From assembly GCA_902762655.1 (NCBI GenBank), contig CACWOZ010000005.1, positions 7,761 to 71,760 of the forward strand: 64,000 nucleotides of DNA, read 5' to 3'. Shown piece after piece: positions 1 to 64,000 of the stretch. Within the stretch, counting starts at the first letter, position 1. Every line of letters begins with the position of its first letter. The translations under genes were made by a program, and so were the position numbers. The notes under the pieces were generated by a model. That model did not search any database. It saw nothing but the letters and a program-made list of their open reading frames with translations, and had not been told where the DNA came from. Source of the DNA: an uncultured Bacteroidia bacterium. GTDB taxonomy: Bacteria > Bacteroidota > Bacteroidia > Bacteroidales > UBA932.

Positions 1-42
1 AGGCTTAACCGCGAATTCCTGAAGGCTAAGTTCTCAGAATAG
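1..42 (+). CDS. C-terminal tail of an unidentified protein (partial)
   Basis: The first reading frame is open from the window edge and ends with TAG at 40-42, giving a 13-residue tail ending KAKFSE. The other two forward frames close within 22 bases. It would converge on hflX and overlap its stop end by nine bases. Thirteen codons are too few to identify a family, and the open frame could be chance, so this is only a possible gene end. Confidence 0.35.
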   Translation, partial: RLNREFLKAKFSE

Positions 43-1227
43 GAAGTTATTGAAAGGATAACGTCCTGCATGTATCTCCGCTACCATCTTGTAGATGTCG
101 TGGCGGAGTTTTTCTAACCCTGTCTTGTTGATTGCAGATATGAAGATGCAGGGAGTTTTCTCCTGTGCGATCCAGCTGTTCTTGAGTTCATCCAGGGTGC
201 GGTTGAGTTTTGTCTTGGGCTCAAGTGAGAATTCATCGTATTCCTCGTATCTGTAGGCATCTATCTTATTGAATACCACATATACGGGTTTATTTCCGGC
301 TCCTATTTCCTGAAGAGTCTTTTCCACGACCTGCATCTGTTCTTCAAAGTCCGGGTGGGATATATCTACTACGTGCACCAGAATATCCGCTTCGCGGACC
401 TCGTCCAAAGTACTCTTGAAGGCTTCTATAAGTTGGGTGGGTAGTTTGCGTATGAATCCTACTGTGTCGCTGAGCAGGAAGGGAACGTTTTCTATGACAA
501 CCTTCCTGACCGTAGTGTCGAGAGTCGCGAACAGTTTGTTCTCTGCAAACACATCAGACTTGGCGAGCAGGTTCATCAGTGTGCTTTTGCCTACATTTGT
601 ATAACCTACCAGGGCCAGGCGCACCAGTTTTCCACGGTTTCCGCGCTGTGTGGCCATCTGCCTGTCTATCTTGCCGAGTTCCTCTTTTAGACGGCTTATA
701 CGCTGTTTCACGATACGGCGGTCTACCTCTATCTGGGTTTCTCCCATACCGCCTCTGGTACCAACTCCGCCTCGCTGTCTTTCGAGGTGGGTCCACATAC
801 CTGCGAGTCTTGGGAGCATATAGTTGAGGCGTGCGATTTCTACCTGGGTTTTGGCGTAGGCGGTTTGTGCACGTTGGGTAAATATCTCGAGGATCAGGCT
901 GGTTCGGTCGATTACCTTGGCGGATTTTATTACCTTTTCGATATTACGCTGCTGCATTCCGGTAAGTTCGTCGTCGAAGATGCAGTAGCATATGTCATTT
1001 TCTTCACAATATTGCTGTATTTCAGCAAGTTTACCGCTTCTGATATAGGTTGCTTTTTCGGGTTTGTCCACTCTCTGGACAAATTTCCTGTCTCCTTTTG
1101 CGCCTGCTGTTTCCGCCAGGAATTCCAGTTCATCAAGATATTCCATTATCTTGGATTCGTCATCGTTCTGACGTATGATTCCTACGAATACAGCCTTTTC
1201 TTCGGAGTATTGTCTGGTTTCGAACAT
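34..1227 (-). CDS. hflX: GTPase HflX
   Basis: Ribosome-associated GTPase of the HflX family, known to split stalled or heat-damaged 70S ribosomes. The protein is 397 residues, within the usual length. The N-terminal HflX domain covers about residues 10-200 and contains the family glycine-rich segment GGVGTRGGMGETQIEVDRR at 153-171. The G domain follows, with G1 GYTNVGKST at 208-216, G3 DTVG at 254-257, G4 NKID at 320-323 and a G5-like SA near 364. All nucleotide-binding motifs look intact. The start codon lies only about 8 bases past the T-run of a terminator-like hairpin that follows the tonB gene, so how this gene is transcribed is unclear. Confidence 0.97.
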   Translation of the reverse strand: MFETRQYSEEKAVFVGIIRQNDDESKIMEYLDELEFLAETAGAKGDRKFVQRVDKPEKATYIRSGKLAEIQQYCEENDICYCIFDDELTGMQQRNIEKVIKSAKVIDRTSLILEIFTQRAQTAYAKTQVEIARLNYMLPRLAGMWTHLERQRGGVGTRGGMGETQIEVDRRIVKQRISRLKEELGKIDRQMATQRGNRGKLVRLALVGYTNVGKSTLMNLLAKSDVFAENKLFATLDTTVRKVVIENVPFLLSDTVGFIRKLPTQLIEAFKSTLDEVREADILVHVVDISHPDFEEQMQVVEKTLQEIGAGNKPVYVVFNKIDAYRYEEYDEFSLEPKTKLNRTLDELKNSWIAQEKTPCIFISAINKTGLEKLRHDIYKMVAEIHAGRYPFNNFLF

Positions 1228-1234
1228 TCTATTT

Positions 1235-1264
1235 AAAAAAGGCCATCCGGTTGGGGACGGCCTT
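1235..1264 (-). terminator. Rho-independent terminator after the tonB-family gene
   Basis: On the minus strand a 10-bp stem (1264-1255 with 1244-1235 side, one G-T wobble) encloses a 6-base loop and is followed by a run of T. It lies about 20 bases beyond the tonB stop codon and directly before the hflX start codon at 1227. Hairpin plus T-run is the classical intrinsic terminator form. The position could also allow attenuation of hflX. Confidence 0.8.
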
Positions 1265-1284
1265 GAAAATCATTAATCTGAAAA

Positions 1285-1974
1285 TTACCTGAGCTGGAAG
1301 ATAACAGGGAAGGTATAGGTTACCTTGACTGCGCGGTCGCGCTGCTTGCCAGGAGTCCATTTAGGAGAACTCTGTACCACGCGGACAGCTTCTTTGTCGA
1401 GAGCGGGGTCTACACCACGCACGACTTTTACGTTGGAAACCTTACCGTCTGCACCTACCACGAACTGGAGAAGCACTCGGCCTTGAATACCGTTTTCCTT
1501 AGCGATTTCAGGATATTGCAGACGTTCGTTAACCCACTTTGAGAATGCGTTAGCGTCACCACCCATAAATCCGGGTTTCTGCTCCACCAACTGGAAAGGA
1601 ATGGCCTCTTCTTCGATTTCCTCTTCTTCGACCTGCTCGACATATTCCTTGATTTCTACACCAAGGTTAGCGTCGTCCTCGAGGTTGAGGATGGTATCTT
1701 CTACCTGAAGATCATCATCGACAATGTCAATATTGTCGGAAAGGACTGGGATCTGAGGAGTTTCCGGCGGCGGAGGAGGGGTTTCCTGTGTGATAGGAAT
1801 CAATTCTTCTTCTTCGACAGCTACTACGTCAGCTTCGAGCACCTTTGTTTGTTTGTCCTTGGAACTATACTCGAATGCCCCGTAGACAATGAGCAGTGCA
1901 AGGACGAAACCGATCTCCGTGAAGAGCAATCTTTTGTTCCCCAGGCTGGCTTTTTCTGATTTCTTGACTTCCAT
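1285..1974 (-). CDS. tonB: TonB-family energy transducer
   Basis: Inner-membrane-anchored periplasmic protein that passes proton-motive-force energy to TonB-dependent outer-membrane transporters. The protein has 229 residues: a basic N-terminus, one membrane segment at about 17-35, a proline run (TPPPPPETP) near 65-75, an acidic Glu/Asp-rich spacer to about 125, and a C-terminal TonB domain at about 145-229 with the typical YPEIAKENGIQGRV and SSPKWTPGKQ segments. No exbB/exbD is adjacent. It has its own promoter divergent from ybeY, and a terminator behind it. Bacteroidota carry many TonB paralogues, so I cannot say whether this one serves the SusC proteins of this window. Confidence 0.93.
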   Translation of the reverse strand: MEVKKSEKASLGNKRLLFTEIGFVLALLIVYGAFEYSSKDKQTKVLEADVVAVEEEELIPITQETPPPPPETPQIPVLSDNIDIVDDDLQVEDTILNLEDDANLGVEIKEYVEQVEEEEIEEEAIPFQLVEQKPGFMGGDANAFSKWVNERLQYPEIAKENGIQGRVLLQFVVGADGKVSNVKVVRGVDPALDKEAVRVVQSSPKWTPGKQRDRAVKVTYTFPVIFQLR

Positions 1975-2006
1975 ATTTCTTATATCTTATAGTCTATACT
2001 GAATTT

Positions 2007-2037
2007 CAAAGGTATGAATAATAAATTTGATTTCCAA
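2007..2037 (-). promoter_or_regulatory. Bacteroides-type promoter of the tonB-family gene
   Basis: On the minus strand a TTG (2037-2035) is followed by exactly 20 bases and TACCTTTG (2014-2007), which matches the Bacteroidota consensus TTTG-N19-21-TAnnTTTG. Transcription would begin near 2000, giving a leader of about 25 bases before the ATG at 1974. Confidence 0.75.
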
Positions 2038-2041
2038 TTTT

Positions 2042-2073
2042 TTTGCATTTCTCTCTGCTTGCTTTTAACTTTG
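2042..2073 (+). promoter_or_regulatory. Bacteroides-type promoter of ybeY-mnmG
   Basis: TTTG (2042-2045), 20 bases, then TAACTTTG (2066-2073): a full match to the Bacteroidota housekeeping promoter. Transcription would start near 2080, about 14 bases before the ybeY ATG. This rules out a longer ybeY frame that would begin at the TTG of the -33 element itself. It sits back to back with the tonB promoter. Confidence 0.78.
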
Positions 2074-2093
2074 CAAGCGAAAACTATGCCATT

Positions 2094-2528
2094 ATGATTC
2101 GTTATTATTCCGAAGATATCAACTTTGAATTCAAAGGCAAACTCCTCAATAACAGGTGGATCAAGTTCGTCGCCGAGAGCGAGGTGCGTAGAGTGGGGGA
2201 TATCAATATTATCTTCTGTTCCGACAATTATATTCTGGATGTGAACATGAAGTACCTCCAACACGACTATTTTACCGATATAATCACCTTCGATTATTGC
2301 GAGGACGATATTCTTTCAGGCGACCTGTTCATTAGTATTGATTCGGTCAGAGATAATGCCTCGTTCTACGGAACTGAGTTTACCGAAGAGTTGAACAGGG
2401 TGATCGTTCATGGAGTTCTTCACCTCATCGGCTATGACGATCACTCCGATTCGGAAAAGAAGATCATGCGTTCCAAGGAAGATTATTATCTGTCTCAGCG
2501 TCCGACTGTCTGCGGAGTAGCCAAATAA
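2094..2528 (+). CDS. ybeY: Endoribonuclease YbeY (rRNA maturation factor)
   Basis: Metal-dependent RNase involved in 16S rRNA 3'-end maturation and ribosome quality control. The 144-residue protein carries the family signature HGVLHLIGYDDH, with H106, H110 and H117 as candidate zinc ligands. The spacing to the third His is one residue longer than in the E. coli signature. The ATG at 2094 was chosen because the longer frame begins inside the promoter. The stop codon shares one base with the mnmG start (TAATG), so the two genes are translationally coupled. Both act on RNA used in translation. Confidence 0.92.
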   Translation: MIRYYSEDINFEFKGKLLNNRWIKFVAESEVRRVGDINIIFCSDNYILDVNMKYLQHDYFTDIITFDYCEDDILSGDLFISIDSVRDNASFYGTEFTEELNRVIVHGVLHLIGYDDHSDSEKKIMRSKEDYYLSQRPTVCGVAK

Positions 2529-4393
2529 TGGAGAAGTCTTACGATATCATCGTCATCGGCGGCGGACATGCCGGCTGCGAGGCTGCCATGGCGGCTGCAA
2601 ATCTTGGCCGTTCCGTCCTCCTTATCTCCATGGATATGCTGGGATTTGCGAAAATGAGCTGCAATCCAGCCATTGGGGGTATAGCTAAAGGTCAGATAGT
2701 CAAGGAAATAGATGCTTTGGGCGGCTATACCGGGATTGTGACCGATGCTACCACACTGCAGTTTCGCATGCTCAATAAGAGCAAGGGACCGGCGATGTGG
2801 AGCCCTCGTGCTCAGTGCGATAAAATCCAGTTTTCCCTTACCTGGCGCAAAATTCTCGAAAGTTGCTGTAAATTAGATATTTACGAGGATTTGGCTGCGT
2901 CTTTTCTCTTTGAGAATTCAAAAATCTGCGGAGTTCGGACAAATACAGGGGCAATTTTCAAGTGTCAGGCACTTATTCTGACTGCCGGGACCTTCCTGGG
3001 AGGAAAGATTTTTATAGGACGCAATGTTTTTGCCGGGGGCCGTATAGGCGAGAAACCTTCGACCGGTCTGACGGAACAACTTGCCGAAAGGGGAGTCAAT
3101 ACCGGAAGGATGAAAACGGGAACTCCTCCGAGAATAGATATTTCATCCGTCGATGTTTCCCGTCTCGCCGTCCAGTTCGGAGATGAAGATCCCGACCGTT
3201 TCTCATTTCTTCCTGTCTTGTCTTCTGTCCAGAAGGAAGGCAGACAGATGAATTGTTATATTCTTCATACGAACGAGAAAGTCCACGATGTTTTACGTTC
3301 CGGGTTTAAGGATTCTCCTTTGTTCACCGGAATTATTCACGGGAAAGGGCCCAGGTATTGCCCTAGCATCGAGGACAAGTTGAGGGTTTTTCCCGAGAAC
3401 AATGCTCATCAGCTGTTTCTCGAACCTGAGGGACGATGGACAAATGAGTATTATCTCCAGGGCTTTTCTTCTTCTCTTCCTCTGGACACTCAGATTGATG
3501 CTCTTCATTGTATAGAAGGTCTGGAAAATGTCAGGATTTTCCGTCCGGCTTATGCTGTCGAATATGATTATTTCGACCCGTCACAGTTGAATCCTACGCT
3601 GGAGTCCAGACTCGTCGAAAACCTTTTCCTGGCCGGTCAGGTCAATGGTACTACCGGGTATGAGGAAGCTGCTGCACAGGGACTTATAGCGGGTATCAAC
3701 GCTGCTCTCAAAGTCTCAGGCAAGGATGGTTTTGTTCTCGGCAGGGATGATTCTTATATAGGAGTTCTAATCGACGACCTTATAACCAAGGGAGTCGACG
3801 AGCCTTACAGAATGTTTACATCCAGGGCTGAATACAGGGTTCTTCTGCGTCAGGACAATGCTGATGAAAGACTGACTGCCAAATCTCATTCCATCGGTCT
3901 CGCGAGCGAGGAAAGATACTCGATTACCATGCGTAAATATGAGCAGGTGAGTGCCCTTACAGAGTTCTGCGACCATAACAATCTTACTGTTTCGCAGGTT
4001 AATCCTTACCTTGAATCCGTCGGTTCCGCCCTGCTTTCCGAGTCAAAAAAGATTTCAGAAATCGCTCTTCGCCCTGAAGTTGATTTGGTGGAACTTTTGA
4101 AAATTGTTCCACGTGGAACAGAGACTCCGGATAAAAAAGTTATAGAGTCGGTCGAGATTACTTTGAAGTATAGAGGTTATATCGATCGCGAAAAACATAT
4201 GGCGGAGAAGCTTCATAAACTGGAAGATCTTAGGATTCCGGACGATTTCGATTTCGACAAGGTATCCGGATTGACAATTGAATGCAGGCAAAAATTAAAG
4301 CGCTACGGTCCTAAAACCATAGCGCAGGCATCTCGTATTTCCGGCGTTTCTCCTGCCGATATTTCAGTCCTTTTGGTTTACTTCGGGCGGTAA
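2528..4393 (+). CDS. mnmG: tRNA uridine-5-carboxymethylaminomethyl modification enzyme MnmG (GidA)
   Basis: FAD-binding subunit of the MnmE-MnmG complex that makes cmnm5U at the wobble position of certain tRNAs. The 621 residues are full length. The FAD dinucleotide fold is at the N-terminus (GGGHAGCEAA at 11-20), with SCNPAIGGIAKG, TGTPPRI and NGTTGYEEAAAQG as family motifs. A C-terminal helical GidA-associated domain spans roughly 540-621. It is second in the ybeY operon and ends directly against the convergent ruvA stop codon, with no intergenic base between them. Confidence 0.98.
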   Translation: MEKSYDIIVIGGGHAGCEAAMAAANLGRSVLLISMDMLGFAKMSCNPAIGGIAKGQIVKEIDALGGYTGIVTDATTLQFRMLNKSKGPAMWSPRAQCDKIQFSLTWRKILESCCKLDIYEDLAASFLFENSKICGVRTNTGAIFKCQALILTAGTFLGGKIFIGRNVFAGGRIGEKPSTGLTEQLAERGVNTGRMKTGTPPRIDISSVDVSRLAVQFGDEDPDRFSFLPVLSSVQKEGRQMNCYILHTNEKVHDVLRSGFKDSPLFTGIIHGKGPRYCPSIEDKLRVFPENNAHQLFLEPEGRWTNEYYLQGFSSSLPLDTQIDALHCIEGLENVRIFRPAYAVEYDYFDPSQLNPTLESRLVENLFLAGQVNGTTGYEEAAAQGLIAGINAALKVSGKDGFVLGRDDSYIGVLIDDLITKGVDEPYRMFTSRAEYRVLLRQDNADERLTAKSHSIGLASEERYSITMRKYEQVSALTEFCDHNNLTVSQVNPYLESVGSALLSESKKISEIALRPEVDLVELLKIVPRGTETPDKKVIESVEITLKYRGYIDREKHMAEKLHKLEDLRIPDDFDFDKVSGLTIECRQKLKRYGPKTIAQASRISGVSPADISVLLVYFGR

Positions 4394-4987
4394 TCACAGC
4401 ATTTTCAGAGCGGTCTTTATTATGTCTTCCACCCTTGCGGAAGGGGTCTGCTTTAGTATTTGCTGGATTGCTTTCTGCACGTTCGCCTTGTTGAATCCGA
4501 GCATTACAAGTGCGGATGTTGCTTCTTCCACCACTTCGTTGCTTGCTGCCGCAAACAGTTCCGTCGTGTCCGTGCCTCCGCCTTCTACAATCTTGTCCTT
4601 AAGTTCGAGGACAAGGCGCTGTGCCGTCTTCAGACCTATTCCTTTTACGGATTTGATAAGATTCACATTCTCTGACAGAACTGCCTGACGGAATTCTTCC
4701 GCCGACAATGAAGACAATACCATTCTGGCCGACGCGGCCCCCATTCCTGAAACGCTTGTAATCAATTGGAATAGAGCCCGTTCGTCCTTGTTGGCAAAGC
4801 CGTAACTGACTTCGCTGCCATCCCTGGTATTTACCTGAGTCTGGATATATATTTTCGCCTGTGTCTTGCCTTCGATCAAAGCATAGGTCTGCAGAGATAT
4901 CTCCAGCCGGTATCCTATGCCGTTGTTGTCTATCACTACCTGGGCGGGATTAAGTTCTTCAACTTTTCCGGAAATGTAATCTATCAT
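4394..4987 (-). CDS. ruvA: Holliday junction DNA helicase subunit RuvA
   Basis: DNA-binding subunit of the RuvAB branch-migration motor. The 197-residue length is standard. An N-terminal OB-fold domain covers about 1-62 (MIDYISGKVEEL start). Two helix-hairpin-helix motifs lie around 70-130, with the second in GIGLKTAQRLVLELKDK. A flexible acidic linker leads to the C-terminal RuvB-contacting domain at about 150-197. No ruvB or ruvC is adjacent. It is transcribed divergently from sufS, and a TAnnTTTG element lies 22 bases upstream of its ATG. Confidence 0.96.
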   Translation of the reverse strand: MIDYISGKVEELNPAQVVIDNNGIGYRLEISLQTYALIEGKTQAKIYIQTQVNTRDGSEVSYGFANKDERALFQLITSVSGMGAASARMVLSSLSAEEFRQAVLSENVNLIKSVKGIGLKTAQRLVLELKDKIVEGGGTDTTELFAAASNEVVEEATSALVMLGFNKANVQKAIQQILKQTPSARVEDIIKTALKML

Positions 4988-5004
4988 AACTTATGTCGTT
5001 TATC

Positions 5005-5037
5005 TTTCACAAAAGTAGTTAAAAATTGTTAAATTTG
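5005..5037 (+). promoter_or_regulatory. Promoter of the sufS-sufE-sufT operon
   Basis: TAAATTTG at 5030-5037 matches the Bacteroidota -7 element, and TTTC at 5005-5008 is a weak -33 element with a 21-base spacer. Transcription would begin near 5044, about 12 bases before the chosen sufS ATG at 5056. This argues against the in-frame upstream start at 5026, which lies inside the promoter. Confidence 0.55.
5010..5017 (-). promoter_or_regulatory. -7 element upstream of ruvA
   Basis: The minus strand reads TACTTTTG, a match to TAnnTTTG, 22 bases before the ruvA ATG. No TTG was found at 19-21 bases upstream, so only half of the promoter is supported. Confidence 0.45.
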
Positions 5038-5055
5038 CTTTTCTATTTACTGAAT

Positions 5056-6279
5056 ATGAATATTGATCAGATAAGGGCTCTTTTTCCTCAGTTGAAGCAG
5101 GAGGTTTACGGTCGCAGATTGGTATATCTCGACAACGCCGCGACTTCCCTGCGTCCGGCTTCAGTGCTGGAAAAATGGCAGGAAATGAGCACCAGATACA
5201 ACTCCAATATCCACAGGGCCGTTCATAAGACCGCCGTAGACGCGACCGAAGAATACGAGTCTTCCAGGGCTGCCGTTGCCGCTTTCATCGGAGCTGAGAC
5301 GGAGGAGATAATATTCACGTCCGGCACGACTCATTCGGTGAACATGCTTGCGGTAATGTTGGAGAGAGCGTCTTTCTATACCGAGGGAGACGAGATTTTG
5401 ATCGCGGAAAGCGAGCACCATTCAAACATCGTCCCCTGGCAGATGCTCTCGGAGCGTAAAGGTTTAAAAATCAAGGTTTTACCTGTCGATGACAGGGGTG
5501 AATTGCAGCTTTCTGCACTGCCCGGGCTGCTGACATCAAGGACAAAACTCTGCTGTGTCGCCCAGATTTCAAACGTCCTGGGAATAGTCAATCCGGTCGA
5601 GGAGATAGTCCGTATCTGTCATGCCAACGGAACCTTGGTCCTTGTCGACGGAGCCCAGGGTGTCGTCCATCTCCATACGGATGTAAAGTCGATTGACTGC
5701 GACTTTTACGCCTTCTCCGGCCACAAGATGTACGCGGCTCCGGGAACCGGTGTCCTATATGGGAAGAAACGTCTCCTCGAGACTCTTCCTCCATATATGG
5801 GAGGCGGTGAAATGATAGATTCCGTAGGTTGGGAAAAAACCACCTTCGCGCCAGTGCCGCGCCGCTTCGAAGCAGGCACGCAAAACCTTTCCGGAGTGCC
5901 TACGTTCAAGCCTGCGATAGATACATGCAAGTTGTTGAGAGGTAGGGAGATAGAAGATAATTCCAGGTCGGTTTGCGAGTATCTGGACAAGTTCTTCTCC
6001 TCCAGGGAAGACATCACGGTTTTCGGCAGACCGGAAGATCCTTCGAAGAAGATCCCCCTGTTCTCCATCGCCGTGAACGGTGCGCATCACGAAGACCTTG
6101 CCCTTATTCTCGACAAGATGGGAATCGCCACACGTTCAGGGCAGATGTGCGCCGAACCTCTCATGGACAGATTCGGGGTGACGGGTATGCTCCGCATTTC
6201 CTTCGCCCACTACAATACCTTGGAAGAAGCCGAATATTTTGCAGAGTGCCTGCAGAAAGCGATAAATATGTTGAAATGA
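5056..6279 (+). CDS. sufS: Cysteine desulfurase SufS
   Basis: PLP-dependent group II cysteine desulfurase that removes sulfur from L-cysteine and passes it, via SufE, to Fe-S cluster assembly. The protein is 407 residues from the chosen start. The PLP-binding lysine is K224 in FSGHKMYAAPGTG. The active-site cysteine is C365 in RSGQMCAEP, the short-loop form typical of SufS. YLDNAATSLRP near the N-terminus is the family signature. Its last four bases overlap the sufE start (ATGA), implying translational coupling. sufB, sufC and sufD are not in the window. Confidence 0.96.
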   Translation: MNIDQIRALFPQLKQEVYGRRLVYLDNAATSLRPASVLEKWQEMSTRYNSNIHRAVHKTAVDATEEYESSRAAVAAFIGAETEEIIFTSGTTHSVNMLAVMLERASFYTEGDEILIAESEHHSNIVPWQMLSERKGLKIKVLPVDDRGELQLSALPGLLTSRTKLCCVAQISNVLGIVNPVEEIVRICHANGTLVLVDGAQGVVHLHTDVKSIDCDFYAFSGHKMYAAPGTGVLYGKKRLLETLPPYMGGGEMIDSVGWEKTTFAPVPRRFEAGTQNLSGVPTFKPAIDTCKLLRGREIEDNSRSVCEYLDKFFSSREDITVFGRPEDPSKKIPLFSIAVNGAHHEDLALILDKMGIATRSGQMCAEPLMDRFGVTGMLRISFAHYNTLEEAEYFAECLQKAINMLK

Positions 6280-6689
6280 GCACATTAGAAGAAGTGAAAG
6301 CCTCTATTATCGACGATTTTTCCATGTTCGACGAATGGCTGGACAAATATGAATACCTGATAGAAATGGGGAAAAACCTCGATGTGTTCCCCGTGGAACT
6401 CAAGACCGATGACCGTCTGATAAAAGGCTGCCAGTCAAGAGTTTGGCTTGATACCAGGTTCGAAGATGGAAAGCTGTTTTTCCGAGCCGACAGCGATGCC
6501 ATCATTACGAAGGGCATCATATCCCTTCTGATTCAAGTGTACAATGGAAGGACCCCTGCCGAAATCAGTGCCGACAGCTTCGATTTCGTGGAAAAAATCG
6601 GACTCAGGGAGAATCTTTCCCCTACCCGCGCAAACGGACTCACATCAATGATTGAAACTATCCGAAAGGAGGCGGAAATACATGTCTGA
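6276..6689 (+). CDS. sufE: Sulfur acceptor protein SufE
   Basis: Takes persulfide sulfur from SufS and delivers it to the SufBCD scaffold. The protein is 137 residues, the usual size. The sulfur-accepting cysteine is C52 in RLIKGCQSRVW, the conserved family motif. The ATG at 6276 overlaps the sufS stop. A much longer in-frame reading running back to 5973 is a shadow of sufS. The 3' end overlaps the start of sufT by eight bases. Confidence 0.95.
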   Translation: MSTLEEVKASIIDDFSMFDEWLDKYEYLIEMGKNLDVFPVELKTDDRLIKGCQSRVWLDTRFEDGKLFFRADSDAIITKGIISLLIQVYNGRTPAEISADSFDFVEKIGLRENLSPTRANGLTSMIETIRKEAEIHV

Positions 6690-7044
6690 GACCAGCGAAA
6701 TACTCACTCCGGAAGATGTCAGGGAACTTGCGCCTCTGTACGACGCCGTAATCCTTGCACTGAAGCAGGTCTACGACCCCGAAATCCCCGTAAATATCTA
6801 CGACCTGGGACTCGTGTACGAACTGAACATCAACAAGGCGCACGAGGTATCGATAATCATGACTTTCACCGCTCCGAACTGCCCCATGGCGGACGAAGTG
6901 TTGGCGGAAGTGCAGCATAATGTCGAGATTACCCCCGGCGTGACAAAATGCACGATAGAACTCACCTTCGATCCTGTGTGGGACCAGAGCATGCTTTCGG
7001 ACGAAGCGCGCGTGGCCCTCGGAATGGATCCTGAATTCGAATAG
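6682..7044 (+). CDS. sufT: SufT-like Fe-S assembly protein (MIP18/DUF59 family)
   Basis: Small DUF59 protein of 120 residues, a family whose members help in maturation of Fe-S proteins. The conserved core includes YDPEIPVNIYDLGLVYEL and the cysteine segment TAPNCPMADEV. The ATG at 6682 is preceded by an unusually strong Shine-Dalgarno sequence, AAAGGAGG at 6665-6672, which lies inside the end of sufE. This site decides the start against an in-frame non-ATG start 30 bases earlier. The tight coupling with sufS and sufE supports the role, although the same family also contains PaaD. Confidence 0.9.
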   Translation: MSETSEILTPEDVRELAPLYDAVILALKQVYDPEIPVNIYDLGLVYELNINKAHEVSIIMTFTAPNCPMADEVLAEVQHNVEITPGVTKCTIELTFDPVWDQSMLSDEARVALGMDPEFE

Positions 7045-7047
7045 ACC

Positions 7048-7482
7048 ATGGCAAAACTCTACCTCGCCCTCGGCAGCAATATCGGCGCACGGCAAGCCAA
7101 CATAATGTCCGCCTTGAGTTTCCTGAACGGGGCCCTGGGCCGCTATGAGGCCCTTTCAGACATTGTCAGCACCGAAGCGTTCGGCTTCGACGGCCCGGAA
7201 TTCCTGAACTGCGTCGCCCGCTACAGCACCCGCAAGCGCCCCGAAACCATTCTCTCCCTCTGCAAGGAGATAGAGCGCAGGATGGGACGCACGGACCAGC
7301 CTCAGTACGCCCCCGACGGCAGCCGGATATACCACAACCGCATAGTGGACATAGACATCCTGATCTACGGAAAAGTGAATATGAGCACCCCCGAGCTTAC
7401 AATCCCGCACCCTCAGGTAGAAACCCGCCCGTTCATAAAACCATTACTTGAGCAGGTAATGCAGGTGACTAAAAATGATTAA
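7048..7482 (+). CDS. folK: 2-amino-4-hydroxy-6-hydroxymethyldihydropteridine diphosphokinase (HPPK)
   Basis: Transfers pyrophosphate from ATP to 6-hydroxymethyl-dihydropterin in folate synthesis. The protein is 144 residues. It shows the N-terminal YLALGSNIGARQANI segment, the substrate-loop FLNCVARY, and the signature HNRIVDIDILIYG with the metal-binding aspartates. PHPQVETRPFIKPLL closes the fold. The start is three bases after sufT stops, so it is probably cotranscribed with the suf genes, though it has no functional tie to them. Its stop codon overlaps the glyS -7 element. Confidence 0.95.
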   Translation: MAKLYLALGSNIGARQANIMSALSFLNGALGRYEALSDIVSTEAFGFDGPEFLNCVARYSTRKRPETILSLCKEIERRMGRTDQPQYAPDGSRIYHNRIVDIDILIYGKVNMSTPELTIPHPQVETRPFIKPLLEQVMQVTKND

Positions 7483-7487
7483 ATTTG
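7480..7487 (+). promoter_or_regulatory. -7 element of the glyS promoter
   Basis: TAAATTTG matches the Bacteroidota TAnnTTTG element 23 bases before the glyS ATG and overlaps the folK stop codon. No clear -33 TTG is present at the expected distance. Confidence 0.5.
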
Positions 7488-7510
7488 TAAGATTAAGATA
7501 TTAAACGAAA

Positions 7511-9049
7511 ATGACACAAGACGAACTTTTCAAGATTCTGGTGGCCCACTGCAAGGAGTACGGCTTCATCTTTCCCTCCAGTGAAATCTACGACGGACTC
7601 GCCGCCGTCTACGATTACGGCCAGCTCGGTGTAGAACTGAAGAACAATATCAAGAACTACTGGTGGCAGGCTATGGTACGCCTGAACGAAAATATAGTAG
7701 GCATAGACGCTGCCATTTTCATGCATCCCAGCACCTGGGTAGCATCCGGGCACGTCGCAGCCTTCAACGATCCCCTCATCGACAACCGCGACTCCAAGAA
7801 GCGCTACCGCGCCGACGTCCTCATCGAGGACTATCTCGCAAAGATCGAGGAGAAAATCAACAAGGAGGTCGAAAAGGGCCGCAAGCGCTTCGGAGAGGCC
7901 TTCGACGAGGCTAAATTCCGCGAGACCAACCCCAACGTCCTCCGCGAGAAAGCACACTACGAGGAAGTACACAACCGCTACGTGAAGGCGGAAAACGAGA
8001 ACGACCTGGCTGAGTACAAGCAGATTATCCTCGACTGCGGCATAGTCTGCCCCATTTCCGGCACCAAGAACTGGACCGACGTGCGCCAGTTCAACCTGAT
8101 GTTCAGCACCCAGTTCGGTTCCACCGGCGAAGGCGCAAACACCGTCTACCTCCGTCCGGAGACCGCCCAGGGCATATTCGTTGACTACATCAACGTGCAG
8201 AAGACCGGCCGCATGAAGATTCCTTTCGGCATCGCCCAGATCGGAAAGGCCTTCCGCAACGAGGTCGTCGCCCGCCAGTTCATCTTCCGCATGCGCGAAT
8301 TCGAGCAGATGGAGATGGAATTCTTCTGCAAACCAGGCACCGAGATGGAATGGTTCAAGAAGTGGAAAGAGGCCCGCATGAAGTGGCACAGGGCCCTCGG
8401 AATGGGAGATGAGAACTATCGCTTCCACGATCACGAGAAGCTCGCCCACTACGCCAACGCCGCAACCGACATCGAGTTCAACTTCCCCTTCGGATTCAAG
8501 GAACTCGAAGGAATCCACAGCCGCACCGACTTCGACCTCGGCAACCACCAGAAACTCTCCGGAAAGAAGCTTCAGTACTTCGATCCCGAGACCGGCGAAA
8601 GCTACGTCCCCTACTGCGTGGAGACCTCCATCGGCGTCGACCGCATGTTCCTCACCGTGCTCAGCCACTCCTTCAAGCAGGAAACCCTCGAGAACGGAGA
8701 GAGCCGCGTGGTGCTCAGCATCCCCGCTCCTCTCGCTCCCGTCAAGGCCGCAGTCCTGCCTCTCGTAAAGAAGGACGGCCTGCCCGAACTCGCACAGAAG
8801 GTGATGGATGAACTCAAATACGACTTCAACTGCCAGTACGAAGAGAAGGACAGCATAGGCAAGCGCTACCGCCGTCAGGATGCCATCGGCACCCCGTTCT
8901 GCATCACCGTCGACCATCAGAGCCTCGAGGACGGCTGCGTCACCGTTCGCGACCGCGATACTATGGCCCAGGAGCGCGTCAAGATCGAAGACCTCCGCGC
9001 CATGATCGACAAGAAAGTGTCGCTGAGCAACCTGCTTCGCAACCTGTAG
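7511..9049 (+). CDS. glyS: Glycine--tRNA ligase, alpha2 type
   Basis: Charges tRNA-Gly. The 512-residue single-chain protein is the homodimeric, eukaryote/archaea-like class II GlyRS, not the alpha2beta2 form of Proteobacteria. Class II motifs are visible: motif 2 with FRNEV and MREFEQMEMEFF near 255-275, and motif 3 with SIGVDRMFL near 375. The tRNA-anticodon binding domain spans about 400-512. A lysine-rich insertion near 110-150 is usual in the family. The stop is one base before the next ATG, so the following FAD oxidoreductase may share the transcript. Confidence 0.97.
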   Translation: MTQDELFKILVAHCKEYGFIFPSSEIYDGLAAVYDYGQLGVELKNNIKNYWWQAMVRLNENIVGIDAAIFMHPSTWVASGHVAAFNDPLIDNRDSKKRYRADVLIEDYLAKIEEKINKEVEKGRKRFGEAFDEAKFRETNPNVLREKAHYEEVHNRYVKAENENDLAEYKQIILDCGIVCPISGTKNWTDVRQFNLMFSTQFGSTGEGANTVYLRPETAQGIFVDYINVQKTGRMKIPFGIAQIGKAFRNEVVARQFIFRMREFEQMEMEFFCKPGTEMEWFKKWKEARMKWHRALGMGDENYRFHDHEKLAHYANAATDIEFNFPFGFKELEGIHSRTDFDLGNHQKLSGKKLQYFDPETGESYVPYCVETSIGVDRMFLTVLSHSFKQETLENGESRVVLSIPAPLAPVKAAVLPLVKKDGLPELAQKVMDELKYDFNCQYEEKDSIGKRYRRQDAIGTPFCITVDHQSLEDGCVTVRDRDTMAQERVKIEDLRAMIDKKVSLSNLLRNL

Positions 9050-9050
9050 C

Positions 9051-10598
9051 ATGAAGAAACTGTCCGCACTGCTTCTTTCGGCAATATGTATCGCAGTCCC
9101 TTCCTTTGGAGGAAGTAACTGCGATATATTTATATATGGAGGAACGTCTGCGGGAGTGATTGCAGCGAGGAGTGCGGCATTGCAGGGAAAGACCGTTATT
9201 ATAGTTGAACCGACCAACCATATTGGAGGCTTGACCACAGGCGGTCTCGGTTATACAGATATAGGAAAGAATCAGGAACTGAAAGGTCTTGCTGCGGAGT
9301 TCTATCGCGACATAGGAAAACACTATGGTACAGGAGGGGGTAAGCTGGTGTTCGAACCAAAAGTTGCATCCGGAATCTATGCCGGATATCTGGACGATTC
9401 CAGAATAACAGTGCTTAAAAAAACGGGCATAAAAAAACTTGTCAAGTCCGGAAAACGCATCAAGGCAGCCGTGGTCTCCGGACTCGATGAAAAAGGAAAA
9501 TGTACCGGGAAAAACCGGAAAATCAAGGCGAAGGTTTTCATCGATGCCAGCTATGAAGGAGACCTGCTTCCGCTTTCCGGAGTTTCTTTTACGACAGGTA
9601 GGGAGAAATCTTCCAAGTATGGAGAAAAATGGAATGGATTTCATTTCTCGCGGTATCATCAATTCCCCGACGGAGTCGATCCGTATGTAATTGAAGGCGA
9701 TCCGCAAAGCGGTTTGCTATGGGGAATATCATCTTCCAGTCCTTCACAGGAAGGAGATGGTGACAGCCTTATCCAGGCATACAATCTGCGGGTCTGCCTC
9801 ACCGACAGCACGGAGAACAGAATTCCCATTACCGAACCGGACAATTACGACGCAACCCGCTACGAACTGCTCGCCAGGCTGATGGCGGCGCAGAAGCCGG
9901 ATGCTAGATACTTTATCTGGAGCCCCATGCCGGGCCGGAAAACGGACATCAACAATTATGGAGGTTTTTCAACCGACATGATAGGCATGAACTACGACTA
10001 CATCGGAGCTTCTTATGAGCGCCGCGCCCAGATACTCGATGCACATACCGACTACACGAAAGGCCTCTTCTGGTTCATCCTCACCGATCCCCGTGTGCCG
10101 GAAAAACTCTCGAAGGAAATCTCCCGCTGGGGATATCCAAAGGATGAATACCCCGAAAACAATCACTGGACCCCGCAGCTTTATGTCCGTGAAGGGCGCA
10201 GGATGGTAAGCGATTATGTGGTCACGCAGGCGGACTGCGAAGGGAAGACCAGGGCGGAAGATGGAATCGCAGAAGCGGCTTACATGATGGACTCCCACAA
10301 CTGCCAGCGGATTGTTGTCGAAAAAGACGGCAGGCGTATGGTAAAGAACGAGGGAGATGTAGAAATCAAGATTCCCGGACCTTATCCGATTTCGTACAGG
10401 GCGGTAATTCCCTCCGCAAAAGAATGTTCAAATCTTCTGGTTCCGGTGTGCCTTTCAGCCAGCCATATCGCCTACGGGTCCATCAGGATGGAACCGGTAT
10501 TCATGAGTCTAGGGGAGGTGGCTGCCAAGGCTGCAGTTCAGGCAATAGGCAATTCGTGTACTGTGCAGGAAGTGGATTGGCGCAGCGTCAGGCTCTGA
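9051..10598 (+). CDS. Secreted FAD-dependent oxidoreductase (FAD_oxidored family)
   Basis: A 515-residue protein with a signal peptide (about 1-20) and an N-terminal FAD-binding fold: YGGTSAGVIAARSA around 28-42, acidic VEPTNHIGG about 25 residues later, and GGLTTGGLGYTD. DASYEGDLLPLSGV is a second family segment. Close relatives are common in Bacteroidota glycan and sulfated-substrate loci, where the substrate is usually unknown. It starts one base after glyS but is exported and lies beside the sigma/anti-sigma pair, so it may belong to the accessory locus. Its last 11 bases overlap the convergent sigma gene. The reaction cannot be named from sequence. Confidence 0.85.
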   Translation: MKKLSALLLSAICIAVPSFGGSNCDIFIYGGTSAGVIAARSAALQGKTVIIVEPTNHIGGLTTGGLGYTDIGKNQELKGLAAEFYRDIGKHYGTGGGKLVFEPKVASGIYAGYLDDSRITVLKKTGIKKLVKSGKRIKAAVVSGLDEKGKCTGKNRKIKAKVFIDASYEGDLLPLSGVSFTTGREKSSKYGEKWNGFHFSRYHQFPDGVDPYVIEGDPQSGLLWGISSSSPSQEGDGDSLIQAYNLRVCLTDSTENRIPITEPDNYDATRYELLARLMAAQKPDARYFIWSPMPGRKTDINNYGGFSTDMIGMNYDYIGASYERRAQILDAHTDYTKGLFWFILTDPRVPEKLSKEISRWGYPKDEYPENNHWTPQLYVREGRRMVSDYVVTQADCEGKTRAEDGIAEAAYMMDSHNCQRIVVEKDGRRMVKNEGDVEIKIPGPYPISYRAVIPSAKECSNLLVPVCLSASHIAYGSIRMEPVFMSLGEVAAKAAVQAIGNSCTVQEVDWRSVRL

Positions 10599-11127
10599 TA
10601 TCCAGAGCTTTGCGCAACTGTTTCAAAGCATGTGTGATATGAGTCTCCACCGTCCTTATGCTCAGGCCGGTCAGATCCGCTATCTGCGGATTGCTCAATC
10701 CCTGGAAGCGGCTCATGACGAAAACCCTCCGTCTTTGCGGCGGTAATTTTGATATGGCCCTGTTGAGTTTTTCGATGAATTCCGATTTTTCGGCATAATC
10801 TTCGTTTTCCCCAGCCAACTCTTTTGAAATCACTACCGCTTCCTCGTGGAACCTCCGGTTCACGCCTTTGTGTTTAGAAAAGTCAAGCACCGCATTTTTT
10901 GCCATTTTGAGGAGGTAAGACTCGAAAGACGACACTTTAGACACAAACCTTCTGCGGACCCAGATTTTTACGAAAATATCCTGTGTAAGGTCGCCGGCAA
11001 CCTCGCCGTCGTGGATGAGAGCCTTGATAAAACCTGCACATTTCCCGGAATAAAGCGTGTACAACGCAGAAAAAGCGTCGTTGTCACCACGCCCGAGACG
11101 TTGAAGAATATCTCTGGTTTCATCCAT
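10588..11127 (-). CDS. ECF-type RNA polymerase sigma factor
   Basis: A 179-residue sigma-70 family protein with only regions 2 and 4, as in ECF sigma factors. Region 2 covers about 25-90 (DLTQDIFVKIWVRR). Region 4 covers about 115-175 and contains a helix-turn-helix (LSNPQIADLTGLSIRTVETHI). The sequence resembles the Bacteroidota-expanded ECF group that pairs with FecR and an STN-bearing SusC, both of which follow on the opposite strand. Here sigma and anti-sigma genes are divergent, while they are usually co-directional. It likely activates the 11-39 kb locus, which is inference. Confidence 0.93.
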   Translation of the reverse strand: MDETRDILQRLGRGDNDAFSALYTLYSGKCAGFIKALIHDGEVAGDLTQDIFVKIWVRRRFVSKVSSFESYLLKMAKNAVLDFSKHKGVNRRFHEEAVVISKELAGENEDYAEKSEFIEKLNRAISKLPPQRRRVFVMSRFQGLSNPQIADLTGLSIRTVETHITHALKQLRKALDIRA

Positions 11128-11146
11128 CGGTTATCATTTTGCGATG

Positions 11147-11154
11147 CAAATCTA
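11147..11154 (-). promoter_or_regulatory. -7 element upstream of the ECF sigma gene
   Basis: The minus strand reads TAGATTTG, matching TAnnTTTG, about 19 bases before the sigma ATG. A -33 TTG is not evident. The element shares a roughly 100-base divergent spacer with the anti-sigma promoter. Confidence 0.45.
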
Positions 11155-11221
11155 ATGTTTTTCACGAAAATATTATTACGTGTTTTGTTGCAGATAATCG
11201 TCGTATGCGAAAAAAAAACAC

Positions 11222-11229
11222 TAATTTTG
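11222..11229 (+). promoter_or_regulatory. -7 element abutting the fecR-type gene start
   Basis: TAATTTTG matches TAnnTTTG and ends two bases before the ATG at 11232. A transcript from here would start at or within a few bases of the ATGs at 11232 or 11238, implying a leaderless or nearly leaderless message. No -33 TTG at normal spacing is visible, so use of this element is uncertain. Confidence 0.35.
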
Positions 11230-11231
11230 TA

Positions 11232-12050
11232 ATGGCTATGACCAAAAATTCAGAACGCAGGATAAGGCAGATTTGGGATCAGGCGGATCCCCTTGAGAGT
11301 TCTGCCCTGCCCAGCGCTTCCGCTGTCCTGTCCAAAGGTCTTTCCCGGGAAAAAACCGTCCGTCGGCGCATTGTTGCAGCCATGTCTTCTGCGGCTGTCC
11401 TGCTGGCGGTGATCACCGGCTATTTCTCGTTCTCCGGAAGGCAGTCCTCCGTAACCCTGCTTGCAGAAGGAGACAAGGCTCAATATACCCTTCCGGACGG
11501 CACCAACGTGTGGCTGAACAAGAACTCCAGACTTGAATACGGGAGTTCTTTCGAATCCGGAAAACGCACGGTCAAACTCTTGGGCGAAGCCTTCTTCGAC
11601 GTGGCCAAGGACGCCTTGCACCCCTTTGCGGTGGAAACGGGCGCCATGACGATAAAGGTCCTCGGAACCCGGTTCACAGTCTCGGCATACGAAAATGAAA
11701 ACCAGTCCGCCTGGCTGGAAGAGGGAAAGATTGAAGTCAACGGCCGAAATCTCGAAAACACCGAACTGCATCCCGACCAGAGCATACATTTCGACGGGAG
11801 CGGCTGGAAAGTCTCCGATACACCTGCGTCATGCCATACATCGTGGATATCAGACAGACTCACGATGGAAAACATGCCGCTCGACGAAGTGGTATCATCC
11901 CTTGAACACTGGTTCAACGTCGGACTGTCCCTCAAAGACCCTGCAAAGGCCCACGGCATCAAACTCTCGATGACCGTGAGGGGAGAGTCTCTCGCAACCA
12001 TACTCGAAACCATCAGCCTCCTTTCTGGCGAAACCGTCTCCATCAGGTAA
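11232..12050 (+). CDS. FecR-family anti-sigma factor
   Basis: Inner-membrane regulator that holds the ECF sigma factor and takes the signal from the STN domain of a TonB-dependent transporter. The 272-residue protein has a short cytoplasmic N-terminus with a W-containing sigma-binding region, one membrane segment at about 45-67, and a periplasmic FecR domain with LPDGTNVWLNKNSRLEY, RTVKLLGEAFFDV and VLGTRFTVSAY. A C-terminal DUF4974-like portion follows from about residue 195. The ATG at 11232 (or 11238) is preferred, because a longer frame from 11139 runs through the probable promoter. The SusC gene begins 21 bases later. Confidence 0.92.
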   Translation: MAMTKNSERRIRQIWDQADPLESSALPSASAVLSKGLSREKTVRRRIVAAMSSAAVLLAVITGYFSFSGRQSSVTLLAEGDKAQYTLPDGTNVWLNKNSRLEYGSSFESGKRTVKLLGEAFFDVAKDALHPFAVETGAMTIKVLGTRFTVSAYENENQSAWLEEGKIEVNGRNLENTELHPDQSIHFDGSGWKVSDTPASCHTSWISDRLTMENMPLDEVVSSLEHWFNVGLSLKDPAKAHGIKLSMTVRGESLATILETISLLSGETVSIR

Positions 12051-12071
12051 GAATAAACGTAGTATTCTGCT

Positions 12072-15000
12072 ATGCGTTGGAGTCGGATTATCATCTTGAC
12101 GATAGTATTGTCGTGCATTCAGGCGTTCAATCACACGCTTGAAGCGCAGAAACTCACACTCGACCTTGAGAATGTGAGCGTGCTGGAACTGTTCCGCAAC
12201 ATCGAAAAAGAGACCGGCCTCGCATTCTTCTACAGCAACAACGAAGTGGATGTCACCCGGACCGTGACGGTCAAGGTAAAGGACACTCAACTGGTCGAAA
12301 TCCTCAGCATCGTATTTCCCGAAATGAGGTGCCTGATCCTCGAAGAAAGGATAGTTCTGATTCCGGAAAGACGGCAGACGCATCCCGACACCGCCGATGC
12401 CGACACCCCGGGAATCCTGCAGTCCGGCGACACGGCGCGACTTCGGAAACCGCGGCCCATATACAATATCCTTAAAGAAGCGATAGTGGTGGGATACGGC
12501 ATCCAGCAGAAAAAGAATGTTACCGGCGCGGTATCTGTTCTGGATGAAAAGGACATCAAGGATCGCCCCGTGGCTGGAATAGGACAGGTGATGCAGGGGA
12601 TGGTGTCCAACTTGAACATACTTCAGGAATCCGGCCAGCCGGGAGCCGTTTCCCTGTTCAATATCCGCGGAACAACGTCTCTGAACGGCGGCGACCCCCT
12701 GATCCTTGTGGACGGAGTGGAGACCGATCCCATGAGCGTCAACCCGTCGGACATAGAATCTATCACCATCCTCAAGGACGCTTCCTCCGCAGCCATCTAC
12801 GGAGTCCGGGGAGCGTTCGGAGTCATTCTTGTCACAACCCGTACCGGGCAGCACGACCGTCCGCCCAAGGTCTCCCTGAACACCAGGTTCTCCCTTTCTG
12901 CAAACACCGTCTCCACCAACTTTGAAACAAGGGGTTACGATGCCGCCAAACTCGCGGACAGATTCATGCTGAACTCCGTTTCGGGCATACCATATACCAA
13001 GTATACCGATGCGGATTACCAGCGTCTTTACGAACGCAGGGGTGACAAGAAGCCAGTTGCGGAGCGTCCGTGGATGGTGACGGAGAACCGCGACGGCGTC
13101 CCTTCGTACATCTACCTCGGCAACTTCGACTGGTACAGGTATCTTTACAACGAATCCCGGCCTACGCAGGATTACAACATAGAAATCTCCGGAGGCTCGC
13201 AGAAAGTCTCCTACAAGCTCAGCGGACGCTTCTACAACCAGCAGGGAATCCAGCGCATGGGCCCCGACCGCTTCCGCTCCTACACCCTTTCGAGCAAGGT
13301 GCAGATGCAGTTGAGGGACTGGCTGAGCATTGGTTACAGCTCCCGGTTCTATTCGTCTGGATATAACTATCTCGGCCTCGATTCCCAGTATATTAACTTC
13401 TACCGCCCCACCATACATGCCCTGCCCTCCTTCCTGCCGGTGAATCCAGACGGGACGGCGGTGTCGCACACGGTACTCACCAACTCTTCCGCCCATTTCA
13501 TAATGTCCGGCTACAACTCCATGATGCGCAGCGGCAACACCGGCGGAACAAATACCGACGAGCAGACCTACAACACCATCGACATGACCGCCGACCTGCT
13601 CCCCGGTTTATCGCTGAAGGCATCCTACACCTACCACTCCTCCTACCTGCAGAAACTGTTCAGGAGCGCTCCCGCCCCCTACTCCATGTACCCCGGCGAA
13701 ACCGCCTACGAACCCGCAAACGCCTACGAGGATTATCTTTCGCAGAGAGACACGCGCATCAGGAGGAACTTCTTCGATGTCTTCCTCACCTGGGAGAAGA
13801 CCTTCGCCGGAAGGCACCATCTGACCGCCGTCGGCGGAGGGTCATACGAAGACTGGACGAGCAAGCAGCTGTTCGTGCAGCGGAAGGACCTTCTGTCGGA
13901 GACGCTGTCGGATTTCAATCTCGCCACGGGAGAGATCAAACGACTCAACGGCGGAGTGCGGGAATACGCGCTTGCCGGCCTTTTCTACAGGGTTTCATAC
14001 GACTGGAAAGGAAAATACCTACTGGAATTCAACGGCCGCTTCGACGGCTCTTCCCGCTTCCCCAAGGGCAACAAATGGGGTTTGTTCCCTTCCGTTTCGG
14101 GAGGATGGAGGATTATCCCCCAACTTAAGCTCAGGGCATCCTACGGGTCGCTGGGCAACCAGTCCATCAACGAATATGCTTACTGGCAGACCATTCGCAC
14201 CGGCGATGTCATGCGATACTCCTTCGACGGGCAGACACTTGGCAGATTCGCGGTAGTGGACGACCCTGTGGAAACCGGAACCTGGGAGAAGATACTGACC
14301 ACCAACGTCGGCGCCGACCTCTCTCTGCTCAACTCCCGCCTGAGCATAGCGGCCGACGCTTACGTGAGGAACGCCATCGGCATACTCACTTCCGGAACCG
14401 CCCTGCCCTCATTCTATGGTGCGACCGAACCCCTGGTGAACGCCCACGACATCCGCACCAACGGATGTGAACTGACCGTAACATGGAACGACAGCGCCAA
14501 GTTCAGGGGCCGGAACCTGAATTACGGGATAACCGCCGTGCTGTCGGATTACATATCCACGTATGTCAGATGCGACAATCCTTCCGGCCTCCTCTCCGAA
14601 CCTTACCCAGGCCGCAGGCTCGGTGAGATATGGGGATATGAGGTCGACGGGCTGTTCCGCAACGACGACGAAGCAGCCGCCTATGCCGCCAAGGTCGACC
14701 TTTCTCAGATAAGTCCTGGATATTTCTCTTCCTTTAACGAAGCGTCCCGCGGAGTGCGTGGAGGAGATATGAGATACATCGACCTCAACGGCGACGGTAT
14801 CATAACATCCGGCAAGAACACCCTTGATGACCCGGGCGACCAGAAAGTCATAGGCAACAGCCTGCCTCGCTGGCAGTACGGAGTCCGCGGAAACGTGTCA
14901 TGGAACGGATGGACGCTTCAGCTGTTTTTCCAGGGCATCGGGCACATGGACTGGTATCCCGGACACGAAAATATGCGCTTCTGGGGCCCTTATTCAAGGC

Positions 15001-15386
15001 CTTACGCATCGTTTGTCCCGCGTGGTTTCATGAATGACGTATGGGATGAAGACAATACCGGGGCCTACTTCCCGCGGCCGCGCGGATACGCCGCCCTCAC
15101 TGCATCCAACGGTTCGCTCTACTACATCAATTCCAGATACCTGCAGAATCTTGCGTATCTGCGTCTCAAAAACATTTCTCTCGCCTACAACATTCCGTCC
15201 GGGGCAATCGCGAAGGCCGGCCTTTCGGAAGCGCGGATATGCTTCAGCGGAGAGAATGTGTTTACCTGGAGTGCTGTTCACGGCAATTATGTCGATCCTG
15301 AGCAGATTTCGGCGAACAGCGACCGTAACGGCAACACCTACCCGTGGTACAGGGTCTTCTCCATCGGAATCAGCTTGACCTTCTGA
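12072..15386 (+). CDS. SusC/RagA-family TonB-dependent transporter with N-terminal STN signalling domain
   Basis: Outer-membrane importer of 1104 residues: signal peptide about 1-26, STN domain about 27-100 (VLELFRNIEKETGLAFFYS), a 35-residue linker, plug domain about 136-262 starting at EAIVVGYGIQQKKNVTGAVS with DPLILVDGVE and SIESITILKDASSAAIYG-like SusC signatures, then a beta-barrel to a terminal phenylalanine. The usual CarboxypepD_reg (DUF4480-like) domain between STN and plug is missing. STN next to FecR and an ECF sigma factor indicates that it both imports substrate and signals. Its SusD partner starts four bases later. Confidence 0.95.
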   Translation: MRWSRIIILTIVLSCIQAFNHTLEAQKLTLDLENVSVLELFRNIEKETGLAFFYSNNEVDVTRTVTVKVKDTQLVEILSIVFPEMRCLILEERIVLIPERRQTHPDTADADTPGILQSGDTARLRKPRPIYNILKEAIVVGYGIQQKKNVTGAVSVLDEKDIKDRPVAGIGQVMQGMVSNLNILQESGQPGAVSLFNIRGTTSLNGGDPLILVDGVETDPMSVNPSDIESITILKDASSAAIYGVRGAFGVILVTTRTGQHDRPPKVSLNTRFSLSANTVSTNFETRGYDAAKLADRFMLNSVSGIPYTKYTDADYQRLYERRGDKKPVAERPWMVTENRDGVPSYIYLGNFDWYRYLYNESRPTQDYNIEISGGSQKVSYKLSGRFYNQQGIQRMGPDRFRSYTLSSKVQMQLRDWLSIGYSSRFYSSGYNYLGLDSQYINFYRPTIHALPSFLPVNPDGTAVSHTVLTNSSAHFIMSGYNSMMRSGNTGGTNTDEQTYNTIDMTADLLPGLSLKASYTYHSSYLQKLFRSAPAPYSMYPGETAYEPANAYEDYLSQRDTRIRRNFFDVFLTWEKTFAGRHHLTAVGGGSYEDWTSKQLFVQRKDLLSETLSDFNLATGEIKRLNGGVREYALAGLFYRVSYDWKGKYLLEFNGRFDGSSRFPKGNKWGLFPSVSGGWRIIPQLKLRASYGSLGNQSINEYAYWQTIRTGDVMRYSFDGQTLGRFAVVDDPVETGTWEKILTTNVGADLSLLNSRLSIAADAYVRNAIGILTSGTALPSFYGATEPLVNAHDIRTNGCELTVTWNDSAKFRGRNLNYGITAVLSDYISTYVRCDNPSGLLSEPYPGRRLGEIWGYEVDGLFRNDDEAAAYAAKVDLSQISPGYFSSFNEASRGVRGGDMRYIDLNGDGIITSGKNTLDDPGDQKVIGNSLPRWQYGVRGNVSWNGWTLQLFFQGIGHMDWYPGHENMRFWGPYSRPYASFVPRGFMNDVWDEDNTGAYFPRPRGYAALTASNGSLYYINSRYLQNLAYLRLKNISLAYNIPSGAIAKAGLSEARICFSGENVFTWSAVHGNYVDPEQISANSDRNGNTYPWYRVFSIGISLTF

Positions 15387-15390
15387 CGCT

Positions 15391-17121
15391 ATGACAAAGA
15401 AATTAATTCTGATTCTCTGCACGGCCCTGACATTATCCTGCTCAGGTTTTCTGGTGAAGGAACCCGAAGATGCCCTCGCGGTTGAGGATTTCTTCAAGGA
15501 TGAGACCCAGTGCCGTCTCTATACTAACAGGTTCTACCGCATTCTTCCGTCCGGATCGGCGATATTCGACGAGGGGGCCGATATTATTATCAAGAGCACT
15601 CTCGCTCCAGAACTCCGCGGTGCCCGATTCGTGTCGTCCAAAGACAGAAACTGGACCTGGGATGCCCTGCGCGAAATCAATTTCTTCCTTGAGAATATCT
15701 GGCGTTGCGACGATGCCCGGGTGCGTGCCGAATACTCCGGCCTCGCCCGTTTCTTCCGCGCCTGGTTCTACTATGACAAAGTGCGCAGATTTGGCGACGT
15801 GCCCTGGTTTGACCATACCCTCAACGCCTCAGACATTACCCTTTACAAGGAGAGGGACAGCCGCAGTTTTGTAATGGCGAACGTGCTTGCCGACATCGAC
15901 GACGCCATAGCCAACCTGCCTGCGGATCATGAGAAATACAGGGTTACGCGCTGGACCGCCCTTGCGCTGAAGAGCCGCATCTTCCTCTTCGAGGGCACCT
16001 GGCGCAAGTATCATGGCTTGGAAGACTGGGAATCCTGTCTCCGCGAATGCGTGTCTGCCTGCGAGGAACTTATAGCGGACGGCGGCTACTCCCTCTATAC
16101 GGAAGGCGACACGCCCTACCGAGACCTCTTCCTCAGCAAAAGCGCCGTCGGTCAGGAGGTGATTCTCGCCCAGGCTTACGGAATATCGATGGGCCTCACC
16201 CATAACGCAAACGACTACTTCACATCCACGACGATGGGACGTTCGGGCCTCCTTAAAGACGTCGTGGACATGTACCTGATGACCGACGGCTCACGTTTCA
16301 CCGACAAGGAAAACTTCGACAACCTCGACTTCATGCAGGAATGCCAGGGGCGCGATCCGAGGCTGGCCCAGACAATCCGCACCCCCGGATATACCCGCGT
16401 GGGAAGCCAGTCATGGGTCGCCCCCGACATGAACGCTACCCTGACAGGCTATCAGATAGTGAAGTATGTGGGAGAACCCCGCTACGACATCTCAAACACT
16501 TCCGAAAACGACCTGCCCATCTTCCGCTTGGCGGAGGTGTACCTGAACTACGCCGAGGCGAAGGCAGAACTCGGGACCCTGACGCAGGACGACCTTGACA
16601 AGACGGTCTGCCTGCTCCGCAGCAGGGTCGGCATGCCTCCTCTCGACATGGCCGCCGCCAACGCCTCCCCCGATCCTTTCCTATGCGATCCTGTGACGGG
16701 ATACAAGAACGTGCAGGGCCCCGACAGGGGGGTGATACTCGAAATCCGCAGGGAGCGCACCATAGAACTTATCTGCGAAGGATTCAGATACTGGGACATC
16801 ATGCGCTGGAAAGAGGGAAAGCGTTTCGACAGGCCCTTCCTCGGGATGTATTTCCCCGGCCCCGGCACCTATGACCTCGACGGAAGCGGAAGCGACGACT
16901 TCTGCCTCTACCTCGGCGATTCCCCTGCCGTGGAGAGCGGCGTCGCGTATTCCAACATAGCCGACCTGGCGCTCACCAGGGGCATGAGCGGGAACATAGT
17001 GCGCTTTGGCAACATCCCCCGCAACTGGCGTGAAGACAGGGACTACCTCTATCCGATACCTACCGATGACATAGTGCTCACAGGAGGAGCAATAGTACAA
17101 AACCCCAACTGGGATGAATAA
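15391..17121 (+). CDS. SusD/RagB-family outer-membrane lipoprotein
   Basis: Surface substrate-binding partner of the preceding SusC. The 576-residue protein has a lipoprotein signal with the lipidated cysteine at C17 (LTLSC). The SusD fold is shown by the N-terminal helical repeat region (FFRAWFYYDKVRRFGDVPWF near 120-140), WTALALKSRIFLFEGTW, and the C-terminal ERTIELICEGFRYWDIMRWK and PIPTDDIVL segments. Its 3' end abuts the next lipoprotein gene. The ligand is not predictable. Confidence 0.95.
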   Translation: MTKKLILILCTALTLSCSGFLVKEPEDALAVEDFFKDETQCRLYTNRFYRILPSGSAIFDEGADIIIKSTLAPELRGARFVSSKDRNWTWDALREINFFLENIWRCDDARVRAEYSGLARFFRAWFYYDKVRRFGDVPWFDHTLNASDITLYKERDSRSFVMANVLADIDDAIANLPADHEKYRVTRWTALALKSRIFLFEGTWRKYHGLEDWESCLRECVSACEELIADGGYSLYTEGDTPYRDLFLSKSAVGQEVILAQAYGISMGLTHNANDYFTSTTMGRSGLLKDVVDMYLMTDGSRFTDKENFDNLDFMQECQGRDPRLAQTIRTPGYTRVGSQSWVAPDMNATLTGYQIVKYVGEPRYDISNTSENDLPIFRLAEVYLNYAEAKAELGTLTQDDLDKTVCLLRSRVGMPPLDMAAANASPDPFLCDPVTGYKNVQGPDRGVILEIRRERTIELICEGFRYWDIMRWKEGKRFDRPFLGMYFPGPGTYDLDGSGSDDFCLYLGDSPAVESGVAYSNIADLALTRGMSGNIVRFGNIPRNWREDRDYLYPIPTDDIVLTGGAIVQNPNWDE

Positions 17122-17131
17122 TAACGACTAT

Positions 17132-19630
17132 ATGACGATCAGAAAAACATTCTTCTTCCTCTGCCTTTCCGCCGTGCTGCTCTTTTCTTGCGGCAAGCCG
17201 GAGACAGGCGGTGAAGGCAATACGGAAGAGCCTTCTGCTCCCGGACAGCAGGAAGGAATAAAGCCGGGCGACCCCGTCCAGGTCGTAGACGGAAAAGTCA
17301 GGTTCTACCTTGATTTCAAGGAAGACGGAATCTTTCGTACCCTCGGCGTGAAGGCGGATTTGGCAAAAGATTACACCTTGGCCGTCGGCGGAAAAGAGTA
17401 CGAGGTGACTTCGGACGAAGAAGGCCGGGCATTTGCTGAAGTAGCCGTCAATCCGGCGGCTTTCTACAATGCATCTGTTGTTTCAGAGGCATCCGGGCCC
17501 TATTTCGGATCTTCTCCCTACATTGGGCTTATACTTCCTCCCGGGCAATTCAGGAGTTCGGCAACGGACGATGCCTCTTCCATGCCGCTGTTTGCATCCT
17601 ACGCCAAAGAGAACGGCAATGTGCTCTATCTGTCGCCGGGATGCGGAATGCTTTCGCTGGATATCAATGGTGCATCCAAACTCGTTTCCGTCAAGGTTGA
17701 GGACCCTGCCGGAACTTTCATATCCGGCTATGGGAACTATGTGGTGTCAAAACAGGCCAACATCATAAGCAAAGGTTTCCCGTGGGTCAGCCTGAACTGC
17801 ACAGGAGCGAGCGGGGGCGGCAAATTCTTTATCCTTGTTGCCGCAGGAGAATATCCCCTGGGTCTTGATGTCACGGTTTCAGATGCCGCGCACCGGAAAC
17901 AGACCCATCATCTGGACCTGCCTTCCCTGCAGTCGGATCAGGTTTATTCGCAGAGTTTTGACTGGTCTCCCGAAGAAGATATCATCTTCTATGAGGGATT
18001 CGATAACTGCGTGTGGGGAGGAGATGTGGTCAGCGGCAGCAGCGGAGCCGGATTCGCTCCGGTTGACAAGGATCCCGGAACTGATGCCGACGCCACCCTC
18101 AGGGGCAACGAACGGGCCCTGGCTATTGTACCCTACAACCAGCCAGGTACCGGATACATTCAGTCTCCGTTATTTATGGATGTGAGCGGCAAGACCGTGG
18201 AGCAGTCACACAAGATGAGTTCCGCCTACGTCGCAAGCCGCAATTTCGGAGGATACAGATTTCTTTACAGATGCCAGGAGCATTCCGGATATGTTGCGCT
18301 TGGGACAGGCGACGAGTACAAGGGAATCTGGCAGACGGTTCCTTTGAAAGATGAAATAGGCGGGCTGTGCGATCTCTCCTTCAGCTTCGATTTCGTGCTT
18401 GCTCCCGGATTCAAGGATCTTCTCCATGTCCAGGTCGTGAACGGAGGATTCGTGGAATCCGTGCAGGTTGACGGAGAGCATCTGGAGAACTTCGGCCAGG
18501 GGACAGGATATATAGGAGTTACGCATACCATCAACCTTGCTCCGGCCAGGTACGCAACGGGTTCCATGGCATCGAAGAAAACCTGGCATCACGCAGAGAT
18601 CAAGATACGGAACGCGAACGATGCGACCTACTTCAGCGTGACGACCGCGGACGAGGGCAAGGGAGTGCACGGATTCTGGCTCGACAACCTGCTGGTCCGC
18701 AGGACGAAGGACCGCAGGACGCGCGACAACGGAACCTTCCGTGTGCTGTACTGGAACATTCAGGACGGAATGTGGGCCGACCAGTACAACAACTACGACA
18801 ATTTCGTTTCGTGGATCAAGCGTTACAGCCCGGACGTCTGTGTCTGGTGCGAAGCAAGATCCATCTTCAACGCTGCCGGCACCAACCTCACGAAGGCCGA
18901 AAAAGCCACCATGTTGACCAACGCATGGCCCTCGCTTTACCCGCGATACAACCACAGTTACTATGCTCTCGGAGGAGACCGCAACAACTACCCCCAGGCG
19001 ATAACTTCGCGCTACAACATCACCACGCTCAAGAGAATCACCGATACCGACGAAGCCGGCCGTCCGGTCGTGAGCGGTGCGGGACTCTTCCGCATCAACG
19101 TGGCCGGAGAGGATATTTACATAGTGACCCTGCATCCCTACGCGCAGGCTTATGCTGCCGATGTGCCCGTAGAGGAGAGAGATGCTTCCGCAGCGGCGCA
19201 CGGGGGAGATTACTACCGCGAACACGAGGTGAAATATGTGATTTCCCAGACCATCAACAATCCGGAATACGCCGGAGTCAAAAACTGGATAATGATGGGA
19301 GACTTCAACTCCCAGTCGCCCAACGACGATTTCTACTACAAGCTCGGCGCGTCCACTACCAAGTATCTGGCCCAGAAGCAGATACTCGACAATACGGAAT
19401 ACCGGGACATAATCGCGGATCAGTACCCCGGAGCCTTCATGACATCCACCTGCGCCGCCACCAGCCGCATCGACTACATGTTCGCTTCAGAGCAGATGTA
19501 CGGACGTGTGGCGAATGCCGTGATACTCACTGATTCCTGGGCCGATCCCTACCAGGTCGACGGTGTCGCCGGATATCTGTGTTACCCGTCGGATCACCGC
19601 CCCGTGATGGTGGACTTCAGAATGAAATAA
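17132..19630 (+). CDS. Surface lipoprotein with C-terminal EEP (endonuclease/exonuclease/phosphatase) domain
   Basis: An 832-residue lipoprotein; lipobox LLFSC with C20. The ATG at 17132 puts the signal peptide at the very N-terminus; an ATG at 17114 would add six polar residues and overlap susD. Residues about 20-300 are beta-rich and unrecognised. About 300-530 looks like a jelly-roll/lectin-like module (IIFYEGFDNCVWGG, FWLDNLLVRR). The EEP domain covers about 534-832 with N542 (WNIQ), E574 (WCEA), D724/N726 (GDFNS) and D821/H822 (SDH), a complete metal and phosphate-cleaving set. It probably cleaves phosphodiesters at the cell surface. The EEP part closely resembles the free enzyme at 30475-31437. 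Confidence 0.88.
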   Translation: MTIRKTFFFLCLSAVLLFSCGKPETGGEGNTEEPSAPGQQEGIKPGDPVQVVDGKVRFYLDFKEDGIFRTLGVKADLAKDYTLAVGGKEYEVTSDEEGRAFAEVAVNPAAFYNASVVSEASGPYFGSSPYIGLILPPGQFRSSATDDASSMPLFASYAKENGNVLYLSPGCGMLSLDINGASKLVSVKVEDPAGTFISGYGNYVVSKQANIISKGFPWVSLNCTGASGGGKFFILVAAGEYPLGLDVTVSDAAHRKQTHHLDLPSLQSDQVYSQSFDWSPEEDIIFYEGFDNCVWGGDVVSGSSGAGFAPVDKDPGTDADATLRGNERALAIVPYNQPGTGYIQSPLFMDVSGKTVEQSHKMSSAYVASRNFGGYRFLYRCQEHSGYVALGTGDEYKGIWQTVPLKDEIGGLCDLSFSFDFVLAPGFKDLLHVQVVNGGFVESVQVDGEHLENFGQGTGYIGVTHTINLAPARYATGSMASKKTWHHAEIKIRNANDATYFSVTTADEGKGVHGFWLDNLLVRRTKDRRTRDNGTFRVLYWNIQDGMWADQYNNYDNFVSWIKRYSPDVCVWCEARSIFNAAGTNLTKAEKATMLTNAWPSLYPRYNHSYYALGGDRNNYPQAITSRYNITTLKRITDTDEAGRPVVSGAGLFRINVAGEDIYIVTLHPYAQAYAADVPVEERDASAAAHGGDYYREHEVKYVISQTINNPEYAGVKNWIMMGDFNSQSPNDDFYYKLGASTTKYLAQKQILDNTEYRDIIADQYPGAFMTSTCAATSRIDYMFASEQMYGRVANAVILTDSWADPYQVDGVAGYLCYPSDHRPVMVDFRMK

Positions 19631-19637
19631 TCAACGT

Positions 19638-20681
19638 ATGACTATGAATATGCACTTATTGAAATTCCTCCTTCCCGTTCCGTTCGCGCTGCTGCTGCAG
19701 TCGTGCGGCGACAAGGATTCCAACGCCGTGCGGAGCGAGATCATGGAGGTATGGAGTTCGGAGGCCTGCGACGACGAGGCCCCGCTCGACAAATTCTGCG
19801 TGAGCGTCAAGGCCGGCACGCAGGATTTCTATGTACGCACCAACGTGTCGGATTTCAAGGCCTTCTGGCAGGATGCCGCCCCGCTCCCATGGGCGGAGGT
19901 CACTGCTTGCGAAGAAGTGTCCGACGGACTGTTCAAGGTAAGCCTTTCTTATGCTGACAGGGCCGATTACCCGCTATATTCGAGGCGTGTCGGAACGCTA
20001 TCGATTGTCAAGCCGGAGGCTTCCCTTGGAGTATTCCTTCCTGTATATCAGGGTGCATACGAGAGAGTCGGAAGCCGTTTCGACGAACTTGTATACGGTT
20101 CGGAGAATCCCTATGTGACTGCCGGCGAGACCGAGATATCTTTCTGGACAACCCAGCTCAAGAGCCTTGGTTTCACATCCGCACCGGTAAGCCCCGACAC
20201 TCTCTCCCGCTGCTATGGAAAAGCCGGGCTTGTGAAACTGGGCGATGATGAAGGCCATCGCGGCTGTATCTACACCCCTTATGACGAAGGATTCCGGAGC
20301 GATTCGCTGCTGATGCTGACTTTCGATGCGGCAGCGTGGAAATCTGCTGACGGCACGCAGATGGATCAGAACAAATTTACGGTCGAAGTGCTTGACGGAG
20401 GCTATATCCGTGATGATGTGGTCGCAGGGAAGACCGTGCTGCAACTGGAAGCCCCCTACATAGGCGAAACAGGTCATTATATGGTATTCGTGGCGGGAAC
20501 CGAAAACAATCCTCTCACGACCCGGACGCGATTCCGCATCTGCTCCGGAACGGAAGACGGCAGCGGCAACGCCCGCCTGTACGTCGACAACATTTCCGTG
20601 GTGCGCCTGATTGACGGTTTCGACGAAGACTTCTTCGCCGCCAACGGCGGAAGCGGGCGGAACAGGTTTTACTCTGAATAA
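19638..20681 (+). CDS. Unrecognised surface lipoprotein
   Basis: A 347-residue lipoprotein with lipobox LLQSC (C23); ATGs at 19638, 19644 and 19650 are all possible starts, and the last would give the most compact signal peptide. The body looks beta-rich, with a region about 30-125 that could be an Ig-like fold and a C-terminal part (ARLYVDNISVVRLIDGF) resembling the end of a jelly-roll module. I recognise no catalytic motif. It sits between an EEP lipoprotein and the second SusC, the place where surface ligand-binding proteins are usually encoded, so a binding role is likely but unproven. Confidence 0.75.
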   Translation: MTMNMHLLKFLLPVPFALLLQSCGDKDSNAVRSEIMEVWSSEACDDEAPLDKFCVSVKAGTQDFYVRTNVSDFKAFWQDAAPLPWAEVTACEEVSDGLFKVSLSYADRADYPLYSRRVGTLSIVKPEASLGVFLPVYQGAYERVGSRFDELVYGSENPYVTAGETEISFWTTQLKSLGFTSAPVSPDTLSRCYGKAGLVKLGDDEGHRGCIYTPYDEGFRSDSLLMLTFDAAAWKSADGTQMDQNKFTVEVLDGGYIRDDVVAGKTVLQLEAPYIGETGHYMVFVAGTENNPLTTRTRFRICSGTEDGSGNARLYVDNISVVRLIDGFDEDFFAANGGSGRNRFYSE

Positions 20682-20692
20682 AAGGATTGGAC

Positions 20693-23600
20693 ATGAATAA
20701 GATGAGAAAAACAATTACTGCGCTGCTGGTGTTCGCGCTCACCGCATGGTCTGCCGCGGCACAGCATCAGCTGAGCGGCGTGGTGACCGATACCGATGGC
20801 ACGCCCCTGCCTGCGGCGACGGTGATGGTAAAGGGCAGTTCCAACGGCGTGTTGACCGACATGGACGGAAAATACACCATCACTGCTGCGGAATCCGCCG
20901 TACTGGTCGCAGACTACATGGGATATGTACCCCAAGAAATAAAGGTGGGCAGGCAGACCGTAATCAACTTCACCCTGGCCGAAGACAAGAACGTACTCGA
21001 GGACGTGGTCGTGATTGCATACGGCACCGCGAAGAAAACCGACCTTACCGGTTCGGTGGCGAACGTAAAGATGGAAGATGTCAAGAGCACCCCGGTCCTC
21101 TCCATCGACAACGCCCTTCAGGGCAGGATTGCCGGCGCCGACTTCATGTCAACCGACGGCGCTCCGGGTTCGACCACCACTATCCGAATCCGCGGAACCC
21201 GTTCCATCTCCGCTTCGAATGAACCTCTGATAGTGGTCGACGGCATAATCGATGCCATCAACGACCTCAACGACATCAACTCCGACGACATCGCGAGCAT
21301 TTCCGTGCTGAAGGACGCTTCCTCCACCGCAATCTACGGATCCCGCGGAGCCAACGGTGTCATTATCATAACGACCAAGAGCGGTTCGAATTCGGGCGAC
21401 AAGCCCAGGATTTCGTTCAAGGCCGATTTCGGAGTCAGCCGTCTGCCTAAGTCGCTGGATCTGATGAACGCTTCGGAATTCGCCCTCTACCGCAACGACT
21501 ATGCTTACTTCGGGAAAGACCCTTCCCACTCTTCGGTCGGGGCCGGCACACCCTTGTCACAATCCGTTTACAAGGATCCCCTCAGCCTCGGAGAAGGCAC
21601 CGACTGGATCAAGGAAATCACCCGTACCGCAATCGTCCAGAATTACGCCCTGTCCGTTATGGGAGGAGACCAGAAACACGACTACTACGTGTCGCTCTCC
21701 TATAACGACACAGAGGGTATCATCCAGGACAGCGGCCAGAAGCGTTTCACCGGCCGCATAAAACTCGACCGCCAGCTGTTCTCCATCCTCAAAGTAGGCT
21801 ACAACGGCTCCTATACCTTCCGCCATACCGACGAAACGAAGGCTTCCATAGGTGGAACTTCGTGGTGGAATTCAGCACAGTACCTGTCTCCGATGATCAA
21901 GGTGACCGACATCGAGAACCCTCTCTACAACCTGGGCCAGCGCATCAACACTCCTCGCGTGCTGATAGACCTCAACACCCATTATACTGAGAGGAATTCG
22001 ATAAACAACTCGTTCGAGGCCGAGCTCACGCCGGTGAAGAACCTGCACGTCAAGAGCATCTTCTCGTACTATCTGTACTTCAGTTCCGGGTATCGCTATA
22101 TCCCCGGGAATCTCCCCGCAAAGACTGCGGACGAGGGAGGACAGGCCACCCGTACCGAAAACCACAGCAATTCCATGTCGTCAGAAACCACGGCCCGCTA
22201 CGAATACAAGAGCGGCAAGCACAGCCTGGTTCCGCTGGTCGGTTTCTCCGTATACAATTCCGACACCGACAACTTCTCCCTTACCGGAAAGGGATATATG
22301 GACGACCAGATACTCTGGAACAACATGAATGCGGTGGTCGACAAGAACACCTACAGCGCGTCCACTTCCACTACCGGAAAAGCCAAGATGTCGGCTTTCG
22401 CCAGGATGGACTACAACTACGACTCCCGTTACTATCTGACCGCCACCATGCGTTATGATGGCGCTTCGAACTTCGCTGCCGACCGCAAATGGGCGCCGTT
22501 CCCCTCCGCCGCATTCAGGTGGAACATTTCCAACGAGGAGTTCCTCAAGGGAGCACGCTGGGCAGACAACCTGTCCCTGCGTCTCAGCGCCGGAAAGACC
22601 GGCAACGACGCCATCAGCGCTTTCCGTTCGCTCGCGGCGCTTTCGAGCACGACCGACGGATATCTGTTCAACAACAGTCAGCCTGTCGCATTCTACCGCA
22701 GCCGTCTCGCCCAGCCAGAACTGAGCTGGGAGAAGACGACATCCTACAACGCCGCTATTGACTGGTCGGGATGGAACGGGCGCTTCAGCCTGACGGCGGA
22801 GGCATATTCTTCGATTACCACCGACCTGCTGCTGTCGGTCCAGGTGGCGAACCAGACAGGTTATTCATCGCACCTGATGAACCTCGGACGCATCTCCAAC
22901 AAGGGTGTTGAACTCTCCTTCGACAGCATGAACCTGGCCCGCAGGAACTTCCAGTGGACCACCTCGTTCACTATCTCGCACAACCGCCAGCGCGTCGAAG
23001 ATGTGGGGACCGAGGAATTCGTGTCGGCGATGAACTCCCCCGGCAACAACCCCTACATGATCTATGGTTATGTGAAAGGATATCCGCTGAACTCCCTGTG
23101 GGGATTCCAGTATGCCGGTGTCTGGAAGAGCGACGAGGAGAGGGAAAGGAACAAGGTTACCAAGACCTACGTGAGCACCACCGCGAACTGGGACGACGGT
23201 ACTCCCCGTTACTACGACACCAACCATGACGGCGTGCTCAATCAGGACGACCTTGTCTATCAGGGCAATGCTGACCCGTATATCTACGGAGGACTCCAGA
23301 ACACCTTCTACTACAAGAACCTGAAACTCGGAGTGTACTTCGCATATTCGCTGGGCGGAAAGATCTACAACTACGCCGAGTTCTACCAGGCCGGAGGCAT
23401 GTACACCAACCAGTACCGTTACATGCTCAACGCCTGGCATCCCGAGCGCAACCCGGAATCCAACATCCCGAGGGCCTGCTACACCGACGTTTCCATCCCG
23501 AGCGACTTCATGATCCACGATGCCTCCTATCTGCGTCTCAAGACCGTGAGCGTCGGGTATACCCTGGATCTCAGCAAGACCCGTTCCGGCTTGCGCGATG

Positions 23601-23764
23601 CAACCTTCACCCTTTCCGGAGAGAACCTCCTGCTGTGGAAATACTACAACGGGTTCGACCCCGACGTTTCGAGCGAAGGAAGTTCTTCGACCCTGCGCCG
23701 TGTCGACCTCGGAGCCTATCCGAAGGCACGTACCATCACTTTCAGCGTTCAAGTAAGATATTAG
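20693..23764 (+). CDS. SusC/RagA-family TonB-dependent transporter
   Basis: Second outer-membrane importer, 1023 residues. Signal peptide about 1-24, CarboxypepD_reg domain about 26-110 (LSGVVTDTDGTPLPAATV), TonB-box/plug start EDVVVIAYGTAKKTDLTGSV, plug to about 235 with LIVVDGII and ASISVLKDASSTAIYGSRG, then the barrel. There is no STN domain, so this one is a transporter without a sigma-linked signalling arm. The ATG at 20693 is preceded by AAAAGGA, and an upstream in-frame TTG at 20687 is less likely. SusD follows four bases after the stop. Confidence 0.95.
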   Translation: MNKMRKTITALLVFALTAWSAAAQHQLSGVVTDTDGTPLPAATVMVKGSSNGVLTDMDGKYTITAAESAVLVADYMGYVPQEIKVGRQTVINFTLAEDKNVLEDVVVIAYGTAKKTDLTGSVANVKMEDVKSTPVLSIDNALQGRIAGADFMSTDGAPGSTTTIRIRGTRSISASNEPLIVVDGIIDAINDLNDINSDDIASISVLKDASSTAIYGSRGANGVIIITTKSGSNSGDKPRISFKADFGVSRLPKSLDLMNASEFALYRNDYAYFGKDPSHSSVGAGTPLSQSVYKDPLSLGEGTDWIKEITRTAIVQNYALSVMGGDQKHDYYVSLSYNDTEGIIQDSGQKRFTGRIKLDRQLFSILKVGYNGSYTFRHTDETKASIGGTSWWNSAQYLSPMIKVTDIENPLYNLGQRINTPRVLIDLNTHYTERNSINNSFEAELTPVKNLHVKSIFSYYLYFSSGYRYIPGNLPAKTADEGGQATRTENHSNSMSSETTARYEYKSGKHSLVPLVGFSVYNSDTDNFSLTGKGYMDDQILWNNMNAVVDKNTYSASTSTTGKAKMSAFARMDYNYDSRYYLTATMRYDGASNFAADRKWAPFPSAAFRWNISNEEFLKGARWADNLSLRLSAGKTGNDAISAFRSLAALSSTTDGYLFNNSQPVAFYRSRLAQPELSWEKTTSYNAAIDWSGWNGRFSLTAEAYSSITTDLLLSVQVANQTGYSSHLMNLGRISNKGVELSFDSMNLARRNFQWTTSFTISHNRQRVEDVGTEEFVSAMNSPGNNPYMIYGYVKGYPLNSLWGFQYAGVWKSDEERERNKVTKTYVSTTANWDDGTPRYYDTNHDGVLNQDDLVYQGNADPYIYGGLQNTFYYKNLKLGVYFAYSLGGKIYNYAEFYQAGGMYTNQYRYMLNAWHPERNPESNIPRACYTDVSIPSDFMIHDASYLRLKTVSVGYTLDLSKTRSGLRDATFTLSGENLLLWKYYNGFDPDVSSEGSSSTLRRVDLGAYPKARTITFSVQVRY

Positions 23765-23768
23765 AATC

Positions 23769-25265
23769 ATGAAGACATACAGAATAATTTTGGCAATCTT
23801 CTGCGCGGCGGCTTTTTCGGCCTGCTCGCTGGACGAGGAATCGACATCTGCGGTGAGTACGCCCGAAAACTTCTTCCGCAGTTATCAGGAGTGCCAGTCG
23901 GTGGTGAACGGCTGCTACATCCCGCTGAAATCGATATACGTTTACAACTACTTCCTTGCTACCGAATGCGTTACGGATGTCATCTGGTGCGCCTCGGGTA
24001 CGCTCGACGCGCAGCTCGACATCAGCCCAGTCAAACCCCGTTTCGGAGCCAACGTATGGCAGCAGGGATATCTCGGAGTGCAGCGCTGCAACTTCGCGGT
24101 GAAAGGCATCGGGGAAAGCACCGTCCTTACCGACGCCCAGCGCAACGAACTGCTGTGCGAGGTCAAGGCCCTGCGCGGCTTCTACTACTGGACCCTCACC
24201 AGTTTCTTCGGCGACGTGCCCTTCTACTTCGACGACGTGACCGACGACGAGGTGCTGGAGCGCATAGCGGTGCTTCCGAGAATGAGTGCGGCGGAGACCC
24301 GCGACAAGGTCATCGCCGACCTCAAGGAGATCGTTTCCCTGGTCCCCCAGACCCGTACGTACGACAACGCCGGCAACAGGCTCGGAGCGGCCATGGCATA
24401 TATGGTCATTGCGAAGATGGCGGTCTGGAACCAGGAATGGGAAACAGCACTCGAAGCCTGCAAGTCGCTTGAGAAGATATACGGCCCCCTCTCGGATTAC
24501 GACCTTGAAGAAAACGTCCTGTGGCGCAACAAGAATACGCCGGAATCCATCTTCGAGATCCAGCATATCTATGTGGACGGAGGCCTTGCCTACACATCCA
24601 ACGTGGCGTGCGTCTGCACCCCTCCGAGGCGCAGCGGCTCGATATACGACGGTATAGACATACCGGAACTCGGCGACGAAGCCACCACATGGCAGTCGGC
24701 CCAGCCCTGCGTATATTACTGCCAGGGACTCATGCCCAAGATGACGGGCGACCTCCGGGCCCTCTACAACACCGCCTGGACTTACGACGGCATCACTTTC
24801 ACCAGCCTGAAGAACAACACCCGCCCATGGATGGGGCCCAAATTCTGGTGCCCGGGAATGAAGACCACGAGGGACAGCAACAACTACAAGATTTTCCGCT
24901 ACGCCGATGCGGTTCTGCTGATGGCCGAATGCTACTGTGAACTCGGCGACAGCGACAATGCGGTCCGCTACCTCAACATGACCCGCAACCGTGCCGGAGT
25001 GAAGGATTACGTCTTCCGCACCTTCCCCCGTCTTCAGGAAGAAATACGCTGTGAGCGCGCCCGCGAACTGTTCGGCGAGTTCCAGCGCAAATTCGACCTT
25101 GTACGGTGGGGAATCTGGTACGATGCAGTGGTGGCCTACAACGACTACGGAACGCTCCAGAACAACATCAAACCCTGCCACGAATACTATCCCATCCCGG
25201 ATGTGCAGGTAGTGTATTCCAAACATAATCTTGACAATAATGCGTATGCGAAATATGGAATGTAA
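23769..25265 (+). CDS. SusD/RagB-family outer-membrane lipoprotein
   Basis: Partner of the second SusC. The 498-residue protein has a lipoprotein signal (C19 in AFSAC), the SusD opening ESTSAVSTPENFFRSYQEC, the helical-repeat segment VKALRGFYYWTLTSFFGDVP, and C-terminal CERARELFGEFQRKFDLVRW plus HEYYPIPDVQV. The 3' end overlaps the next gene by about 20 bases, so translation is coupled. It is shorter than the SusD of the first pair and only distantly similar, suggesting a different ligand or a different part of the same one. Confidence 0.95.
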   Translation: MKTYRIILAIFCAAAFSACSLDEESTSAVSTPENFFRSYQECQSVVNGCYIPLKSIYVYNYFLATECVTDVIWCASGTLDAQLDISPVKPRFGANVWQQGYLGVQRCNFAVKGIGESTVLTDAQRNELLCEVKALRGFYYWTLTSFFGDVPFYFDDVTDDEVLERIAVLPRMSAAETRDKVIADLKEIVSLVPQTRTYDNAGNRLGAAMAYMVIAKMAVWNQEWETALEACKSLEKIYGPLSDYDLEENVLWRNKNTPESIFEIQHIYVDGGLAYTSNVACVCTPPRRSGSIYDGIDIPELGDEATTWQSAQPCVYYCQGLMPKMTGDLRALYNTAWTYDGITFTSLKNNTRPWMGPKFWCPGMKTTRDSNNYKIFRYADAVLLMAECYCELGDSDNAVRYLNMTRNRAGVKDYVFRTFPRLQEEIRCERARELFGEFQRKFDLVRWGIWYDAVVAYNDYGTLQNNIKPCHEYYPIPDVQVVYSKHNLDNNAYAKYGM

Positions 25266-26226
25266 AATCATAGCCCTGACGCTTGCGGCCGTGTTTGGAC
25301 TCGCGGCCTGCGACAAACCGTTTGAATACGACATTCCCCTTTCGGTGACGGCCAGGAACCTGACCCTGTCGGCCGATGCCGGATCCACACACGTTATGGT
25401 TTATGCCACGGGTGTATGGACGGCTTCGCTGTCGGAAGAGGTGGACTGGGCGTCTCTCAACAAGTTGTCGGGAGAAGGCACAAACGACCTTGTGTTCAGT
25501 TATGCCGCCAATTATGGAATAGCCCGCCGCGTGGGCATAGTGCTCGCAAGCGGATCAAAACGCGACACGGTCTTTATGACCCAGACAGGACCTGTCACCT
25601 CCCCTTCGTTCAAACTTGAGTACAATACGCTCGACGTTCTCAAGAACGGAGGTCTTGCCTTCATCCCGGGCACGAGCAATCTTTACTACAGCACCGAAGC
25701 CATCCGCGTCACGGCCATATACATCGACGCCTCCGGTAAGAAAGACACTGTTCTGGTAGCTCCGGAAAATGCATCTTCCGAACACTGGATAGTGGATGTC
25801 GTGAAGCGCTACGACCGCATCGGCCTGGACGTTGCTCCCTACTCTGGAAACGGCTCGCGCAGCGCCGACCTTGTTGTCTCCATCGACGATCCGACCGGAC
25901 GCAACTTCCGTTCCTTGTTCACGGTGAAACAGAGCGCCGAGGCTCCGATGTTCCTGCTGTCGTCGATCTCCGGATCTTACGACAATACGGCTGCGGCGTA
26001 CACGGTCAAGTGCACCCTGAACAACATTTACCCTTACACCGACGATGTGATCATCACATGCTCGGCAGACTGGATACGGAATATACGTCTGACAAAAAAC
26101 GGACTGGAGTTCTCGCTGGAAGCCAATGCGACCGGGATCATGCGCTCCGCGCAGATATCCGTCAACTTCATCGACATAGCCGGCAAGAGTGCGAAGGGTG
26201 AGTTTACCGTCTTACAAAAAGCATAA
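25246..26226 (+). CDS. BACON-domain lipoprotein
   Basis: A 326-residue lipoprotein with C22 in GLAAC. ATGs at 25246 and 25255 are both possible; both overlap the end of susD. The BACON-like domain at about 40-120 shows the pattern VYATGVWTASL, VDWASL, SGEGTNDLVFSY, and a closing VFMTQTG. Two further Ig-like repeats seem to follow (about 130-225 and 235-326, the last with CSADWIRNI and FTVLQKA). BACON domains are thought to bind mucin or glycans, or to act as spacers. It likely forms part of the SusCD-associated surface complex. Confidence 0.82.
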   Translation: MRNMECKIIALTLAAVFGLAACDKPFEYDIPLSVTARNLTLSADAGSTHVMVYATGVWTASLSEEVDWASLNKLSGEGTNDLVFSYAANYGIARRVGIVLASGSKRDTVFMTQTGPVTSPSFKLEYNTLDVLKNGGLAFIPGTSNLYYSTEAIRVTAIYIDASGKKDTVLVAPENASSEHWIVDVVKRYDRIGLDVAPYSGNGSRSADLVVSIDDPTGRNFRSLFTVKQSAEAPMFLLSSISGSYDNTAAAYTVKCTLNNIYPYTDDVIITCSADWIRNIRLTKNGLEFSLEANATGIMRSAQISVNFIDIAGKSAKGEFTVLQKA

Positions 26227-26231
26227 GCGAT

Positions 26232-28610
26232 ATGAAAAACACAACAATACTATTAGCGTTCGTCTTCGCAGCGGCCCTGCAATCATGCCAGGTGGATGAT
26301 GCGGAGATGAAGACAGTTATGGTGGAACTCGGCGCCAAGACCAAAGAATATGTGCTGGAGGCGTCCGAAGGCTCGTTCGACATCCGCGTCTACGCGAACG
26401 ATTCTTACCATGTCGAAATGACAGAGGAAGCATCATGGCTTATGCTGGAACCTTCTTCCGGCAAAGGAGACGGCACAATCTCCGCTGCTTACCAGATGAA
26501 CGAGGGGTTCAAGCGCATGGCGACGGTGGTCCTATGCAGCGATATCGACGAGCGCAGGGATACCCTTCTGATAAAGCAGAAAGGCATGTTGTCGGCGGTG
26601 CTTTCCATCGACAATGCCTCTGTCATCTGCGAAAACACCAAAGGTGTGACATCCGTTCCCATCGACACCAACATCCCATTCGAAGATTTTGACGTGTCCA
26701 TCAACTATGCCGACGAGGCGGCGGGAGAATGGATAGAGGAAGTATCCATCGACAAGGGCACACTTGCTCTTGGCGTGAGCGCCAATCCGGACGAAGAGAA
26801 TGTGCGCACTGCGACGATACTGCTCTCCTACACCGACGGATGGGGCGAGAAGAGTTCCCTCCTGCTCAATGTGACACAGAAGACGGCGAAAGGGGTGCTC
26901 GGAACCCTCACTTCCTTCGAGGACGTGCGTCTTGATTACGCTACCGGCGATCCGGTCGACAAGTATATCATCATCGAAGGCATAGTCGTCAGCAACACCG
27001 ACAACGGAAATGCCGGAGAGAACGAGCAGAAAACCACATCTTCGATAGATTACAACGGTTCCAAGACTACCGTCTACCTTGAGTCGGCCGACGGAAAGTA
27101 CGGATTCTGCCTGCATACCAAGGCTGTCTCCGACAATATTTTCAAGCAGTACGACAAAGTGCAGGTTCTCCTGTACGGGGCTACGATAACCCGTTCCGAG
27201 GAGCCGGAACGCTACGACATCACCGGCATAACCAACAGCATGGTGGTGTCCCAGATGGCAGGCTCCGCCGCCGACGTCCCTGTGAAAGTCCGTACCATCG
27301 GCACTCTCACCGACGATGACATCTACACCTATGTCACTCTGCAGGATGTCGAGTTCCCCGTCCGCAAAGGCTCCCTCTCACCTATCAACGAAGGCTATTC
27401 TATAGGCGGAAGGGCCAACCGCATCTCGAAGTACCCTCTTCTCGTGCGCGACAAGGACGGCAACCATACCTACATGTACACGAACACAGTCTGTGTTTAC
27501 CGCAACGACGGCACCCGTCTCCCTTATGGAAGCGGCTCCATCTCCGGCGTGATAGTGCATGAGCGCTTCTGCCGCTTCGAATGGAAGAACGGCGCCGACC
27601 CGCTCGATGTGAATGAAGACCTCTCCCTCGGCAACATAGGGCGTTATCAGATCCGCCATCAGAACAAGGAAGATATCTGGGGCGCGATGAACGACAGCGT
27701 GGAAGACAGCTTCAGCGCCATCCTTGCCGAATACCGTTATTGGAATCCCGATGTGGAGAACGGCCGCCAGCTCCCTACCTACGGCGAAAACGGCTGGTTT
27801 ACACACACTTACCAGAGCCGTTATTCCGGTTCTCCCGCCAAGGAGTTCACGAACGAAGACGCCTACGGCCAGCACATGTACAGTGAGGCCACCTTCTCTT
27901 ATCTCGGCCCCATGGGACTGAGCGGAACCATGTTCGGAGAGAATACAGGCAATATTAACGGCCTCGGCATAATCCTCGATCCGGAGAAGGACCACTATAA
28001 TCCCGAGATGGAGGATTGGGTCGGCAGTTCTTCCAACGGAACGGAGTGGCTTGCACCCAGCACTTCTGACGAAGTGGGCGGAAAACGCATCGCCAACGGC
28101 GGTTCCATGGCCGGCAAGAGTTGGTGCTCTCCCGACTGCTACTGCGCCTTCCGTTCCATTTACTGGTGGGACTACGATACCAACAGGGGTTATTCCTGGC
28201 TGATCAATTTCTCCACGGAGGGAATCAGCACCGATCATATCTCCTTGCAGATATCGGCCATGAACACCTCGCAGCGCTTCTATTCCCCCCGTTACTGGAA
28301 ACTGGAATGGGGCCTGACCGATCAGGTGAACGATGACTCCAAGTGGACTCTCGTCGCGGAATATACGGTTCCCGACATCTCCACATGGAGCAATACGCTG
28401 TATTCTTCGATAGTGGGATACAAGGCCATGGATTTTGAATTGCCCGCAGCTATCCTCGGCCACGAGAACGTCTACATTAAACTTACCCCTGCAAACGATT
28501 TATGCAGCACCGGTGCCGACTATGCTGATGCCGTGATAGGCCCCGACTTCGACAACGACATGCATTCGAGTTCGCTCGACTACATTGCAATACGATACAA
28601 CAAACAATAA
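26232..28610 (+). CDS. Large lipoprotein with BACON repeats and a DUF5689-like OB-fold region
   Basis: A 792-residue lipoprotein (C19 in LQSC). Two BACON-type repeats lie at about 28-115 (EEASWLMLEPSSGKGDG, LLIKQKG) and 120-215 (LLLNVTQK). About 220-450 resembles DUF5689, an OB-fold-like family of Bacteroidota surface proteins (YIIIEGIVVSNTDNGN, KTTVYLESADGKYGF, YDKVQVLLYGATI, YVTLQDVEFPV). The rest, about 480-792, is a beta-rich domain with many aromatic residues and no known motif. OB folds often bind nucleic acid or oligosaccharide. No catalytic residues are evident, so a surface binding role is inferred. Confidence 0.78.
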   Translation: MKNTTILLAFVFAAALQSCQVDDAEMKTVMVELGAKTKEYVLEASEGSFDIRVYANDSYHVEMTEEASWLMLEPSSGKGDGTISAAYQMNEGFKRMATVVLCSDIDERRDTLLIKQKGMLSAVLSIDNASVICENTKGVTSVPIDTNIPFEDFDVSINYADEAAGEWIEEVSIDKGTLALGVSANPDEENVRTATILLSYTDGWGEKSSLLLNVTQKTAKGVLGTLTSFEDVRLDYATGDPVDKYIIIEGIVVSNTDNGNAGENEQKTTSSIDYNGSKTTVYLESADGKYGFCLHTKAVSDNIFKQYDKVQVLLYGATITRSEEPERYDITGITNSMVVSQMAGSAADVPVKVRTIGTLTDDDIYTYVTLQDVEFPVRKGSLSPINEGYSIGGRANRISKYPLLVRDKDGNHTYMYTNTVCVYRNDGTRLPYGSGSISGVIVHERFCRFEWKNGADPLDVNEDLSLGNIGRYQIRHQNKEDIWGAMNDSVEDSFSAILAEYRYWNPDVENGRQLPTYGENGWFTHTYQSRYSGSPAKEFTNEDAYGQHMYSEATFSYLGPMGLSGTMFGENTGNINGLGIILDPEKDHYNPEMEDWVGSSSNGTEWLAPSTSDEVGGKRIANGGSMAGKSWCSPDCYCAFRSIYWWDYDTNRGYSWLINFSTEGISTDHISLQISAMNTSQRFYSPRYWKLEWGLTDQVNDDSKWTLVAEYTVPDISTWSNTLYSSIVGYKAMDFELPAAILGHENVYIKLTPANDLCSTGADYADAVIGPDFDNDMHSSSLDYIAIRYNKQ

Positions 28611-28631
28611 CCATTCAAATACATTATCATT

Positions 28632-30470
28632 ATGAAAAAAGCATTATTTATCTCTCTCGCAGCCATTGCGCTCCTTGCAACGGCGTGCGACAAGAAAGAC
28701 GAACCCAAGGAGGAGACCAAGATGGTTCCTTCTGTTACGTCTATCGCTCCCGACAGCGGTTATGCCGGCGACCTCGTGGTCATTTCCGGCAAGGATTTCT
28801 CCACTGTCGCTTCTGAGAATTCCGTCAAGTTCGGCACCGCCGACGCTACCGTGGCTAAGGCAAGTGCGACTTCCCTGACCGTCACCGTTCCCGAGAATCC
28901 CGTGGGAGAGGTTGACGTGACCGTTACAGTTGACGGACAGAAGTCCGGGGCGGTGAAATTTACCTATCTTGAGGTCGTGAAGCCCATGACCGTCACCGGA
29001 CTTGAGCCCGCAGTGGCCAAGATCGGCGAAGAAGTGGTGATCAGCGGTACCAACTTCGGCACCGATGCCTCCGCCCTCACCGTTCTCTTCGGCGATGCAA
29101 ATGCCGAAATCAAGAGCGTGGAAGACACCAGGATCACCGTCATCGTTCCCGATGGAGCCGGCGAGGTTGCCGTGCTTGTGAAGAAGGGCGACGAGATTCT
29201 TCCCGCCGGAACATTCAACTACAAGGCGGAAAGGATCGTTACCGTTGCATCAGTGAATCCTCCCATCGGTACAACCGGCGATGAACTCACTATCAAAGGC
29301 ACCGGTTTCTCCGAAGTGCTCGAAGAGAATGTAGTCACCGTGAACGGCACGGCAGTTTCCGTGAATGTCGTCACCGATACAACCCTTACCGTCACTCTTC
29401 CCGAACTTGCAAAGGGACAGTACAAATTCAACGTCGCAGTAAAGGGCGCCGTCGCAGTGGACACTCCCGACTTCGTGTTCTACAAGGTAGGAAAAGCCAC
29501 CGTCAGTACCGTTATCGGCTCAGGCACCGCCAAGAATGAAGAAGGTGTGGGAACGGCGGCAAGCGTCCAGTTCCCTGAATATGTGGGCATCGCTCCCGAC
29601 GGAAGCATGTGGGTTACAACCCGCGGCGGCACCAATGCGCATGGTATTTTCAGGGTAGACCTCTCCAACTATGCCGTGACGACGGTCGTAGCTCCCGCAA
29701 CAATCGGAGCCGGTTTCTATCCCTGGAGCGGCGATTTCGACGCCGACGGCAATTTCCACGTTGCATGCAAGGCGAAGGCTTTGATAGGGAAGGTCGACAA
29801 GTCCAACAACTGGACGACATACGCACCCGAAGGGGTCCCTGCCGACATCAAATTCGGCAACATCATGGCATGCAAGTTCGACAAGAACGGTCACCTGTAT
29901 ATTACCAGCCGCGGAACCGACAACAAAGTCAACCGCATCCTTTCAGTTTACAACAACAAGGTCGAGAAGGTGTATGAGATTTCAAAACAGCCTCTCAGCC
30001 TTATTGTCGACAGCAAGCAGGAGAATCTCATCCAGGGTGCCAACGGATGGGGAGTCGAAGTCGTGAACATCGCAAGCGGAGAGACCAAGATCGTTGCCGG
30101 CGGGCAGAAATCCACGCAGGGTGACGCTTCCACCGTTACTGACGGAGAACCCGGCAATACCCTTACCGCAACCATAGGCCCTGTTTCCGGTCTGTACCAG
30201 GATCCTGAAGACAATTACCTCTACATCCTCGACATGCGCCACAGCCTGTTCCGTGTAGTAGTTCCCGGTGTCGACGGAGACTACACCAAGGGTATCGTAA
30301 AGACCCTTGCCGGCCAGCCGTATGTATATGGCGTTGCCGACGGGACCGGTTCGGAGGTCAAGATGGGTGATAAGGACTATCTCGGGCAGTTGTGCCGCGA
30401 TCCTAAGACCGGAACCTTCTATTTCCCTGCCGGAAACAAGAATATCATCCGCAAGATTGTCGTAGAATAG
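28632..30470 (+). CDS. IPT/TIG and NHL-propeller lipoprotein
   Basis: A 612-residue lipoprotein (C19 in LATAC). Three IPT/TIG Ig-like domains in series are visible at about 33-112, 116-197 and 203-287, each opening with a variant of SIAPDSGYAGDLVVISGKDF. Residues about 290-612 form an NHL-type beta-propeller (GTAASVQFPEYVGIAPDGSM, GNIMACKFDKNGHLYITSRG), ending in RKIV. TIG-NHL proteins are frequent next to SusCD genes and are thought to bind glycans or other ligands at the surface. It is the first of three NHL proteins in this locus. Confidence 0.87.
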   Translation: MKKALFISLAAIALLATACDKKDEPKEETKMVPSVTSIAPDSGYAGDLVVISGKDFSTVASENSVKFGTADATVAKASATSLTVTVPENPVGEVDVTVTVDGQKSGAVKFTYLEVVKPMTVTGLEPAVAKIGEEVVISGTNFGTDASALTVLFGDANAEIKSVEDTRITVIVPDGAGEVAVLVKKGDEILPAGTFNYKAERIVTVASVNPPIGTTGDELTIKGTGFSEVLEENVVTVNGTAVSVNVVTDTTLTVTLPELAKGQYKFNVAVKGAVAVDTPDFVFYKVGKATVSTVIGSGTAKNEEGVGTAASVQFPEYVGIAPDGSMWVTTRGGTNAHGIFRVDLSNYAVTTVVAPATIGAGFYPWSGDFDADGNFHVACKAKALIGKVDKSNNWTTYAPEGVPADIKFGNIMACKFDKNGHLYITSRGTDNKVNRILSVYNNKVEKVYEISKQPLSLIVDSKQENLIQGANGWGVEVVNIASGETKIVAGGQKSTQGDASTVTDGEPGNTLTATIGPVSGLYQDPEDNYLYILDMRHSLFRVVVPGVDGDYTKGIVKTLAGQPYVYGVADGTGSEVKMGDKDYLGQLCRDPKTGTFYFPAGNKNIIRKIVVE

Positions 30471-30474
30471 AACG

Positions 30475-31437
30475 ATGAAAAGACTCCTTACTCTTTGCTC
30501 GGTTTTGATTTTATGTCTCAGTGCATGGGGCAGGAGCGGTGAAAAACCGCTCCGGCTCCTGTACTGGAACATTCAGAACGGCATGTGGTCCGGGCAGGAG
30601 GACAACTACGATGCGTTCGTCGGATGGGTGAAAGACAAGAAACCCGACATCTGCGTGTGGTGCGAAGCCCAGAGCATCTACTACACAGGAACGGACCGTC
30701 GGCTTCCAGCAGAGGAACGATACCTTGTAGGCAACTGGAAATCCCTTGCGCGCAGGTACGGGCACAAATATGTGTACGTCGGCGCCCACAGGGACAGCTA
30801 TCCCCAGGTGATAACCTCCCGGTACCCCATCGAGAACGTATCCCGAATCACAGGCTCCGAACCCGATTCCATCGTTGTTCACGGAGCCGGTTGGGCCCGG
30901 ATAAAAGTCCGTGGCAAGTCGCTCGAAATCGTTACCCTGCACACCTGCCCCCTCGCATACGACTTCCGTCTGAAGAAGGCTTCGAAGGCGGAACAGGAGG
31001 CGGATGCCGCACGTGGCGGAGGCGACCTCTACCGCAGGATGGAACTGGAGACAATCTGCTCTTCCACCATCCTTACCGACCCTGAAGCGTCATCGCACTA
31101 CTGGATGATGATGGGCGACTTCAATTCGGTGTCACGGCTCGACAACTGCTTCTACGGGTATCCGGACGACGATAAAAGGTTCATTGTTCACGATTACATA
31201 CTGAACAACACCCCGTATCGCGACATTGTCCGTGAGTTGCACCCGAGGAGTTTCCTCGCATCCGCGCAGTCGTGCCAGCGCATCGACTTCGTGTATGTGA
31301 CCGAGGCCCTGGGAGCAAAGGTCAAGGAGGCCAGGATAGCCGAAGACAGATTCACCACTCCCGTTCGCAGCGACGAAGTGCACTCTTTCTTCCGCCCTTC
31401 CGATCACCTCCCGATCCTTATAGATTTTGTGCTATAA
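30475..31437 (+). CDS. Exported EEP-family phosphodiesterase/nuclease
   Basis: A 320-residue EEP (endonuclease/exonuclease/phosphatase) enzyme with a cleavable signal peptide (about 1-19) and no lipobox, so it is likely periplasmic. The catalytic set is complete: N32 (WNIQ), E64 (WCEA), H156 (TLHT), D215 and N217 (GDFNS), D271 (RIDF), D310 and H311 (SDH). Such enzymes use metal to cut phosphate esters in DNA, RNA, inositol phosphates or sphingomyelin. Sequence closeness to the C-terminal domain at 18.7-19.6 kb suggests a local duplication, giving one surface and one periplasmic copy. Confidence 0.88.
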   Translation: MKRLLTLCSVLILCLSAWGRSGEKPLRLLYWNIQNGMWSGQEDNYDAFVGWVKDKKPDICVWCEAQSIYYTGTDRRLPAEERYLVGNWKSLARRYGHKYVYVGAHRDSYPQVITSRYPIENVSRITGSEPDSIVVHGAGWARIKVRGKSLEIVTLHTCPLAYDFRLKKASKAEQEADAARGGGDLYRRMELETICSSTILTDPEASSHYWMMMGDFNSVSRLDNCFYGYPDDDKRFIVHDYILNNTPYRDIVRELHPRSFLASAQSCQRIDFVYVTEALGAKVKEARIAEDRFTTPVRSDEVHSFFRPSDHLPILIDFVL

Positions 31438-31442
31438 ACCTT

Positions 31443-34091
31443 ATGAAGAAGTCTTTATTATCAATTCTTCCGCTTTTCCTGCTTGCTGCATGCGGCAGGC
31501 AGGAACTGCCGGAAGTCAATACAGGTTCCGATGGCCTCAGGGCCGTCTTCGCCGACAACACAAAGACTGGCTTTTCCGGTTCCGTGTATTCATGGATGAA
31601 TGGCGACCGCATCCGAGTCGCCGCCTCCGAAGGGGGAACCATCGACTATAAGTATACAGGACCCGCTTCTTCCGGCGAGGTGACTTTCGTGAAAAACGGG
31701 GAAAGCTCCAAGACGGTGCTTTACGGCGATGCCGGATTCGCAGTATATCCTTCCCTTTCGGAAGGGAACTGCGCGGTGTCTGCCGGCACCATGACCCTGT
31801 CGTTGAAAAACAGGTATACCTGGTCCGATGGCAACGTAGAAGCTCCCATGATGGCTCCCGTAGTCTACGGACAAGCCCTCCGCTTCAAGAATCTGGGCGG
31901 GCTGCTGCGTGTCGCATACACCAACATCCCTTCCGGAGCCATCGGTCTCAAAGTGACGACTCCGGGATATGAAACATCCTCCGGGCTGACTGTGGCGGGG
32001 TGGGACGGAACCTTCGCGTCAGATACCCCTTATCTTCAGGCTGTGGCCGGTGAAGACGGAGTGCTGACCTTCGAGTTCGCTGCAGGAGCCCCCGCAGACA
32101 AGACCTTCTATGTTCCTCTTCCGGTGGGGCCGGGAGCGGAGCACAAATATCCTTCCGTAAAGGTATTCCTGGTCGACGCCGAAGGCGCAATGATTCCGGG
32201 AACGCTCCGGACGGCGACAAATCTTCAAATTGAAAGAGATGCCATCAAACCTATGCCTTCCATCCCCGTCCCGGATCCGTATTCGGTTACGACGATCATC
32301 GGAAGCAAGGGGCGTAACACCGCATTGGCGTCCAAGGCGGGCGGTGCCTACGCGGATGTCATCTTCGGCTGCCCGCGCGGAATGGGCTGGATCAACCCGG
32401 GACACACAGCCTTTATTCTCGATCAGGCGCAAAACCTGAGAATCTGGGATCTTGATGCCAAAACGGTTTCTGCACCATGCTTCTACGGCTCATCTTCCTA
32501 TGTTCCCTGGAGTGGCGTATATAGAGACGGCGTCGTCTATTTCGCCGAGAAGGCGGGCGGCATGGTGTATTCCTACAACGTCTCCTCAAACAGCTTCACG
32601 TGCCTGAACAGCTCTTACAGCGGCAAGAGCCCCATGGATGTGAAGTTTGATGCGACCGGCAATGCCTATCTCGCCGTGCGTGACCTCAATACCGTCTACA
32701 AGTACGACGGCGGCGACTTCTCCGCTGAGCCTTCCGCTTCCTACAATCTCGGCAAATGGCCGTTGAGGATGGAATTTGACCCTTACGGCGATCTTGTCGT
32801 CGCCACCAACGGCGGCCAGATCATAAAGATCGACACCGCGACGGGCGATCAGGAAGTTATAGCAGGAACGCTGTCTGCCAACACTATGGATGACGGAACT
32901 CCGGGATATCCCCATACGGCAAAATTTACCAACAACCTTAATGCGATGGCAATCACTTCCGGGGGAGTTATCTATGTGGGAGATCATTATCGCCTGCGCA
33001 AAATAACACCGGGGCCGTCAGGCTATGCCGATGCCGTTGTTTCTACAGTTGCCGGAAGCACCCAGGCCGCTTCGCGTTCGGATGCCGATGGAACGGGAAC
33101 TTCCGCTACCTTCCGGAATATCGGAGGGCTGCTGCTGAGTCCGGATGAGACGGTTATGTATGTTTCTGACCAGGAAAGTGGCTATATCCGAGAAATTTTC
33201 CTTGGAAGCGCCGATGCGGGCAGCAAGCCGAAAGACATGCTCAAGGCTGCGACATACAATATACGCTTCGTTACCGACAAAGACACGGGAAACAAGGCCT
33301 GGGATACCAGGAAGTCGAAGGTGGTGAAACTTATAAAAGATTACGATTTCGATGTGATCGGTTTCCAGGAATCCACATTGGACCAGAGGACCTGGCTCAA
33401 GTCCCAGCTCACGGGGTATAGTTTTCAGGAATCTTCTTACGAGGATCCCTGCATTGCGTGGAAGAGTTCCAAATATACCAGGCTCGACTGGGGGCAGTTC
33501 TGGCTCAGTCCTGCACCGGACACTCCCAATTCGCGTCCCGGCCCGCCCTGGATCGAGGTCACAATCCCGCGCAGCCGTATTTGTATTTGGGTAAAGCTTA
33601 GGGACAACGCATCCGGAAAGGAATTTATCTACATGAATACCCATCTTGAGGTGTATTCTTCCGGAATCGCCGGAACGGGAGGTCTTACGGAGGAGGAACT
33701 TGAAGAATGTTGCGTGACAGTGAGGACGAAATCTGCGGAACTTTTGGTGGACAGGGCGATGGCGCTTGGCGGCACGAGTGTGCCGACCATTCTTGTCGGA
33801 GATATGAACAGCAATACCACCGAGGCCGGGAATACGGCCCTGAAGGCATATTTTACAGATTCATATTATGATGACAATGTGGTAAACCGCGGGGTAAAAT
33901 ACGGCTCTGTCGCCACATACAACGGATGGAGTGACACAGATGAGCAAGCGGGCAAATGGTATCATCGCATAGACGATATTTACTATATCAATGGGCTGCA
34001 CCTCGGTTCCTATCGGGTTGTCCGCCGCAACTACGACGATATTCTCCCGTCAGACCACTGGCCGGTAACTGTTGACTTTGTATTGGACTAA
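31443..34091 (+). CDS. Fimbrillin-like / NHL-propeller / EEP fusion lipoprotein
   Basis: An 882-residue lipoprotein with C17 (LLAAC). The ATG at 31443 starts the signal peptide; the frame is open further upstream only as a shadow of the EEP gene. Three parts are seen. About 20-270 is a fimbrillin (Mfa-like) module with KTGFSGSVYSWMNGDRI and YTWSDGNVEAP. About 280-595 is an NHL propeller. About 600-882 is an EEP domain with N606 (YNIR), E643 (FQES), a His near 732 (NTHLE), D787/N789 (GDMNS) and D871/H872 (SDH). The EEP type differs from the other two in the locus. Surface phosphodiesterase activity is likely, with substrate unknown. Confidence 0.85.
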   Translation: MKKSLLSILPLFLLAACGRQELPEVNTGSDGLRAVFADNTKTGFSGSVYSWMNGDRIRVAASEGGTIDYKYTGPASSGEVTFVKNGESSKTVLYGDAGFAVYPSLSEGNCAVSAGTMTLSLKNRYTWSDGNVEAPMMAPVVYGQALRFKNLGGLLRVAYTNIPSGAIGLKVTTPGYETSSGLTVAGWDGTFASDTPYLQAVAGEDGVLTFEFAAGAPADKTFYVPLPVGPGAEHKYPSVKVFLVDAEGAMIPGTLRTATNLQIERDAIKPMPSIPVPDPYSVTTIIGSKGRNTALASKAGGAYADVIFGCPRGMGWINPGHTAFILDQAQNLRIWDLDAKTVSAPCFYGSSSYVPWSGVYRDGVVYFAEKAGGMVYSYNVSSNSFTCLNSSYSGKSPMDVKFDATGNAYLAVRDLNTVYKYDGGDFSAEPSASYNLGKWPLRMEFDPYGDLVVATNGGQIIKIDTATGDQEVIAGTLSANTMDDGTPGYPHTAKFTNNLNAMAITSGGVIYVGDHYRLRKITPGPSGYADAVVSTVAGSTQAASRSDADGTGTSATFRNIGGLLLSPDETVMYVSDQESGYIREIFLGSADAGSKPKDMLKAATYNIRFVTDKDTGNKAWDTRKSKVVKLIKDYDFDVIGFQESTLDQRTWLKSQLTGYSFQESSYEDPCIAWKSSKYTRLDWGQFWLSPAPDTPNSRPGPPWIEVTIPRSRICIWVKLRDNASGKEFIYMNTHLEVYSSGIAGTGGLTEEELEECCVTVRTKSAELLVDRAMALGGTSVPTILVGDMNSNTTEAGNTALKAYFTDSYYDDNVVNRGVKYGSVATYNGWSDTDEQAGKWYHRIDDIYYINGLHLGSYRVVRRNYDDILPSDHWPVTVDFVLD

Positions 34092-34109
34092 AATAGCATT
34101 GAAAAGAAA

Positions 34110-34253
34110 ATGAAAAAGAATTATGAAAGCCCTGTTACGGAAACAGTTGAACTCGTAATGGGGGAGGGTATAATATGTACCTCTGATATTGTTACTAATG
34201 CAATTTCCGGACTTGAATCTTGGACAATTCTCGAAGAAGGATCTTGGGATTAA
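34110..34253 (+). CDS. Small peptide gene (47 residues)
   Basis: ATG at 34110 to TAA at 34251-34253 encodes 47 residues beginning MKKNYESPVTETVEL, with one cysteine (C23) and an acidic, tryptophan-containing C-terminus ending EEGSWD. Short proteins with an MKKxYxxPxxExxEL-like N-terminus recur next to fimbrillin-type genes in Bacteroidales; their function is unknown. Codons look real and the stop codon is embedded in the strong Shine-Dalgarno sequence of the next gene, which supports coupled translation. There is no signal peptide or membrane segment. Alternatives are a leader peptide regulating the downstream gene or a precursor peptide. Confidence 0.72.
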   Translation: MKKNYESPVTETVELVMGEGIICTSDIVTNAISGLESWTILEEGSWD

Positions 34254-34258
34254 GGAGG
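34252..34258 (+). promoter_or_regulatory. Strong Shine-Dalgarno site
   Basis: AAGGAGG ends seven bases before the ATG at 34266. Genes in this phylum usually lack such sites, and only one other, before sufT, stands out in this window. It fixes the start of the following lipoprotein and overlaps the stop codon of the small peptide gene. Confidence 0.8.
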
Positions 34259-34265
34259 ATGAACT

Positions 34266-36170
34266 ATGAAAAGATTTATTATTATGATTGCCGTTGCTGC
34301 GCTTGGCGTTGCAATGGCCTCCTGTGCAAAAGAGGAGCGGTTTGCTGAAGAAAGCACTGTAACTCATATACAAGTGCTCAAGGCTCGCATTGCCGCCGAT
34401 GATATCACCAAGACATACTTCGATGGAGCCACGTTCAAGTGGAAAAAGAACGATAATTGCGTTGTAAGAAGCGACAATGCAAATGGTTTCTCGACCTTCA
34501 CTTTCACGGGTGATGACACTGATGGAGAAGCGACTTTCACAAATGCCTCCGACGATCATTTGGTTTATGGCCAGAACTCTTTTGCCATATATCCTGCCAA
34601 TACGTCAACGGAAGGAGATAAGCACTATCCTCTCGAAGAGGGCGGCTCTCTGAAGATTCCGCTCAAAAACAGTTATACATGGTCCGATGGCAATGTGGAG
34701 GCTCCAATGCTTGCCCGCGTCGAGAGCGGTACCCCGCTGGAGTTCAAACATCTCGGCGGCTGTCTGAAAGTCACCTACAAGAATGTGCCTCCGAAAGCTG
34801 CCAGCCTGGTGGTCTCCGCCCCTATCGACGAGAGCAGCAGTTATAAGATTTGCAATACTATGGGGAGCACCGAGAACTGGACCACAGCAGGCGGTGGTTT
34901 CGATCCTTCGAAGACGCCATACCTCAGGGCATACAGCCATTCCGGCACATACAGTATTTCCTTCAATATCTCATCGGCCACTCCTGCCCAGCGTTCGTCC
35001 GACGAAGGTATTACCGTGTATATTCCTCTTCCCGTAGGCCCGGTTGAATCGGCAGGGAAGAATGTGTATCCCAAACTGCGGATTTCCCTGACCTTCGCCG
35101 ACGGTACCGATGTGCCCGGTTCTGTCCGCACCGCCTCGAACGTGCAGATTGAGCGAGCGAAGATCAAACCTATGCCGGCGATTTCACTGCCAAAGTACAG
35201 CATTGAGGTTGTTGCAGGAAAGGACGGAACAGGAGGAGCCACGGACGGAACAGGAACTGAAGCCCAGTTACAGCAACTCCGCGGGCTTGTTTGGCTTGAC
35301 AACAATACTCTAGCTCTTACTCAGTCGAATGGCGACAGAAAACTGCGTATGTACAATAAGACAACATCCGCAGTGACAACGTCCACAAATGTAATAGGTG
35401 CCGCTAGTGGCGCTCCTTGGCAAGGAGCGATGAACGGCGGACTTTTGTACATTGCAAATAAAGCCAGTAATGTTATCAATTCTTACAATCCCACTACGGG
35501 AGAGGTTGTCGCGAATGCGGCGTCTGTCAGTGGCGGACCCATGTGCGTCAGGTTCCATGGTGGAGATGCATATGTGATAGCCAGGGATGGTGGAAAACTA
35601 TATAAATACACGGGAGGATTAACAGGAGTGCAGAGTACTCTCTTCGATTTTTCGGCTCTCGACCTCGGATCAACAAGCGGTGAGAAAAACTACCCGCTCA
35701 CGCTTGCAATAGATTCCGATGGAAATGTGATTGTTCCTGTTTCCTGCGCTAAAGGGACTTCTCCTACTGCATATTATGTTTATGTGATCAAGCCGGACGG
35801 CAGTGTTTTGGCCAAAATAGGAAAAGGAGTGAAAGCAGCCAGCGTAGCTGCACTTGCCGACGGTGCTTCTTCGAATGCAACATTCGGCGCTCCCAACGGA
35901 ATAGCAATTGACAACAGCGGGAATATTTTCCTGGCTGAAGGAGATACCAATGGCGGCGTTATCAGGAAGATAGTCAAGACTGCCTCGGATTATAGCGATG
36001 CCGTTGTAATGACAGTACTTGGATGCGGATCATCATATACAACTGCTGTTGGGGCTACAGCTGCTTTTAGTGTAAATATTATGGATGTCGCATTCGATCC
36101 GGTAAATTCAAATGTATTTTATGTGGCAGACCAGGGACGTTACACTTTACGAAAAGTCACTATAGAATAA
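34266..36170 (+). CDS. Fimbrillin-like / NHL-propeller lipoprotein
   Basis: A 634-residue lipoprotein (C20 in AMASC). The fimbrillin-like module covers about 35-310 with KTYFDGATFKWKKND and SYTWSDGNVEAPML; the NHL propeller covers about 315-634 (FGAPNGIAIDNSGNIFLAEG) and ends RKVTIE. It is a paralogue of the first two parts of the preceding large lipoprotein: both share YTWSDGNVEAP, the PLPVGP segment and IERxxIKPMP at the module junction, but this copy has no EEP domain. GC content is somewhat lower than in its neighbours. A surface binding or structural role is likely. Confidence 0.85.
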   Translation: MKRFIIMIAVAALGVAMASCAKEERFAEESTVTHIQVLKARIAADDITKTYFDGATFKWKKNDNCVVRSDNANGFSTFTFTGDDTDGEATFTNASDDHLVYGQNSFAIYPANTSTEGDKHYPLEEGGSLKIPLKNSYTWSDGNVEAPMLARVESGTPLEFKHLGGCLKVTYKNVPPKAASLVVSAPIDESSSYKICNTMGSTENWTTAGGGFDPSKTPYLRAYSHSGTYSISFNISSATPAQRSSDEGITVYIPLPVGPVESAGKNVYPKLRISLTFADGTDVPGSVRTASNVQIERAKIKPMPAISLPKYSIEVVAGKDGTGGATDGTGTEAQLQQLRGLVWLDNNTLALTQSNGDRKLRMYNKTTSAVTTSTNVIGAASGAPWQGAMNGGLLYIANKASNVINSYNPTTGEVVANAASVSGGPMCVRFHGGDAYVIARDGGKLYKYTGGLTGVQSTLFDFSALDLGSTSGEKNYPLTLAIDSDGNVIVPVSCAKGTSPTAYYVYVIKPDGSVLAKIGKGVKAASVAALADGASSNATFGAPNGIAIDNSGNIFLAEGDTNGGVIRKIVKTASDYSDAVVMTVLGCGSSYTTAVGATAAFSVNIMDVAFDPVNSNVFYVADQGRYTLRKVTIE

Positions 36171-36177
36171 AACAAAT

Positions 36178-37248
36178 ATGATCAAGCTGATTACACTGCT
36201 GCTGTTTGCCCTGATGAACGGGAATGGGCTCAAGTATGTCGATGCGTCTGAACTGACGCTCACCGGAAAGGTTTTCACCGATACGCCGAATCCGTATCAC
36301 AGAATCGACACGGCGGCCTTCCATGGCTTTACATCTCACGAAATCAGGCTACTGCAGAACTCTGCGGGCGTGGCAGTGGCTTTCAGCACGGACTCCCCTT
36401 CCATAACGGTCGTCGCCGAGTATGGGTACAAGTCCTACAGCCTCAATTCCAACGCATTCATGGCGAGAGGTTTCGACCTGTACATACGCGATGGCGGGCA
36501 GTGGCTTTGGGCGGCTTCCGGAGTTCCCGACGACAAGGTCTCCGGAAAGCCCCTGAAGCTGATATCCAACCTGCCGGAAGGGAATAAGGAGTGTCTTTTG
36601 TATCTCCCGGGATTCAGCGAAATCCTGTCTTTGAAAATCGGGGTGAAGGAGGAGGCCGCCATCGAGCCTCTTCCCAACCCTTTCCGTCACCGCGTGGCGG
36701 TATTCGGGTCCAGTTTCACCCAGGGCGCGGCATGTTCCAAGGCAGGCATGGCCTATCCTTCAATCCTGTCGCGCGAGACCGGAATCCAGTTCCTGAACCT
36801 CGGCGTGAGCGGTCGTTGCAAATTGCAGGACTACTTTGCGGCGGCGCTTTCCGCAGCCCCCGATGTGGATGCATTCCTCTTCGACACCTTCTCAAATCCG
36901 GAGCCCAGGGAGATAGAAGAACGCCTGATTCCGTTCATCGAGGCCGTGCAGAAGGCACATCCGGGCAAGCCGCTGATATTCCAGCAGACAATCTACAGAG
37001 AGAGAGGCAATTTCGACACTTACAACCGGAAGTGGGATGCCGACCGCATCGCGCTCGTCGCGAAGATGATGAAAGACGCATGCAAAAAGTATGACGACGT
37101 CTATTTCCTCGAATGCACGAATGCGACTTCTCCCGACCATTATACCTCCGTGGACGGCACCCACCCCGGTGATTACGGCTACACCCTCTGGGCAAGGTCG
37201 ATAAAGAAGCCCGCCCTCCGAATCCTCAGAAAATATGGCATCAAATAA
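36178..37248 (+). CDS. SGNH/GDSL-family esterase
   Basis: A 356-residue secreted hydrolase with a probable signal peptide (about 1-20), an N-terminal beta-sandwich of the SGNH_hydro_N type (about 25-165), and an SGNH domain. Block I is FGSSFTQG with candidate nucleophile S179. Block V is DGTHPGD with D326 and H329. The block III segment is FDTFSNPE rather than the classical GxND, with N probably supplying the oxyanion. Such enzymes deacylate glycans or lipids. It starts seven bases after the previous stop and its end overlaps the GH3 gene by 14 bases. Confidence 0.87.
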   Translation: MIKLITLLLFALMNGNGLKYVDASELTLTGKVFTDTPNPYHRIDTAAFHGFTSHEIRLLQNSAGVAVAFSTDSPSITVVAEYGYKSYSLNSNAFMARGFDLYIRDGGQWLWAASGVPDDKVSGKPLKLISNLPEGNKECLLYLPGFSEILSLKIGVKEEAAIEPLPNPFRHRVAVFGSSFTQGAACSKAGMAYPSILSRETGIQFLNLGVSGRCKLQDYFAAALSAAPDVDAFLFDTFSNPEPREIEERLIPFIEAVQKAHPGKPLIFQQTIYRERGNFDTYNRKWDADRIALVAKMMKDACKKYDDVYFLECTNATSPDHYTSVDGTHPGDYGYTLWARSIKKPALRILRKYGIK

Positions 37249-39232
37249 GATAGAATCAATATTCCTTTGCCTGCTGCTCTGTTTGCAGGTGAATGCGCAG
37301 GCGGTAAGCCAGGAACATAAGGACAGGGCGGCAGCCCTCGTGTCGCAGATGACTCTGCAGGAGAAAATATCCCTTCTCGGAGGATATCGTGACGGGTTTT
37401 ACATGGCTCCCGTGGAGCGCCTCGGAATCCCTGAAATCCGCATGGCTGACGGTCCGCAGGGGGTGCGCAACAATACAAAAAGCACTCTGTTCGCCTGCGG
37501 TGTCGCAGCTGCGGCTACGTGGAATCCCGACCTCGTTTACGAAATGGGCCGGGCCCTCGGCCAGGATGCCCGTGCACGCGGAGTCCACATCCTCCTCGGC
37601 CCGGGAGTGAACATCGCCCGCAGCCCGCTCTGCGGCAGGAACTTCGAGTATTTCGGAGAGGATCCTTTCCTCGCAGGTGAGGCGGCGGTGAGTTATATCA
37701 AAGGCCTTCAGTCCGAGGGTGTTATGGCCGCCATCAAGCACTTCGCACTGAACAACAAGGAAGAGAACCGACTTCACTCATCGTCCGTCGCTGATGAACG
37801 GACTATGCACGAGATTTATTTTCCGGCATTCAGGGCCGCGGTGGAACGTGCGGACGTGGGCTCGGTCATGTTGGCCTACAACATGGTGAATTTCGTCCAT
37901 GCGACGGAGAATCCTTACCTGATCCGGGAAATACTCCGGGAGCGCTGGCATTTCGACGGCTTCACCATGTCTGACTGGACCGCCACCTATTCGCCAGTCA
38001 GCGTCGTGGAGAACGGCGTCGACCTTGAAATGCCCAGGGCTCTGACAATGAAGGAAGAATACCTGCTGCCGCTGCTGGAGAAGGGGGTGATACGCGAAGA
38101 GCAGATAGATGAGAAGGTCCGGCGCATACTTCAGACCTTCATCGCTTTCGGCTTCCTGGACCGCCCGCAACTCGACAGCAGCATCTCCGAAGACAATCCC
38201 TACTCGCGCGACGTGGCTTACCGTCTCGCCGGCGAGAGTCTTGTGCTGCTAAAGAACGACGGAGTTCTACCGCTGCGCAAAAAGGCTAAACTCACGCTGA
38301 TAGGCCCCAAATCGGATGAAATCCCCTGCGGCGGAGGCAGCGGTGCGGTGGAACCCATCTACTCCGTTTCTTTACGCGAGGGTTTTGGCAGGGTTGGAGT
38401 GCAGGAAGTTCCTATGACCGGGGCCGATGCGGTCGTGGTTGCGGTGGGCTTCGACAAAACGACCGAAAAGGAGCACTCCGACCGCAGTTTCTTCCTTCCG
38501 GAGGGGCAGGAAAGCATGATTGAGGCAGCCCTCTCATCAGGAAAACCTGTAATCGTGGTCGTTTATGCCGGAGGAGCCGTGGATGTGTCGCGCTGGGCCG
38601 ACAAGGTCTCCGCCCTAGTGTGGGCATGGTACCCCGGCCAGGAAGGCGGGCTCGCCCTGGCGGAGATGCTCACGGGCAGGTTCTCACCATCCGGGCATCT
38701 GCCGGTTTCTTTCCCCGAACATATCGAAGACAATCCTTCGCAGGCCTGGTGGAATTTTGAAAAACCATATACGAAACGCGGGCTGTCCGTGCCCTTCGTG
38801 ACTTACGGGGAGGGCGTTTTCGTCGGCTACCGCGGATACAAGGACAAGGCTCCTCGCTACCCCTTCGGTTATGGCTTGAGTTACACGTATTTTGCCTATG
38901 ACGACTTTTCTGTCGTGCCGGCGGCGGACGGTTTTGACGTGAGCGTGACCGTGTGCAATACCGGACGCTATGACGGCGCCACCACCCTGCAACTGTATGT
39001 GGGAGAAGATGTTCCCTGCGTGCCACGTCCCGAGAAGGAACTGAAGGCTTTCAGGAAAGTGTTCCTCAGGAAAGGCGCTTCGCAGACTGTCACCATGCAT
39101 CTTGGCAGGGAGGCATTCTGCTTCTACGATGCGTCGGTTCACGACTGGAGACTGAATCCGGGAACTTTCACGCTTTATCTCGGAGAATCGTGCGAAGATA
39201 TTGTCAAAACTTCGGCAATAGCAGTAAAATAA
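37235..39232 (+). CDS. Glycoside hydrolase family 3 (beta-glucosidase-like)
   Basis: A 665-residue GH3 enzyme with an N-terminal signal peptide (about 1-22). The catalytic barrel spans about 30-310, with R/K/H signature residues in GRNFEYFGEDP and AIKHFALNN and the nucleophile D247 in FTMSDW. The (alpha/beta)6 sandwich domain covers about 330-500 (ESLVLLKNDGVLPL), and a fibronectin-III-like domain closes the protein. There is no PA14 insertion. It is the only clear glycoside hydrolase in the SusCD run and the last gene before a new promoter. It may remove beta-linked glucose or similar residues in the periplasm. Confidence 0.93.
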   Translation: MASNKIESIFLCLLLCLQVNAQAVSQEHKDRAAALVSQMTLQEKISLLGGYRDGFYMAPVERLGIPEIRMADGPQGVRNNTKSTLFACGVAAAATWNPDLVYEMGRALGQDARARGVHILLGPGVNIARSPLCGRNFEYFGEDPFLAGEAAVSYIKGLQSEGVMAAIKHFALNNKEENRLHSSSVADERTMHEIYFPAFRAAVERADVGSVMLAYNMVNFVHATENPYLIREILRERWHFDGFTMSDWTATYSPVSVVENGVDLEMPRALTMKEEYLLPLLEKGVIREEQIDEKVRRILQTFIAFGFLDRPQLDSSISEDNPYSRDVAYRLAGESLVLLKNDGVLPLRKKAKLTLIGPKSDEIPCGGGSGAVEPIYSVSLREGFGRVGVQEVPMTGADAVVVAVGFDKTTEKEHSDRSFFLPEGQESMIEAALSSGKPVIVVVYAGGAVDVSRWADKVSALVWAWYPGQEGGLALAEMLTGRFSPSGHLPVSFPEHIEDNPSQAWWNFEKPYTKRGLSVPFVTYGEGVFVGYRGYKDKAPRYPFGYGLSYTYFAYDDFSVVPAADGFDVSVTVCNTGRYDGATTLQLYVGEDVPCVPRPEKELKAFRKVFLRKGASQTVTMHLGREAFCFYDASVHDWRLNPGTFTLYLGESCEDIVKTSAIAVK

Positions 39233-39236
39233 TTGC

Positions 39237-39244
39237 TATTTTTG
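39237..39244 (+). promoter_or_regulatory. -7 element upstream of the ThiL-like gene
   Basis: TATTTTTG matches TAnnTTTG and begins just after the GH3 stop codon, six bases before the ATG at 39251. If used, the leader would be very short. No good -33 element is visible. Confidence 0.4.
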
Positions 39245-39250
39245 CAAAAC

Positions 39251-40222
39251 ATGACAAGTTTTGCAGATATAGGAAAGAAGGAAGCTCTCAGACGTTTGTA
39301 TGAGGGCTCTCCTTATAAACAGACGGAGCCTGCGGCGCACAAGGTACTTCTCGAAGGAGTCGATTTCAATCTGGTATACTTCCCACTCAAACACCTTGGC
39401 TACAAGGCGGTTATGGAAGTTACGGGCGAGCTTTACGCCCAGCTGCGGCATCCCGGGACCCTGTCTGTCGTCCTGGGTGTCAGCGCAAAACTCGATTATC
39501 CGCAGATCGAAGAATTGTGGAGCGGTATCAGCGCTGCCGCGAAGGAGCACGGCTACAAGGAAGTATCCCTGGACCTGCGTCCTTCCAGGAACGGCCTGTG
39601 CATCAGCGCAGCCGCAAGCGGAGAGCGCCTCAAACTCACCGAAGTCCGCAGGCCCAAGCCGCAGAGCAAGGACCTTCTTTGCGTCAGCGGGAGGCTTGGC
39701 GCCGCCTACCTCGGAATGAGGGTGATGGAGCGCGGGCTCGAGCACTTCGAAAAAGGCGACAGGGACAACAAGGAACTCGAGCAGTACAGGATGCAGGTAG
39801 GCGCCTATCTCAAACCCGAACTGGACCCCGGAATCGTCGGCAAACTCGAAGAGGAGGAAATCATCCCCTCGGCTGGAGTGCTGATAACCGACGGCCTGGC
39901 CGACGCGGTCAAGAGAATCGCCGTCAAGACCGGCTTCGGCGCCAAAGTCTACGCCGACCGCATCCCCTTTGAAGGGAATTCTTTCGAACTGGGGAGAAAA
40001 CTGGACCTGGACCCTATATCTGCGGCAATGAATGGAGGAGAAGATTATCAGCTTCTCTTCGTTGTCCCTATCTTGAAACTCGATAAATTCCGCCACGATT
40101 TCCAGACCTTCGACATCATCGGGCATCTCGCCCAAAAGGAGGTCGGCACCGTGCTTGTGACCCCTGAAGGTGTGGAACTCCCGCTCCGGGCCCAGGGCTG
40201 GAAGGAAGACGAAAACGAATAA
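39251..40222 (+). CDS. ThiL-like protein with degenerate active site
   Basis: A 323-residue relative of thiamine-monophosphate kinase ThiL. The family body is clear: PLKHLGYKAV, DLLCVSGRLGAAYLGM, LKPELDPGI, NGGEDYQLLF and the C-terminal LRAQGW. But key nucleotide and metal sites are missing or changed. The N-terminal GDDA motif region is absent, with about 20 residues lost before LLEGVDFNL. The GGDT segment reads EVSLDLRPSR, and VSDG reads ITDG. It is therefore probably not an active ThMP kinase, though the fold is retained. It precedes a DUF4923 protein and dnaE. Confidence 0.82.
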   Translation: MTSFADIGKKEALRRLYEGSPYKQTEPAAHKVLLEGVDFNLVYFPLKHLGYKAVMEVTGELYAQLRHPGTLSVVLGVSAKLDYPQIEELWSGISAAAKEHGYKEVSLDLRPSRNGLCISAAASGERLKLTEVRRPKPQSKDLLCVSGRLGAAYLGMRVMERGLEHFEKGDRDNKELEQYRMQVGAYLKPELDPGIVGKLEEEEIIPSAGVLITDGLADAVKRIAVKTGFGAKVYADRIPFEGNSFELGRKLDLDPISAAMNGGEDYQLLFVVPILKLDKFRHDFQTFDIIGHLAQKEVGTVLVTPEGVELPLRAQGWKEDENE

Positions 40223-40241
40223 TTGTCAAACATTTGTGTAT

Positions 40242-40904
40242 ATGAATAAAATCTTTGCTACCATCGCTGCGATGCTTATGCTTGCATCTGCTGCAAACGC
40301 CCAGAGCGGCCTCGGCGGTCTGCTCGGCGGAATCTTCGGAGGAAACAAGAATACTGAAGGAAGCGTTGCCAACACGGCCGGCAGCATACTCGAATCCGTG
40401 CTCGGAACGGTTATCTCCCAGAATGTGAACGTGAGTCTTCCCGGCACATGGACCTATGCCGGCGTCGCATCTGCAATCGAAACCGAAAACACCCTGACGA
40501 CCCTCGCCGCAGGCGCATACAAGGAGAAACTCGAGAGCAAGATGGACGGCTATCTCAAGAAGGTCGGCATCGTACCCGGTGTCGCCACCATCTCCTTCAA
40601 CAACGACAATACCTTCACTATCGCCAGTGCCACCAAGACCATCGCCAGCGGCACCTACACCTACGAGAACAAGGTGCTCAAGATGAAGTTCGGAAAGGTC
40701 TACAACTATCTTTCCATGACCGGAACCGTCACCGCCTCCACCAGCGGCGCGCAGGTGCTCTTCGAGGCCGGCAAGTTCCTAGAATTCGCCAAGAAGGCCA
40801 TCAAGGTCGTAGGAGCCGGCAAGGACAACTCCACCCTCAGCACCATCGCAGGTCTCTCCGACCAGGTCACCGGCCTCAAACTCGGCTTCGACATGAAGAA
40901 GTAA
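40242..40904 (+). CDS. DUF4923 family exported protein
   Basis: A 220-residue protein with a signal peptide (about 1-20, ANAQ cleavage site), a glycine-rich stretch SGLGGLLGGIFGG and a C-terminal beta-rich domain typical of the Bacteroidota family DUF4923 (SLPGTWTYAG, ISFNNDNTFTI, LKMKFGKVYNYLSMTGTV). Function is unknown; it is probably periplasmic or attached to the outer membrane. The ATG at 40242 starts the signal peptide. It ends eight bases before dnaE and so may be cotranscribed with it, with no evident functional link. Confidence 0.88.
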   Translation: MNKIFATIAAMLMLASAANAQSGLGGLLGGIFGGNKNTEGSVANTAGSILESVLGTVISQNVNVSLPGTWTYAGVASAIETENTLTTLAAGAYKEKLESKMDGYLKKVGIVPGVATISFNNDNTFTIASATKTIASGTYTYENKVLKMKFGKVYNYLSMTGTVTASTSGAQVLFEAGKFLEFAKKAIKVVGAGKDNSTLSTIAGLSDQVTGLKLGFDMKK

Positions 40905-40912
40905 GGTATCCT

Positions 40913-43900
40913 ATGGCAAGTTTCGTTCCTCTTCACGTCCATACCGAGTATTCCATCCTCGATGGAATGTCCAACATAAAGAAGCTCTTCGCCCGTGCGG
41001 ACGAGCTCAAGATGCCGGGTCTGGCAATCACGGACCACGGCAACATGTATGGCGTGAAGGAGTTCTTCGATGTCAGCCAGAAATATCCGGATATCAAGCC
41101 CATCCTGGGCTGCGAGGCGTACGTCACCCAGCACTACGACCATCGCCTCAAGGACAACGACCACCGCAAGTACTATCACCTCATCCTTCTGGCCAAGAAC
41201 TACACCGGCTACAAGAACCTGATGAAGATAGTGTCCACCGGTCACATCGAGGGCATGTACTACGACAAGCCCCGCGTGAGCCACGAAGTGCTGGAAAAAT
41301 GCCACGAAGGCCTGATCTGCTCCTCCGCCTGCATCGCCGGCGAGATCCCCCGCGGCATACTCGCGGGCGACATGGACGCGGTGGACAAGGCCATCGAGTG
41401 GCACAAGGGAGTCTTCGGCGAGGACTACTACCTGGAAGTGATGCTCCACAAGACCGAAGTCCCCGGACTGAGCCTGGACCTCTACCACAACCAGATGAAG
41501 GTCAACGAGGCCATCTTCGAACTCGGCAGGAAGCACGGGGTGAAGGTGATAGCCACCAACGACACCCACTTCATCCGCAAGGACGACGGCCCTGCGCATG
41601 ACCGCCTCATCTGCCTCACCACCAACTCCCTGGTGAACGACACCAAGCGTCTCCGCTACACGCAGCAGGAGTACCTCAAGAGCGAGGACGAGATGCTGGC
41701 GCTGTTTCCGGAGCATCCCGAAGCAATATTCAATACCCGCGAGGTGATGGAGAAGGTGGAGCGCTACGACATCAACAGCGCCCACGTGCTGCCCAAATTC
41801 AGCATCGATCCAGCCTTCCTTGCGGACATCGACAAGTATCTGGAGGAATACAAGGAGGTCATCGACCGCGGGCGCAACGACGAAAAAGGCAACTACCGCG
41901 GCGACGAGTTCTGCAAGTCCGTGGCCTTCCTCTGCCATCTGACCTGGGAAGGCGCCCGCGAGCGCTACGGGGCGGCCCTGGATACCGACACGGCCCTTCG
42001 CGAGCGCATCGACTTCGAACTCAAGACAATCTCCTACATGGGCTTCCCGGACTACTTCCTGATAGTCCAGGACTTCATCAACTGGGCCAAGAACAACGGC
42101 ATTTCCGTAGGCCCCGGACGAGGCAGCGCCGCCGGCAGTGTGGTATCCTACTGCCTGCGCATCACCAACCTCGACCCTGTCAAGTACGACCTCCTCTTCG
42201 AGCGCTTCCTGAACCCCGAGCGTATCTCCATGCCGGATATCGACGTGGACTTCGACGACGAGGGCCGCTACCGCGTGATACAGTACGTGCAGGACCTCTA
42301 CGGCGCCGACCACATCTCCCACGTCATCACCTTCGGCACCATGGCCGCCAAGCTCGCGGTGAAGGACGTAGCGCGCGTGAGCGACCTGGCCCTCAGCGAG
42401 AGCAACCGCCTCACCAAACTCATCCCCGACAGGCCCTTCGTGGTGAAGGAGAACGGCGTCGAGGTAGAGAAGAAACCCACGCTCGAGAACTGCTACAAGT
42501 ACGTTCCTGAGCTCAAGAAAGAATACGAGGAAGGCGAGCCCCTCGTGCGCGAAGTGCTGGAATACGCCAAGCGCCTGGAAGGCTGCGTCCGCCAGATAGG
42601 CATCCACGCCTGCGCCATGATCATCGGCCGCGGCAACCTCACCGACTACATCCCCATCACCATGGGCGAAGACAAGGCTACCGGCCAGAAGGTCTGGGTG
42701 AGTCAGTACGAGGGCTCGCAGATCGAGGACGTGGGCATGCTGAAGATGGACTTCCTCGGCCTCAAGACACTGAGCATCATCTCCCGAGCGCTGGAGCTCA
42801 TCAAGAAGCGCGGCGGGCCCGACATCGACATCGAGGCCATCCCAATCGACGACCCGGCCACCTTCGACCTCTATTCCCGCGGCGACACCAAGTCCGTGTT
42901 CCAGTTCGAATCCGGCGGCATGCGCGAATGGCTGATGAAGCTTCACCCCGAGCGCTTCGAGGACCTCATCGCAATGAACGCCCTCTACCGGCCGGGCCCC
43001 ATGGACTACATCCCGGACTTCGTGGCGGGCAAGAACGACCCCTCCAAGGTCCATTACGACCTTCCGGAGATGGAGGATCTGCTTAAGGAAACCTACGGCG
43101 TCACGGTCTACCAGGAGCAGGTGATGCGCCTCTCCCAGTCCCTCGCAGGCTTCTCCAAGGGCAAGGCGGACAAGCTCCGCAAGGCCATGGGAAAGAAGAA
43201 GAAGGACATTCTCGACGGCCTGAAGGTCGACTTCATGCAGGGCGCACAGGCCAAGGGACATCCTGCCGAGAAGCTGGAAAAGATCTGGAGCGACTGGGAG
43301 GCCTTCGCGAAGTACGCCTTCAACAAGAGCCACGCCACCTGCTACGCCTGGGTAAGCTACCAGACCGCCTGGCTCAAGGCCCACTATCCCAGCGAGTTCC
43401 AGGCCTCCAACCTCACCCAGCAGAGCTCCAATATGGATGAGATGAAGGAGATAATGGCGGACTGCAAGAAGGGAGGAATCAAGGTTCTGAACCCCGATAT
43501 CAACGAATCCGAGAAGGACTTCAGCGTCAACAGGGAAGGCGACATCCGTTTCGGACTCGGCGGCCTCAAGGGCTTCGGCGAGAACGTCGTGAACGCCATA
43601 ATGGACGAACGGGGTCAGAACGGCCCGTACGAGGATGTGTGGAACTTCCTCGAGCGCATGGCCCTCTTCAGCCAGAGGATGGACAAGCCGGTCGGCGTCA
43701 ACCGCAAGGCCCTCGAAACCCTCGTGAACGCCGGCGCATTCGACTCCTTCGGCTACAAGCGCGGCCAGTTCTACACTGCCGGCAAGAGCGGAGAACTCTT
43801 CATCGACGAAATCCTCCGCTACGCCGAACTCTACAAGAACGACCAGGTCGACAGCGCCAGCTCCCTCTTCGGAGAGGTGGAGGAAATGAAGCCCCAGCGC

Positions 43901-44620
43901 CCCGAAATGCCGATGTTCGTTGGGGAGGAAGATATTCTGGACCTTCTCCAGAAAGAGAAGGACGTGGTGGGTATGTATCTGTCATCCCATCCGCTTGACC
44001 GCTACGCCTTCGAGATCAAGACCTTCACAAACTGCAAGCTGGCGGATCTGCCGCAGAAGATAGACGAGCAGGAAAAGCTCCGCAAGACCCATAAAACGGC
44101 CATAGCGGGCATTATAACCGACGTCAAGCAGATTACCACCCGCACCGGTTCGCCGGGCGCCAGGGTCACTCTGGAGGACTACAGCGGCACATACGAACTC
44201 GCCCTGTTCGGCAAGGATTACGAGGGCTATATGCAGTATATGCAACTGCACGAGCATCTGTTCATAGAAGGAGAGATTGCCGAGCGCTACCGTATCAAGC
44301 CGGAAGAAGCCGCCCAGGGCAAGAGGGCTCCGTACGCATTCAAGATAAAGAAGATCAGCCTTCTTGGCAACATCGGAGAGGAAATGATAAAATCCTTCTC
44401 CATCAACCTCGATTCCGCCCAACTCAACGAGAAATTCCGCAAGAACCTCGTCCGCACTCTCAAAGCCAATCCCGGGAAAACCCGGCTCGGCGTCTATCTC
44501 TTTGACGCCAGGTCGGGCTACCGTGTGGAACTCTTCTCAAAGAAATTCACCGTTGCCATCTGCGCCGACTTCCTCGCCGCCCTCGAACATCTGGGAATCA
44601 GTTATCAGGTTGGGAGATAG
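40913..44620 (+). CDS. dnaE: DNA polymerase III subunit alpha
   Basis: Replicative polymerase, 1235 residues. The N-terminal PHP domain covers about 5-200 (FVPLHVHTEYSILDG, AITDHGNMYG). The polymerase core has PGRGSAAGSVVSYCL and the catalytic aspartates in MPDIDVDFDD near residue 441. NALYRPGPMDYIPDF, a fingers region, the helix-hairpin-helix region and a C-terminal OB domain (IAGIITDVKQITTRTGS) follow. The ATG at 40913 was chosen; the frame is open upstream only as a shadow of the DUF4923 gene. The 3' end overlaps a convergent lipoprotein gene by 23 bases. Confidence 0.98.
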   Translation: MASFVPLHVHTEYSILDGMSNIKKLFARADELKMPGLAITDHGNMYGVKEFFDVSQKYPDIKPILGCEAYVTQHYDHRLKDNDHRKYYHLILLAKNYTGYKNLMKIVSTGHIEGMYYDKPRVSHEVLEKCHEGLICSSACIAGEIPRGILAGDMDAVDKAIEWHKGVFGEDYYLEVMLHKTEVPGLSLDLYHNQMKVNEAIFELGRKHGVKVIATNDTHFIRKDDGPAHDRLICLTTNSLVNDTKRLRYTQQEYLKSEDEMLALFPEHPEAIFNTREVMEKVERYDINSAHVLPKFSIDPAFLADIDKYLEEYKEVIDRGRNDEKGNYRGDEFCKSVAFLCHLTWEGARERYGAALDTDTALRERIDFELKTISYMGFPDYFLIVQDFINWAKNNGISVGPGRGSAAGSVVSYCLRITNLDPVKYDLLFERFLNPERISMPDIDVDFDDEGRYRVIQYVQDLYGADHISHVITFGTMAAKLAVKDVARVSDLALSESNRLTKLIPDRPFVVKENGVEVEKKPTLENCYKYVPELKKEYEEGEPLVREVLEYAKRLEGCVRQIGIHACAMIIGRGNLTDYIPITMGEDKATGQKVWVSQYEGSQIEDVGMLKMDFLGLKTLSIISRALELIKKRGGPDIDIEAIPIDDPATFDLYSRGDTKSVFQFESGGMREWLMKLHPERFEDLIAMNALYRPGPMDYIPDFVAGKNDPSKVHYDLPEMEDLLKETYGVTVYQEQVMRLSQSLAGFSKGKADKLRKAMGKKKKDILDGLKVDFMQGAQAKGHPAEKLEKIWSDWEAFAKYAFNKSHATCYAWVSYQTAWLKAHYPSEFQASNLTQQSSNMDEMKEIMADCKKGGIKVLNPDINESEKDFSVNREGDIRFGLGGLKGFGENVVNAIMDERGQNGPYEDVWNFLERMALFSQRMDKPVGVNRKALETLVNAGAFDSFGYKRGQFYTAGKSGELFIDEILRYAELYKNDQVDSASSLFGEVEEMKPQRPEMPMFVGEEDILDLLQKEKDVVGMYLSSHPLDRYAFEIKTFTNCKLADLPQKIDEQEKLRKTHKTAIAGIITDVKQITTRTGSPGARVTLEDYSGTYELALFGKDYEGYMQYMQLHEHLFIEGEIAERYRIKPEEAAQGKRAPYAFKIKKISLLGNIGEEMIKSFSINLDSAQLNEKFRKNLVRTLKANPGKTRLGVYLFDARSGYRVELFSKKFTVAICADFLAALEHLGISYQVGR

Positions 44621-45608
44621 GTTGTATTACATGTAGTATACCATCGGTATCAAAGTAGTAGAGGTCTTCTTTGCCGGTACTGAAATAGCATTCCCCGGCA
44701 CGAAATCTACGGATCTTTGTCCAAGACAGCCCATGAGTGCTTGATGCGTATAAAGTCCCTGTTTTATCAGGTTTTCGCTCATTTCCTATAACGATATACA
44801 CGTGGTCACGAAATGAGTGTACATAGTAAGGGCGGACCCGATAACTTTCTTTACAGTGGATTTCTGAAATTTTGTACAGCGAGTGTTCTTTTACAGAGTA
44901 AATGGGAAGGATACGCCTCCCGGCCCATGAAAGCAAGTCTTGGCTTCCATTAGGAAAAATGTGCGCATCAAGCTCCATGGCAACAGTGTCTTTCTCATGA
45001 TTGAATGGGTCCAATAAAACAAGAGTATTCCATTCTTTCCTCACATGGTCGGAAGTAAGAATGACATTGTTCTCATTGAATCCCGTAAATATACAGGCGG
45101 GAGTATCGTTGTGGACTTCTTCCCAGGAGTGTCCTCCATCATTGCTTATAATGACCGCATCCATGGAACTGATGGCTATACAATCTTTTGAGAATAACTT
45201 GACGGCCGGCGGGAGAGATGAAAACAAACTGTATATTTTCCTCCAGTTATTACCGGAATCATCTGAAAGATAGCAAGTGAAATTGTTGTCTGAGTCCTTG
45301 ATTGTAGCCAGAGCCCTATCGTTGGAATATTGAAGGCACAAGATGTCTTCTCCGGGGATGGAGGAAACTTCGTACCATGAAATGCCCTTATTGTCGGTTA
45401 TAAAGAATGGAATCCTGTTATATTCAGTCTTTTCTCCGGCAAGAATCCAGGTGGATTCGGAAATGACAGCCACTGCTTTAACAGAGCAGCTTTCTCTAAA
45501 CATGCAGCCAGGAAGAGGAGAATCTTCCCACAAAAACTCCTTGTCACAACAAGAAGCCAAGGCAAGCGTCAGAAACCAAACTGATATATAATGTATAAAA
45601 TGTTTCAT
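44598..45608 (-). CDS. Asp-box (BNR) repeat lipoprotein
   Basis: A 336-residue lipoprotein (C20 in LALASC). At least four Asp-box-like repeats are visible: SDDSGNNW and SNDGGHSW match the S/T-x-D-x-G-x-x-W pattern exactly, while TDNKGISW and SSTHGLSW are near matches. This indicates a six- or seven-blade beta-propeller of the sialidase/sortilin type, but no sialidase catalytic arginine triad or FRIP motif is seen. It starts six bases after the AT-rich lipoprotein gene ends, so the two form an operon. The GC content is lower than that of dnaE and secDF on either side. Function unknown. Confidence 0.8.
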   Translation of the reverse strand: MKHFIHYISVWFLTLALASCCDKEFLWEDSPLPGCMFRESCSVKAVAVISESTWILAGEKTEYNRIPFFITDNKGISWYEVSSIPGEDILCLQYSNDRALATIKDSDNNFTCYLSDDSGNNWRKIYSLFSSLPPAVKLFSKDCIAISSMDAVIISNDGGHSWEEVHNDTPACIFTGFNENNVILTSDHVRKEWNTLVLLDPFNHEKDTVAMELDAHIFPNGSQDLLSWAGRRILPIYSVKEHSLYKISEIHCKESYRVRPYYVHSFRDHVYIVIGNERKPDKTGTLYASSTHGLSWTKIRRFRAGECYFSTGKEDLYYFDTDGILHVIQPISQPDN

Positions 45609-45614
45609 TTTAGG

Positions 45615-47213
45615 TCAGGATAAAGATAATGAAAAACCAGAGACATTGTTCACATAATACTGTATAAGATCTCCAAAAATAAGGTTAAAATAGTAGGTAT
45701 CATCTATATTATCGTCATATATTGATTTTGTTTTGATGCCGTGTAGATACTCAATAGCTTTAGTATGTACTATATCAAGAATCATATTTAAATTGTTTAT
45801 TACATACTGTGCATCAAGATAAGCTTTTTCTGGATGAGTTCCATAATATAAGAGTTGTGCTTGAACAACTCTCAGTACTTGCCATAAGCCATCACCATAT
45901 AACAAGTCATATCCATTGACAATCGAGACAATGGTTAGTTTATCTTCAAATGGCAAATCTAGGATTCCTGCTTGAATATATGCTATTGGGTGTAGATCAA
46001 AAGCATTTGATTGAAGGTCTTCCCAAGAATCCTCAATCCTAGGGTTAGTCTGTAATCGTTTTTCGAGTAAATCTTGAAGATAATAAGCTGTTAAATTTAC
46101 CCATTGTTTTCCCTGTTCAGAGAACTTGTATTGATTATCAAAAAACAAGGCATAATAATAGGGGCCATAATCATTGTAATAATTACTGTTCAGCGCTAAA
46201 TCCCCATATCGTCTTAAATAGTCATAATAGCGAGCAGAATAATAATCTGGTGTTCCAACAAAGTTGCTAAGATTATTTGGAGGCGCAATTGTTCGAGTAA
46301 CATTACTGCTAGAGTTCCCGTAAGTGTGGCTGTTTTCTCCTCCTGTGCCACCATTATTTTCCCCTTCATCAAAGTTATTGCCCCATCCAGGAGACCCACC
46401 AATACTACTATCACCATTTTCATCAAAAAAATATGATGTGTCCATCCCGCACAAAACGAACCATTCATAAGCATTTATAGGCCATGAAATCATGGGCGGG
46501 TAGCGATAACCAACAACAATAGAAGCTGCAAGGGTATCTACTAAAGTTGAGTCGTCGGGGTTATACTCATTATATCCACCAGATACAGAATCATCAGGAT
46601 TGTAATAAGATTTGATTAATGGATAATCAATTCTCTCAATCTCATAATCATACATTAGCTGAGCTAAAGACAAGAAATGAAAAACAACAGAGGGCTCGTC
46701 TTTATCCTGTAGAAAATCAACCGTTGTCTTAATCCCGTTTCGTGTTTCAGAAAGCCTTAAAACACGTCCATCGATAGAAGTTGTAGCAAATAGGGAGTTG
46801 CCCTTAGCTCCTTTTAGATAATAATTAAGAAATACTGTATGCTCTTGACGGTTATTATTAAAACAAATGGTTAAAAATGCAATCTTTTGCTTAAGAGCAC
46901 TTCCATCATTTTCATTTTTAAATCTGGCAAAAAAATGAAATTGCGTAATAATAGGAACATGGACAAGCGTTAATCCTTGATTTCCAGTGTCTACCGTCGC
47001 TTTTTTCCATATTGGTAAAACTGTTCCTGGATTCCAATACACAGGGAGATAGTTGTCCACATACGGAATCTTATTATCCAAATTAAATGCTTCTATTGCA
47101 GTGTTGATAATTTCAGTCTGTTCTGTAGAAACTGAAGGGAAATCTATCCGGACACAGGAAACCGATAAGAAGATAAGATAGAGATATATTTCAAGTCTAA
47201 TAAGATGCTTCAT
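45615..47213 (-). CDS. Unrecognised lipoprotein, AT-rich gene
   Basis: A 532-residue lipoprotein with C20 in LSVSC. The ATG at 47213 was chosen because the 47258 start would lie within the hairpin after secDF and would add residues before the signal peptide. About 20-270 is an N-terminal domain with no known motif. A low-complexity Gly/Asn/Ser linker follows (near 270-320), and then a Tyr-rich C-terminal domain (YYSARYYDYLRRYGDLAL) that is largely helical. The gene has distinctly lower GC content than its neighbours, suggesting acquisition. The N-domain/linker/C-domain layout recalls polymorphic surface proteins, but no toxin motif can be named. Confidence 0.72.
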   Translation of the reverse strand: MKHLIRLEIYLYLIFLSVSCVRIDFPSVSTEQTEIINTAIEAFNLDNKIPYVDNYLPVYWNPGTVLPIWKKATVDTGNQGLTLVHVPIITQFHFFARFKNENDGSALKQKIAFLTICFNNNRQEHTVFLNYYLKGAKGNSLFATTSIDGRVLRLSETRNGIKTTVDFLQDKDEPSVVFHFLSLAQLMYDYEIERIDYPLIKSYYNPDDSVSGGYNEYNPDDSTLVDTLAASIVVGYRYPPMISWPINAYEWFVLCGMDTSYFFDENGDSSIGGSPGWGNNFDEGENNGGTGGENSHTYGNSSSNVTRTIAPPNNLSNFVGTPDYYSARYYDYLRRYGDLALNSNYYNDYGPYYYALFFDNQYKFSEQGKQWVNLTAYYLQDLLEKRLQTNPRIEDSWEDLQSNAFDLHPIAYIQAGILDLPFEDKLTIVSIVNGYDLLYGDGLWQVLRVVQAQLLYYGTHPEKAYLDAQYVINNLNMILDIVHTKAIEYLHGIKTKSIYDDNIDDTYYFNLIFGDLIQYYVNNVSGFSLSLS

Positions 47214-47229
47214 AGTTAAGTGTACTAAT

Positions 47230-47268
47230 AATCCCGTGCGTAATAACATTGGTTTCACGCACGGGATT
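47230..47268 (-). terminator. Strong hairpin after secDF
   Basis: A perfect 12-bp inverted repeat (47230-47241 and 47257-47268) with a 15-base loop lies 20 bases beyond the secDF stop codon. On the minus strand it is followed by ATTATTAG, a weak T-run. It ends 16 bases before the ATG of the downstream lipoprotein. Probably the secDF terminator. Confidence 0.68.
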
Positions 47269-47288
47269 TAATGATTGATAGTGATAGA

Positions 47289-50200
47289 TTACTTCTTCGA
47301 AGCAACCTTCTTGGTGCTGTCGAACATCACGGGGGTACCGATCATGATGGAAGCGTAGGTTCCGATGAGGATACCGAGGATGAGGGCGACAGAAAGACCG
47401 CGGATGCTCTCGCCGCCGAAGATTGCGATGGCAACCATAGGGAGGAGGGTGGATACCGAGGTGTTCACCGTACGGGTGAGGGTTGCGTTCAGCGAAGTGT
47501 TCACCGTCTCAGCGAAGTCTGCATTAGGATGCAGGAACTTGTTTTCGCGGATACGGTCGAAGATCACCACGTTGTCGTTGATGGCGTAACCGATGATTGT
47601 CAGGATAGCTGCGATGAAAGTCTGGTCCACATCGAGGTTGAACGGCAGGATACCGGTGAACAGCGAGAAGAAGCCGATCACGATGATAGCGGTATGAGCC
47701 AGCGAAACAACGCCGCCGAGACCCCAGTTCCAGCCCTTGAAGCGGAATGCGATGTAGGCGAAGATAATGATCAGCGCAAGGATAACTGCGATGATGGCAT
47801 CACGCCTGATATCGCTTGCGATGGATGCACCCACCTTGTCGGAAGACACGATACCGTTGGGATTCTCCAGAGTCTGGGTGAAGTCGCTGAGAGTCATTTC
47901 CTCTACGAACATTCCCTTGAGAGCCTGATAGAGCATGCCTTCGATTTCTGCGTCGACGCTGGAGGACTCATCTTCGATCTTGTAAGAAGTCGTGATCTTC
48001 ATCTGGCTGTCACCACCGAACTGCTTGACCTCTACGGAAGAGTTCTTGATGTTCTCGTCTGCAGCGGCAGCGGCATTGAACACGTCGTTCACGGCTGCGC
48101 GCACGTCCTCAGCAAGCACGGGCTTGTCGAAACGCACCACATATGTACGGCCGCCGGTGAAGTCGACACCATAGGTAAAGCCCTTGGTGAAGATGCTCAC
48201 GAGAGCGATCACGATCACAATACCGGAAATGGTGTAAGACCACTTGCGGGCACCGAGGAAGTTGACGTGGGTGTTCTTGAGGAAGTTGCGGGTAGCGCTG
48301 TTGTCGAAAGTGATGTTCTTGCCTCTTGCAACACGGGACTCGAAAATGAGCCTGGTGATGAAGATGGCGGTAAGCATCGAGGTGATGATACCGATAATCA
48401 GCGTGGTAGCGAAGCCCTTGACAGGACCAGAACCGAAGAAGAAGAGCACGAGACCGGTGAGCAGAGTGGTCAACTGGCCGTCGATGATTGCGGAATAAGC
48501 GTTGCTGTAACCGTCGGCGATAGCCTTGCTGAGGCCCTTGCCAGCCTTCAACTCTTCCTTGATACGTTCATAGATGATAACGTTTGCATCCACTGCCATA
48601 CCCAGAGTCAGCACGAGACCTGCGATACCGGGCAGGGTCAGAACAGCACCGAACGATGCGAGGGTTCCGAAGAGGAGCACCACGTTGGTGAGCAGAGCGA
48701 CGTCGGCAACAAGGCCAGCACCCTGATAGAAGAGCACCATGTAAAGGAGCACGAGGATGAAGGCGATGATGAACGAGAACATACCGTCGCGGATGGACTT
48801 GGCACCCAGCGAGGGACCTACCACCTGTTCCTGGACGATGGTTGCGGGAGCGGGAAGTTTACCGGACTTGAGAACGTTCACAAGGTCGGTAGCCTCCTCC
48901 ACGGTGAAGTGGCCGGAAATCTCGGAATTGCCTCCGCTGATCTCGCTGTTCACCACAGGATAAGAGTAAACGGTGCCGTCGAGCACGATGGCGATCTGCT
49001 TGCCGATGTTGTCCTTGGTAAGGTGTGCCCACACGTTCGCGCCTTCTGCGTTCATGCTCATCGAAACCTTGGGTTCGCCGTTGGTACGGGAATCATAGGT
49101 GACGTTGGCGTTGGTGATGGCGGAACCGTCCAGGGGAGCCTGGCCGTCGCGGGAAGATGCCTTGATGGCGACGAGTTCATAGATGTTCTCGGTGTTGCCC
49201 ACGGGCTTCACACCCCACATGGGGCGGAACTCTGCCGGGAAGAGGGCCGCGATCTGGGGCATTGCCAGATAGCGGTTCACCTTAGCGGTGTCGGCGGAAG
49301 TGGCATAGCCGATGCAAGCGCCGCTATTGCCCTGGACAGGCTGCAGCACTGCATAGAGAGGGTTCTGTGCGCGGAGAGCGTCATCAGCCTCGGCCTCAGC
49401 ATTGCCTGCGAGTTCCTCTGCGACGATGTCTTCTGTGGGTGCGGTCTCAGCCTTTGCGACATTCTCATTCTCTTCGGCGAGGATGCCGGCGAGAACCTCG
49501 TTGGCCTCTGCGAGATAGGGAGCGATCTCACTATTCTCGAACGTTGTCCAAAACTCGAGGGATGCGGTTCCCTGAAGGAGTTTACGCACACGCTCAGGCT
49601 CCTTCACACCGGGGAGTTCCACGAGGATACGGCCGGAGTTTCCGAGTTTCTGGATGGAAGGCTGGGTTACGCCGAAACGGTCGATACGGTTGCGGAGAAC
49701 GTTGAACGAGTTGGCTACTGCGCTTTCAGCCTCTTTCTTGATAACGGAAAGGACCTCTGCGTTGGTGGACTCGGGTTTGATGCTCTCGCGCATCTCGTAA
49801 GTTCCGAAGATCTGGCTCAGGCGTGCGCCGCCGGTAACTTCTTCCCAAGCCTCACCGAAAAGGGTGATGAAGTCGGACTGGGAATTCACACTGCGGCTCT
49901 TTGCAAGAGCGAGGGCCTGATGGAACTGAGGCTCGGTGCTGTTGCCGGAGAGGGCCTTCACGAGGTCTTCCAACTGCACCTGCAGCATGACGTTCATACC
50001 GCCCTTGAGGTCGAGGCCGAGATTTATCTCCTTGGACCTGACATCTTTGAACTTGTAACCGAAATAAACTTTCTCATTGGAAATGGAATCGGTATACCAT
50101 TTCTGCTGTTCTTTCTTGATGGAGTCAAGATAATAAGCCTGGTCCTCTGCTGCCACTTTCGAGAAGGCGGGAGTGCTTTGCACTGCTACTGCGGCGGCCT

Positions 50201-50318
50201 CGGCATACTTTTTGGCCTTCTTGTTCTGGAGCGCTGTCACTGCTGTGAAGGAAAGCTGCCAGAAGCAAGCGATGAGCAGCAGGATGGCTACTAATCTGAT
50301 TGCACCTTTGCTTTGCAT
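47289..50318 (-). CDS. secDF: Protein translocase SecDF fusion
   Basis: Inner-membrane, proton-driven accessory unit of the Sec translocase, fused as usual in Bacteroidota. The protein has 1009 residues: a first membrane helix at about 8-28, the SecD periplasmic P1 region, membrane bundle 1 (GLDLKGGMNVMLQV near 100; ATIVQEQVVGPSLGAKSI and VDANVIIYERIKEE near 500-580), then the SecF half from about 690 (YGVDFTGGRTYVVRF; NDNVVIFDRIREN). About twelve membrane segments are evident. A very long open frame on the opposite strand is a shadow. It has its own promoter and terminator. Confidence 0.98.
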   Translation of the reverse strand: MQSKGAIRLVAILLLIACFWQLSFTAVTALQNKKAKKYAEAAAVAVQSTPAFSKVAAEDQAYYLDSIKKEQQKWYTDSISNEKVYFGYKFKDVRSKEINLGLDLKGGMNVMLQVQLEDLVKALSGNSTEPQFHQALALAKSRSVNSQSDFITLFGEAWEEVTGGARLSQIFGTYEMRESIKPESTNAEVLSVIKKEAESAVANSFNVLRNRIDRFGVTQPSIQKLGNSGRILVELPGVKEPERVRKLLQGTASLEFWTTFENSEIAPYLAEANEVLAGILAEENENVAKAETAPTEDIVAEELAGNAEAEADDALRAQNPLYAVLQPVQGNSGACIGYATSADTAKVNRYLAMPQIAALFPAEFRPMWGVKPVGNTENIYELVAIKASSRDGQAPLDGSAITNANVTYDSRTNGEPKVSMSMNAEGANVWAHLTKDNIGKQIAIVLDGTVYSYPVVNSEISGGNSEISGHFTVEEATDLVNVLKSGKLPAPATIVQEQVVGPSLGAKSIRDGMFSFIIAFILVLLYMVLFYQGAGLVADVALLTNVVLLFGTLASFGAVLTLPGIAGLVLTLGMAVDANVIIYERIKEELKAGKGLSKAIADGYSNAYSAIIDGQLTTLLTGLVLFFFGSGPVKGFATTLIIGIITSMLTAIFITRLIFESRVARGKNITFDNSATRNFLKNTHVNFLGARKWSYTISGIVIVIALVSIFTKGFTYGVDFTGGRTYVVRFDKPVLAEDVRAAVNDVFNAAAAADENIKNSSVEVKQFGGDSQMKITTSYKIEDESSSVDAEIEGMLYQALKGMFVEEMTLSDFTQTLENPNGIVSSDKVGASIASDIRRDAIIAVILALIIIFAYIAFRFKGWNWGLGGVVSLAHTAIIVIGFFSLFTGILPFNLDVDQTFIAAILTIIGYAINDNVVIFDRIRENKFLHPNADFAETVNTSLNATLTRTVNTSVSTLLPMVAIAIFGGESIRGLSVALILGILIGTYASIMIGTPVMFDSTKKVASKK

Positions 50319-50366
50319 AACGAAATTATAAGTTTTAAATAAAATTTAATTCAGCAAATTAGTCGG

Positions 50367-50374
50367 CAAATTTA
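50367..50374 (-). promoter_or_regulatory. -7 element of the secDF promoter
   Basis: The minus strand reads TAAATTTG, a match to TAnnTTTG, about 49 bases before the secDF ATG. A TTTC 18 bases further upstream may be a weak -33 element. Confidence 0.5.
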
Positions 50375-50415
50375 CGATTTTTTTCCGATAAAGAAATTAT
50401 CTACGGGTTATTTCT

Positions 50416-50423
50416 TATTTTTG
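50416..50423 (+). promoter_or_regulatory. -7 element of the PD40-like gene
   Basis: TATTTTTG matches TAnnTTTG, 23 bases before the ATG at 50446. No clear -33 TTG at 19-21 bases was found. It faces away from the secDF promoter. Confidence 0.45.
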
Positions 50424-50445
50424 CAGTCTGTTTGAGTGCATTTTG

Positions 50446-51714
50446 ATGAGTTTTGTCATTGAGAGAGTGGCCCTTGTGGCGGTGGTTCTGATGGCCGCCG
50501 TCCCTTCACTCCATTCTCAGCAACTCTCCATCCCGGAATACGAAATCCTGCTGATGGATGCCGAGGCCTACCATGCCGACTATGACTTCGGAGCTGCAGT
50601 CCAGACCTACAGCGAGGCTCTCCGTAAATGCACCGACAGCACCCGACGTGCCGAAATCGAAAAACGACTCTCCCAGAGCCGCAACGGCCGTTCGATGTCC
50701 AGTTACTGCCAGCGCCCTAAAGTAGTGGCCCGCAAGAACTTCTCCCGCCACGACTTCTTCCTCTACTACCCCCTGGCCGACCGTTCGTGGCGCAAGGGCC
50801 CGAACCGCCTGGATCCCCGTCCTTCCCCCGAATCCCCGGTGGTCTGGTACCCCCAGGGCAGCAGGGAGGCCTACTGGTCGATGGCAGATACCGCCGGCGT
50901 TCGCAACATCTACTATGCCCGCGATCTCGGCAACCGTTGGTCTGCTCCCTACCGCATGCCATTCTCATCCTCCGAAGACGAGATATTCCCAATGGTGTCG
51001 GGAGGTAAACTCTACTTCGCCTCCAAAGGGCTTTTCGGGGTGGGAGGATACGATATATACGTCTGCGAACGCGGGCCCGACGGGCACTGGGGCGAGCCCC
51101 GCAACATGGGCTTCCCGTACTCTTCTCCCTACGACGACTACCTCTTCATCAACTCCCCCGACGGGCGTTACAGCATCTTCGCGAGCAACCGCAACTGCTC
51201 CGTCGACAGCGTCAGCATATATGTACTGGAATACGAGCCTGTGCCTGTCAGTTCGTCCGTGCGCACAGTGGAGGACCTGCAGAAACTCTGCCGTCTGGAT
51301 CCTCCCCGGGATCTGAAAAAGGTAGACAACAAGAGCGCGATGTCCGACTCTAAGGCCTCAGATCCCAACACCGAACTCTACGCCCGGAAGGCTGCAGAAG
51401 TCCGCCGGCTCCGCGAAGAAATCTCCCGCCTGAACCGCGAGCTCTCCACGCTGCGCGCCTTCTACAATAACGCCTCGCCCTCCGAAAAAAGCGAGATGGC
51501 GGAGAAGATAGTTAAAAAAGAAGCCCGTTTGCCCGGGCTCCAGTCGCAGCTTGTCGCTGCAAATAAAGATCTTCAGAAAACGGAGATGGACTTTCTCCTG
51601 CACGGCGTACTCATCGACCGCAGCCGCGTCGAGGCGGAGAGCGACAACGAGGTGGTGGGTGTGGAATCCTCTTACACCTTCACCCGCCGCAGCCTCGGGT
51701 CCTCCGATTTCTAG
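50446..51714 (+). CDS. Exported PD40/WD40-like protein with C-terminal coiled coil
   Basis: A 422-residue protein with a signal peptide (about 1-25, SLHSQQ). A short TPR-like helical region covers about 30-75 (DFGAAVQTYSEALRKC). Three PD40-type propeller repeats follow (SEDEIFPMVSGGKLYFAS, GGYDIYVCERGPDGHWGEPRNMGFPYSSPYDDYLF, DGRYSIFASNR), and a charged coiled coil lies at about 320-385 (RRLREEISRLNRELSTL). The layout resembles N-terminal parts of Bacteroidota OmpA/PorE-type envelope proteins but lacks an OmpA domain. An alternative TTG start lies one codon earlier. The stop codon shares CTAG with the convergent malQ stop. Confidence 0.78.
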   Translation: MSFVIERVALVAVVLMAAVPSLHSQQLSIPEYEILLMDAEAYHADYDFGAAVQTYSEALRKCTDSTRRAEIEKRLSQSRNGRSMSSYCQRPKVVARKNFSRHDFFLYYPLADRSWRKGPNRLDPRPSPESPVVWYPQGSREAYWSMADTAGVRNIYYARDLGNRWSAPYRMPFSSSEDEIFPMVSGGKLYFASKGLFGVGGYDIYVCERGPDGHWGEPRNMGFPYSSPYDDYLFINSPDGRYSIFASNRNCSVDSVSIYVLEYEPVPVSSSVRTVEDLQKLCRLDPPRDLKKVDNKSAMSDSKASDPNTELYARKAAEVRRLREEISRLNRELSTLRAFYNNASPSEKSEMAEKIVKKEARLPGLQSQLVAANKDLQKTEMDFLLHGVLIDRSRVEAESDNEVVGVESSYTFTRRSLGSSDF

Positions 51715-53579
51715 CGACCGCTATCTTTCACCAGCGAAGCCACCTTCGTGCAGAACTCCGCACTCTCAAGCAGCTGAGTGGTAGTCAGATGCATCCTCCA
51801 GCGCCATTTGTTGTCGGGATCCGCGGGGTCGTTGATGCGCTCCTCGGCGGGATTCGGCCAGCGCAGCGCACCGTCCATCGACAGCCAGTCCTGCAGAGGG
51901 AAAATGGCCAGCATGCTCAGCGAATCCAGATGCTCCTTGAGGATGCGCCGGCACTCTTCCGGACTCTTCTCGTTCCCGTTCCACAGACGGATGGAGGTCA
52001 TGTCGTGCGAAGATGTGGCAACCACGCTCAGGTAGGGCCAGGGACGGCCTTTTTCCATGCGCTGCATCTCCAGGCTCAATATCTTTTCGTGATCCATCAC
52101 CCCGGGTACGCAGTCGGGCACCATGCCGAGGTCCTCGCCGCAGGCAAGCATTCCTGTGCAGGATAGCAACTTGGGAAGTTTGCGCATGGCGTTGCGGGCC
52201 CAGAAATCATTGTGGCGGTGGAAGAAGAAGTCGGTGTACAGGGCGTCGAAGCGCTCCTTCTGCCAACTCTCCAGTTTGGAAGTGTCGGGGGTGATGAGCG
52301 GATGGAACCAGCCCGGCTTGCGCGGATCCTCTATGAACAGGCCGAGGATGGGCAGGCCGAGAGCGTTGATTTCATCCCTGCTATACGGCATCGCGGGATT
52401 GAAGTGCCCCAGAAGGCCGCTTTTGTGAGGGAGAGGAATCTCCCAGATGCGGAAGAATCCCAGGATGTGGTCGATACGGTAGGCGTCGAAATACTTGGCC
52501 ATGGTGCGCAGGCGGGCCTTCCACCAGGCGTAATCGTCCTTCGCCATCTCCTCCCAGTTGTAGGTGGGGAATCCCCAGTTCTGGCCGTCCGTGCTGAAGA
52601 AATCCGGCGGTGCGCCTGCGCTCGAATCAAGATTGTATAGCTGAGGATAAGTTGCTGCATCCACACTGTCGCGGCCTACTCCGATGGGAAGATCCCCCTT
52701 CAGGAAGACACCCTTCTCATGCGCGTACTTCACGGCTCGGGAGAGTTGCTTGTCGAGATGGAACTGCACCCAGCGGTAGAAGTCCGGGGATATGCCGTCG
52801 CGCTTCGCGCAGAACTGGGCATAAGGCTCCAGCCAGAAAGCGTTATCTTTGATGAATTTCCTGCAGGCGGGTGTTGCGAGGTCCTTTGCCCCGTTCTTTG
52901 CGAACGCCAGCTTCAGATATTTGATTTTCAGTTTGACGACACGTGGATAATCCACTGTCGGGAGAGCGTTCAACTCCTTCTTTGCCTTAAGGTAGGCGGC
53001 GTCTTCCTTGACCCCGACTTCCGGCAGATGGATGTAGATGGGGTGCAGGGCGAATGACGAGACCGGGCTGTAGGGATAGGAATCTCCCCACTCTCCATGG
53101 CGGGTCGTGTCATTGATTGGGAGGAGCTGCAGCACGCACTGGCCGGTGCGCTCCATCCAGTCCACGAACTTGGGAATATCGCGGAATTCTCCCACCCCGA
53201 AACCTTCTTCACTACGTAGGGAGAAAACTGGAATGGCGGTTCCTGCTCCGCGGAATCCGGGCCGGTCGAAAATCTTTGCAGAATGCTCCCTTGGGAAGGG
53301 GCATCCGGCTATGGGGCAGTCGATCCATGAGTCGCAAATCTCCCTTTTTGCATCCTCCGCGCCGCGGTGATGATGTGCCCATTCGGTGCGCATCCAGAGG
53401 CCGTCCTCGATCACGACATAGAAGTAATCCTTGATAAGGGCGGCGCTCCCTTTTGCCACCTTGAGAGTCCAGATGCCGTCGGCTGCATAGTTCATGGGAT
53501 ATACGGTATCGTCAGAAGCAACGAGGGCGAGAGATTCTCCCCATCTGGTGTGGTATTCGATTTTGAAATTCAGCGTCAT
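51711..53579 (-). CDS. malQ: 4-alpha-glucanotransferase (GH77) with N-terminal CBM20-like domain
   Basis: Disproportionates malto-oligosaccharides and is needed for starch/glycogen metabolism. The protein is 622 residues. A single CBM20-like starch-binding region occupies about 1-105; related Bacteroidota enzymes often have two and are longer. The GH77 barrel follows, with the nucleophile aspartate in FDAYRIDHILGFFR, the acid/base glutamate in CGEDLG and a transition-state aspartate in SSHDM. LQLLPINDTT and SYPYSPVSSFALHPIY are family signatures. It is probably cytoplasmic as there is no signal peptide. It is divergent from the GH97 gene. Confidence 0.95.
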   Translation of the reverse strand: MTLNFKIEYHTRWGESLALVASDDTVYPMNYAADGIWTLKVAKGSAALIKDYFYVVIEDGLWMRTEWAHHHRGAEDAKREICDSWIDCPIAGCPFPREHSAKIFDRPGFRGAGTAIPVFSLRSEEGFGVGEFRDIPKFVDWMERTGQCVLQLLPINDTTRHGEWGDSYPYSPVSSFALHPIYIHLPEVGVKEDAAYLKAKKELNALPTVDYPRVVKLKIKYLKLAFAKNGAKDLATPACRKFIKDNAFWLEPYAQFCAKRDGISPDFYRWVQFHLDKQLSRAVKYAHEKGVFLKGDLPIGVGRDSVDAATYPQLYNLDSSAGAPPDFFSTDGQNWGFPTYNWEEMAKDDYAWWKARLRTMAKYFDAYRIDHILGFFRIWEIPLPHKSGLLGHFNPAMPYSRDEINALGLPILGLFIEDPRKPGWFHPLITPDTSKLESWQKERFDALYTDFFFHRHNDFWARNAMRKLPKLLSCTGMLACGEDLGMVPDCVPGVMDHEKILSLEMQRMEKGRPWPYLSVVATSSHDMTSIRLWNGNEKSPEECRRILKEHLDSLSMLAIFPLQDWLSMDGALRWPNPAEERINDPADPDNKWRWRMHLTTTQLLESAEFCTKVASLVKDSGR

Positions 53580-53620
53580 CTTTATTCAGTTTTGGACTAC
53601 GAAGATACGAATAATCTTTG

Positions 53621-53628
53621 TATTTTTG
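53621..53628 (+). promoter_or_regulatory. -7 element of the GH97-dipeptidase operon
   Basis: TATTTTTG matches TAnnTTTG and ends six bases before the GH97 ATG. A second possible element (TAATCTTTG, 53612-53620) has a TTTG 17 bases upstream at 53591-53594. Which one is used cannot be decided by reading. Confidence 0.4.
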
Positions 53629-53634
53629 TAAGTT

Positions 53635-55893
53635 ATGAAAGCAGCATTGATACTGATAGCCCTTGTCAGCACCCTGTCCAGTCCGGACGGAAAACTAAGT
53701 ATGGATTTCGATCTTACGAAAAAGGGCGAACCTTCCTACGAATTGATTTATGACGGACGCCAGGCGGTAAAGCCGAGCAAGATGGGTTTCATATTCCGCG
53801 GGCCCAAGAAGGCGACCCGCCGTACCCTCGAAAACCGTGGCAAGCGTTACGGCCGGCCGGTGGACATGAGCAAAGGCTTTACTCTGAAAGATGTTCAGAC
53901 CTGCAGTTTCGATGAAACCTGGCAGACCGTATGGGGCGAAGAATCCCATATCCGCAATAACTACAACGAGATGGCTGTCACCCTCGAGAAGAACGGTGTG
54001 GAAATGGTCATACGCTTCCGCCTTTACGATGACGGCCTGGGGTTCCGCTATGAATTCCCCGAGCAGCCGGGGCTGGTGGATTTCGTTGTCAAAGAAGAAC
54101 TTACAGAGTTTGCAATGGCGGGTGACCATACCGCTTTCTGGATTCCCGGCGATTATGACACGCAAGAGTACAGTTACAATGTGACTCGTATGAGCGATAT
54201 CCGCCGGACAGCAAGGAAGATGAAGGTCGGCAATGCCTCCCAGCAGACATTCAGCCCGTCCGGGGTGCAGACCGCCCTTCAGTTGAAAACAGACGACGGT
54301 CTCTACATCAACATCCACGAGGCTGCGGTGGTGAACTATCCCACCACCAGCCTGGAACTCAGGCGCAGGACCTTCCGCACGCACCTTACTCCCGACGCCG
54401 AAGGCTGGGGTGCCCTCCTGCAGGCCGGCAGCCGCACTCCCTGGCGCACGGTGATGGTGGTAGATGATGCGCGCAAAGTGCTGTCCTCCAGGCTTATATT
54501 GAATCTGAACGAACCCTGCGCCCTGGAAGACGTGAGTTGGATCCATCCTACCAAATACATGGGAGTGTGGTGGGAGATGATAGTCGGGCGCAGCACCTGG
54601 TCCTACAGCGATGACCACAACGTAATCATCATTGGAGAAACCGATTATGCGGGATCGAAACCCCATGGCAGGCACGGCGCGAACAACGAGAATGTCCGCC
54701 GCTACATCGACTTTGCCGCCGCCAGCGGAATGGACGGCCTCTTGATAGAAGGCTGGAATATCGGCTGGGAAAACTGGTTCGGGCATCAGAAAGACAGGGT
54801 GTTCGACTTTGTCACCCCTTATCCGGACTTCGACCTGCCAGCCCTCAACGCATACGCCCATTCCAAGGGCATACGTCTGATAATGCATCACGAAACATCC
54901 TCATCCACGGCTAATTACGAACGCTGCATCCCCGAGGCATACGCGCTTATGAACAAGTATGGATACGATGCGGTCAAAACGGGCTACGTGGGCGACATCC
55001 TCCCCATAGGAGAGCATCACTACAGTCAGAGCATTATCAACCACTACAATTACGTCCTGAAGCGTGCGGCCGAGCATCACATAATGGTTAACGGGCATGA
55101 GGCGGTGCGTCCCACGGGGCTTTGCCGAACCTGGCCCAATCTGGTGGGCAACGAGGCTGCCAAGGGCGGAGAGTTCTGCGACAGCGTCGAGCCAAAGCAC
55201 CTCACCATCCTGCCTTTCACCCGCCTGCAGGGCGGTCCCATGGACTATACTCCCGGTGCGCTGGAGATGAACCTGAAACTCATCACTCCCAAGCGCAACG
55301 ACGTACTTAAATTCACTGTCTGCAAGCAACTTGGCCTTTATCTGACCATGCCATCTCCTTTCCAGATGGCGTGCGACCTGCCGGAAAACTATGAGCGCTA
55401 TGCCGACGCCTTCCAGTTCATCAAAGACGTCGCTGTCGACTGGGAGCAGAGCAAGTACCTGTATGCCGAGCCCGGCGACTATATCGTGGTTGCCCGCCAG
55501 CCCCGCAAGTCCACAATGGAACTCGCAGCCAAGGGTGTCGCCTCTCTCGCTGACGGCAAGAAGGACTATGTGAACGGCGCCAGCCGCTTCTGCCTCACCG
55601 ACGTCAACGGAAATCCGGATGCAACGAAAGATATCTGGTTCGTAGGCGGAATCACCGATGAGGAACCCCGCACTTTCGACATCCCCTTCGACTACCTCAA
55701 ACCCGGCGCGAAATACGAGGCCACCATCTATGCCGACGCGCCCGATGCCGACGGCGTGAACGTGTCGCAGGAAACCGGCTCCGCCCCCTGCGCCCGCTAT
55801 AACATTACAAAACAGACCGTTGACGCCTCCACTGTCCTCACCATCCGAATGGCTCCCTCGGGTGGATTTGCAATATCCCTGAAAGAAATATGA
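53635..55893 (+). CDS. Glycoside hydrolase family 97 (SusB-like alpha-glucosidase)
   Basis: A 752-residue enzyme with a short N-terminal signal-like segment (about 1-16). The beta-super-sandwich domain covers about 20-280, the (beta/alpha)8 barrel about 285-650 (KYMGVWWEM; GMDGLLIEGWNIGWENW; LIMHHETSSSTANYE; NGHEAVRPTG), and a C-terminal beta domain closes it. The glutamates in HHETSS and NGHEAVRP fit the inverting GH97 subgroup with SusB. The retaining subgroup instead has a catalytic Asp. It likely releases glucose from alpha-glucans and fits with the neighbouring malQ. The stop overlaps the dipeptidase start (ATGA). Confidence 0.94.
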   Translation: MKAALILIALVSTLSSPDGKLSMDFDLTKKGEPSYELIYDGRQAVKPSKMGFIFRGPKKATRRTLENRGKRYGRPVDMSKGFTLKDVQTCSFDETWQTVWGEESHIRNNYNEMAVTLEKNGVEMVIRFRLYDDGLGFRYEFPEQPGLVDFVVKEELTEFAMAGDHTAFWIPGDYDTQEYSYNVTRMSDIRRTARKMKVGNASQQTFSPSGVQTALQLKTDDGLYINIHEAAVVNYPTTSLELRRRTFRTHLTPDAEGWGALLQAGSRTPWRTVMVVDDARKVLSSRLILNLNEPCALEDVSWIHPTKYMGVWWEMIVGRSTWSYSDDHNVIIIGETDYAGSKPHGRHGANNENVRRYIDFAAASGMDGLLIEGWNIGWENWFGHQKDRVFDFVTPYPDFDLPALNAYAHSKGIRLIMHHETSSSTANYERCIPEAYALMNKYGYDAVKTGYVGDILPIGEHHYSQSIINHYNYVLKRAAEHHIMVNGHEAVRPTGLCRTWPNLVGNEAAKGGEFCDSVEPKHLTILPFTRLQGGPMDYTPGALEMNLKLITPKRNDVLKFTVCKQLGLYLTMPSPFQMACDLPENYERYADAFQFIKDVAVDWEQSKYLYAEPGDYIVVARQPRKSTMELAAKGVASLADGKKDYVNGASRFCLTDVNGNPDATKDIWFVGGITDEEPRTFDIPFDYLKPGAKYEATIYADAPDADGVNVSQETGSAPCARYNITKQTVDASTVLTIRMAPSGGFAISLKEI

Positions 55894-57407
55894 AAAGAAT
55901 ACTGATAATACCCCTTCTGCTCTTCGCAACTCTCGCGTCCGCACAAGACTATGAATTCGATTATCTGGACTGTACCAGCATAGCAGTGGGGCGCCTGGCT
56001 TCCGTAGACGGCAGCGTGATGACATCCCATACCTGCGACGGAAAGTCCCGCACCTGGCTCACCCAGGAACCTGCCGCCAAATACCCTAAAGGCACGATGC
56101 ATCCCGTCTACCGCGGCGGACGGCATGTGGCGTTCCCCGGCGACACTACCGGGCTTCGCAAAACGGGCGAGATTCCCGAGGCGCGCAAGACCTTCGCGTA
56201 TCTGAATACGGCCTATCCTTCCCTCAATGAGAAGCAGGTGGCCATAGGAGAGACGACATTCTCCGGCCCGGACACCCTGCGCAGCAGCAACGGCATCTTC
56301 CTGGTAGAAGAACTCTGCCGTCTGGCTCTCCAGCGCTGCGACAACGCCCGCGACGCCGTCAAACTGATGGGCGAACTCGCAGAGGAGTACGGATACATCG
56401 ACGGCGGAGAGTGCCTGACGGTGGCCGACCCGAAAGAGGTCTGGTTCTTCGAGGTTCTCGGTGCCGGCAAAGGTGAGAAGGGCGCTGTCTGGGCTGCCCA
56501 GCGCGTTCCAGACGACGAGGTGGCGGTATCCGCCAACATCCCCCGCATCGGAAAAATAGACAGGAGCGACAAGCGCAACTTCATGGCTTCCTCGAACGTT
56601 GAGGAAGTGGCGCTCAAGTACGGCCTTTGGGACGGTCAGGGAGACTTCTACTTCTACAAGGCCTACCATGCCGCATACGGCGCCGGCAAGAACTTCCGCG
56701 AGCGCGAGTGGTGGATACTCAGCACCTTGGCACCCTCGCTCGGTCTCAAGTACGAAGATGACGAAATGCCCTTCAGCGTTAAGCCCGAGAAGCCGGTGAG
56801 TGTGCGCGATGTGATGCAACTCCTGCGCTCTACCTACGATGGTGTGGACGGATTTGACATGACCCAGAACATAAAGATGGGAGGTAAGGTCAGTCCTCTG
56901 GCCAACCCCTGGCCCACTACAAACTACCAGAAGACCATCAACGAAATAGCCCCCGGCACCATCACCTTCCGCCGCACCGTAGCGGTGGCCTGGTGCGCAT
57001 ATTCCACAGTCATCCAGCTTCGCGGATGGCTGCCGGATGCGGTGGGCGGCATCTGCTGGCTTGCAGTAGATAACCCCGCGCAGAGCCCCCACATCCCCAT
57101 CTTCGCCGGCGGCAAGACCCTCCCGGAGCCGATGTCGGCCTGCGGCCAGAAGAAATACGATCCATCGCTCTTCGTATGGCAGTTCCGCAAGGCCAACAAA
57201 CTCGCCACCCTCAGCTGGCAGACAACCAAGGACGGATTCAACAAGGTGCTGAAGGAGGTTGAGGATGAGACCTTCGATGGCCTGCCCGGAGCAAAAGCCA
57301 CTCCCGCGGAACTCGACGCCTACACCCAGAAGGTCTACGACAATGCCGCTGCCCGATGGGCAGAACTCGAAGCGAAATACTGGGTAGAATTCGGCAGAGG
57401 ATTCTAG
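55890..57407 (+). CDS. C69-family dipeptidase
   Basis: N-terminal-nucleophile dipeptidase of the PepD/C69 family, 505 residues. After the signal peptide (about 1-18) comes DCTSIAVGRLAS with C28 as the likely nucleophile. The segments SVDGSVMTSHTCDG, GGECLTVADPKEVWFFEVLG and RNFMASSNVEEVA are typical of the family. C28 lies ten residues after the predicted signal cleavage point, so further propeptide removal would be needed to expose it, as in other C69 enzymes. It is translationally coupled with the GH97 gene although the substrates differ. Confidence 0.93.
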   Translation: MKRILIIPLLLFATLASAQDYEFDYLDCTSIAVGRLASVDGSVMTSHTCDGKSRTWLTQEPAAKYPKGTMHPVYRGGRHVAFPGDTTGLRKTGEIPEARKTFAYLNTAYPSLNEKQVAIGETTFSGPDTLRSSNGIFLVEELCRLALQRCDNARDAVKLMGELAEEYGYIDGGECLTVADPKEVWFFEVLGAGKGEKGAVWAAQRVPDDEVAVSANIPRIGKIDRSDKRNFMASSNVEEVALKYGLWDGQGDFYFYKAYHAAYGAGKNFREREWWILSTLAPSLGLKYEDDEMPFSVKPEKPVSVRDVMQLLRSTYDGVDGFDMTQNIKMGGKVSPLANPWPTTNYQKTINEIAPGTITFRRTVAVAWCAYSTVIQLRGWLPDAVGGICWLAVDNPAQSPHIPIFAGGKTLPEPMSACGQKKYDPSLFVWQFRKANKLATLSWQTTKDGFNKVLKEVEDETFDGLPGAKATPAELDAYTQKVYDNAAARWAELEAKYWVEFGRGF

Positions 57408-57416
57408 AACTATTGC

Positions 57417-57424
57417 TATATTTG
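57417..57424 (+). promoter_or_regulatory. -7 element upstream of the GATE-domain membrane protein
   Basis: TATATTTG matches TAnnTTTG, 23 bases before the ATG at 57448. No TTG is found at standard distance upstream. Confidence 0.45.
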
Positions 57425-57447
57425 AGGCCCGTAATCCAATTAACCTG

Positions 57448-58587
57448 ATGAAAGCATCTAAAAGATCTACCATCGAAGCGGTAGTCTTCCTTACTATTCT
57501 GGTAGCCGTTTTCTGGGCCCTGGGTGCCCGTATGGGCGGAGGGAATATGCTCAAGACTATGATGAACACGGCGCACGACCTGCTTTTGAACACCGTGTTT
57601 TACCTGATGGGCATAACCGTTCTTACCGGAGCCCTGTCGAAGTTGCTGGCAGAGTTTGGCGTGGTCAGCCTGCTGGAGAAGTTCCTCCGTCCGCTGATGA
57701 AGCCTCTCTTCAACCTTCCCGGCGTAGCGGCCCTGGGTGCCATCATGACCTTCTTGTCGGACAATCCCGCCATCATCGCGCTCAGCAAGGACCGTTCCTT
57801 CGCATCCTATTTCAAGAAGTACCAACTTGTTTCGCTCACCAACTTTGGAACCGCGTTCGGAATGGGCTTCGTGGTGCTCATCACCATGTTCGGCTACGGT
57901 AACGTCAGTGCGGCTTTCATCGGCTTATTCGGCGCCTTCTGCGGATCCATCATCTCCACGCGCCTCATGCAGCGCTCCTGCCGCAAGGCCTGGCCGGAGG
58001 AGATGGAAGAGAAGGTAATCGAGGCCTCCCAAGAGGAACTTGCGGAAGAACGCATCGAGGGCGGCAGGAAGGACGGCATCTTCATGCGTTTCCTGAATGC
58101 CATGCTCGACGGTGGCAAGAACGGCGTTGAACTCGGCCTGCAGATCATCCCCGGCGTGCTCATCATCACCACCGCAGTCATAATGGTGACCTTCGGCCCC
58201 GGAGCGGATGGTTACACTGGAGCCGCCACGCAGGGCGTGCCCATCCTTCCCTGGCTCGCGGGCAAGATACATTGGGTGTTCGAGTGGCTCTTCGGTTTCC
58301 AGGCGATGGAACTGATTGCCTTCCCCATGACGGCTCTCGGTTCAGTGGGAGCCTCCCTGGGCCTGCTACCCAGTTTCAATGCTGCCGGATTCCTTGACGG
58401 AAATGCCATCGCGGTCTGCACTGCCATCGGCATGTGCTGGTCCGGCTATCTCTCCACCCACACCGCGATGCTCGACTCCCTCGGCTGGCGCAAAGCCATC
58501 CCCAAGGCCCTCGGCGCCCACACCATCGCAGGCCTCTGCGCCGGCATCATCGCCCACTTCTCCTTCTTGATTATCAGCATGTTATGA
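57448..58587 (+). CDS. Nucleoside-recognition (GATE) domain inner-membrane protein
   Basis: A 379-residue polytopic membrane protein with about eight to ten hydrophobic segments. Two halves are separated by a charged cytoplasmic loop (EEMEEKVIEASQEELAEER, about 188-206). The first half resembles the GATE/nucleoside-recognition fold (LMGITVLTGALSKLLAEFG; FLSDNPAIIALSKD), as does the second (GLQIIPGVLIITTAVIM; FPMTALGSVGASLGL). Relatives include SpmA/SpmB-like and YjiG/YjiH-like proteins. The transported substrate is unknown. It ends just before a strong bidirectional hairpin. Confidence 0.85.
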   Translation: MKASKRSTIEAVVFLTILVAVFWALGARMGGGNMLKTMMNTAHDLLLNTVFYLMGITVLTGALSKLLAEFGVVSLLEKFLRPLMKPLFNLPGVAALGAIMTFLSDNPAIIALSKDRSFASYFKKYQLVSLTNFGTAFGMGFVVLITMFGYGNVSAAFIGLFGAFCGSIISTRLMQRSCRKAWPEEMEEKVIEASQEELAEERIEGGRKDGIFMRFLNAMLDGGKNGVELGLQIIPGVLIITTAVIMVTFGPGADGYTGAATQGVPILPWLAGKIHWVFEWLFGFQAMELIAFPMTALGSVGASLGLLPSFNAAGFLDGNAIAVCTAIGMCWSGYLSTHTAMLDSLGWRKAIPKALGAHTIAGLCAGIIAHFSFLIISML

Positions 58588-58619
58588 AAAATCGTCTGGT
58601 GATAACTCACCAGACGATT
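58587..58619. terminator. Bidirectional terminator hairpin
   Basis: A perfect 13-bp inverted repeat (58590-58602 and 58607-58619) with a 4-base loop lies between two convergent genes. On the minus strand it is followed by five T (AAAAA at 58587-58591 on the plus strand), so it should end the GH3 transcript well. On the plus strand the following bases are ATG-rich rather than T-rich, giving weaker termination. Confidence 0.85.
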
Positions 58620-58652
58620 ATGTGTAAGTGCCTGATAATCAGCGAGGGCTTA

Positions 58653-60773
58653 CTAGAAGCGGTATTTCCTGGTGCGGAGGTCCTTCGCTGCGGAACTGTT
58701 GCCGACCTCCAGCACGTACTTGCCGTGAACTGGAACCATATCCTGAGCAGCCTCATCCCACCAGAGGAAGGTCTCGTCATCAATGGGTATCTCAACCTTC
58801 ACGCTCTTGCCGGCAGGCACGGAAACCCTCTTGAAGCCGCGCAGGGTGCGTACGGGGCCGCCCACATCGCCGGGCTTCGAAACATAGAGTTGCACGACCT
58901 CGGTGCCATCGCGCTTACCCTTATTGCGGACTTTGACCACCACCTTTCCGTCGCGTACGCGAGGCCTTCCGACCTTGAAAGAAGTATAACTCAGGCCGTA
59001 GCCGAACTGCCACAGGGGCTCGCCCGTGAAGAAACGATAGGTATGTCCCGCCATGTTATAATCCGAGAAATCAGGCAGTTGCTCCGTGCTCTTGTAGAAG
59101 GTCAGAGGCAGTTTTCCGCAAGGGTTATAATCCCCGAAGAGCACATCTGCGATCGCGGTGCCGCCCTCCTGTCCGGGGTACCATGCCTGGAGGATGGCCT
59201 CGCAACAAGCGGTCTCGTCAGTCAGAGCCATCGCGGAACCGCTGAAGTTCACGAGGATGATCTTCTTCCCGGCCTTATGCAGCGCTGCGATCAGATCTTT
59301 CTGTACCTGAGGGAGTTCGATCTTCGTGCGGTCGCCACCCTCGAATCCTGGGAAGCCGCCTGCGTCACCCTGCTCTCCTTCCAGGAAGGGGGTGATGCCG
59401 GATGCGAAGATAACGGTCTCGACCCCATCCAGGGCGGCAAGGACCTTGTTGAACTCTCCGGCACTTTCGAGATGGCCGCAGCCCTTTACGTAGCGTACGT
59501 CACCCAGGCGCGCCTTCAATGCGCTCAGCAGGGTGACCGTCTCCTTTGGCACGGGGCTGTAGTTGCCCCACTGCATGGTTGTATCGTCCGCATTGGGACC
59601 TACCAGCGCCACCGGTACGTCCGCCCTAAGAGGAAGGATGCCACCGCGGTTCTGAAGGAGTACCATGGTCTCGCGTGCCATCTTAAGCGCAAGCGCCTTA
59701 TGCTCAGGGCCTTCCACTATCTCTTCCGGAAGATTCGCCCAGGGGTCCACTCCGTCTATCTCGCCGAGGCGGATGCGTGCGACGATGATTCTCTTGAGGT
59801 TGCGGTCGAGTTCTTCCTCGGTCAGCAGGCCCTTCCTGACGGCCTCGGGGATGGTGTGATATGCATGCCCGCACTCGACATCCACCCCGTATTTTACGGC
59901 AAGGGCCGCAGCCTCTTCCTGGGTTTCCACATACTCGTGGCGGCCTTTGATATAGAAGTCGGCAACCGCCCAGCAGTCGGAAACGATGACTCCCTTGTAC
60001 CCCCATTTCCCGCGCAGCACGGTGTCGATCAGATAGTCGCTCGCGCCGCATGGCTGACCCTCGAAGGCATTGTAGGCGGTCATCACCTGTTCCACGTCCG
60101 CCTTGGTTACAAGGTCCTTGAATGCAGGCAGATAGGTCTCGTACAGATCCCTGCGTGAAGGGCGCGCGTCAAAGCGGTGTCTGTCCGGCTCGGGACCGGA
60201 ATGCACGGCGTAGTGCTTTGCGCAGGCAAATAGCTTTCGCACCGGGCTGTCGTACGGGCCCTGCAGGCCGCGCACAACCGCCATACCCATCTGGCCCATC
60301 AGATAGGGATCTTCCCCGTAAGTCTCCATCCCGCGGCCCCAGCGGGGATCTCGGAAGATATTGATGTTCGGGGTCCAGAATGTGAGGTTCTGATAGCGCT
60401 CGTGGCTGCCCTCCGCATCTGCGATGCGATGCTTCACACGGGCCTCGTCGCTCACCGCGGTAAACACATCGTATACCAGCGCATCATCGAAAGATGCGGC
60501 CATTGCGATAGGCATGGGAAAGGTGGTGGCGGAACCGTTGCGACCCACTCCGTGCAAGGCCTCGTTCCACCAGTCATACTGCTTGATGCCGAAGCGCGGA
60601 ATGGCCTGGGATGCGTTGAGGGTTAGCCCTGTCTTCTCTTCGAGCGTCAGGCGGGAGATAAGGTCGTCCGCCCTTTCCTCGGGGCTCAAGCTTTTATCTT
60701 GGAACGGATAAGGCTGCGCAGAAGCGGCTGCAGAGATGCAGAGAACTGCAATCAGAAGATGTGGTTTGAACAT
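58653..60773 (-). CDS. Glycoside hydrolase family 3 (beta-xylosidase/glucosidase-like)
   Basis: A 706-residue GH3 enzyme with a signal peptide (about 1-19, ASAQ). The barrel domain is at about 30-350 with DWWNEALHGVGRNG, NINIFRDPRWGRGMETYGEDP, the K/H pair in CAKHYAVHSG, AFEGQPCGAS and nucleophile D266 in VIVSDCW. The sandwich domain follows (ETMVLLQNRGGILPL), then a fibronectin-III-like domain. The EALHGVG and EGQPCGAS signatures fit the beta-xylosidase/arabinofuranosidase-like GH3 branch. It is not closely similar to the other GH3 of the window. It is transcribed divergently from the DUF975 gene. Confidence 0.94.
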   Translation of the reverse strand: MFKPHLLIAVLCISAAASAQPYPFQDKSLSPEERADDLISRLTLEEKTGLTLNASQAIPRFGIKQYDWWNEALHGVGRNGSATTFPMPIAMAASFDDALVYDVFTAVSDEARVKHRIADAEGSHERYQNLTFWTPNINIFRDPRWGRGMETYGEDPYLMGQMGMAVVRGLQGPYDSPVRKLFACAKHYAVHSGPEPDRHRFDARPSRRDLYETYLPAFKDLVTKADVEQVMTAYNAFEGQPCGASDYLIDTVLRGKWGYKGVIVSDCWAVADFYIKGRHEYVETQEEAAALAVKYGVDVECGHAYHTIPEAVRKGLLTEEELDRNLKRIIVARIRLGEIDGVDPWANLPEEIVEGPEHKALALKMARETMVLLQNRGGILPLRADVPVALVGPNADDTTMQWGNYSPVPKETVTLLSALKARLGDVRYVKGCGHLESAGEFNKVLAALDGVETVIFASGITPFLEGEQGDAGGFPGFEGGDRTKIELPQVQKDLIAALHKAGKKIILVNFSGSAMALTDETACCEAILQAWYPGQEGGTAIADVLFGDYNPCGKLPLTFYKSTEQLPDFSDYNMAGHTYRFFTGEPLWQFGYGLSYTSFKVGRPRVRDGKVVVKVRNKGKRDGTEVVQLYVSKPGDVGGPVRTLRGFKRVSVPAGKSVKVEIPIDDETFLWWDEAAQDMVPVHGKYVLEVGNSSAAKDLRTRKYRF

Positions 60774-60793
60774 AATTTCGTGTTATATTGCCA

Positions 60794-60801
60794 CAAATTT
60801 A
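60794..60801 (-). promoter_or_regulatory. -7 element of the GH3 gene promoter
   Basis: The minus strand reads TAAATTTG, matching TAnnTTTG, 20 bases before the GH3 ATG at 60773. A TTTC 21 bases upstream is a possible weak -33 element. Confidence 0.5.
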
Positions 60802-60837
60802 ACAAATAATTGCTACATTGCAGAAAACCTTGTTAAA

Positions 60838-61509
60838 ATGAAAAAGACATTCAAAGAACTTAAGCGTGAAGCCCGTGCGGCCCTTAAAGGTAAATGGGGC
60901 GAGGGAGTACTCCTGGTGTTCGTACTGCTGCTTTTCGCTTTCCTCTGCGACCTGCCGAGCGGTTATTATCAGATAACACATCCTAATTTTCAGCAGGAAT
61001 TGCTGACCTACGGAATGCAGTGGAGTTTTTTCAAGTTCATCATTCCTACCAGCCTCCTTGGATTATTTGTTTTCTACCCTTTGGCTGTGGGCGCCTCGAA
61101 CTCTTTCCGCGTGCTTCTCGCAGGGGATAAGAATCTGGTAGACAATTCATTCAAAATGGGATTCGGGAATTATCTGCACAATGTAGGCGGAATGTTCTTC
61201 ATGATGCTGTTCATTTTTCTCTGGTCTTTGCTTCTGGTCATTCCCGGCATAATAAAAGCGTTTGCCTATGCCATGACCCCCTTCGTACTGGTAGATAATC
61301 CCGAACTGTCCTGCTATGAGGCAATCAAACGCAGCCAGGAACTGATGAAAGGAAACAAATGGCGCTATTTCCTGCTTGCCCTCAGTTTCCTCGGGTGGAT
61401 ACTTCTCGGCATCCTGACCCTGGGCATAGGCTTATTCTGGATTATTCCTTATATAGAGACAACCATTGCAGCCTTCTACAACGACATCAAAGCCCAGAAA
61501 GGCCTATGA
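60838..61509 (+). CDS. DUF975 family membrane protein
   Basis: A 223-residue inner-membrane protein with a basic N-terminus (MKKTFKELKREARAALKGKWG, which is the usual opening of the family) and about five hydrophobic segments. SLLLVIPGIIKAFAYAMTPF near 135-155 and AIKRSQELMKGNKWRYF near 170-187 are DUF975 signatures. The role is unknown. The ATG at 60838 begins the family N-terminus; the longer frame reaches back into the GH3 gene on the other strand. Its stop overlaps the isomerase start (ATGA). Confidence 0.88.
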   Translation: MKKTFKELKREARAALKGKWGEGVLLVFVLLLFAFLCDLPSGYYQITHPNFQQELLTYGMQWSFFKFIIPTSLLGLFVFYPLAVGASNSFRVLLAGDKNLVDNSFKMGFGNYLHNVGGMFFMMLFIFLWSLLLVIPGIIKAFAYAMTPFVLVDNPELSCYEAIKRSQELMKGNKWRYFLLALSFLGWILLGILTLGIGLFWIIPYIETTIAAFYNDIKAQKGL

Positions 61510-62717
61510 TTGCAATCTATACCATAACCTCCGGCCTGCACGACGAGGCCGCTGTCCGCAGCCTCTCGGATGAATTCCTGGGCAGCATCTTTCCGGACGG
61601 CGGATACGATTTCAAAGGTGCGGACTTCACCGGGTTCGGCTCCGCCACTCTTAATATCATCTATGTACGCACCGGCGGCGCCGAAGGTATTTTCGAGGAA
61701 TTGCTGCCAAAACTGCTCGAGACCGGCGTGTCGTTTTTCACCCTCCTGACCTCCGGCACCAGCAACTCCCTCGCAGCCTCGCTGGAAATACTTTCCTACC
61801 TTAAGCAGAAAGGCTTGAAGGGCGAGGTCCTGCACGGATCCCCCGAATACATCCGCGGCCGCATCTCTAATTTGGAGAAGATCGCGAAGGCCCGCGAGAA
61901 CCTCTACGGCACCACCCTCGGCGTTATCGGCCAGCCCTCCGACTGGCTCATCTCCAGCATCTACGACGAAGGAACCATCCTCCAGAAACTCGGGGTGCTG
62001 GTGAAGGATATCCCGATGGAGGACCTGCTGGACGAATTCGACAGGCAGAAGGATCGCGAAGTCAACCCCGGCCCAGTCCCCGAAGTCCGCGAAGCTCTCC
62101 CCGGCGCCATCCGTATCTACAACGCCCTAAAGGTCCTCGTCGAAGACCACGACCTAGGCGCCCTCACCCTCCGCTGCTTCGACCTCCTCGGCACGGTGCA
62201 CAACACCGGCTGCTACGCCCTCGCAAAACTCAACTCCGAAGGCATCCCCTCCAGTTGCGAAGGAGACGTCCCCGCCCTTCTGAGCATGATGGTCGCCCAG
62301 GCCCTCACCGGTCGTACAGGCTTCCAGGCCAATCCCGCCCGCATCGACTTGCAGACCGGAGAGATGCTTTTCGCACACTGCACCATCCCCTTCAACATGG
62401 TGGATGAGTTCAACTACGACACCCACTTCGAATCCGGCATAGGTGTCGGCATCCACGGACACTTCCCCGAAGGCCCCGTCACCGTATTCAAACTCTCCGG
62501 TACCTTGGACCGCGCCTTCATCGCCGAAGGGGAACTCTTCCGCAACCAGTACGAGCAGAACCTCTGCCGCACGCAGGTCTGGCTGCGCATGAGTCCGGAC
62601 GACGCCCGCTATTTCCTCACCGACCCCATCGGAAACCACCACATCATCATCCCCGGGCACTGCGGCGACCTGCTCCGCGAATTCGTTCGTGGCACCTTAA
62701 TGGTTGATTATCAATAA
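61506..62717 (+). CDS. FucI/AraA-fold sugar isomerase family protein
   Basis: A 403-residue protein with the L-fucose/L-arabinose isomerase-like fold. The metal-site signatures are visible: a glutamate/aspartate pair in SSCEGDVPALLSM (about 255-268) and a histidine in LFAHCTIPFN (about 293-302). The middle part has LRCFDLLGTVHNTGCYAL. It would convert a ketose and an aldose sugar; which sugar is not determinable. It is shorter than typical FucI (about 590) and close in size to uncharacterised family members. No signal peptide, so it is cytoplasmic. It overlaps the DUF975 gene by four bases and precedes a GH28 pectinase. Confidence 0.86.
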   Translation: MIAIYTITSGLHDEAAVRSLSDEFLGSIFPDGGYDFKGADFTGFGSATLNIIYVRTGGAEGIFEELLPKLLETGVSFFTLLTSGTSNSLAASLEILSYLKQKGLKGEVLHGSPEYIRGRISNLEKIAKARENLYGTTLGVIGQPSDWLISSIYDEGTILQKLGVLVKDIPMEDLLDEFDRQKDREVNPGPVPEVREALPGAIRIYNALKVLVEDHDLGALTLRCFDLLGTVHNTGCYALAKLNSEGIPSSCEGDVPALLSMMVAQALTGRTGFQANPARIDLQTGEMLFAHCTIPFNMVDEFNYDTHFESGIGVGIHGHFPEGPVTVFKLSGTLDRAFIAEGELFRNQYEQNLCRTQVWLRMSPDDARYFLTDPIGNHHIIIPGHCGDLLREFVRGTLMVDYQ

Positions 62718-62769
62718 AATAAGCAAACCTACCCCCGAGAAACAGAAGGGGAAGATAATAGATAAAGCT

Positions 62770-64000
62770 ATGATTATCAGACAGTTATCCGCCACAGCTA
62801 TAGTGCTGGCCCTCGCCATCACCCCAATTAAAGCCGGCGACTACGCCCGATACTACGACAACTTGCCGACGAAGATGGCGGAGCCCGCGGCTCCGCAGAT
62901 TCCGGACAACACGGTGATTCTCACCGACTTCGATGCGATGCCGGACGGCATAACTCTGAATACCGCCGCCTTCGGCAAGGCCATCAAGGCCCTCGAAAAA
63001 CTTGGAGGCGGACATCTGGTGGTGCCCGCAGGCATCTGGCTTACCGGCCCCATCACCCTTAAGGACCGCATTGACCTCCATCTCGAGCGCAATGCCCTGA
63101 TTCTCTTCAGCCCGGACAAGAAAGACCATCTGAAAGACGGAAAAGTGCAATCTTGCATCAGCGCCAGCAAGCGCAGCGACATCAGCATCACCGGCGACGG
63201 CATAATCGACGGCAACGGGGAATGGTGGCGTGCGGTCAAACGCGGCAAGGTCAGCGATGTGGAGTGGAAAGATTACCAGCGCATGGGAGGTACTGAGGCT
63301 GACGAAGGCAAACTCTGGTATCCCTTCGGCCTTAAGAATTATGATGATATCGCCCCCGATTTCAAGGCACAGGAGAAGATGCGCGTGCACATGATACGCC
63401 TTACCGACTGCGACCGCGTGCTGGTGAAGGGCGTGACCATACAGAACTCTCCCAAATTCCACCTGATTCCCACCCGTTGCAAGAACGTAATCATCGATGG
63501 CGTCACCGTCCGTTGCCCCTGGAACGCCCAGAACGGCGACGGCATCGACATCTCCTGCTGCCAGGACGTACTGATTGTGAATAACACGGTAGATGTTGGA
63601 GATGACGGAATCTGCATGAAGGCTGGTGGTGGTGCGGCCGCGCTGAAATATCCCCCTGTCGCTCGCGTCCTGATCCAGGACAACACCGTTTTCCATGCGC
63701 ACGGCGGATTTGTGATCGGTTCCGAGTTTTCGGCCGGGGTGGAAGATGTAGTAGTTAGGGGAAATGTCTTCTCCGGCACCGATACGGGCCTTCGATTCAA
63801 GAGTGCCCCCGGTCGCGGAGGAAAGACCTCAAGAATTTATATATCAGATATTTATATGAGTGATATCCGGGACCAGGCGCTGGTGTTCGAGACCTCCTAT
63901 GTCGATGTGCCGGTGGGCACCGGCGGCAAGGCGGTCACCGCTCAGGACTTTCTCCCGGAATTCACCGACATCCACATCTCGAACGTCGTCGCCCGCGACA
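62770..64000 (+). CDS. Glycoside hydrolase family 28 polygalacturonase-like, 3' end outside the window
   Basis: The first 410 codons of an exported GH28 enzyme; the frame is open to the window edge. Signal peptide about 1-23. The parallel beta-helix carries the full GH28 catalytic set: N255 and D257 (NGDGID), D278 and D279 (GDDGI), H311 (HAHGG) and R342/K344 (RFKS). AMPDGITLNTAAFGKAI and GGGHLVVPAG are the usual N-terminal family motifs. It likely cleaves galacturonic-acid or related pectin linkages. The upstream sugar isomerase and the nearby GH3 could process the products. Confidence 0.93.
   Translation, partial: MIIRQLSATAIVLALAITPIKAGDYARYYDNLPTKMAEPAAPQIPDNTVILTDFDAMPDGITLNTAAFGKAIKALEKLGGGHLVVPAGIWLTGPITLKDRIDLHLERNALILFSPDKKDHLKDGKVQSCISASKRSDISITGDGIIDGNGEWWRAVKRGKVSDVEWKDYQRMGGTEADEGKLWYPFGLKNYDDIAPDFKAQEKMRVHMIRLTDCDRVLVKGVTIQNSPKFHLIPTRCKNVIIDGVTVRCPWNAQNGDGIDISCCQDVLIVNNTVDVGDDGICMKAGGGAAALKYPPVARVLIQDNTVFHAHGGFVIGSEFSAGVEDVVVRGNVFSGTDTGLRFKSAPGRGGKTSRIYISDIYMSDIRDQALVFETSYVDVPVGTGGKAVTAQDFLPEFTDIHISNVVARD

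Follow-up and report, generated by a model that had tools for sequence, protein, structure and literature searches.

A SusC/SusD locus with three EEP domains and a DUF5689 lipoprotein as a candidate system for scavenging phosphodiester-bearing substrates

Many SusC/D loci are without any known CAZyme to account for them, and the question raised here is what a SusC/SusD locus takes up when it carries three EEP domains. The locus lies in a stretch of 64,000 nt (the window) of an uncultured Bacteroidia bacterium (Bacteroidales; UBA932; assembly GCA_902762655.1, contig CACWOZ010000005.1, positions 7,761-71,760, forward strand). Because of its gene content, the EEP motifs, the predicted EEP2 fold, the conservation of the unit and the phosphoester-related gene neighbours of its relatives, we read it as a scavenging locus of the Sus type whose substrate contains phosphodiesters, with a probability of roughly 0.65. 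This gut bacterium probably feeds on a phosphate-linked polymer, for instance nucleic acid or a phosphate-bearing glycan. Being conserved and cloneable, the locus lends itself to testing: its enzymes and a candidate receptor are named, and two rival substrates stand clearly against each other.

Gene content of the locus

The locus is a single gene run (Pfam, NCBIfam), headed by ECF sigma factor and FecR genes (Pfam), in which two pairs of adjacent SusC and SusD genes mark a Sus-type system. The sigma factor gene, probably the regulator, is divergent from the locus (10588..11127, minus strand; Sigma70_r4_2 2.3e-18, Sigma70_r2 1.8e-9); all genes from the FecR-like anti-sigma factor onwards (11139..12050; FecR 2e-17, FecR_C 4.3e-8) are on the plus strand. 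The first pair, SusC1, a TonB-linked outer membrane transporter (12072..15386; NCBIfam TIGR04056, 667 bits), and the surface lipoprotein SusD1 (15391..17121; Pfam SusD_RagB 9.3e-44), is followed by EEP1, a lipoprotein (lipobox by eye) with a C-terminal EEP domain (17114..19630; PF03372 3.5e-10), and by c6, a conserved lipoprotein with no Pfam match and no assigned function (19638..20681). The second pair, SusC2 (20693..23764; Plug 3.4e-18, CarbopepD_reg_2 1.2e-17) and SusD2 (23769..25265; SusD_RagB 6.4e-26), precedes three further lipoproteins: a BACON protein (25240..26226; BACON 2e-7), a candidate surface capture protein with BACON, DUF5689 and C-terminal jelly-roll-like parts (26232..28610; BACON 5.5e-11, DUF5689 1.2e-10), and a protein with three TIG domains and a C-terminus that is beta-propeller-like by eye (28632..30470; TIG 3.4e-42). 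Next come EEP2, a putative secreted enzyme with no obvious lipobox by eye (30475..31437; PF03372 1.2e-7), the accessory lipoprotein EEP3, with a propeller-like N-terminal part (by eye) and a C-terminal EEP domain (31443..34091; PF03372 4.2e-10), an accessory NHL-type lipoprotein (34266..36170; NHL 2.3e-4), an SGNH/GDSL esterase (36178..37248; GxDLY and Lipase_GDSL_3, Pfam 4.9e-33 and 2.5e-31) and a GH3 beta-glycosidase (37235..39232; Pfam GH3 N and C domains). The preliminary description had reported the two pairs, the three EEP domains in one co-directional run and a DUF5689-type lipoprotein at 26232-28610; all were recovered, with coordinates exact or a few bases off.

That description had also stated that glycan-cleaving enzymes are absent apart from one GH3 and one SGNH protein, and in the Pfam scan of locus proteins GH3 is indeed the sole glycoside hydrolase. 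Among solved structures it is closest to named beta-glucosidases (7ms2, 3.8e-132), and a solved relative of the SGNH esterase, 4lhs (3.8e-69), is uncharacterised. An ordinary polysaccharide locus whose EEP domains only strip phosphate decorations would be in line with the presence of GH3, but a single glycoside hydrolase argues against it, and we consider this reading quite unlikely. Regarding the surface proteins, the model of the DUF5689 lipoprotein is of modest quality (pLDDT 67.7) and includes BACON and Eph/gingipain-adhesin-like regions. With pI values of 4.5-5.3 the surface binding proteins are acidic, a property that does not speak for the binding of polyanions.

The three EEP domains

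All three domains score above the Pfam cut-off for Exo_endo_phos (40.5, 32.2 and 40.2 bits; cut-off 24.5) and contain the N, E, H, GD[FM]N, RID and SDH motifs, in agreement with the earlier claim of intact catalytic residues. PF03372 matches number 15 across the 2.18 Mb of the genome, from which simple arithmetic gives a chance expectation of about 0.12 per 17-kb stretch, against the three observed here. EEP1 and EEP2 are 41% identical and fall, together with two paralogues from the same genome, in one clade with the signature LYWNIQNGMW and no close solved relative; across 39 clade sequences the catalytic and metal-binding motifs form an invariant set. In EEP1 the domain (residues 546-828) follows an N-terminal part of about 500 residues, and a homologue in the same genome (C19, L014) matches across 805 residues.

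EEP2 is confidently predicted to have a DNase I-like fold (AF2 model, pLDDT 91.7). All 50 Foldseek matches listed are nucleic-acid enzymes, mostly APE1 entries, which favours a nuclease; EEP2 and EEP3 also match exonuclease III and ExeM/NucH DNase models weakly, far under cut-off. In a second structural comparison an uncharacterised EEP protein came first, with AP endonucleases, LINE-1 endonuclease and nocturnin within about 1.3 Z. The top matches are so close together that the fold, although it agrees with the structural expectation for EEP2, does not by itself settle the substrate. Moreover, the residue that is Tyr in APE1 and ExoIII is His in EEP1 and EEP2, which presumably counts against nucleic acid.

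EEP3 belongs to a different group. It is probably a phosphomonoesterase, since its sequence matches 4c1r (4.3e-19) and 3mpr (5.1e-19); 4c1r is the mannosyl-6-phosphatase of a Bacteroides thetaiotaomicron mannan locus, an EEP-fold enzyme in a Sus-type locus. The relationship was seen for EEP3; 4c1r and 3mpr were not among the matches of EEP1 and EEP2 listed at E<=1, and the window locus differs from the mannan locus in being without a mannosidase. Thus the three EEP domains of the preliminary description are real, but three phosphodiesterases is too strong a count. Enzymes of the mannosyl-6-phosphatase type act on phosphomonoesters, so EEP1 and EEP2 might do so too. The kinship of EEP3, which has seven homologues in its own genome, would suit phosphate removal in an ordinary polysaccharide locus and also the use of a phosphoglycan. 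A near-identical MAG (L026) is without EEP3 and without the NHL-type lipoprotein.

Conservation of the unit and neighbours of its relatives

A survey of SusCD neighbourhoods for joint occurrence of EEP and DUF5689, as the preliminary description had proposed, drew on 25 assemblages chosen as SusCD-linked, the window included. SusC2 was found in 24 (two of these at 28% identity only), SusD2 and the BACON lipoprotein in 22 each, DUF5689 in 21, c6 homologues in 17 (window counted), and GH3 and SGNH in 16 each. In addition, 27 of 97 DUF5689 matches have an EEP-clade gene no more than 12 kb away; these come from 20 of 28 genomes, although much of this is one conserved locus. EEP-DUF5689-SusCD is a recurring unit, and the proposal that the locus captures and degrades DNA/RNA or another phosphodiester polymer holds at the level of the class; nucleic acid is not singled out, given the frequency of GH3 and SGNH. 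Away from the EEP clade, 12 of 18 DUF5689 loci carry an EEP gene (custom profile) or an S1/P1 nuclease gene; L191 and L192 are near-identical. The custom profile found no EEP in the other six (L200, L203-L206, L210), in which a minority of genes was scanned with Pfam. Since such loci exist, L205 among them with a GH2 gene, and an EEP-like gene occurs together with a GH5 gene in L202, DUF5689 alone is no marker of phosphodiesters.

Two substrates rank about level. The first, proposed tentatively, is nucleic acid used for nutrition: DUF5689 lipoproteins would catch extracellular DNA or RNA, EEP1 and EEP2 would be nucleases, and SusC/SusD would import oligonucleotides. Solo clade members lie directly 3' of purL in the purine operon in nine of 11 EEP-bearing Rikenellaceae genomes (in L050 Pfam bears out the identity of PurL and PurC), the EEP gene comes after PyrR-like and PyrB-like genes in two related MAGs, and the SusCD-linked EEP2 of Alistipes clusters with purine-operon EEPs in a quick tree. 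Against this, the association with purine genes probably goes back to a single ancestral event. In Alistipes, the sole SusCD locus covered well beyond DUF5689 (L075/L136) gave no match to GH3 or SGNH, which favours nucleic acid and speaks against an ordinary polysaccharide locus, but SGNH-like and NAGPA-like genes lie near other Alistipes EEP genes (L144, L186). Nucleic acid would also leave the widespread GH3 and SGNH without a role. The narrower proposal of a dedicated nucleic-acid utilisation locus, joining a SusCD importer, DUF5689 receptors of the Riemerella DNA-uptake family and a secreted EEP nuclease clade with solo relatives in purine and pyrimidine operons, is doubtful.

The second substrate, nearly as plausible, is a polymer built on glycerol phosphate or sugar phosphate, with teichoic acid or a deacylated phosphoglycolipid as examples, in which EEPs would cut phosphodiesters, GH3 beta-glycosyl branches and SGNH esters, with a GlpT-like antiporter importing the phosphomonoester. 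GH3 and SGNH fit here, as does L198, a SusCD-DUF5689 locus in which an EEP domain is fused to GH3, although that EEP may lie outside the EEP1/EEP2 clade. L028 and L029 have the order SGNH>GH3>GDPD>GlpT-like, but are not independent because their GDPD is identical. A GlpT-like gene adjoins EEP in L046, L049 and L057, and follows EEP and a glycerol-3-phosphate dehydrogenase-like gene in L088; the GlpT-like proteins, however, fall short of the curated cut-off in every named transporter model. Pfam places NAGPA next to SusCD/EEP genes in L018, L099 and L129, and similarity does so in L097. With related lineages counted as independent and uniform gene spacing assumed, NAGPA is enriched within 15 kb of the clade (11/115, expected <=3.0, p 3e-4), as are organophosphate-type transporters near it (8/110 at >=163 bits, expected <=2.6, p 0.006; 7/97 at >=190 bits, expected <=2.3, p 0.009); GDPD (4/141, expected <=3.5), 5'-nucleotidase C-domain (1/57) and nucleoside-hydrolase genes (1/18) are not, which counts against a phosphoglycan in the first case and against nucleic acid in the other two. 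One study describes degradation of unsubstituted glycerol-phosphate wall teichoic acid by GlpQ (PMC7086022), but the window locus showed neither NAGPA nor the GDPD and GlpT-like genes that adjoin L028 and L029 and would be expected of a teichoic-acid system. A phosphoglycan also leaves the purine- and pyrimidine-operon relatives unexplained.

The reading as phosphodiester scavenging, which spans both substrates, is weakened by the lack of GDPD enrichment, the DUF5689 loci in which the custom profile found no EEP, the many clade members that stand alone next to unrelated housekeeping genes and the acidic binding proteins.

Possible mechanism and comparison with known systems

An ECF sigma/FecR pair at the head is a feature of substrate-sensing Sus loci, and here it would probably turn the locus on once SusC1 senses the substrate. 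Surface lipoproteins (BACON, DUF5689, TIG/NHL, SusD) may hold the polymer while EEP1 cleaves phosphodiester bonds at the cell surface; fragments would be imported by SusC/SusD with TonB energy and cleaved further by EEP2 in the periplasm. SGNH and GH3 could take off ester and beta-glycosyl groups where present, and EEP3 may remove terminal phosphate in strains that carry it. If the substrate is a phosphoglycan, this would be a gut system grazing phosphate polymers, for instance of neighbouring Gram-positive cells.

The B. thetaiotaomicron rus (ribose/nucleoside) locus is a SusCD locus proposed for nucleoside-derived nutrients; the window locus differs in having no nucleosidase or ribokinase by Pfam. 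SusCD loci with phosphodiesterases have already been published. In Lapebie et al. (2019, PMC6499787), SusC/D pairs occur with phosphodiesterase genes counted as PF00149 and PF01663 and no known CAZymes, with nucleic acid suggested as a target of some such loci, which lends that substrate some support. The likeness lies in SusC/D pairs with phosphodiesterase genes; the present version differs in its EEP fold (PF03372), DUF5689, GH3 and SGNH. Among relatives, a PF01663-type gene follows EEP in 11 of 83 loci, one such gene having been scanned.

Flavobacterium PusCD are SusCD-like complexes encoded next to phosphodiesterases and phosphatases, induced by phosphate depletion and read as organic-phosphorus uptake (PMC8115612). 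The window locus resembles them in that SusCD genes adjoin three EEP genes of predicted phosphodiesterase or phosphatase activity. General phosphorus scavenging, with broad phosphodiesterases supplying phosphate under limitation, would also suit the polyphosphate kinase gene adjoining SusC-SusD-EEP in Parabacteroides (L044) and a His_Phos_2-EEP fusion among clade relatives. The Flavobacterium systems have mostly other enzyme families, whereas the window locus has EEP enzymes and an ECF/FecR head. General phosphorus scavenging is unlikely here, since such a head is typical of substrate-sensing loci and GH3 and SGNH would be left without a role.

In Riemerella, the DUF5689 protein RA0C_RS04920 and its neighbour RA0C_RS04915, a PF13620 outer membrane protein, are essential for natural transformation (PMC8459023), which favours nucleic acid; if that substrate is right, nutrition and DNA uptake would be joined by one receptor family. 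In both systems the surface protein with DUF5689 has an outer-membrane protein as its neighbour, but the DUF5689 gene of the window stands in a SusC/SusD run and not next to a PF13620 barrel without SusD. A closer architectural match exists in the window's own genome, where an operon (C1, L211) has the order Endonuclease_NS, Exo_endo_phos_3, CarboxypepD_reg barrel and DUF5689, an arrangement that likewise points to nucleic acid. One c6 homologue weakly matches a T9SS surface-DNase model (23.4 bits, cut-off 260).

Gene content of the locus and its two kinds of EEP

The locus forms a single co-directional run (11139-39232) with a divergent ECF sigma gene at its head. Pfam analysis of the locus proteins identified FecR, two SusC/SusD pairs, three Exo_endo_phos domains, BACON, BACON with DUF5689, TIG, NHL, GxDLY/Lipase_GDSL and GH3, confirming the run of two SusC/SusD pairs and three EEPs that the preliminary description had reported. 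The catalytic residues are intact, as it had also stated, with the N, E, H, GD[FM]N, RID and SDH motifs kept in all three EEP domains. Protein charge was considered as evidence on the substrate and set aside as too weak.

The three EEPs are of two kinds. The lipoprotein EEP1 (17114..19630) and the secreted EEP2 (30475..31437) are 41% identical, have the signature LYWNIQ(N/D)GMW in common and form a clade with their relatives; EEP3 (31443..34091), a lipoprotein with a propeller-like N-terminal part, lies outside it. The genome (2.18 Mb) has a total of 15 EEP matches; two further clade members are found on its contigs C19 and C23, and EEP3 has seven homologues (E<=1e-3). A FAD_oxidored protein is encoded immediately upstream of the ECF gene (9051-10598), and further genes of its cluster occur near three clade loci (L071, L080 and L098).

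Single-sequence searches with EEP1 and EEP2 gave no significant match to a solved structure; the profile of 39 clade sequences matched LINE-1-type endonucleases (2v0s, 2.5e-7), with the alignment covering only a portion of the domain. EEP3 matches the mannosyl-6-phosphatase 4c1r (4.3e-19). The three phosphodiesterases initially proposed are more likely two, EEP1 and EEP2, with EEP3, given this match, a monoesterase. The study of Cuskin et al. 2015 was reportedly on yeast mannan. In a MAG contig with 97% identity to the window over 10.9 kb (locus L026), SGNH and then GH3 come directly after EEP2, and both EEP3 (NHL-EEP) and the second NHL gene are absent (31443-36170 of the window). Because this stretch is missing from a near-identical contig, EEP3 is, as judged by sequence comparison, an accessory gene. 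The 5' half of the L026 SGNH gene is diverged from that of the window, as from recombination. A different combination is found in Cacconaster MAGs, where one protein (L034, 8735-10888) carries a histidine phosphatase (branch 2; 2.1e-7) and a clade EEP domain, the latter at 23.9 bits, just below the cut-off; L035 and L036 hold cluster homologues of this protein.

Conservation of the assemblage

The scan of genome contigs identified 406 clade relatives, and the best 80 of these, which were examined, come mainly from Bacteroidales MAGs of the rumen and hindgut; Alistipes and Parabacteroides also contribute some. The clade was matched at E<=1e-3 in 16 of 295 genomes sampled across the order: four at E<=1e-119 (including that of the window), one at 2e-25 and the others weakly. 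We compared 25 assemblages picked as SusCD-linked, including the window and one MAG of the same species, several of them truncated where the contig or stretch stops. SusC2 is present in 24 of the 25 (two at just 28%), SusD2 and BACON in 22 each, DUF5689 in 21, TIG/NHL in 19, the N-terminal part of EEP1 in 18, the conserved lipoprotein c6 (19638..20681) in 17, and GH3 and SGNH in 16 each. EEP3 is found in eight (two at just 24-25%), a GlpT-like transporter in seven, NAGPA in three and GDPD in two. Among the Alistipes members, L075/L136, read to about 15 kb beyond its DUF5689 genes, has neither GH3 nor SGNH in that stretch; L185 and L187 stop within the DUF5689 gene, and in L066/L135 the contig runs out about 4 kb past it. 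The gene caller overlooks some genes beneath opposite-strand ORFs. Eight of 83 loci lack a member of the EEP cluster; in three of these the EEP belongs to a gene fusion assigned to another cluster.

Published work (PMC6499787, PMC8115612) already describes phosphodiesterases in SusC/D loci and suggests nucleic acid as a target. A literature search of titles and abstract openings found no study on SusCD loci with EEP and DUF5689.

Neighbouring genes and the probable substrate

A phosphodiester-bearing substrate is, with a probability of about two in three, the best common explanation for the locus. The earlier proposal of DNA/RNA or another phosphodiester polymer is partly supported, as to the class of substrate, nucleic acid and phosphoglycan being near level. 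Teichoic acid was favoured at first, in view of NAGPA, GDPD and GlpT-like genes near clade relatives. In enrichment tests on positions transcribed by hand, with related genomes taken as independent and uniform spacing assumed, 11 of 115 NAGPA genes among the matches listed in 28 genomes have a clade gene no more than 15 kb away (expected at most 3.0, p 3e-4), as do, among the matches listed in 28 genomes, 7 of 97 organophosphate-type transporters of at least 190 bits (expected at most 2.3, Poisson p 0.009) and 8 of 110 of at least 163 bits (expected at most 2.6, p 0.006). NAGPA and transporter are adjacent (within 6 kb) in 7 of 97 of the matches listed (expected at most 2.2, p 0.007). Under the same assumptions and among the matches listed, no enrichment near the clade was found for GDPD (4/141, expected at most 3.5), 5'-nucleotidase C-domains (1/57, expected 1.3) or nucleoside hydrolases (1/18, expected 0.4). 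A gene of a PF01663-type cluster (one member Pfam-scanned) follows the EEP in 11 of 83 loci, and in L044 a polyphosphate kinase follows SusC-SusD-EEP, with a gene of the same cluster in L056.

Several loci with related gene content were also seen. A sister locus type with SusD, NAGPA(BACON) and EEP is found on contig C23 of the same genome (L018) and in L140 and L141; SusC was read in L018 and L141, and the L018 copy is followed by an organophosphate-type transporter. On contig C19, which ends in the locus (L016), an EEP1 homologue, GDPD and DUF4886 lie beside L-rhamnose isomerase and FGGY kinase genes, and L-rhamnose isomerase is also near a second clade member (L092). In the Alistipes family, EEP genes of the large type (L144, G315 C4; L186, G578 C8) have SGNH-like and NAGPA-like neighbours at distances of up to about 13 kb.

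Some clade relatives lie in nucleotide biosynthesis operons. In Rikenellaceae, the family of an Alistipes MAG, 11 of 150 genomes have clade members (E<=1e-40), and in 9 of these 11 a solo EEP comes immediately after purL within the purine operon (L055, L177-L184; for L179 and L180, where the gene caller placed another ORF after purL, the position is from the Rikenellaceae genome search). This secreted EEP directly 3' of purL, seen also in L050 and L074, is kept across genomes of the family. PurL and PurC of L050 were confirmed by Pfam; the other pur gene names are presumed from similarity. The EEP of L039 follows phosphoribosyltransferase and carbamoyltransferase genes, read as pyrR and pyrB, and L048 has the same gene clusters. 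The Alistipes SusCD-linked EEP2 groups with the purine-operon EEPs in a quick tree, for which the tool warns of long branches. The association with purine genes may go back to a single ancestral event. Since GDPD is not enriched and solo relatives sit in purine operons, the teichoic-acid reading was lowered. We now hold nucleic acid as a tentative substrate, somewhat short of even odds, and place phosphoglycan just behind it; the two are close rivals, each accounting for facts that the other leaves out.

DUF5689 loci and a candidate DNA-uptake operon

Among the DUF5689 matches listed, 27 of 97 have a clade gene no more than 12 kb away, across 20 of 28 genomes (positions transcribed by hand; 17 rows that are further pieces of an already counted gene excluded). 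This addresses the survey of EEP and DUF5689 co-occurrence suggested in the preliminary description, although much of the pairing is the same conserved locus. Of the 20 DUF5689 loci that we read, 18 are not near clade genes. An EEP was identified with a custom profile in nine of the 18 (L191, L192, L193, L196-L199, L201 and L202), with Pfam confirmation in L196, L198 and L199, and an S1/P1 nuclease by Pfam in three (L194, L195 and L207). The latter three combine SusCD with DUF5689; L194 also has GH3, and L207 a homologue of GH3. Neither EEP nor S1/P1 nuclease was found in six (L200, L203-L206 and L210), in which a minority of the genes were Pfam-scanned. GH5 is present in L202 and GH2 in L205. 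Phosphoester and glycoside cleavage are tied to a single protein in L198, because a 962-residue protein (220-3108, minus strand) fuses an EEP domain to a full GH3 within a SusC-SusD-DUF5689-EEP locus. A dedicated nucleic-acid utilisation locus, with DUF5689 receptors and the EEP clade as nucleases, is on balance doubtful.

Natural transformation in Riemerella is described in PMC8459023 as depending on a pair of essential proteins, one with DUF5689 and the other a PF13620 outer-membrane protein encoded next to it. A pair like it, in architecture alone, lies on contig C1 of the genome, outside the window (L211 279-11415; ~36.3-47.4 kb), beside Exo_endo_phos_3 and Endonuclease_NS. The gene order is BACON-type lipoprotein, Endonuclease_NS, Exo_endo_phos_3, CarboxypepD_reg outer-membrane barrel, DUF5689 and peptidase M3, and the first five genes are in identical order in all six genomes examined. 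By its architecture, L211 is a candidate DNA-uptake operon. A second EEP and DUF5689 pairing of this genome is found on contig C2 (L023 8123-11529), near a partial SusD.
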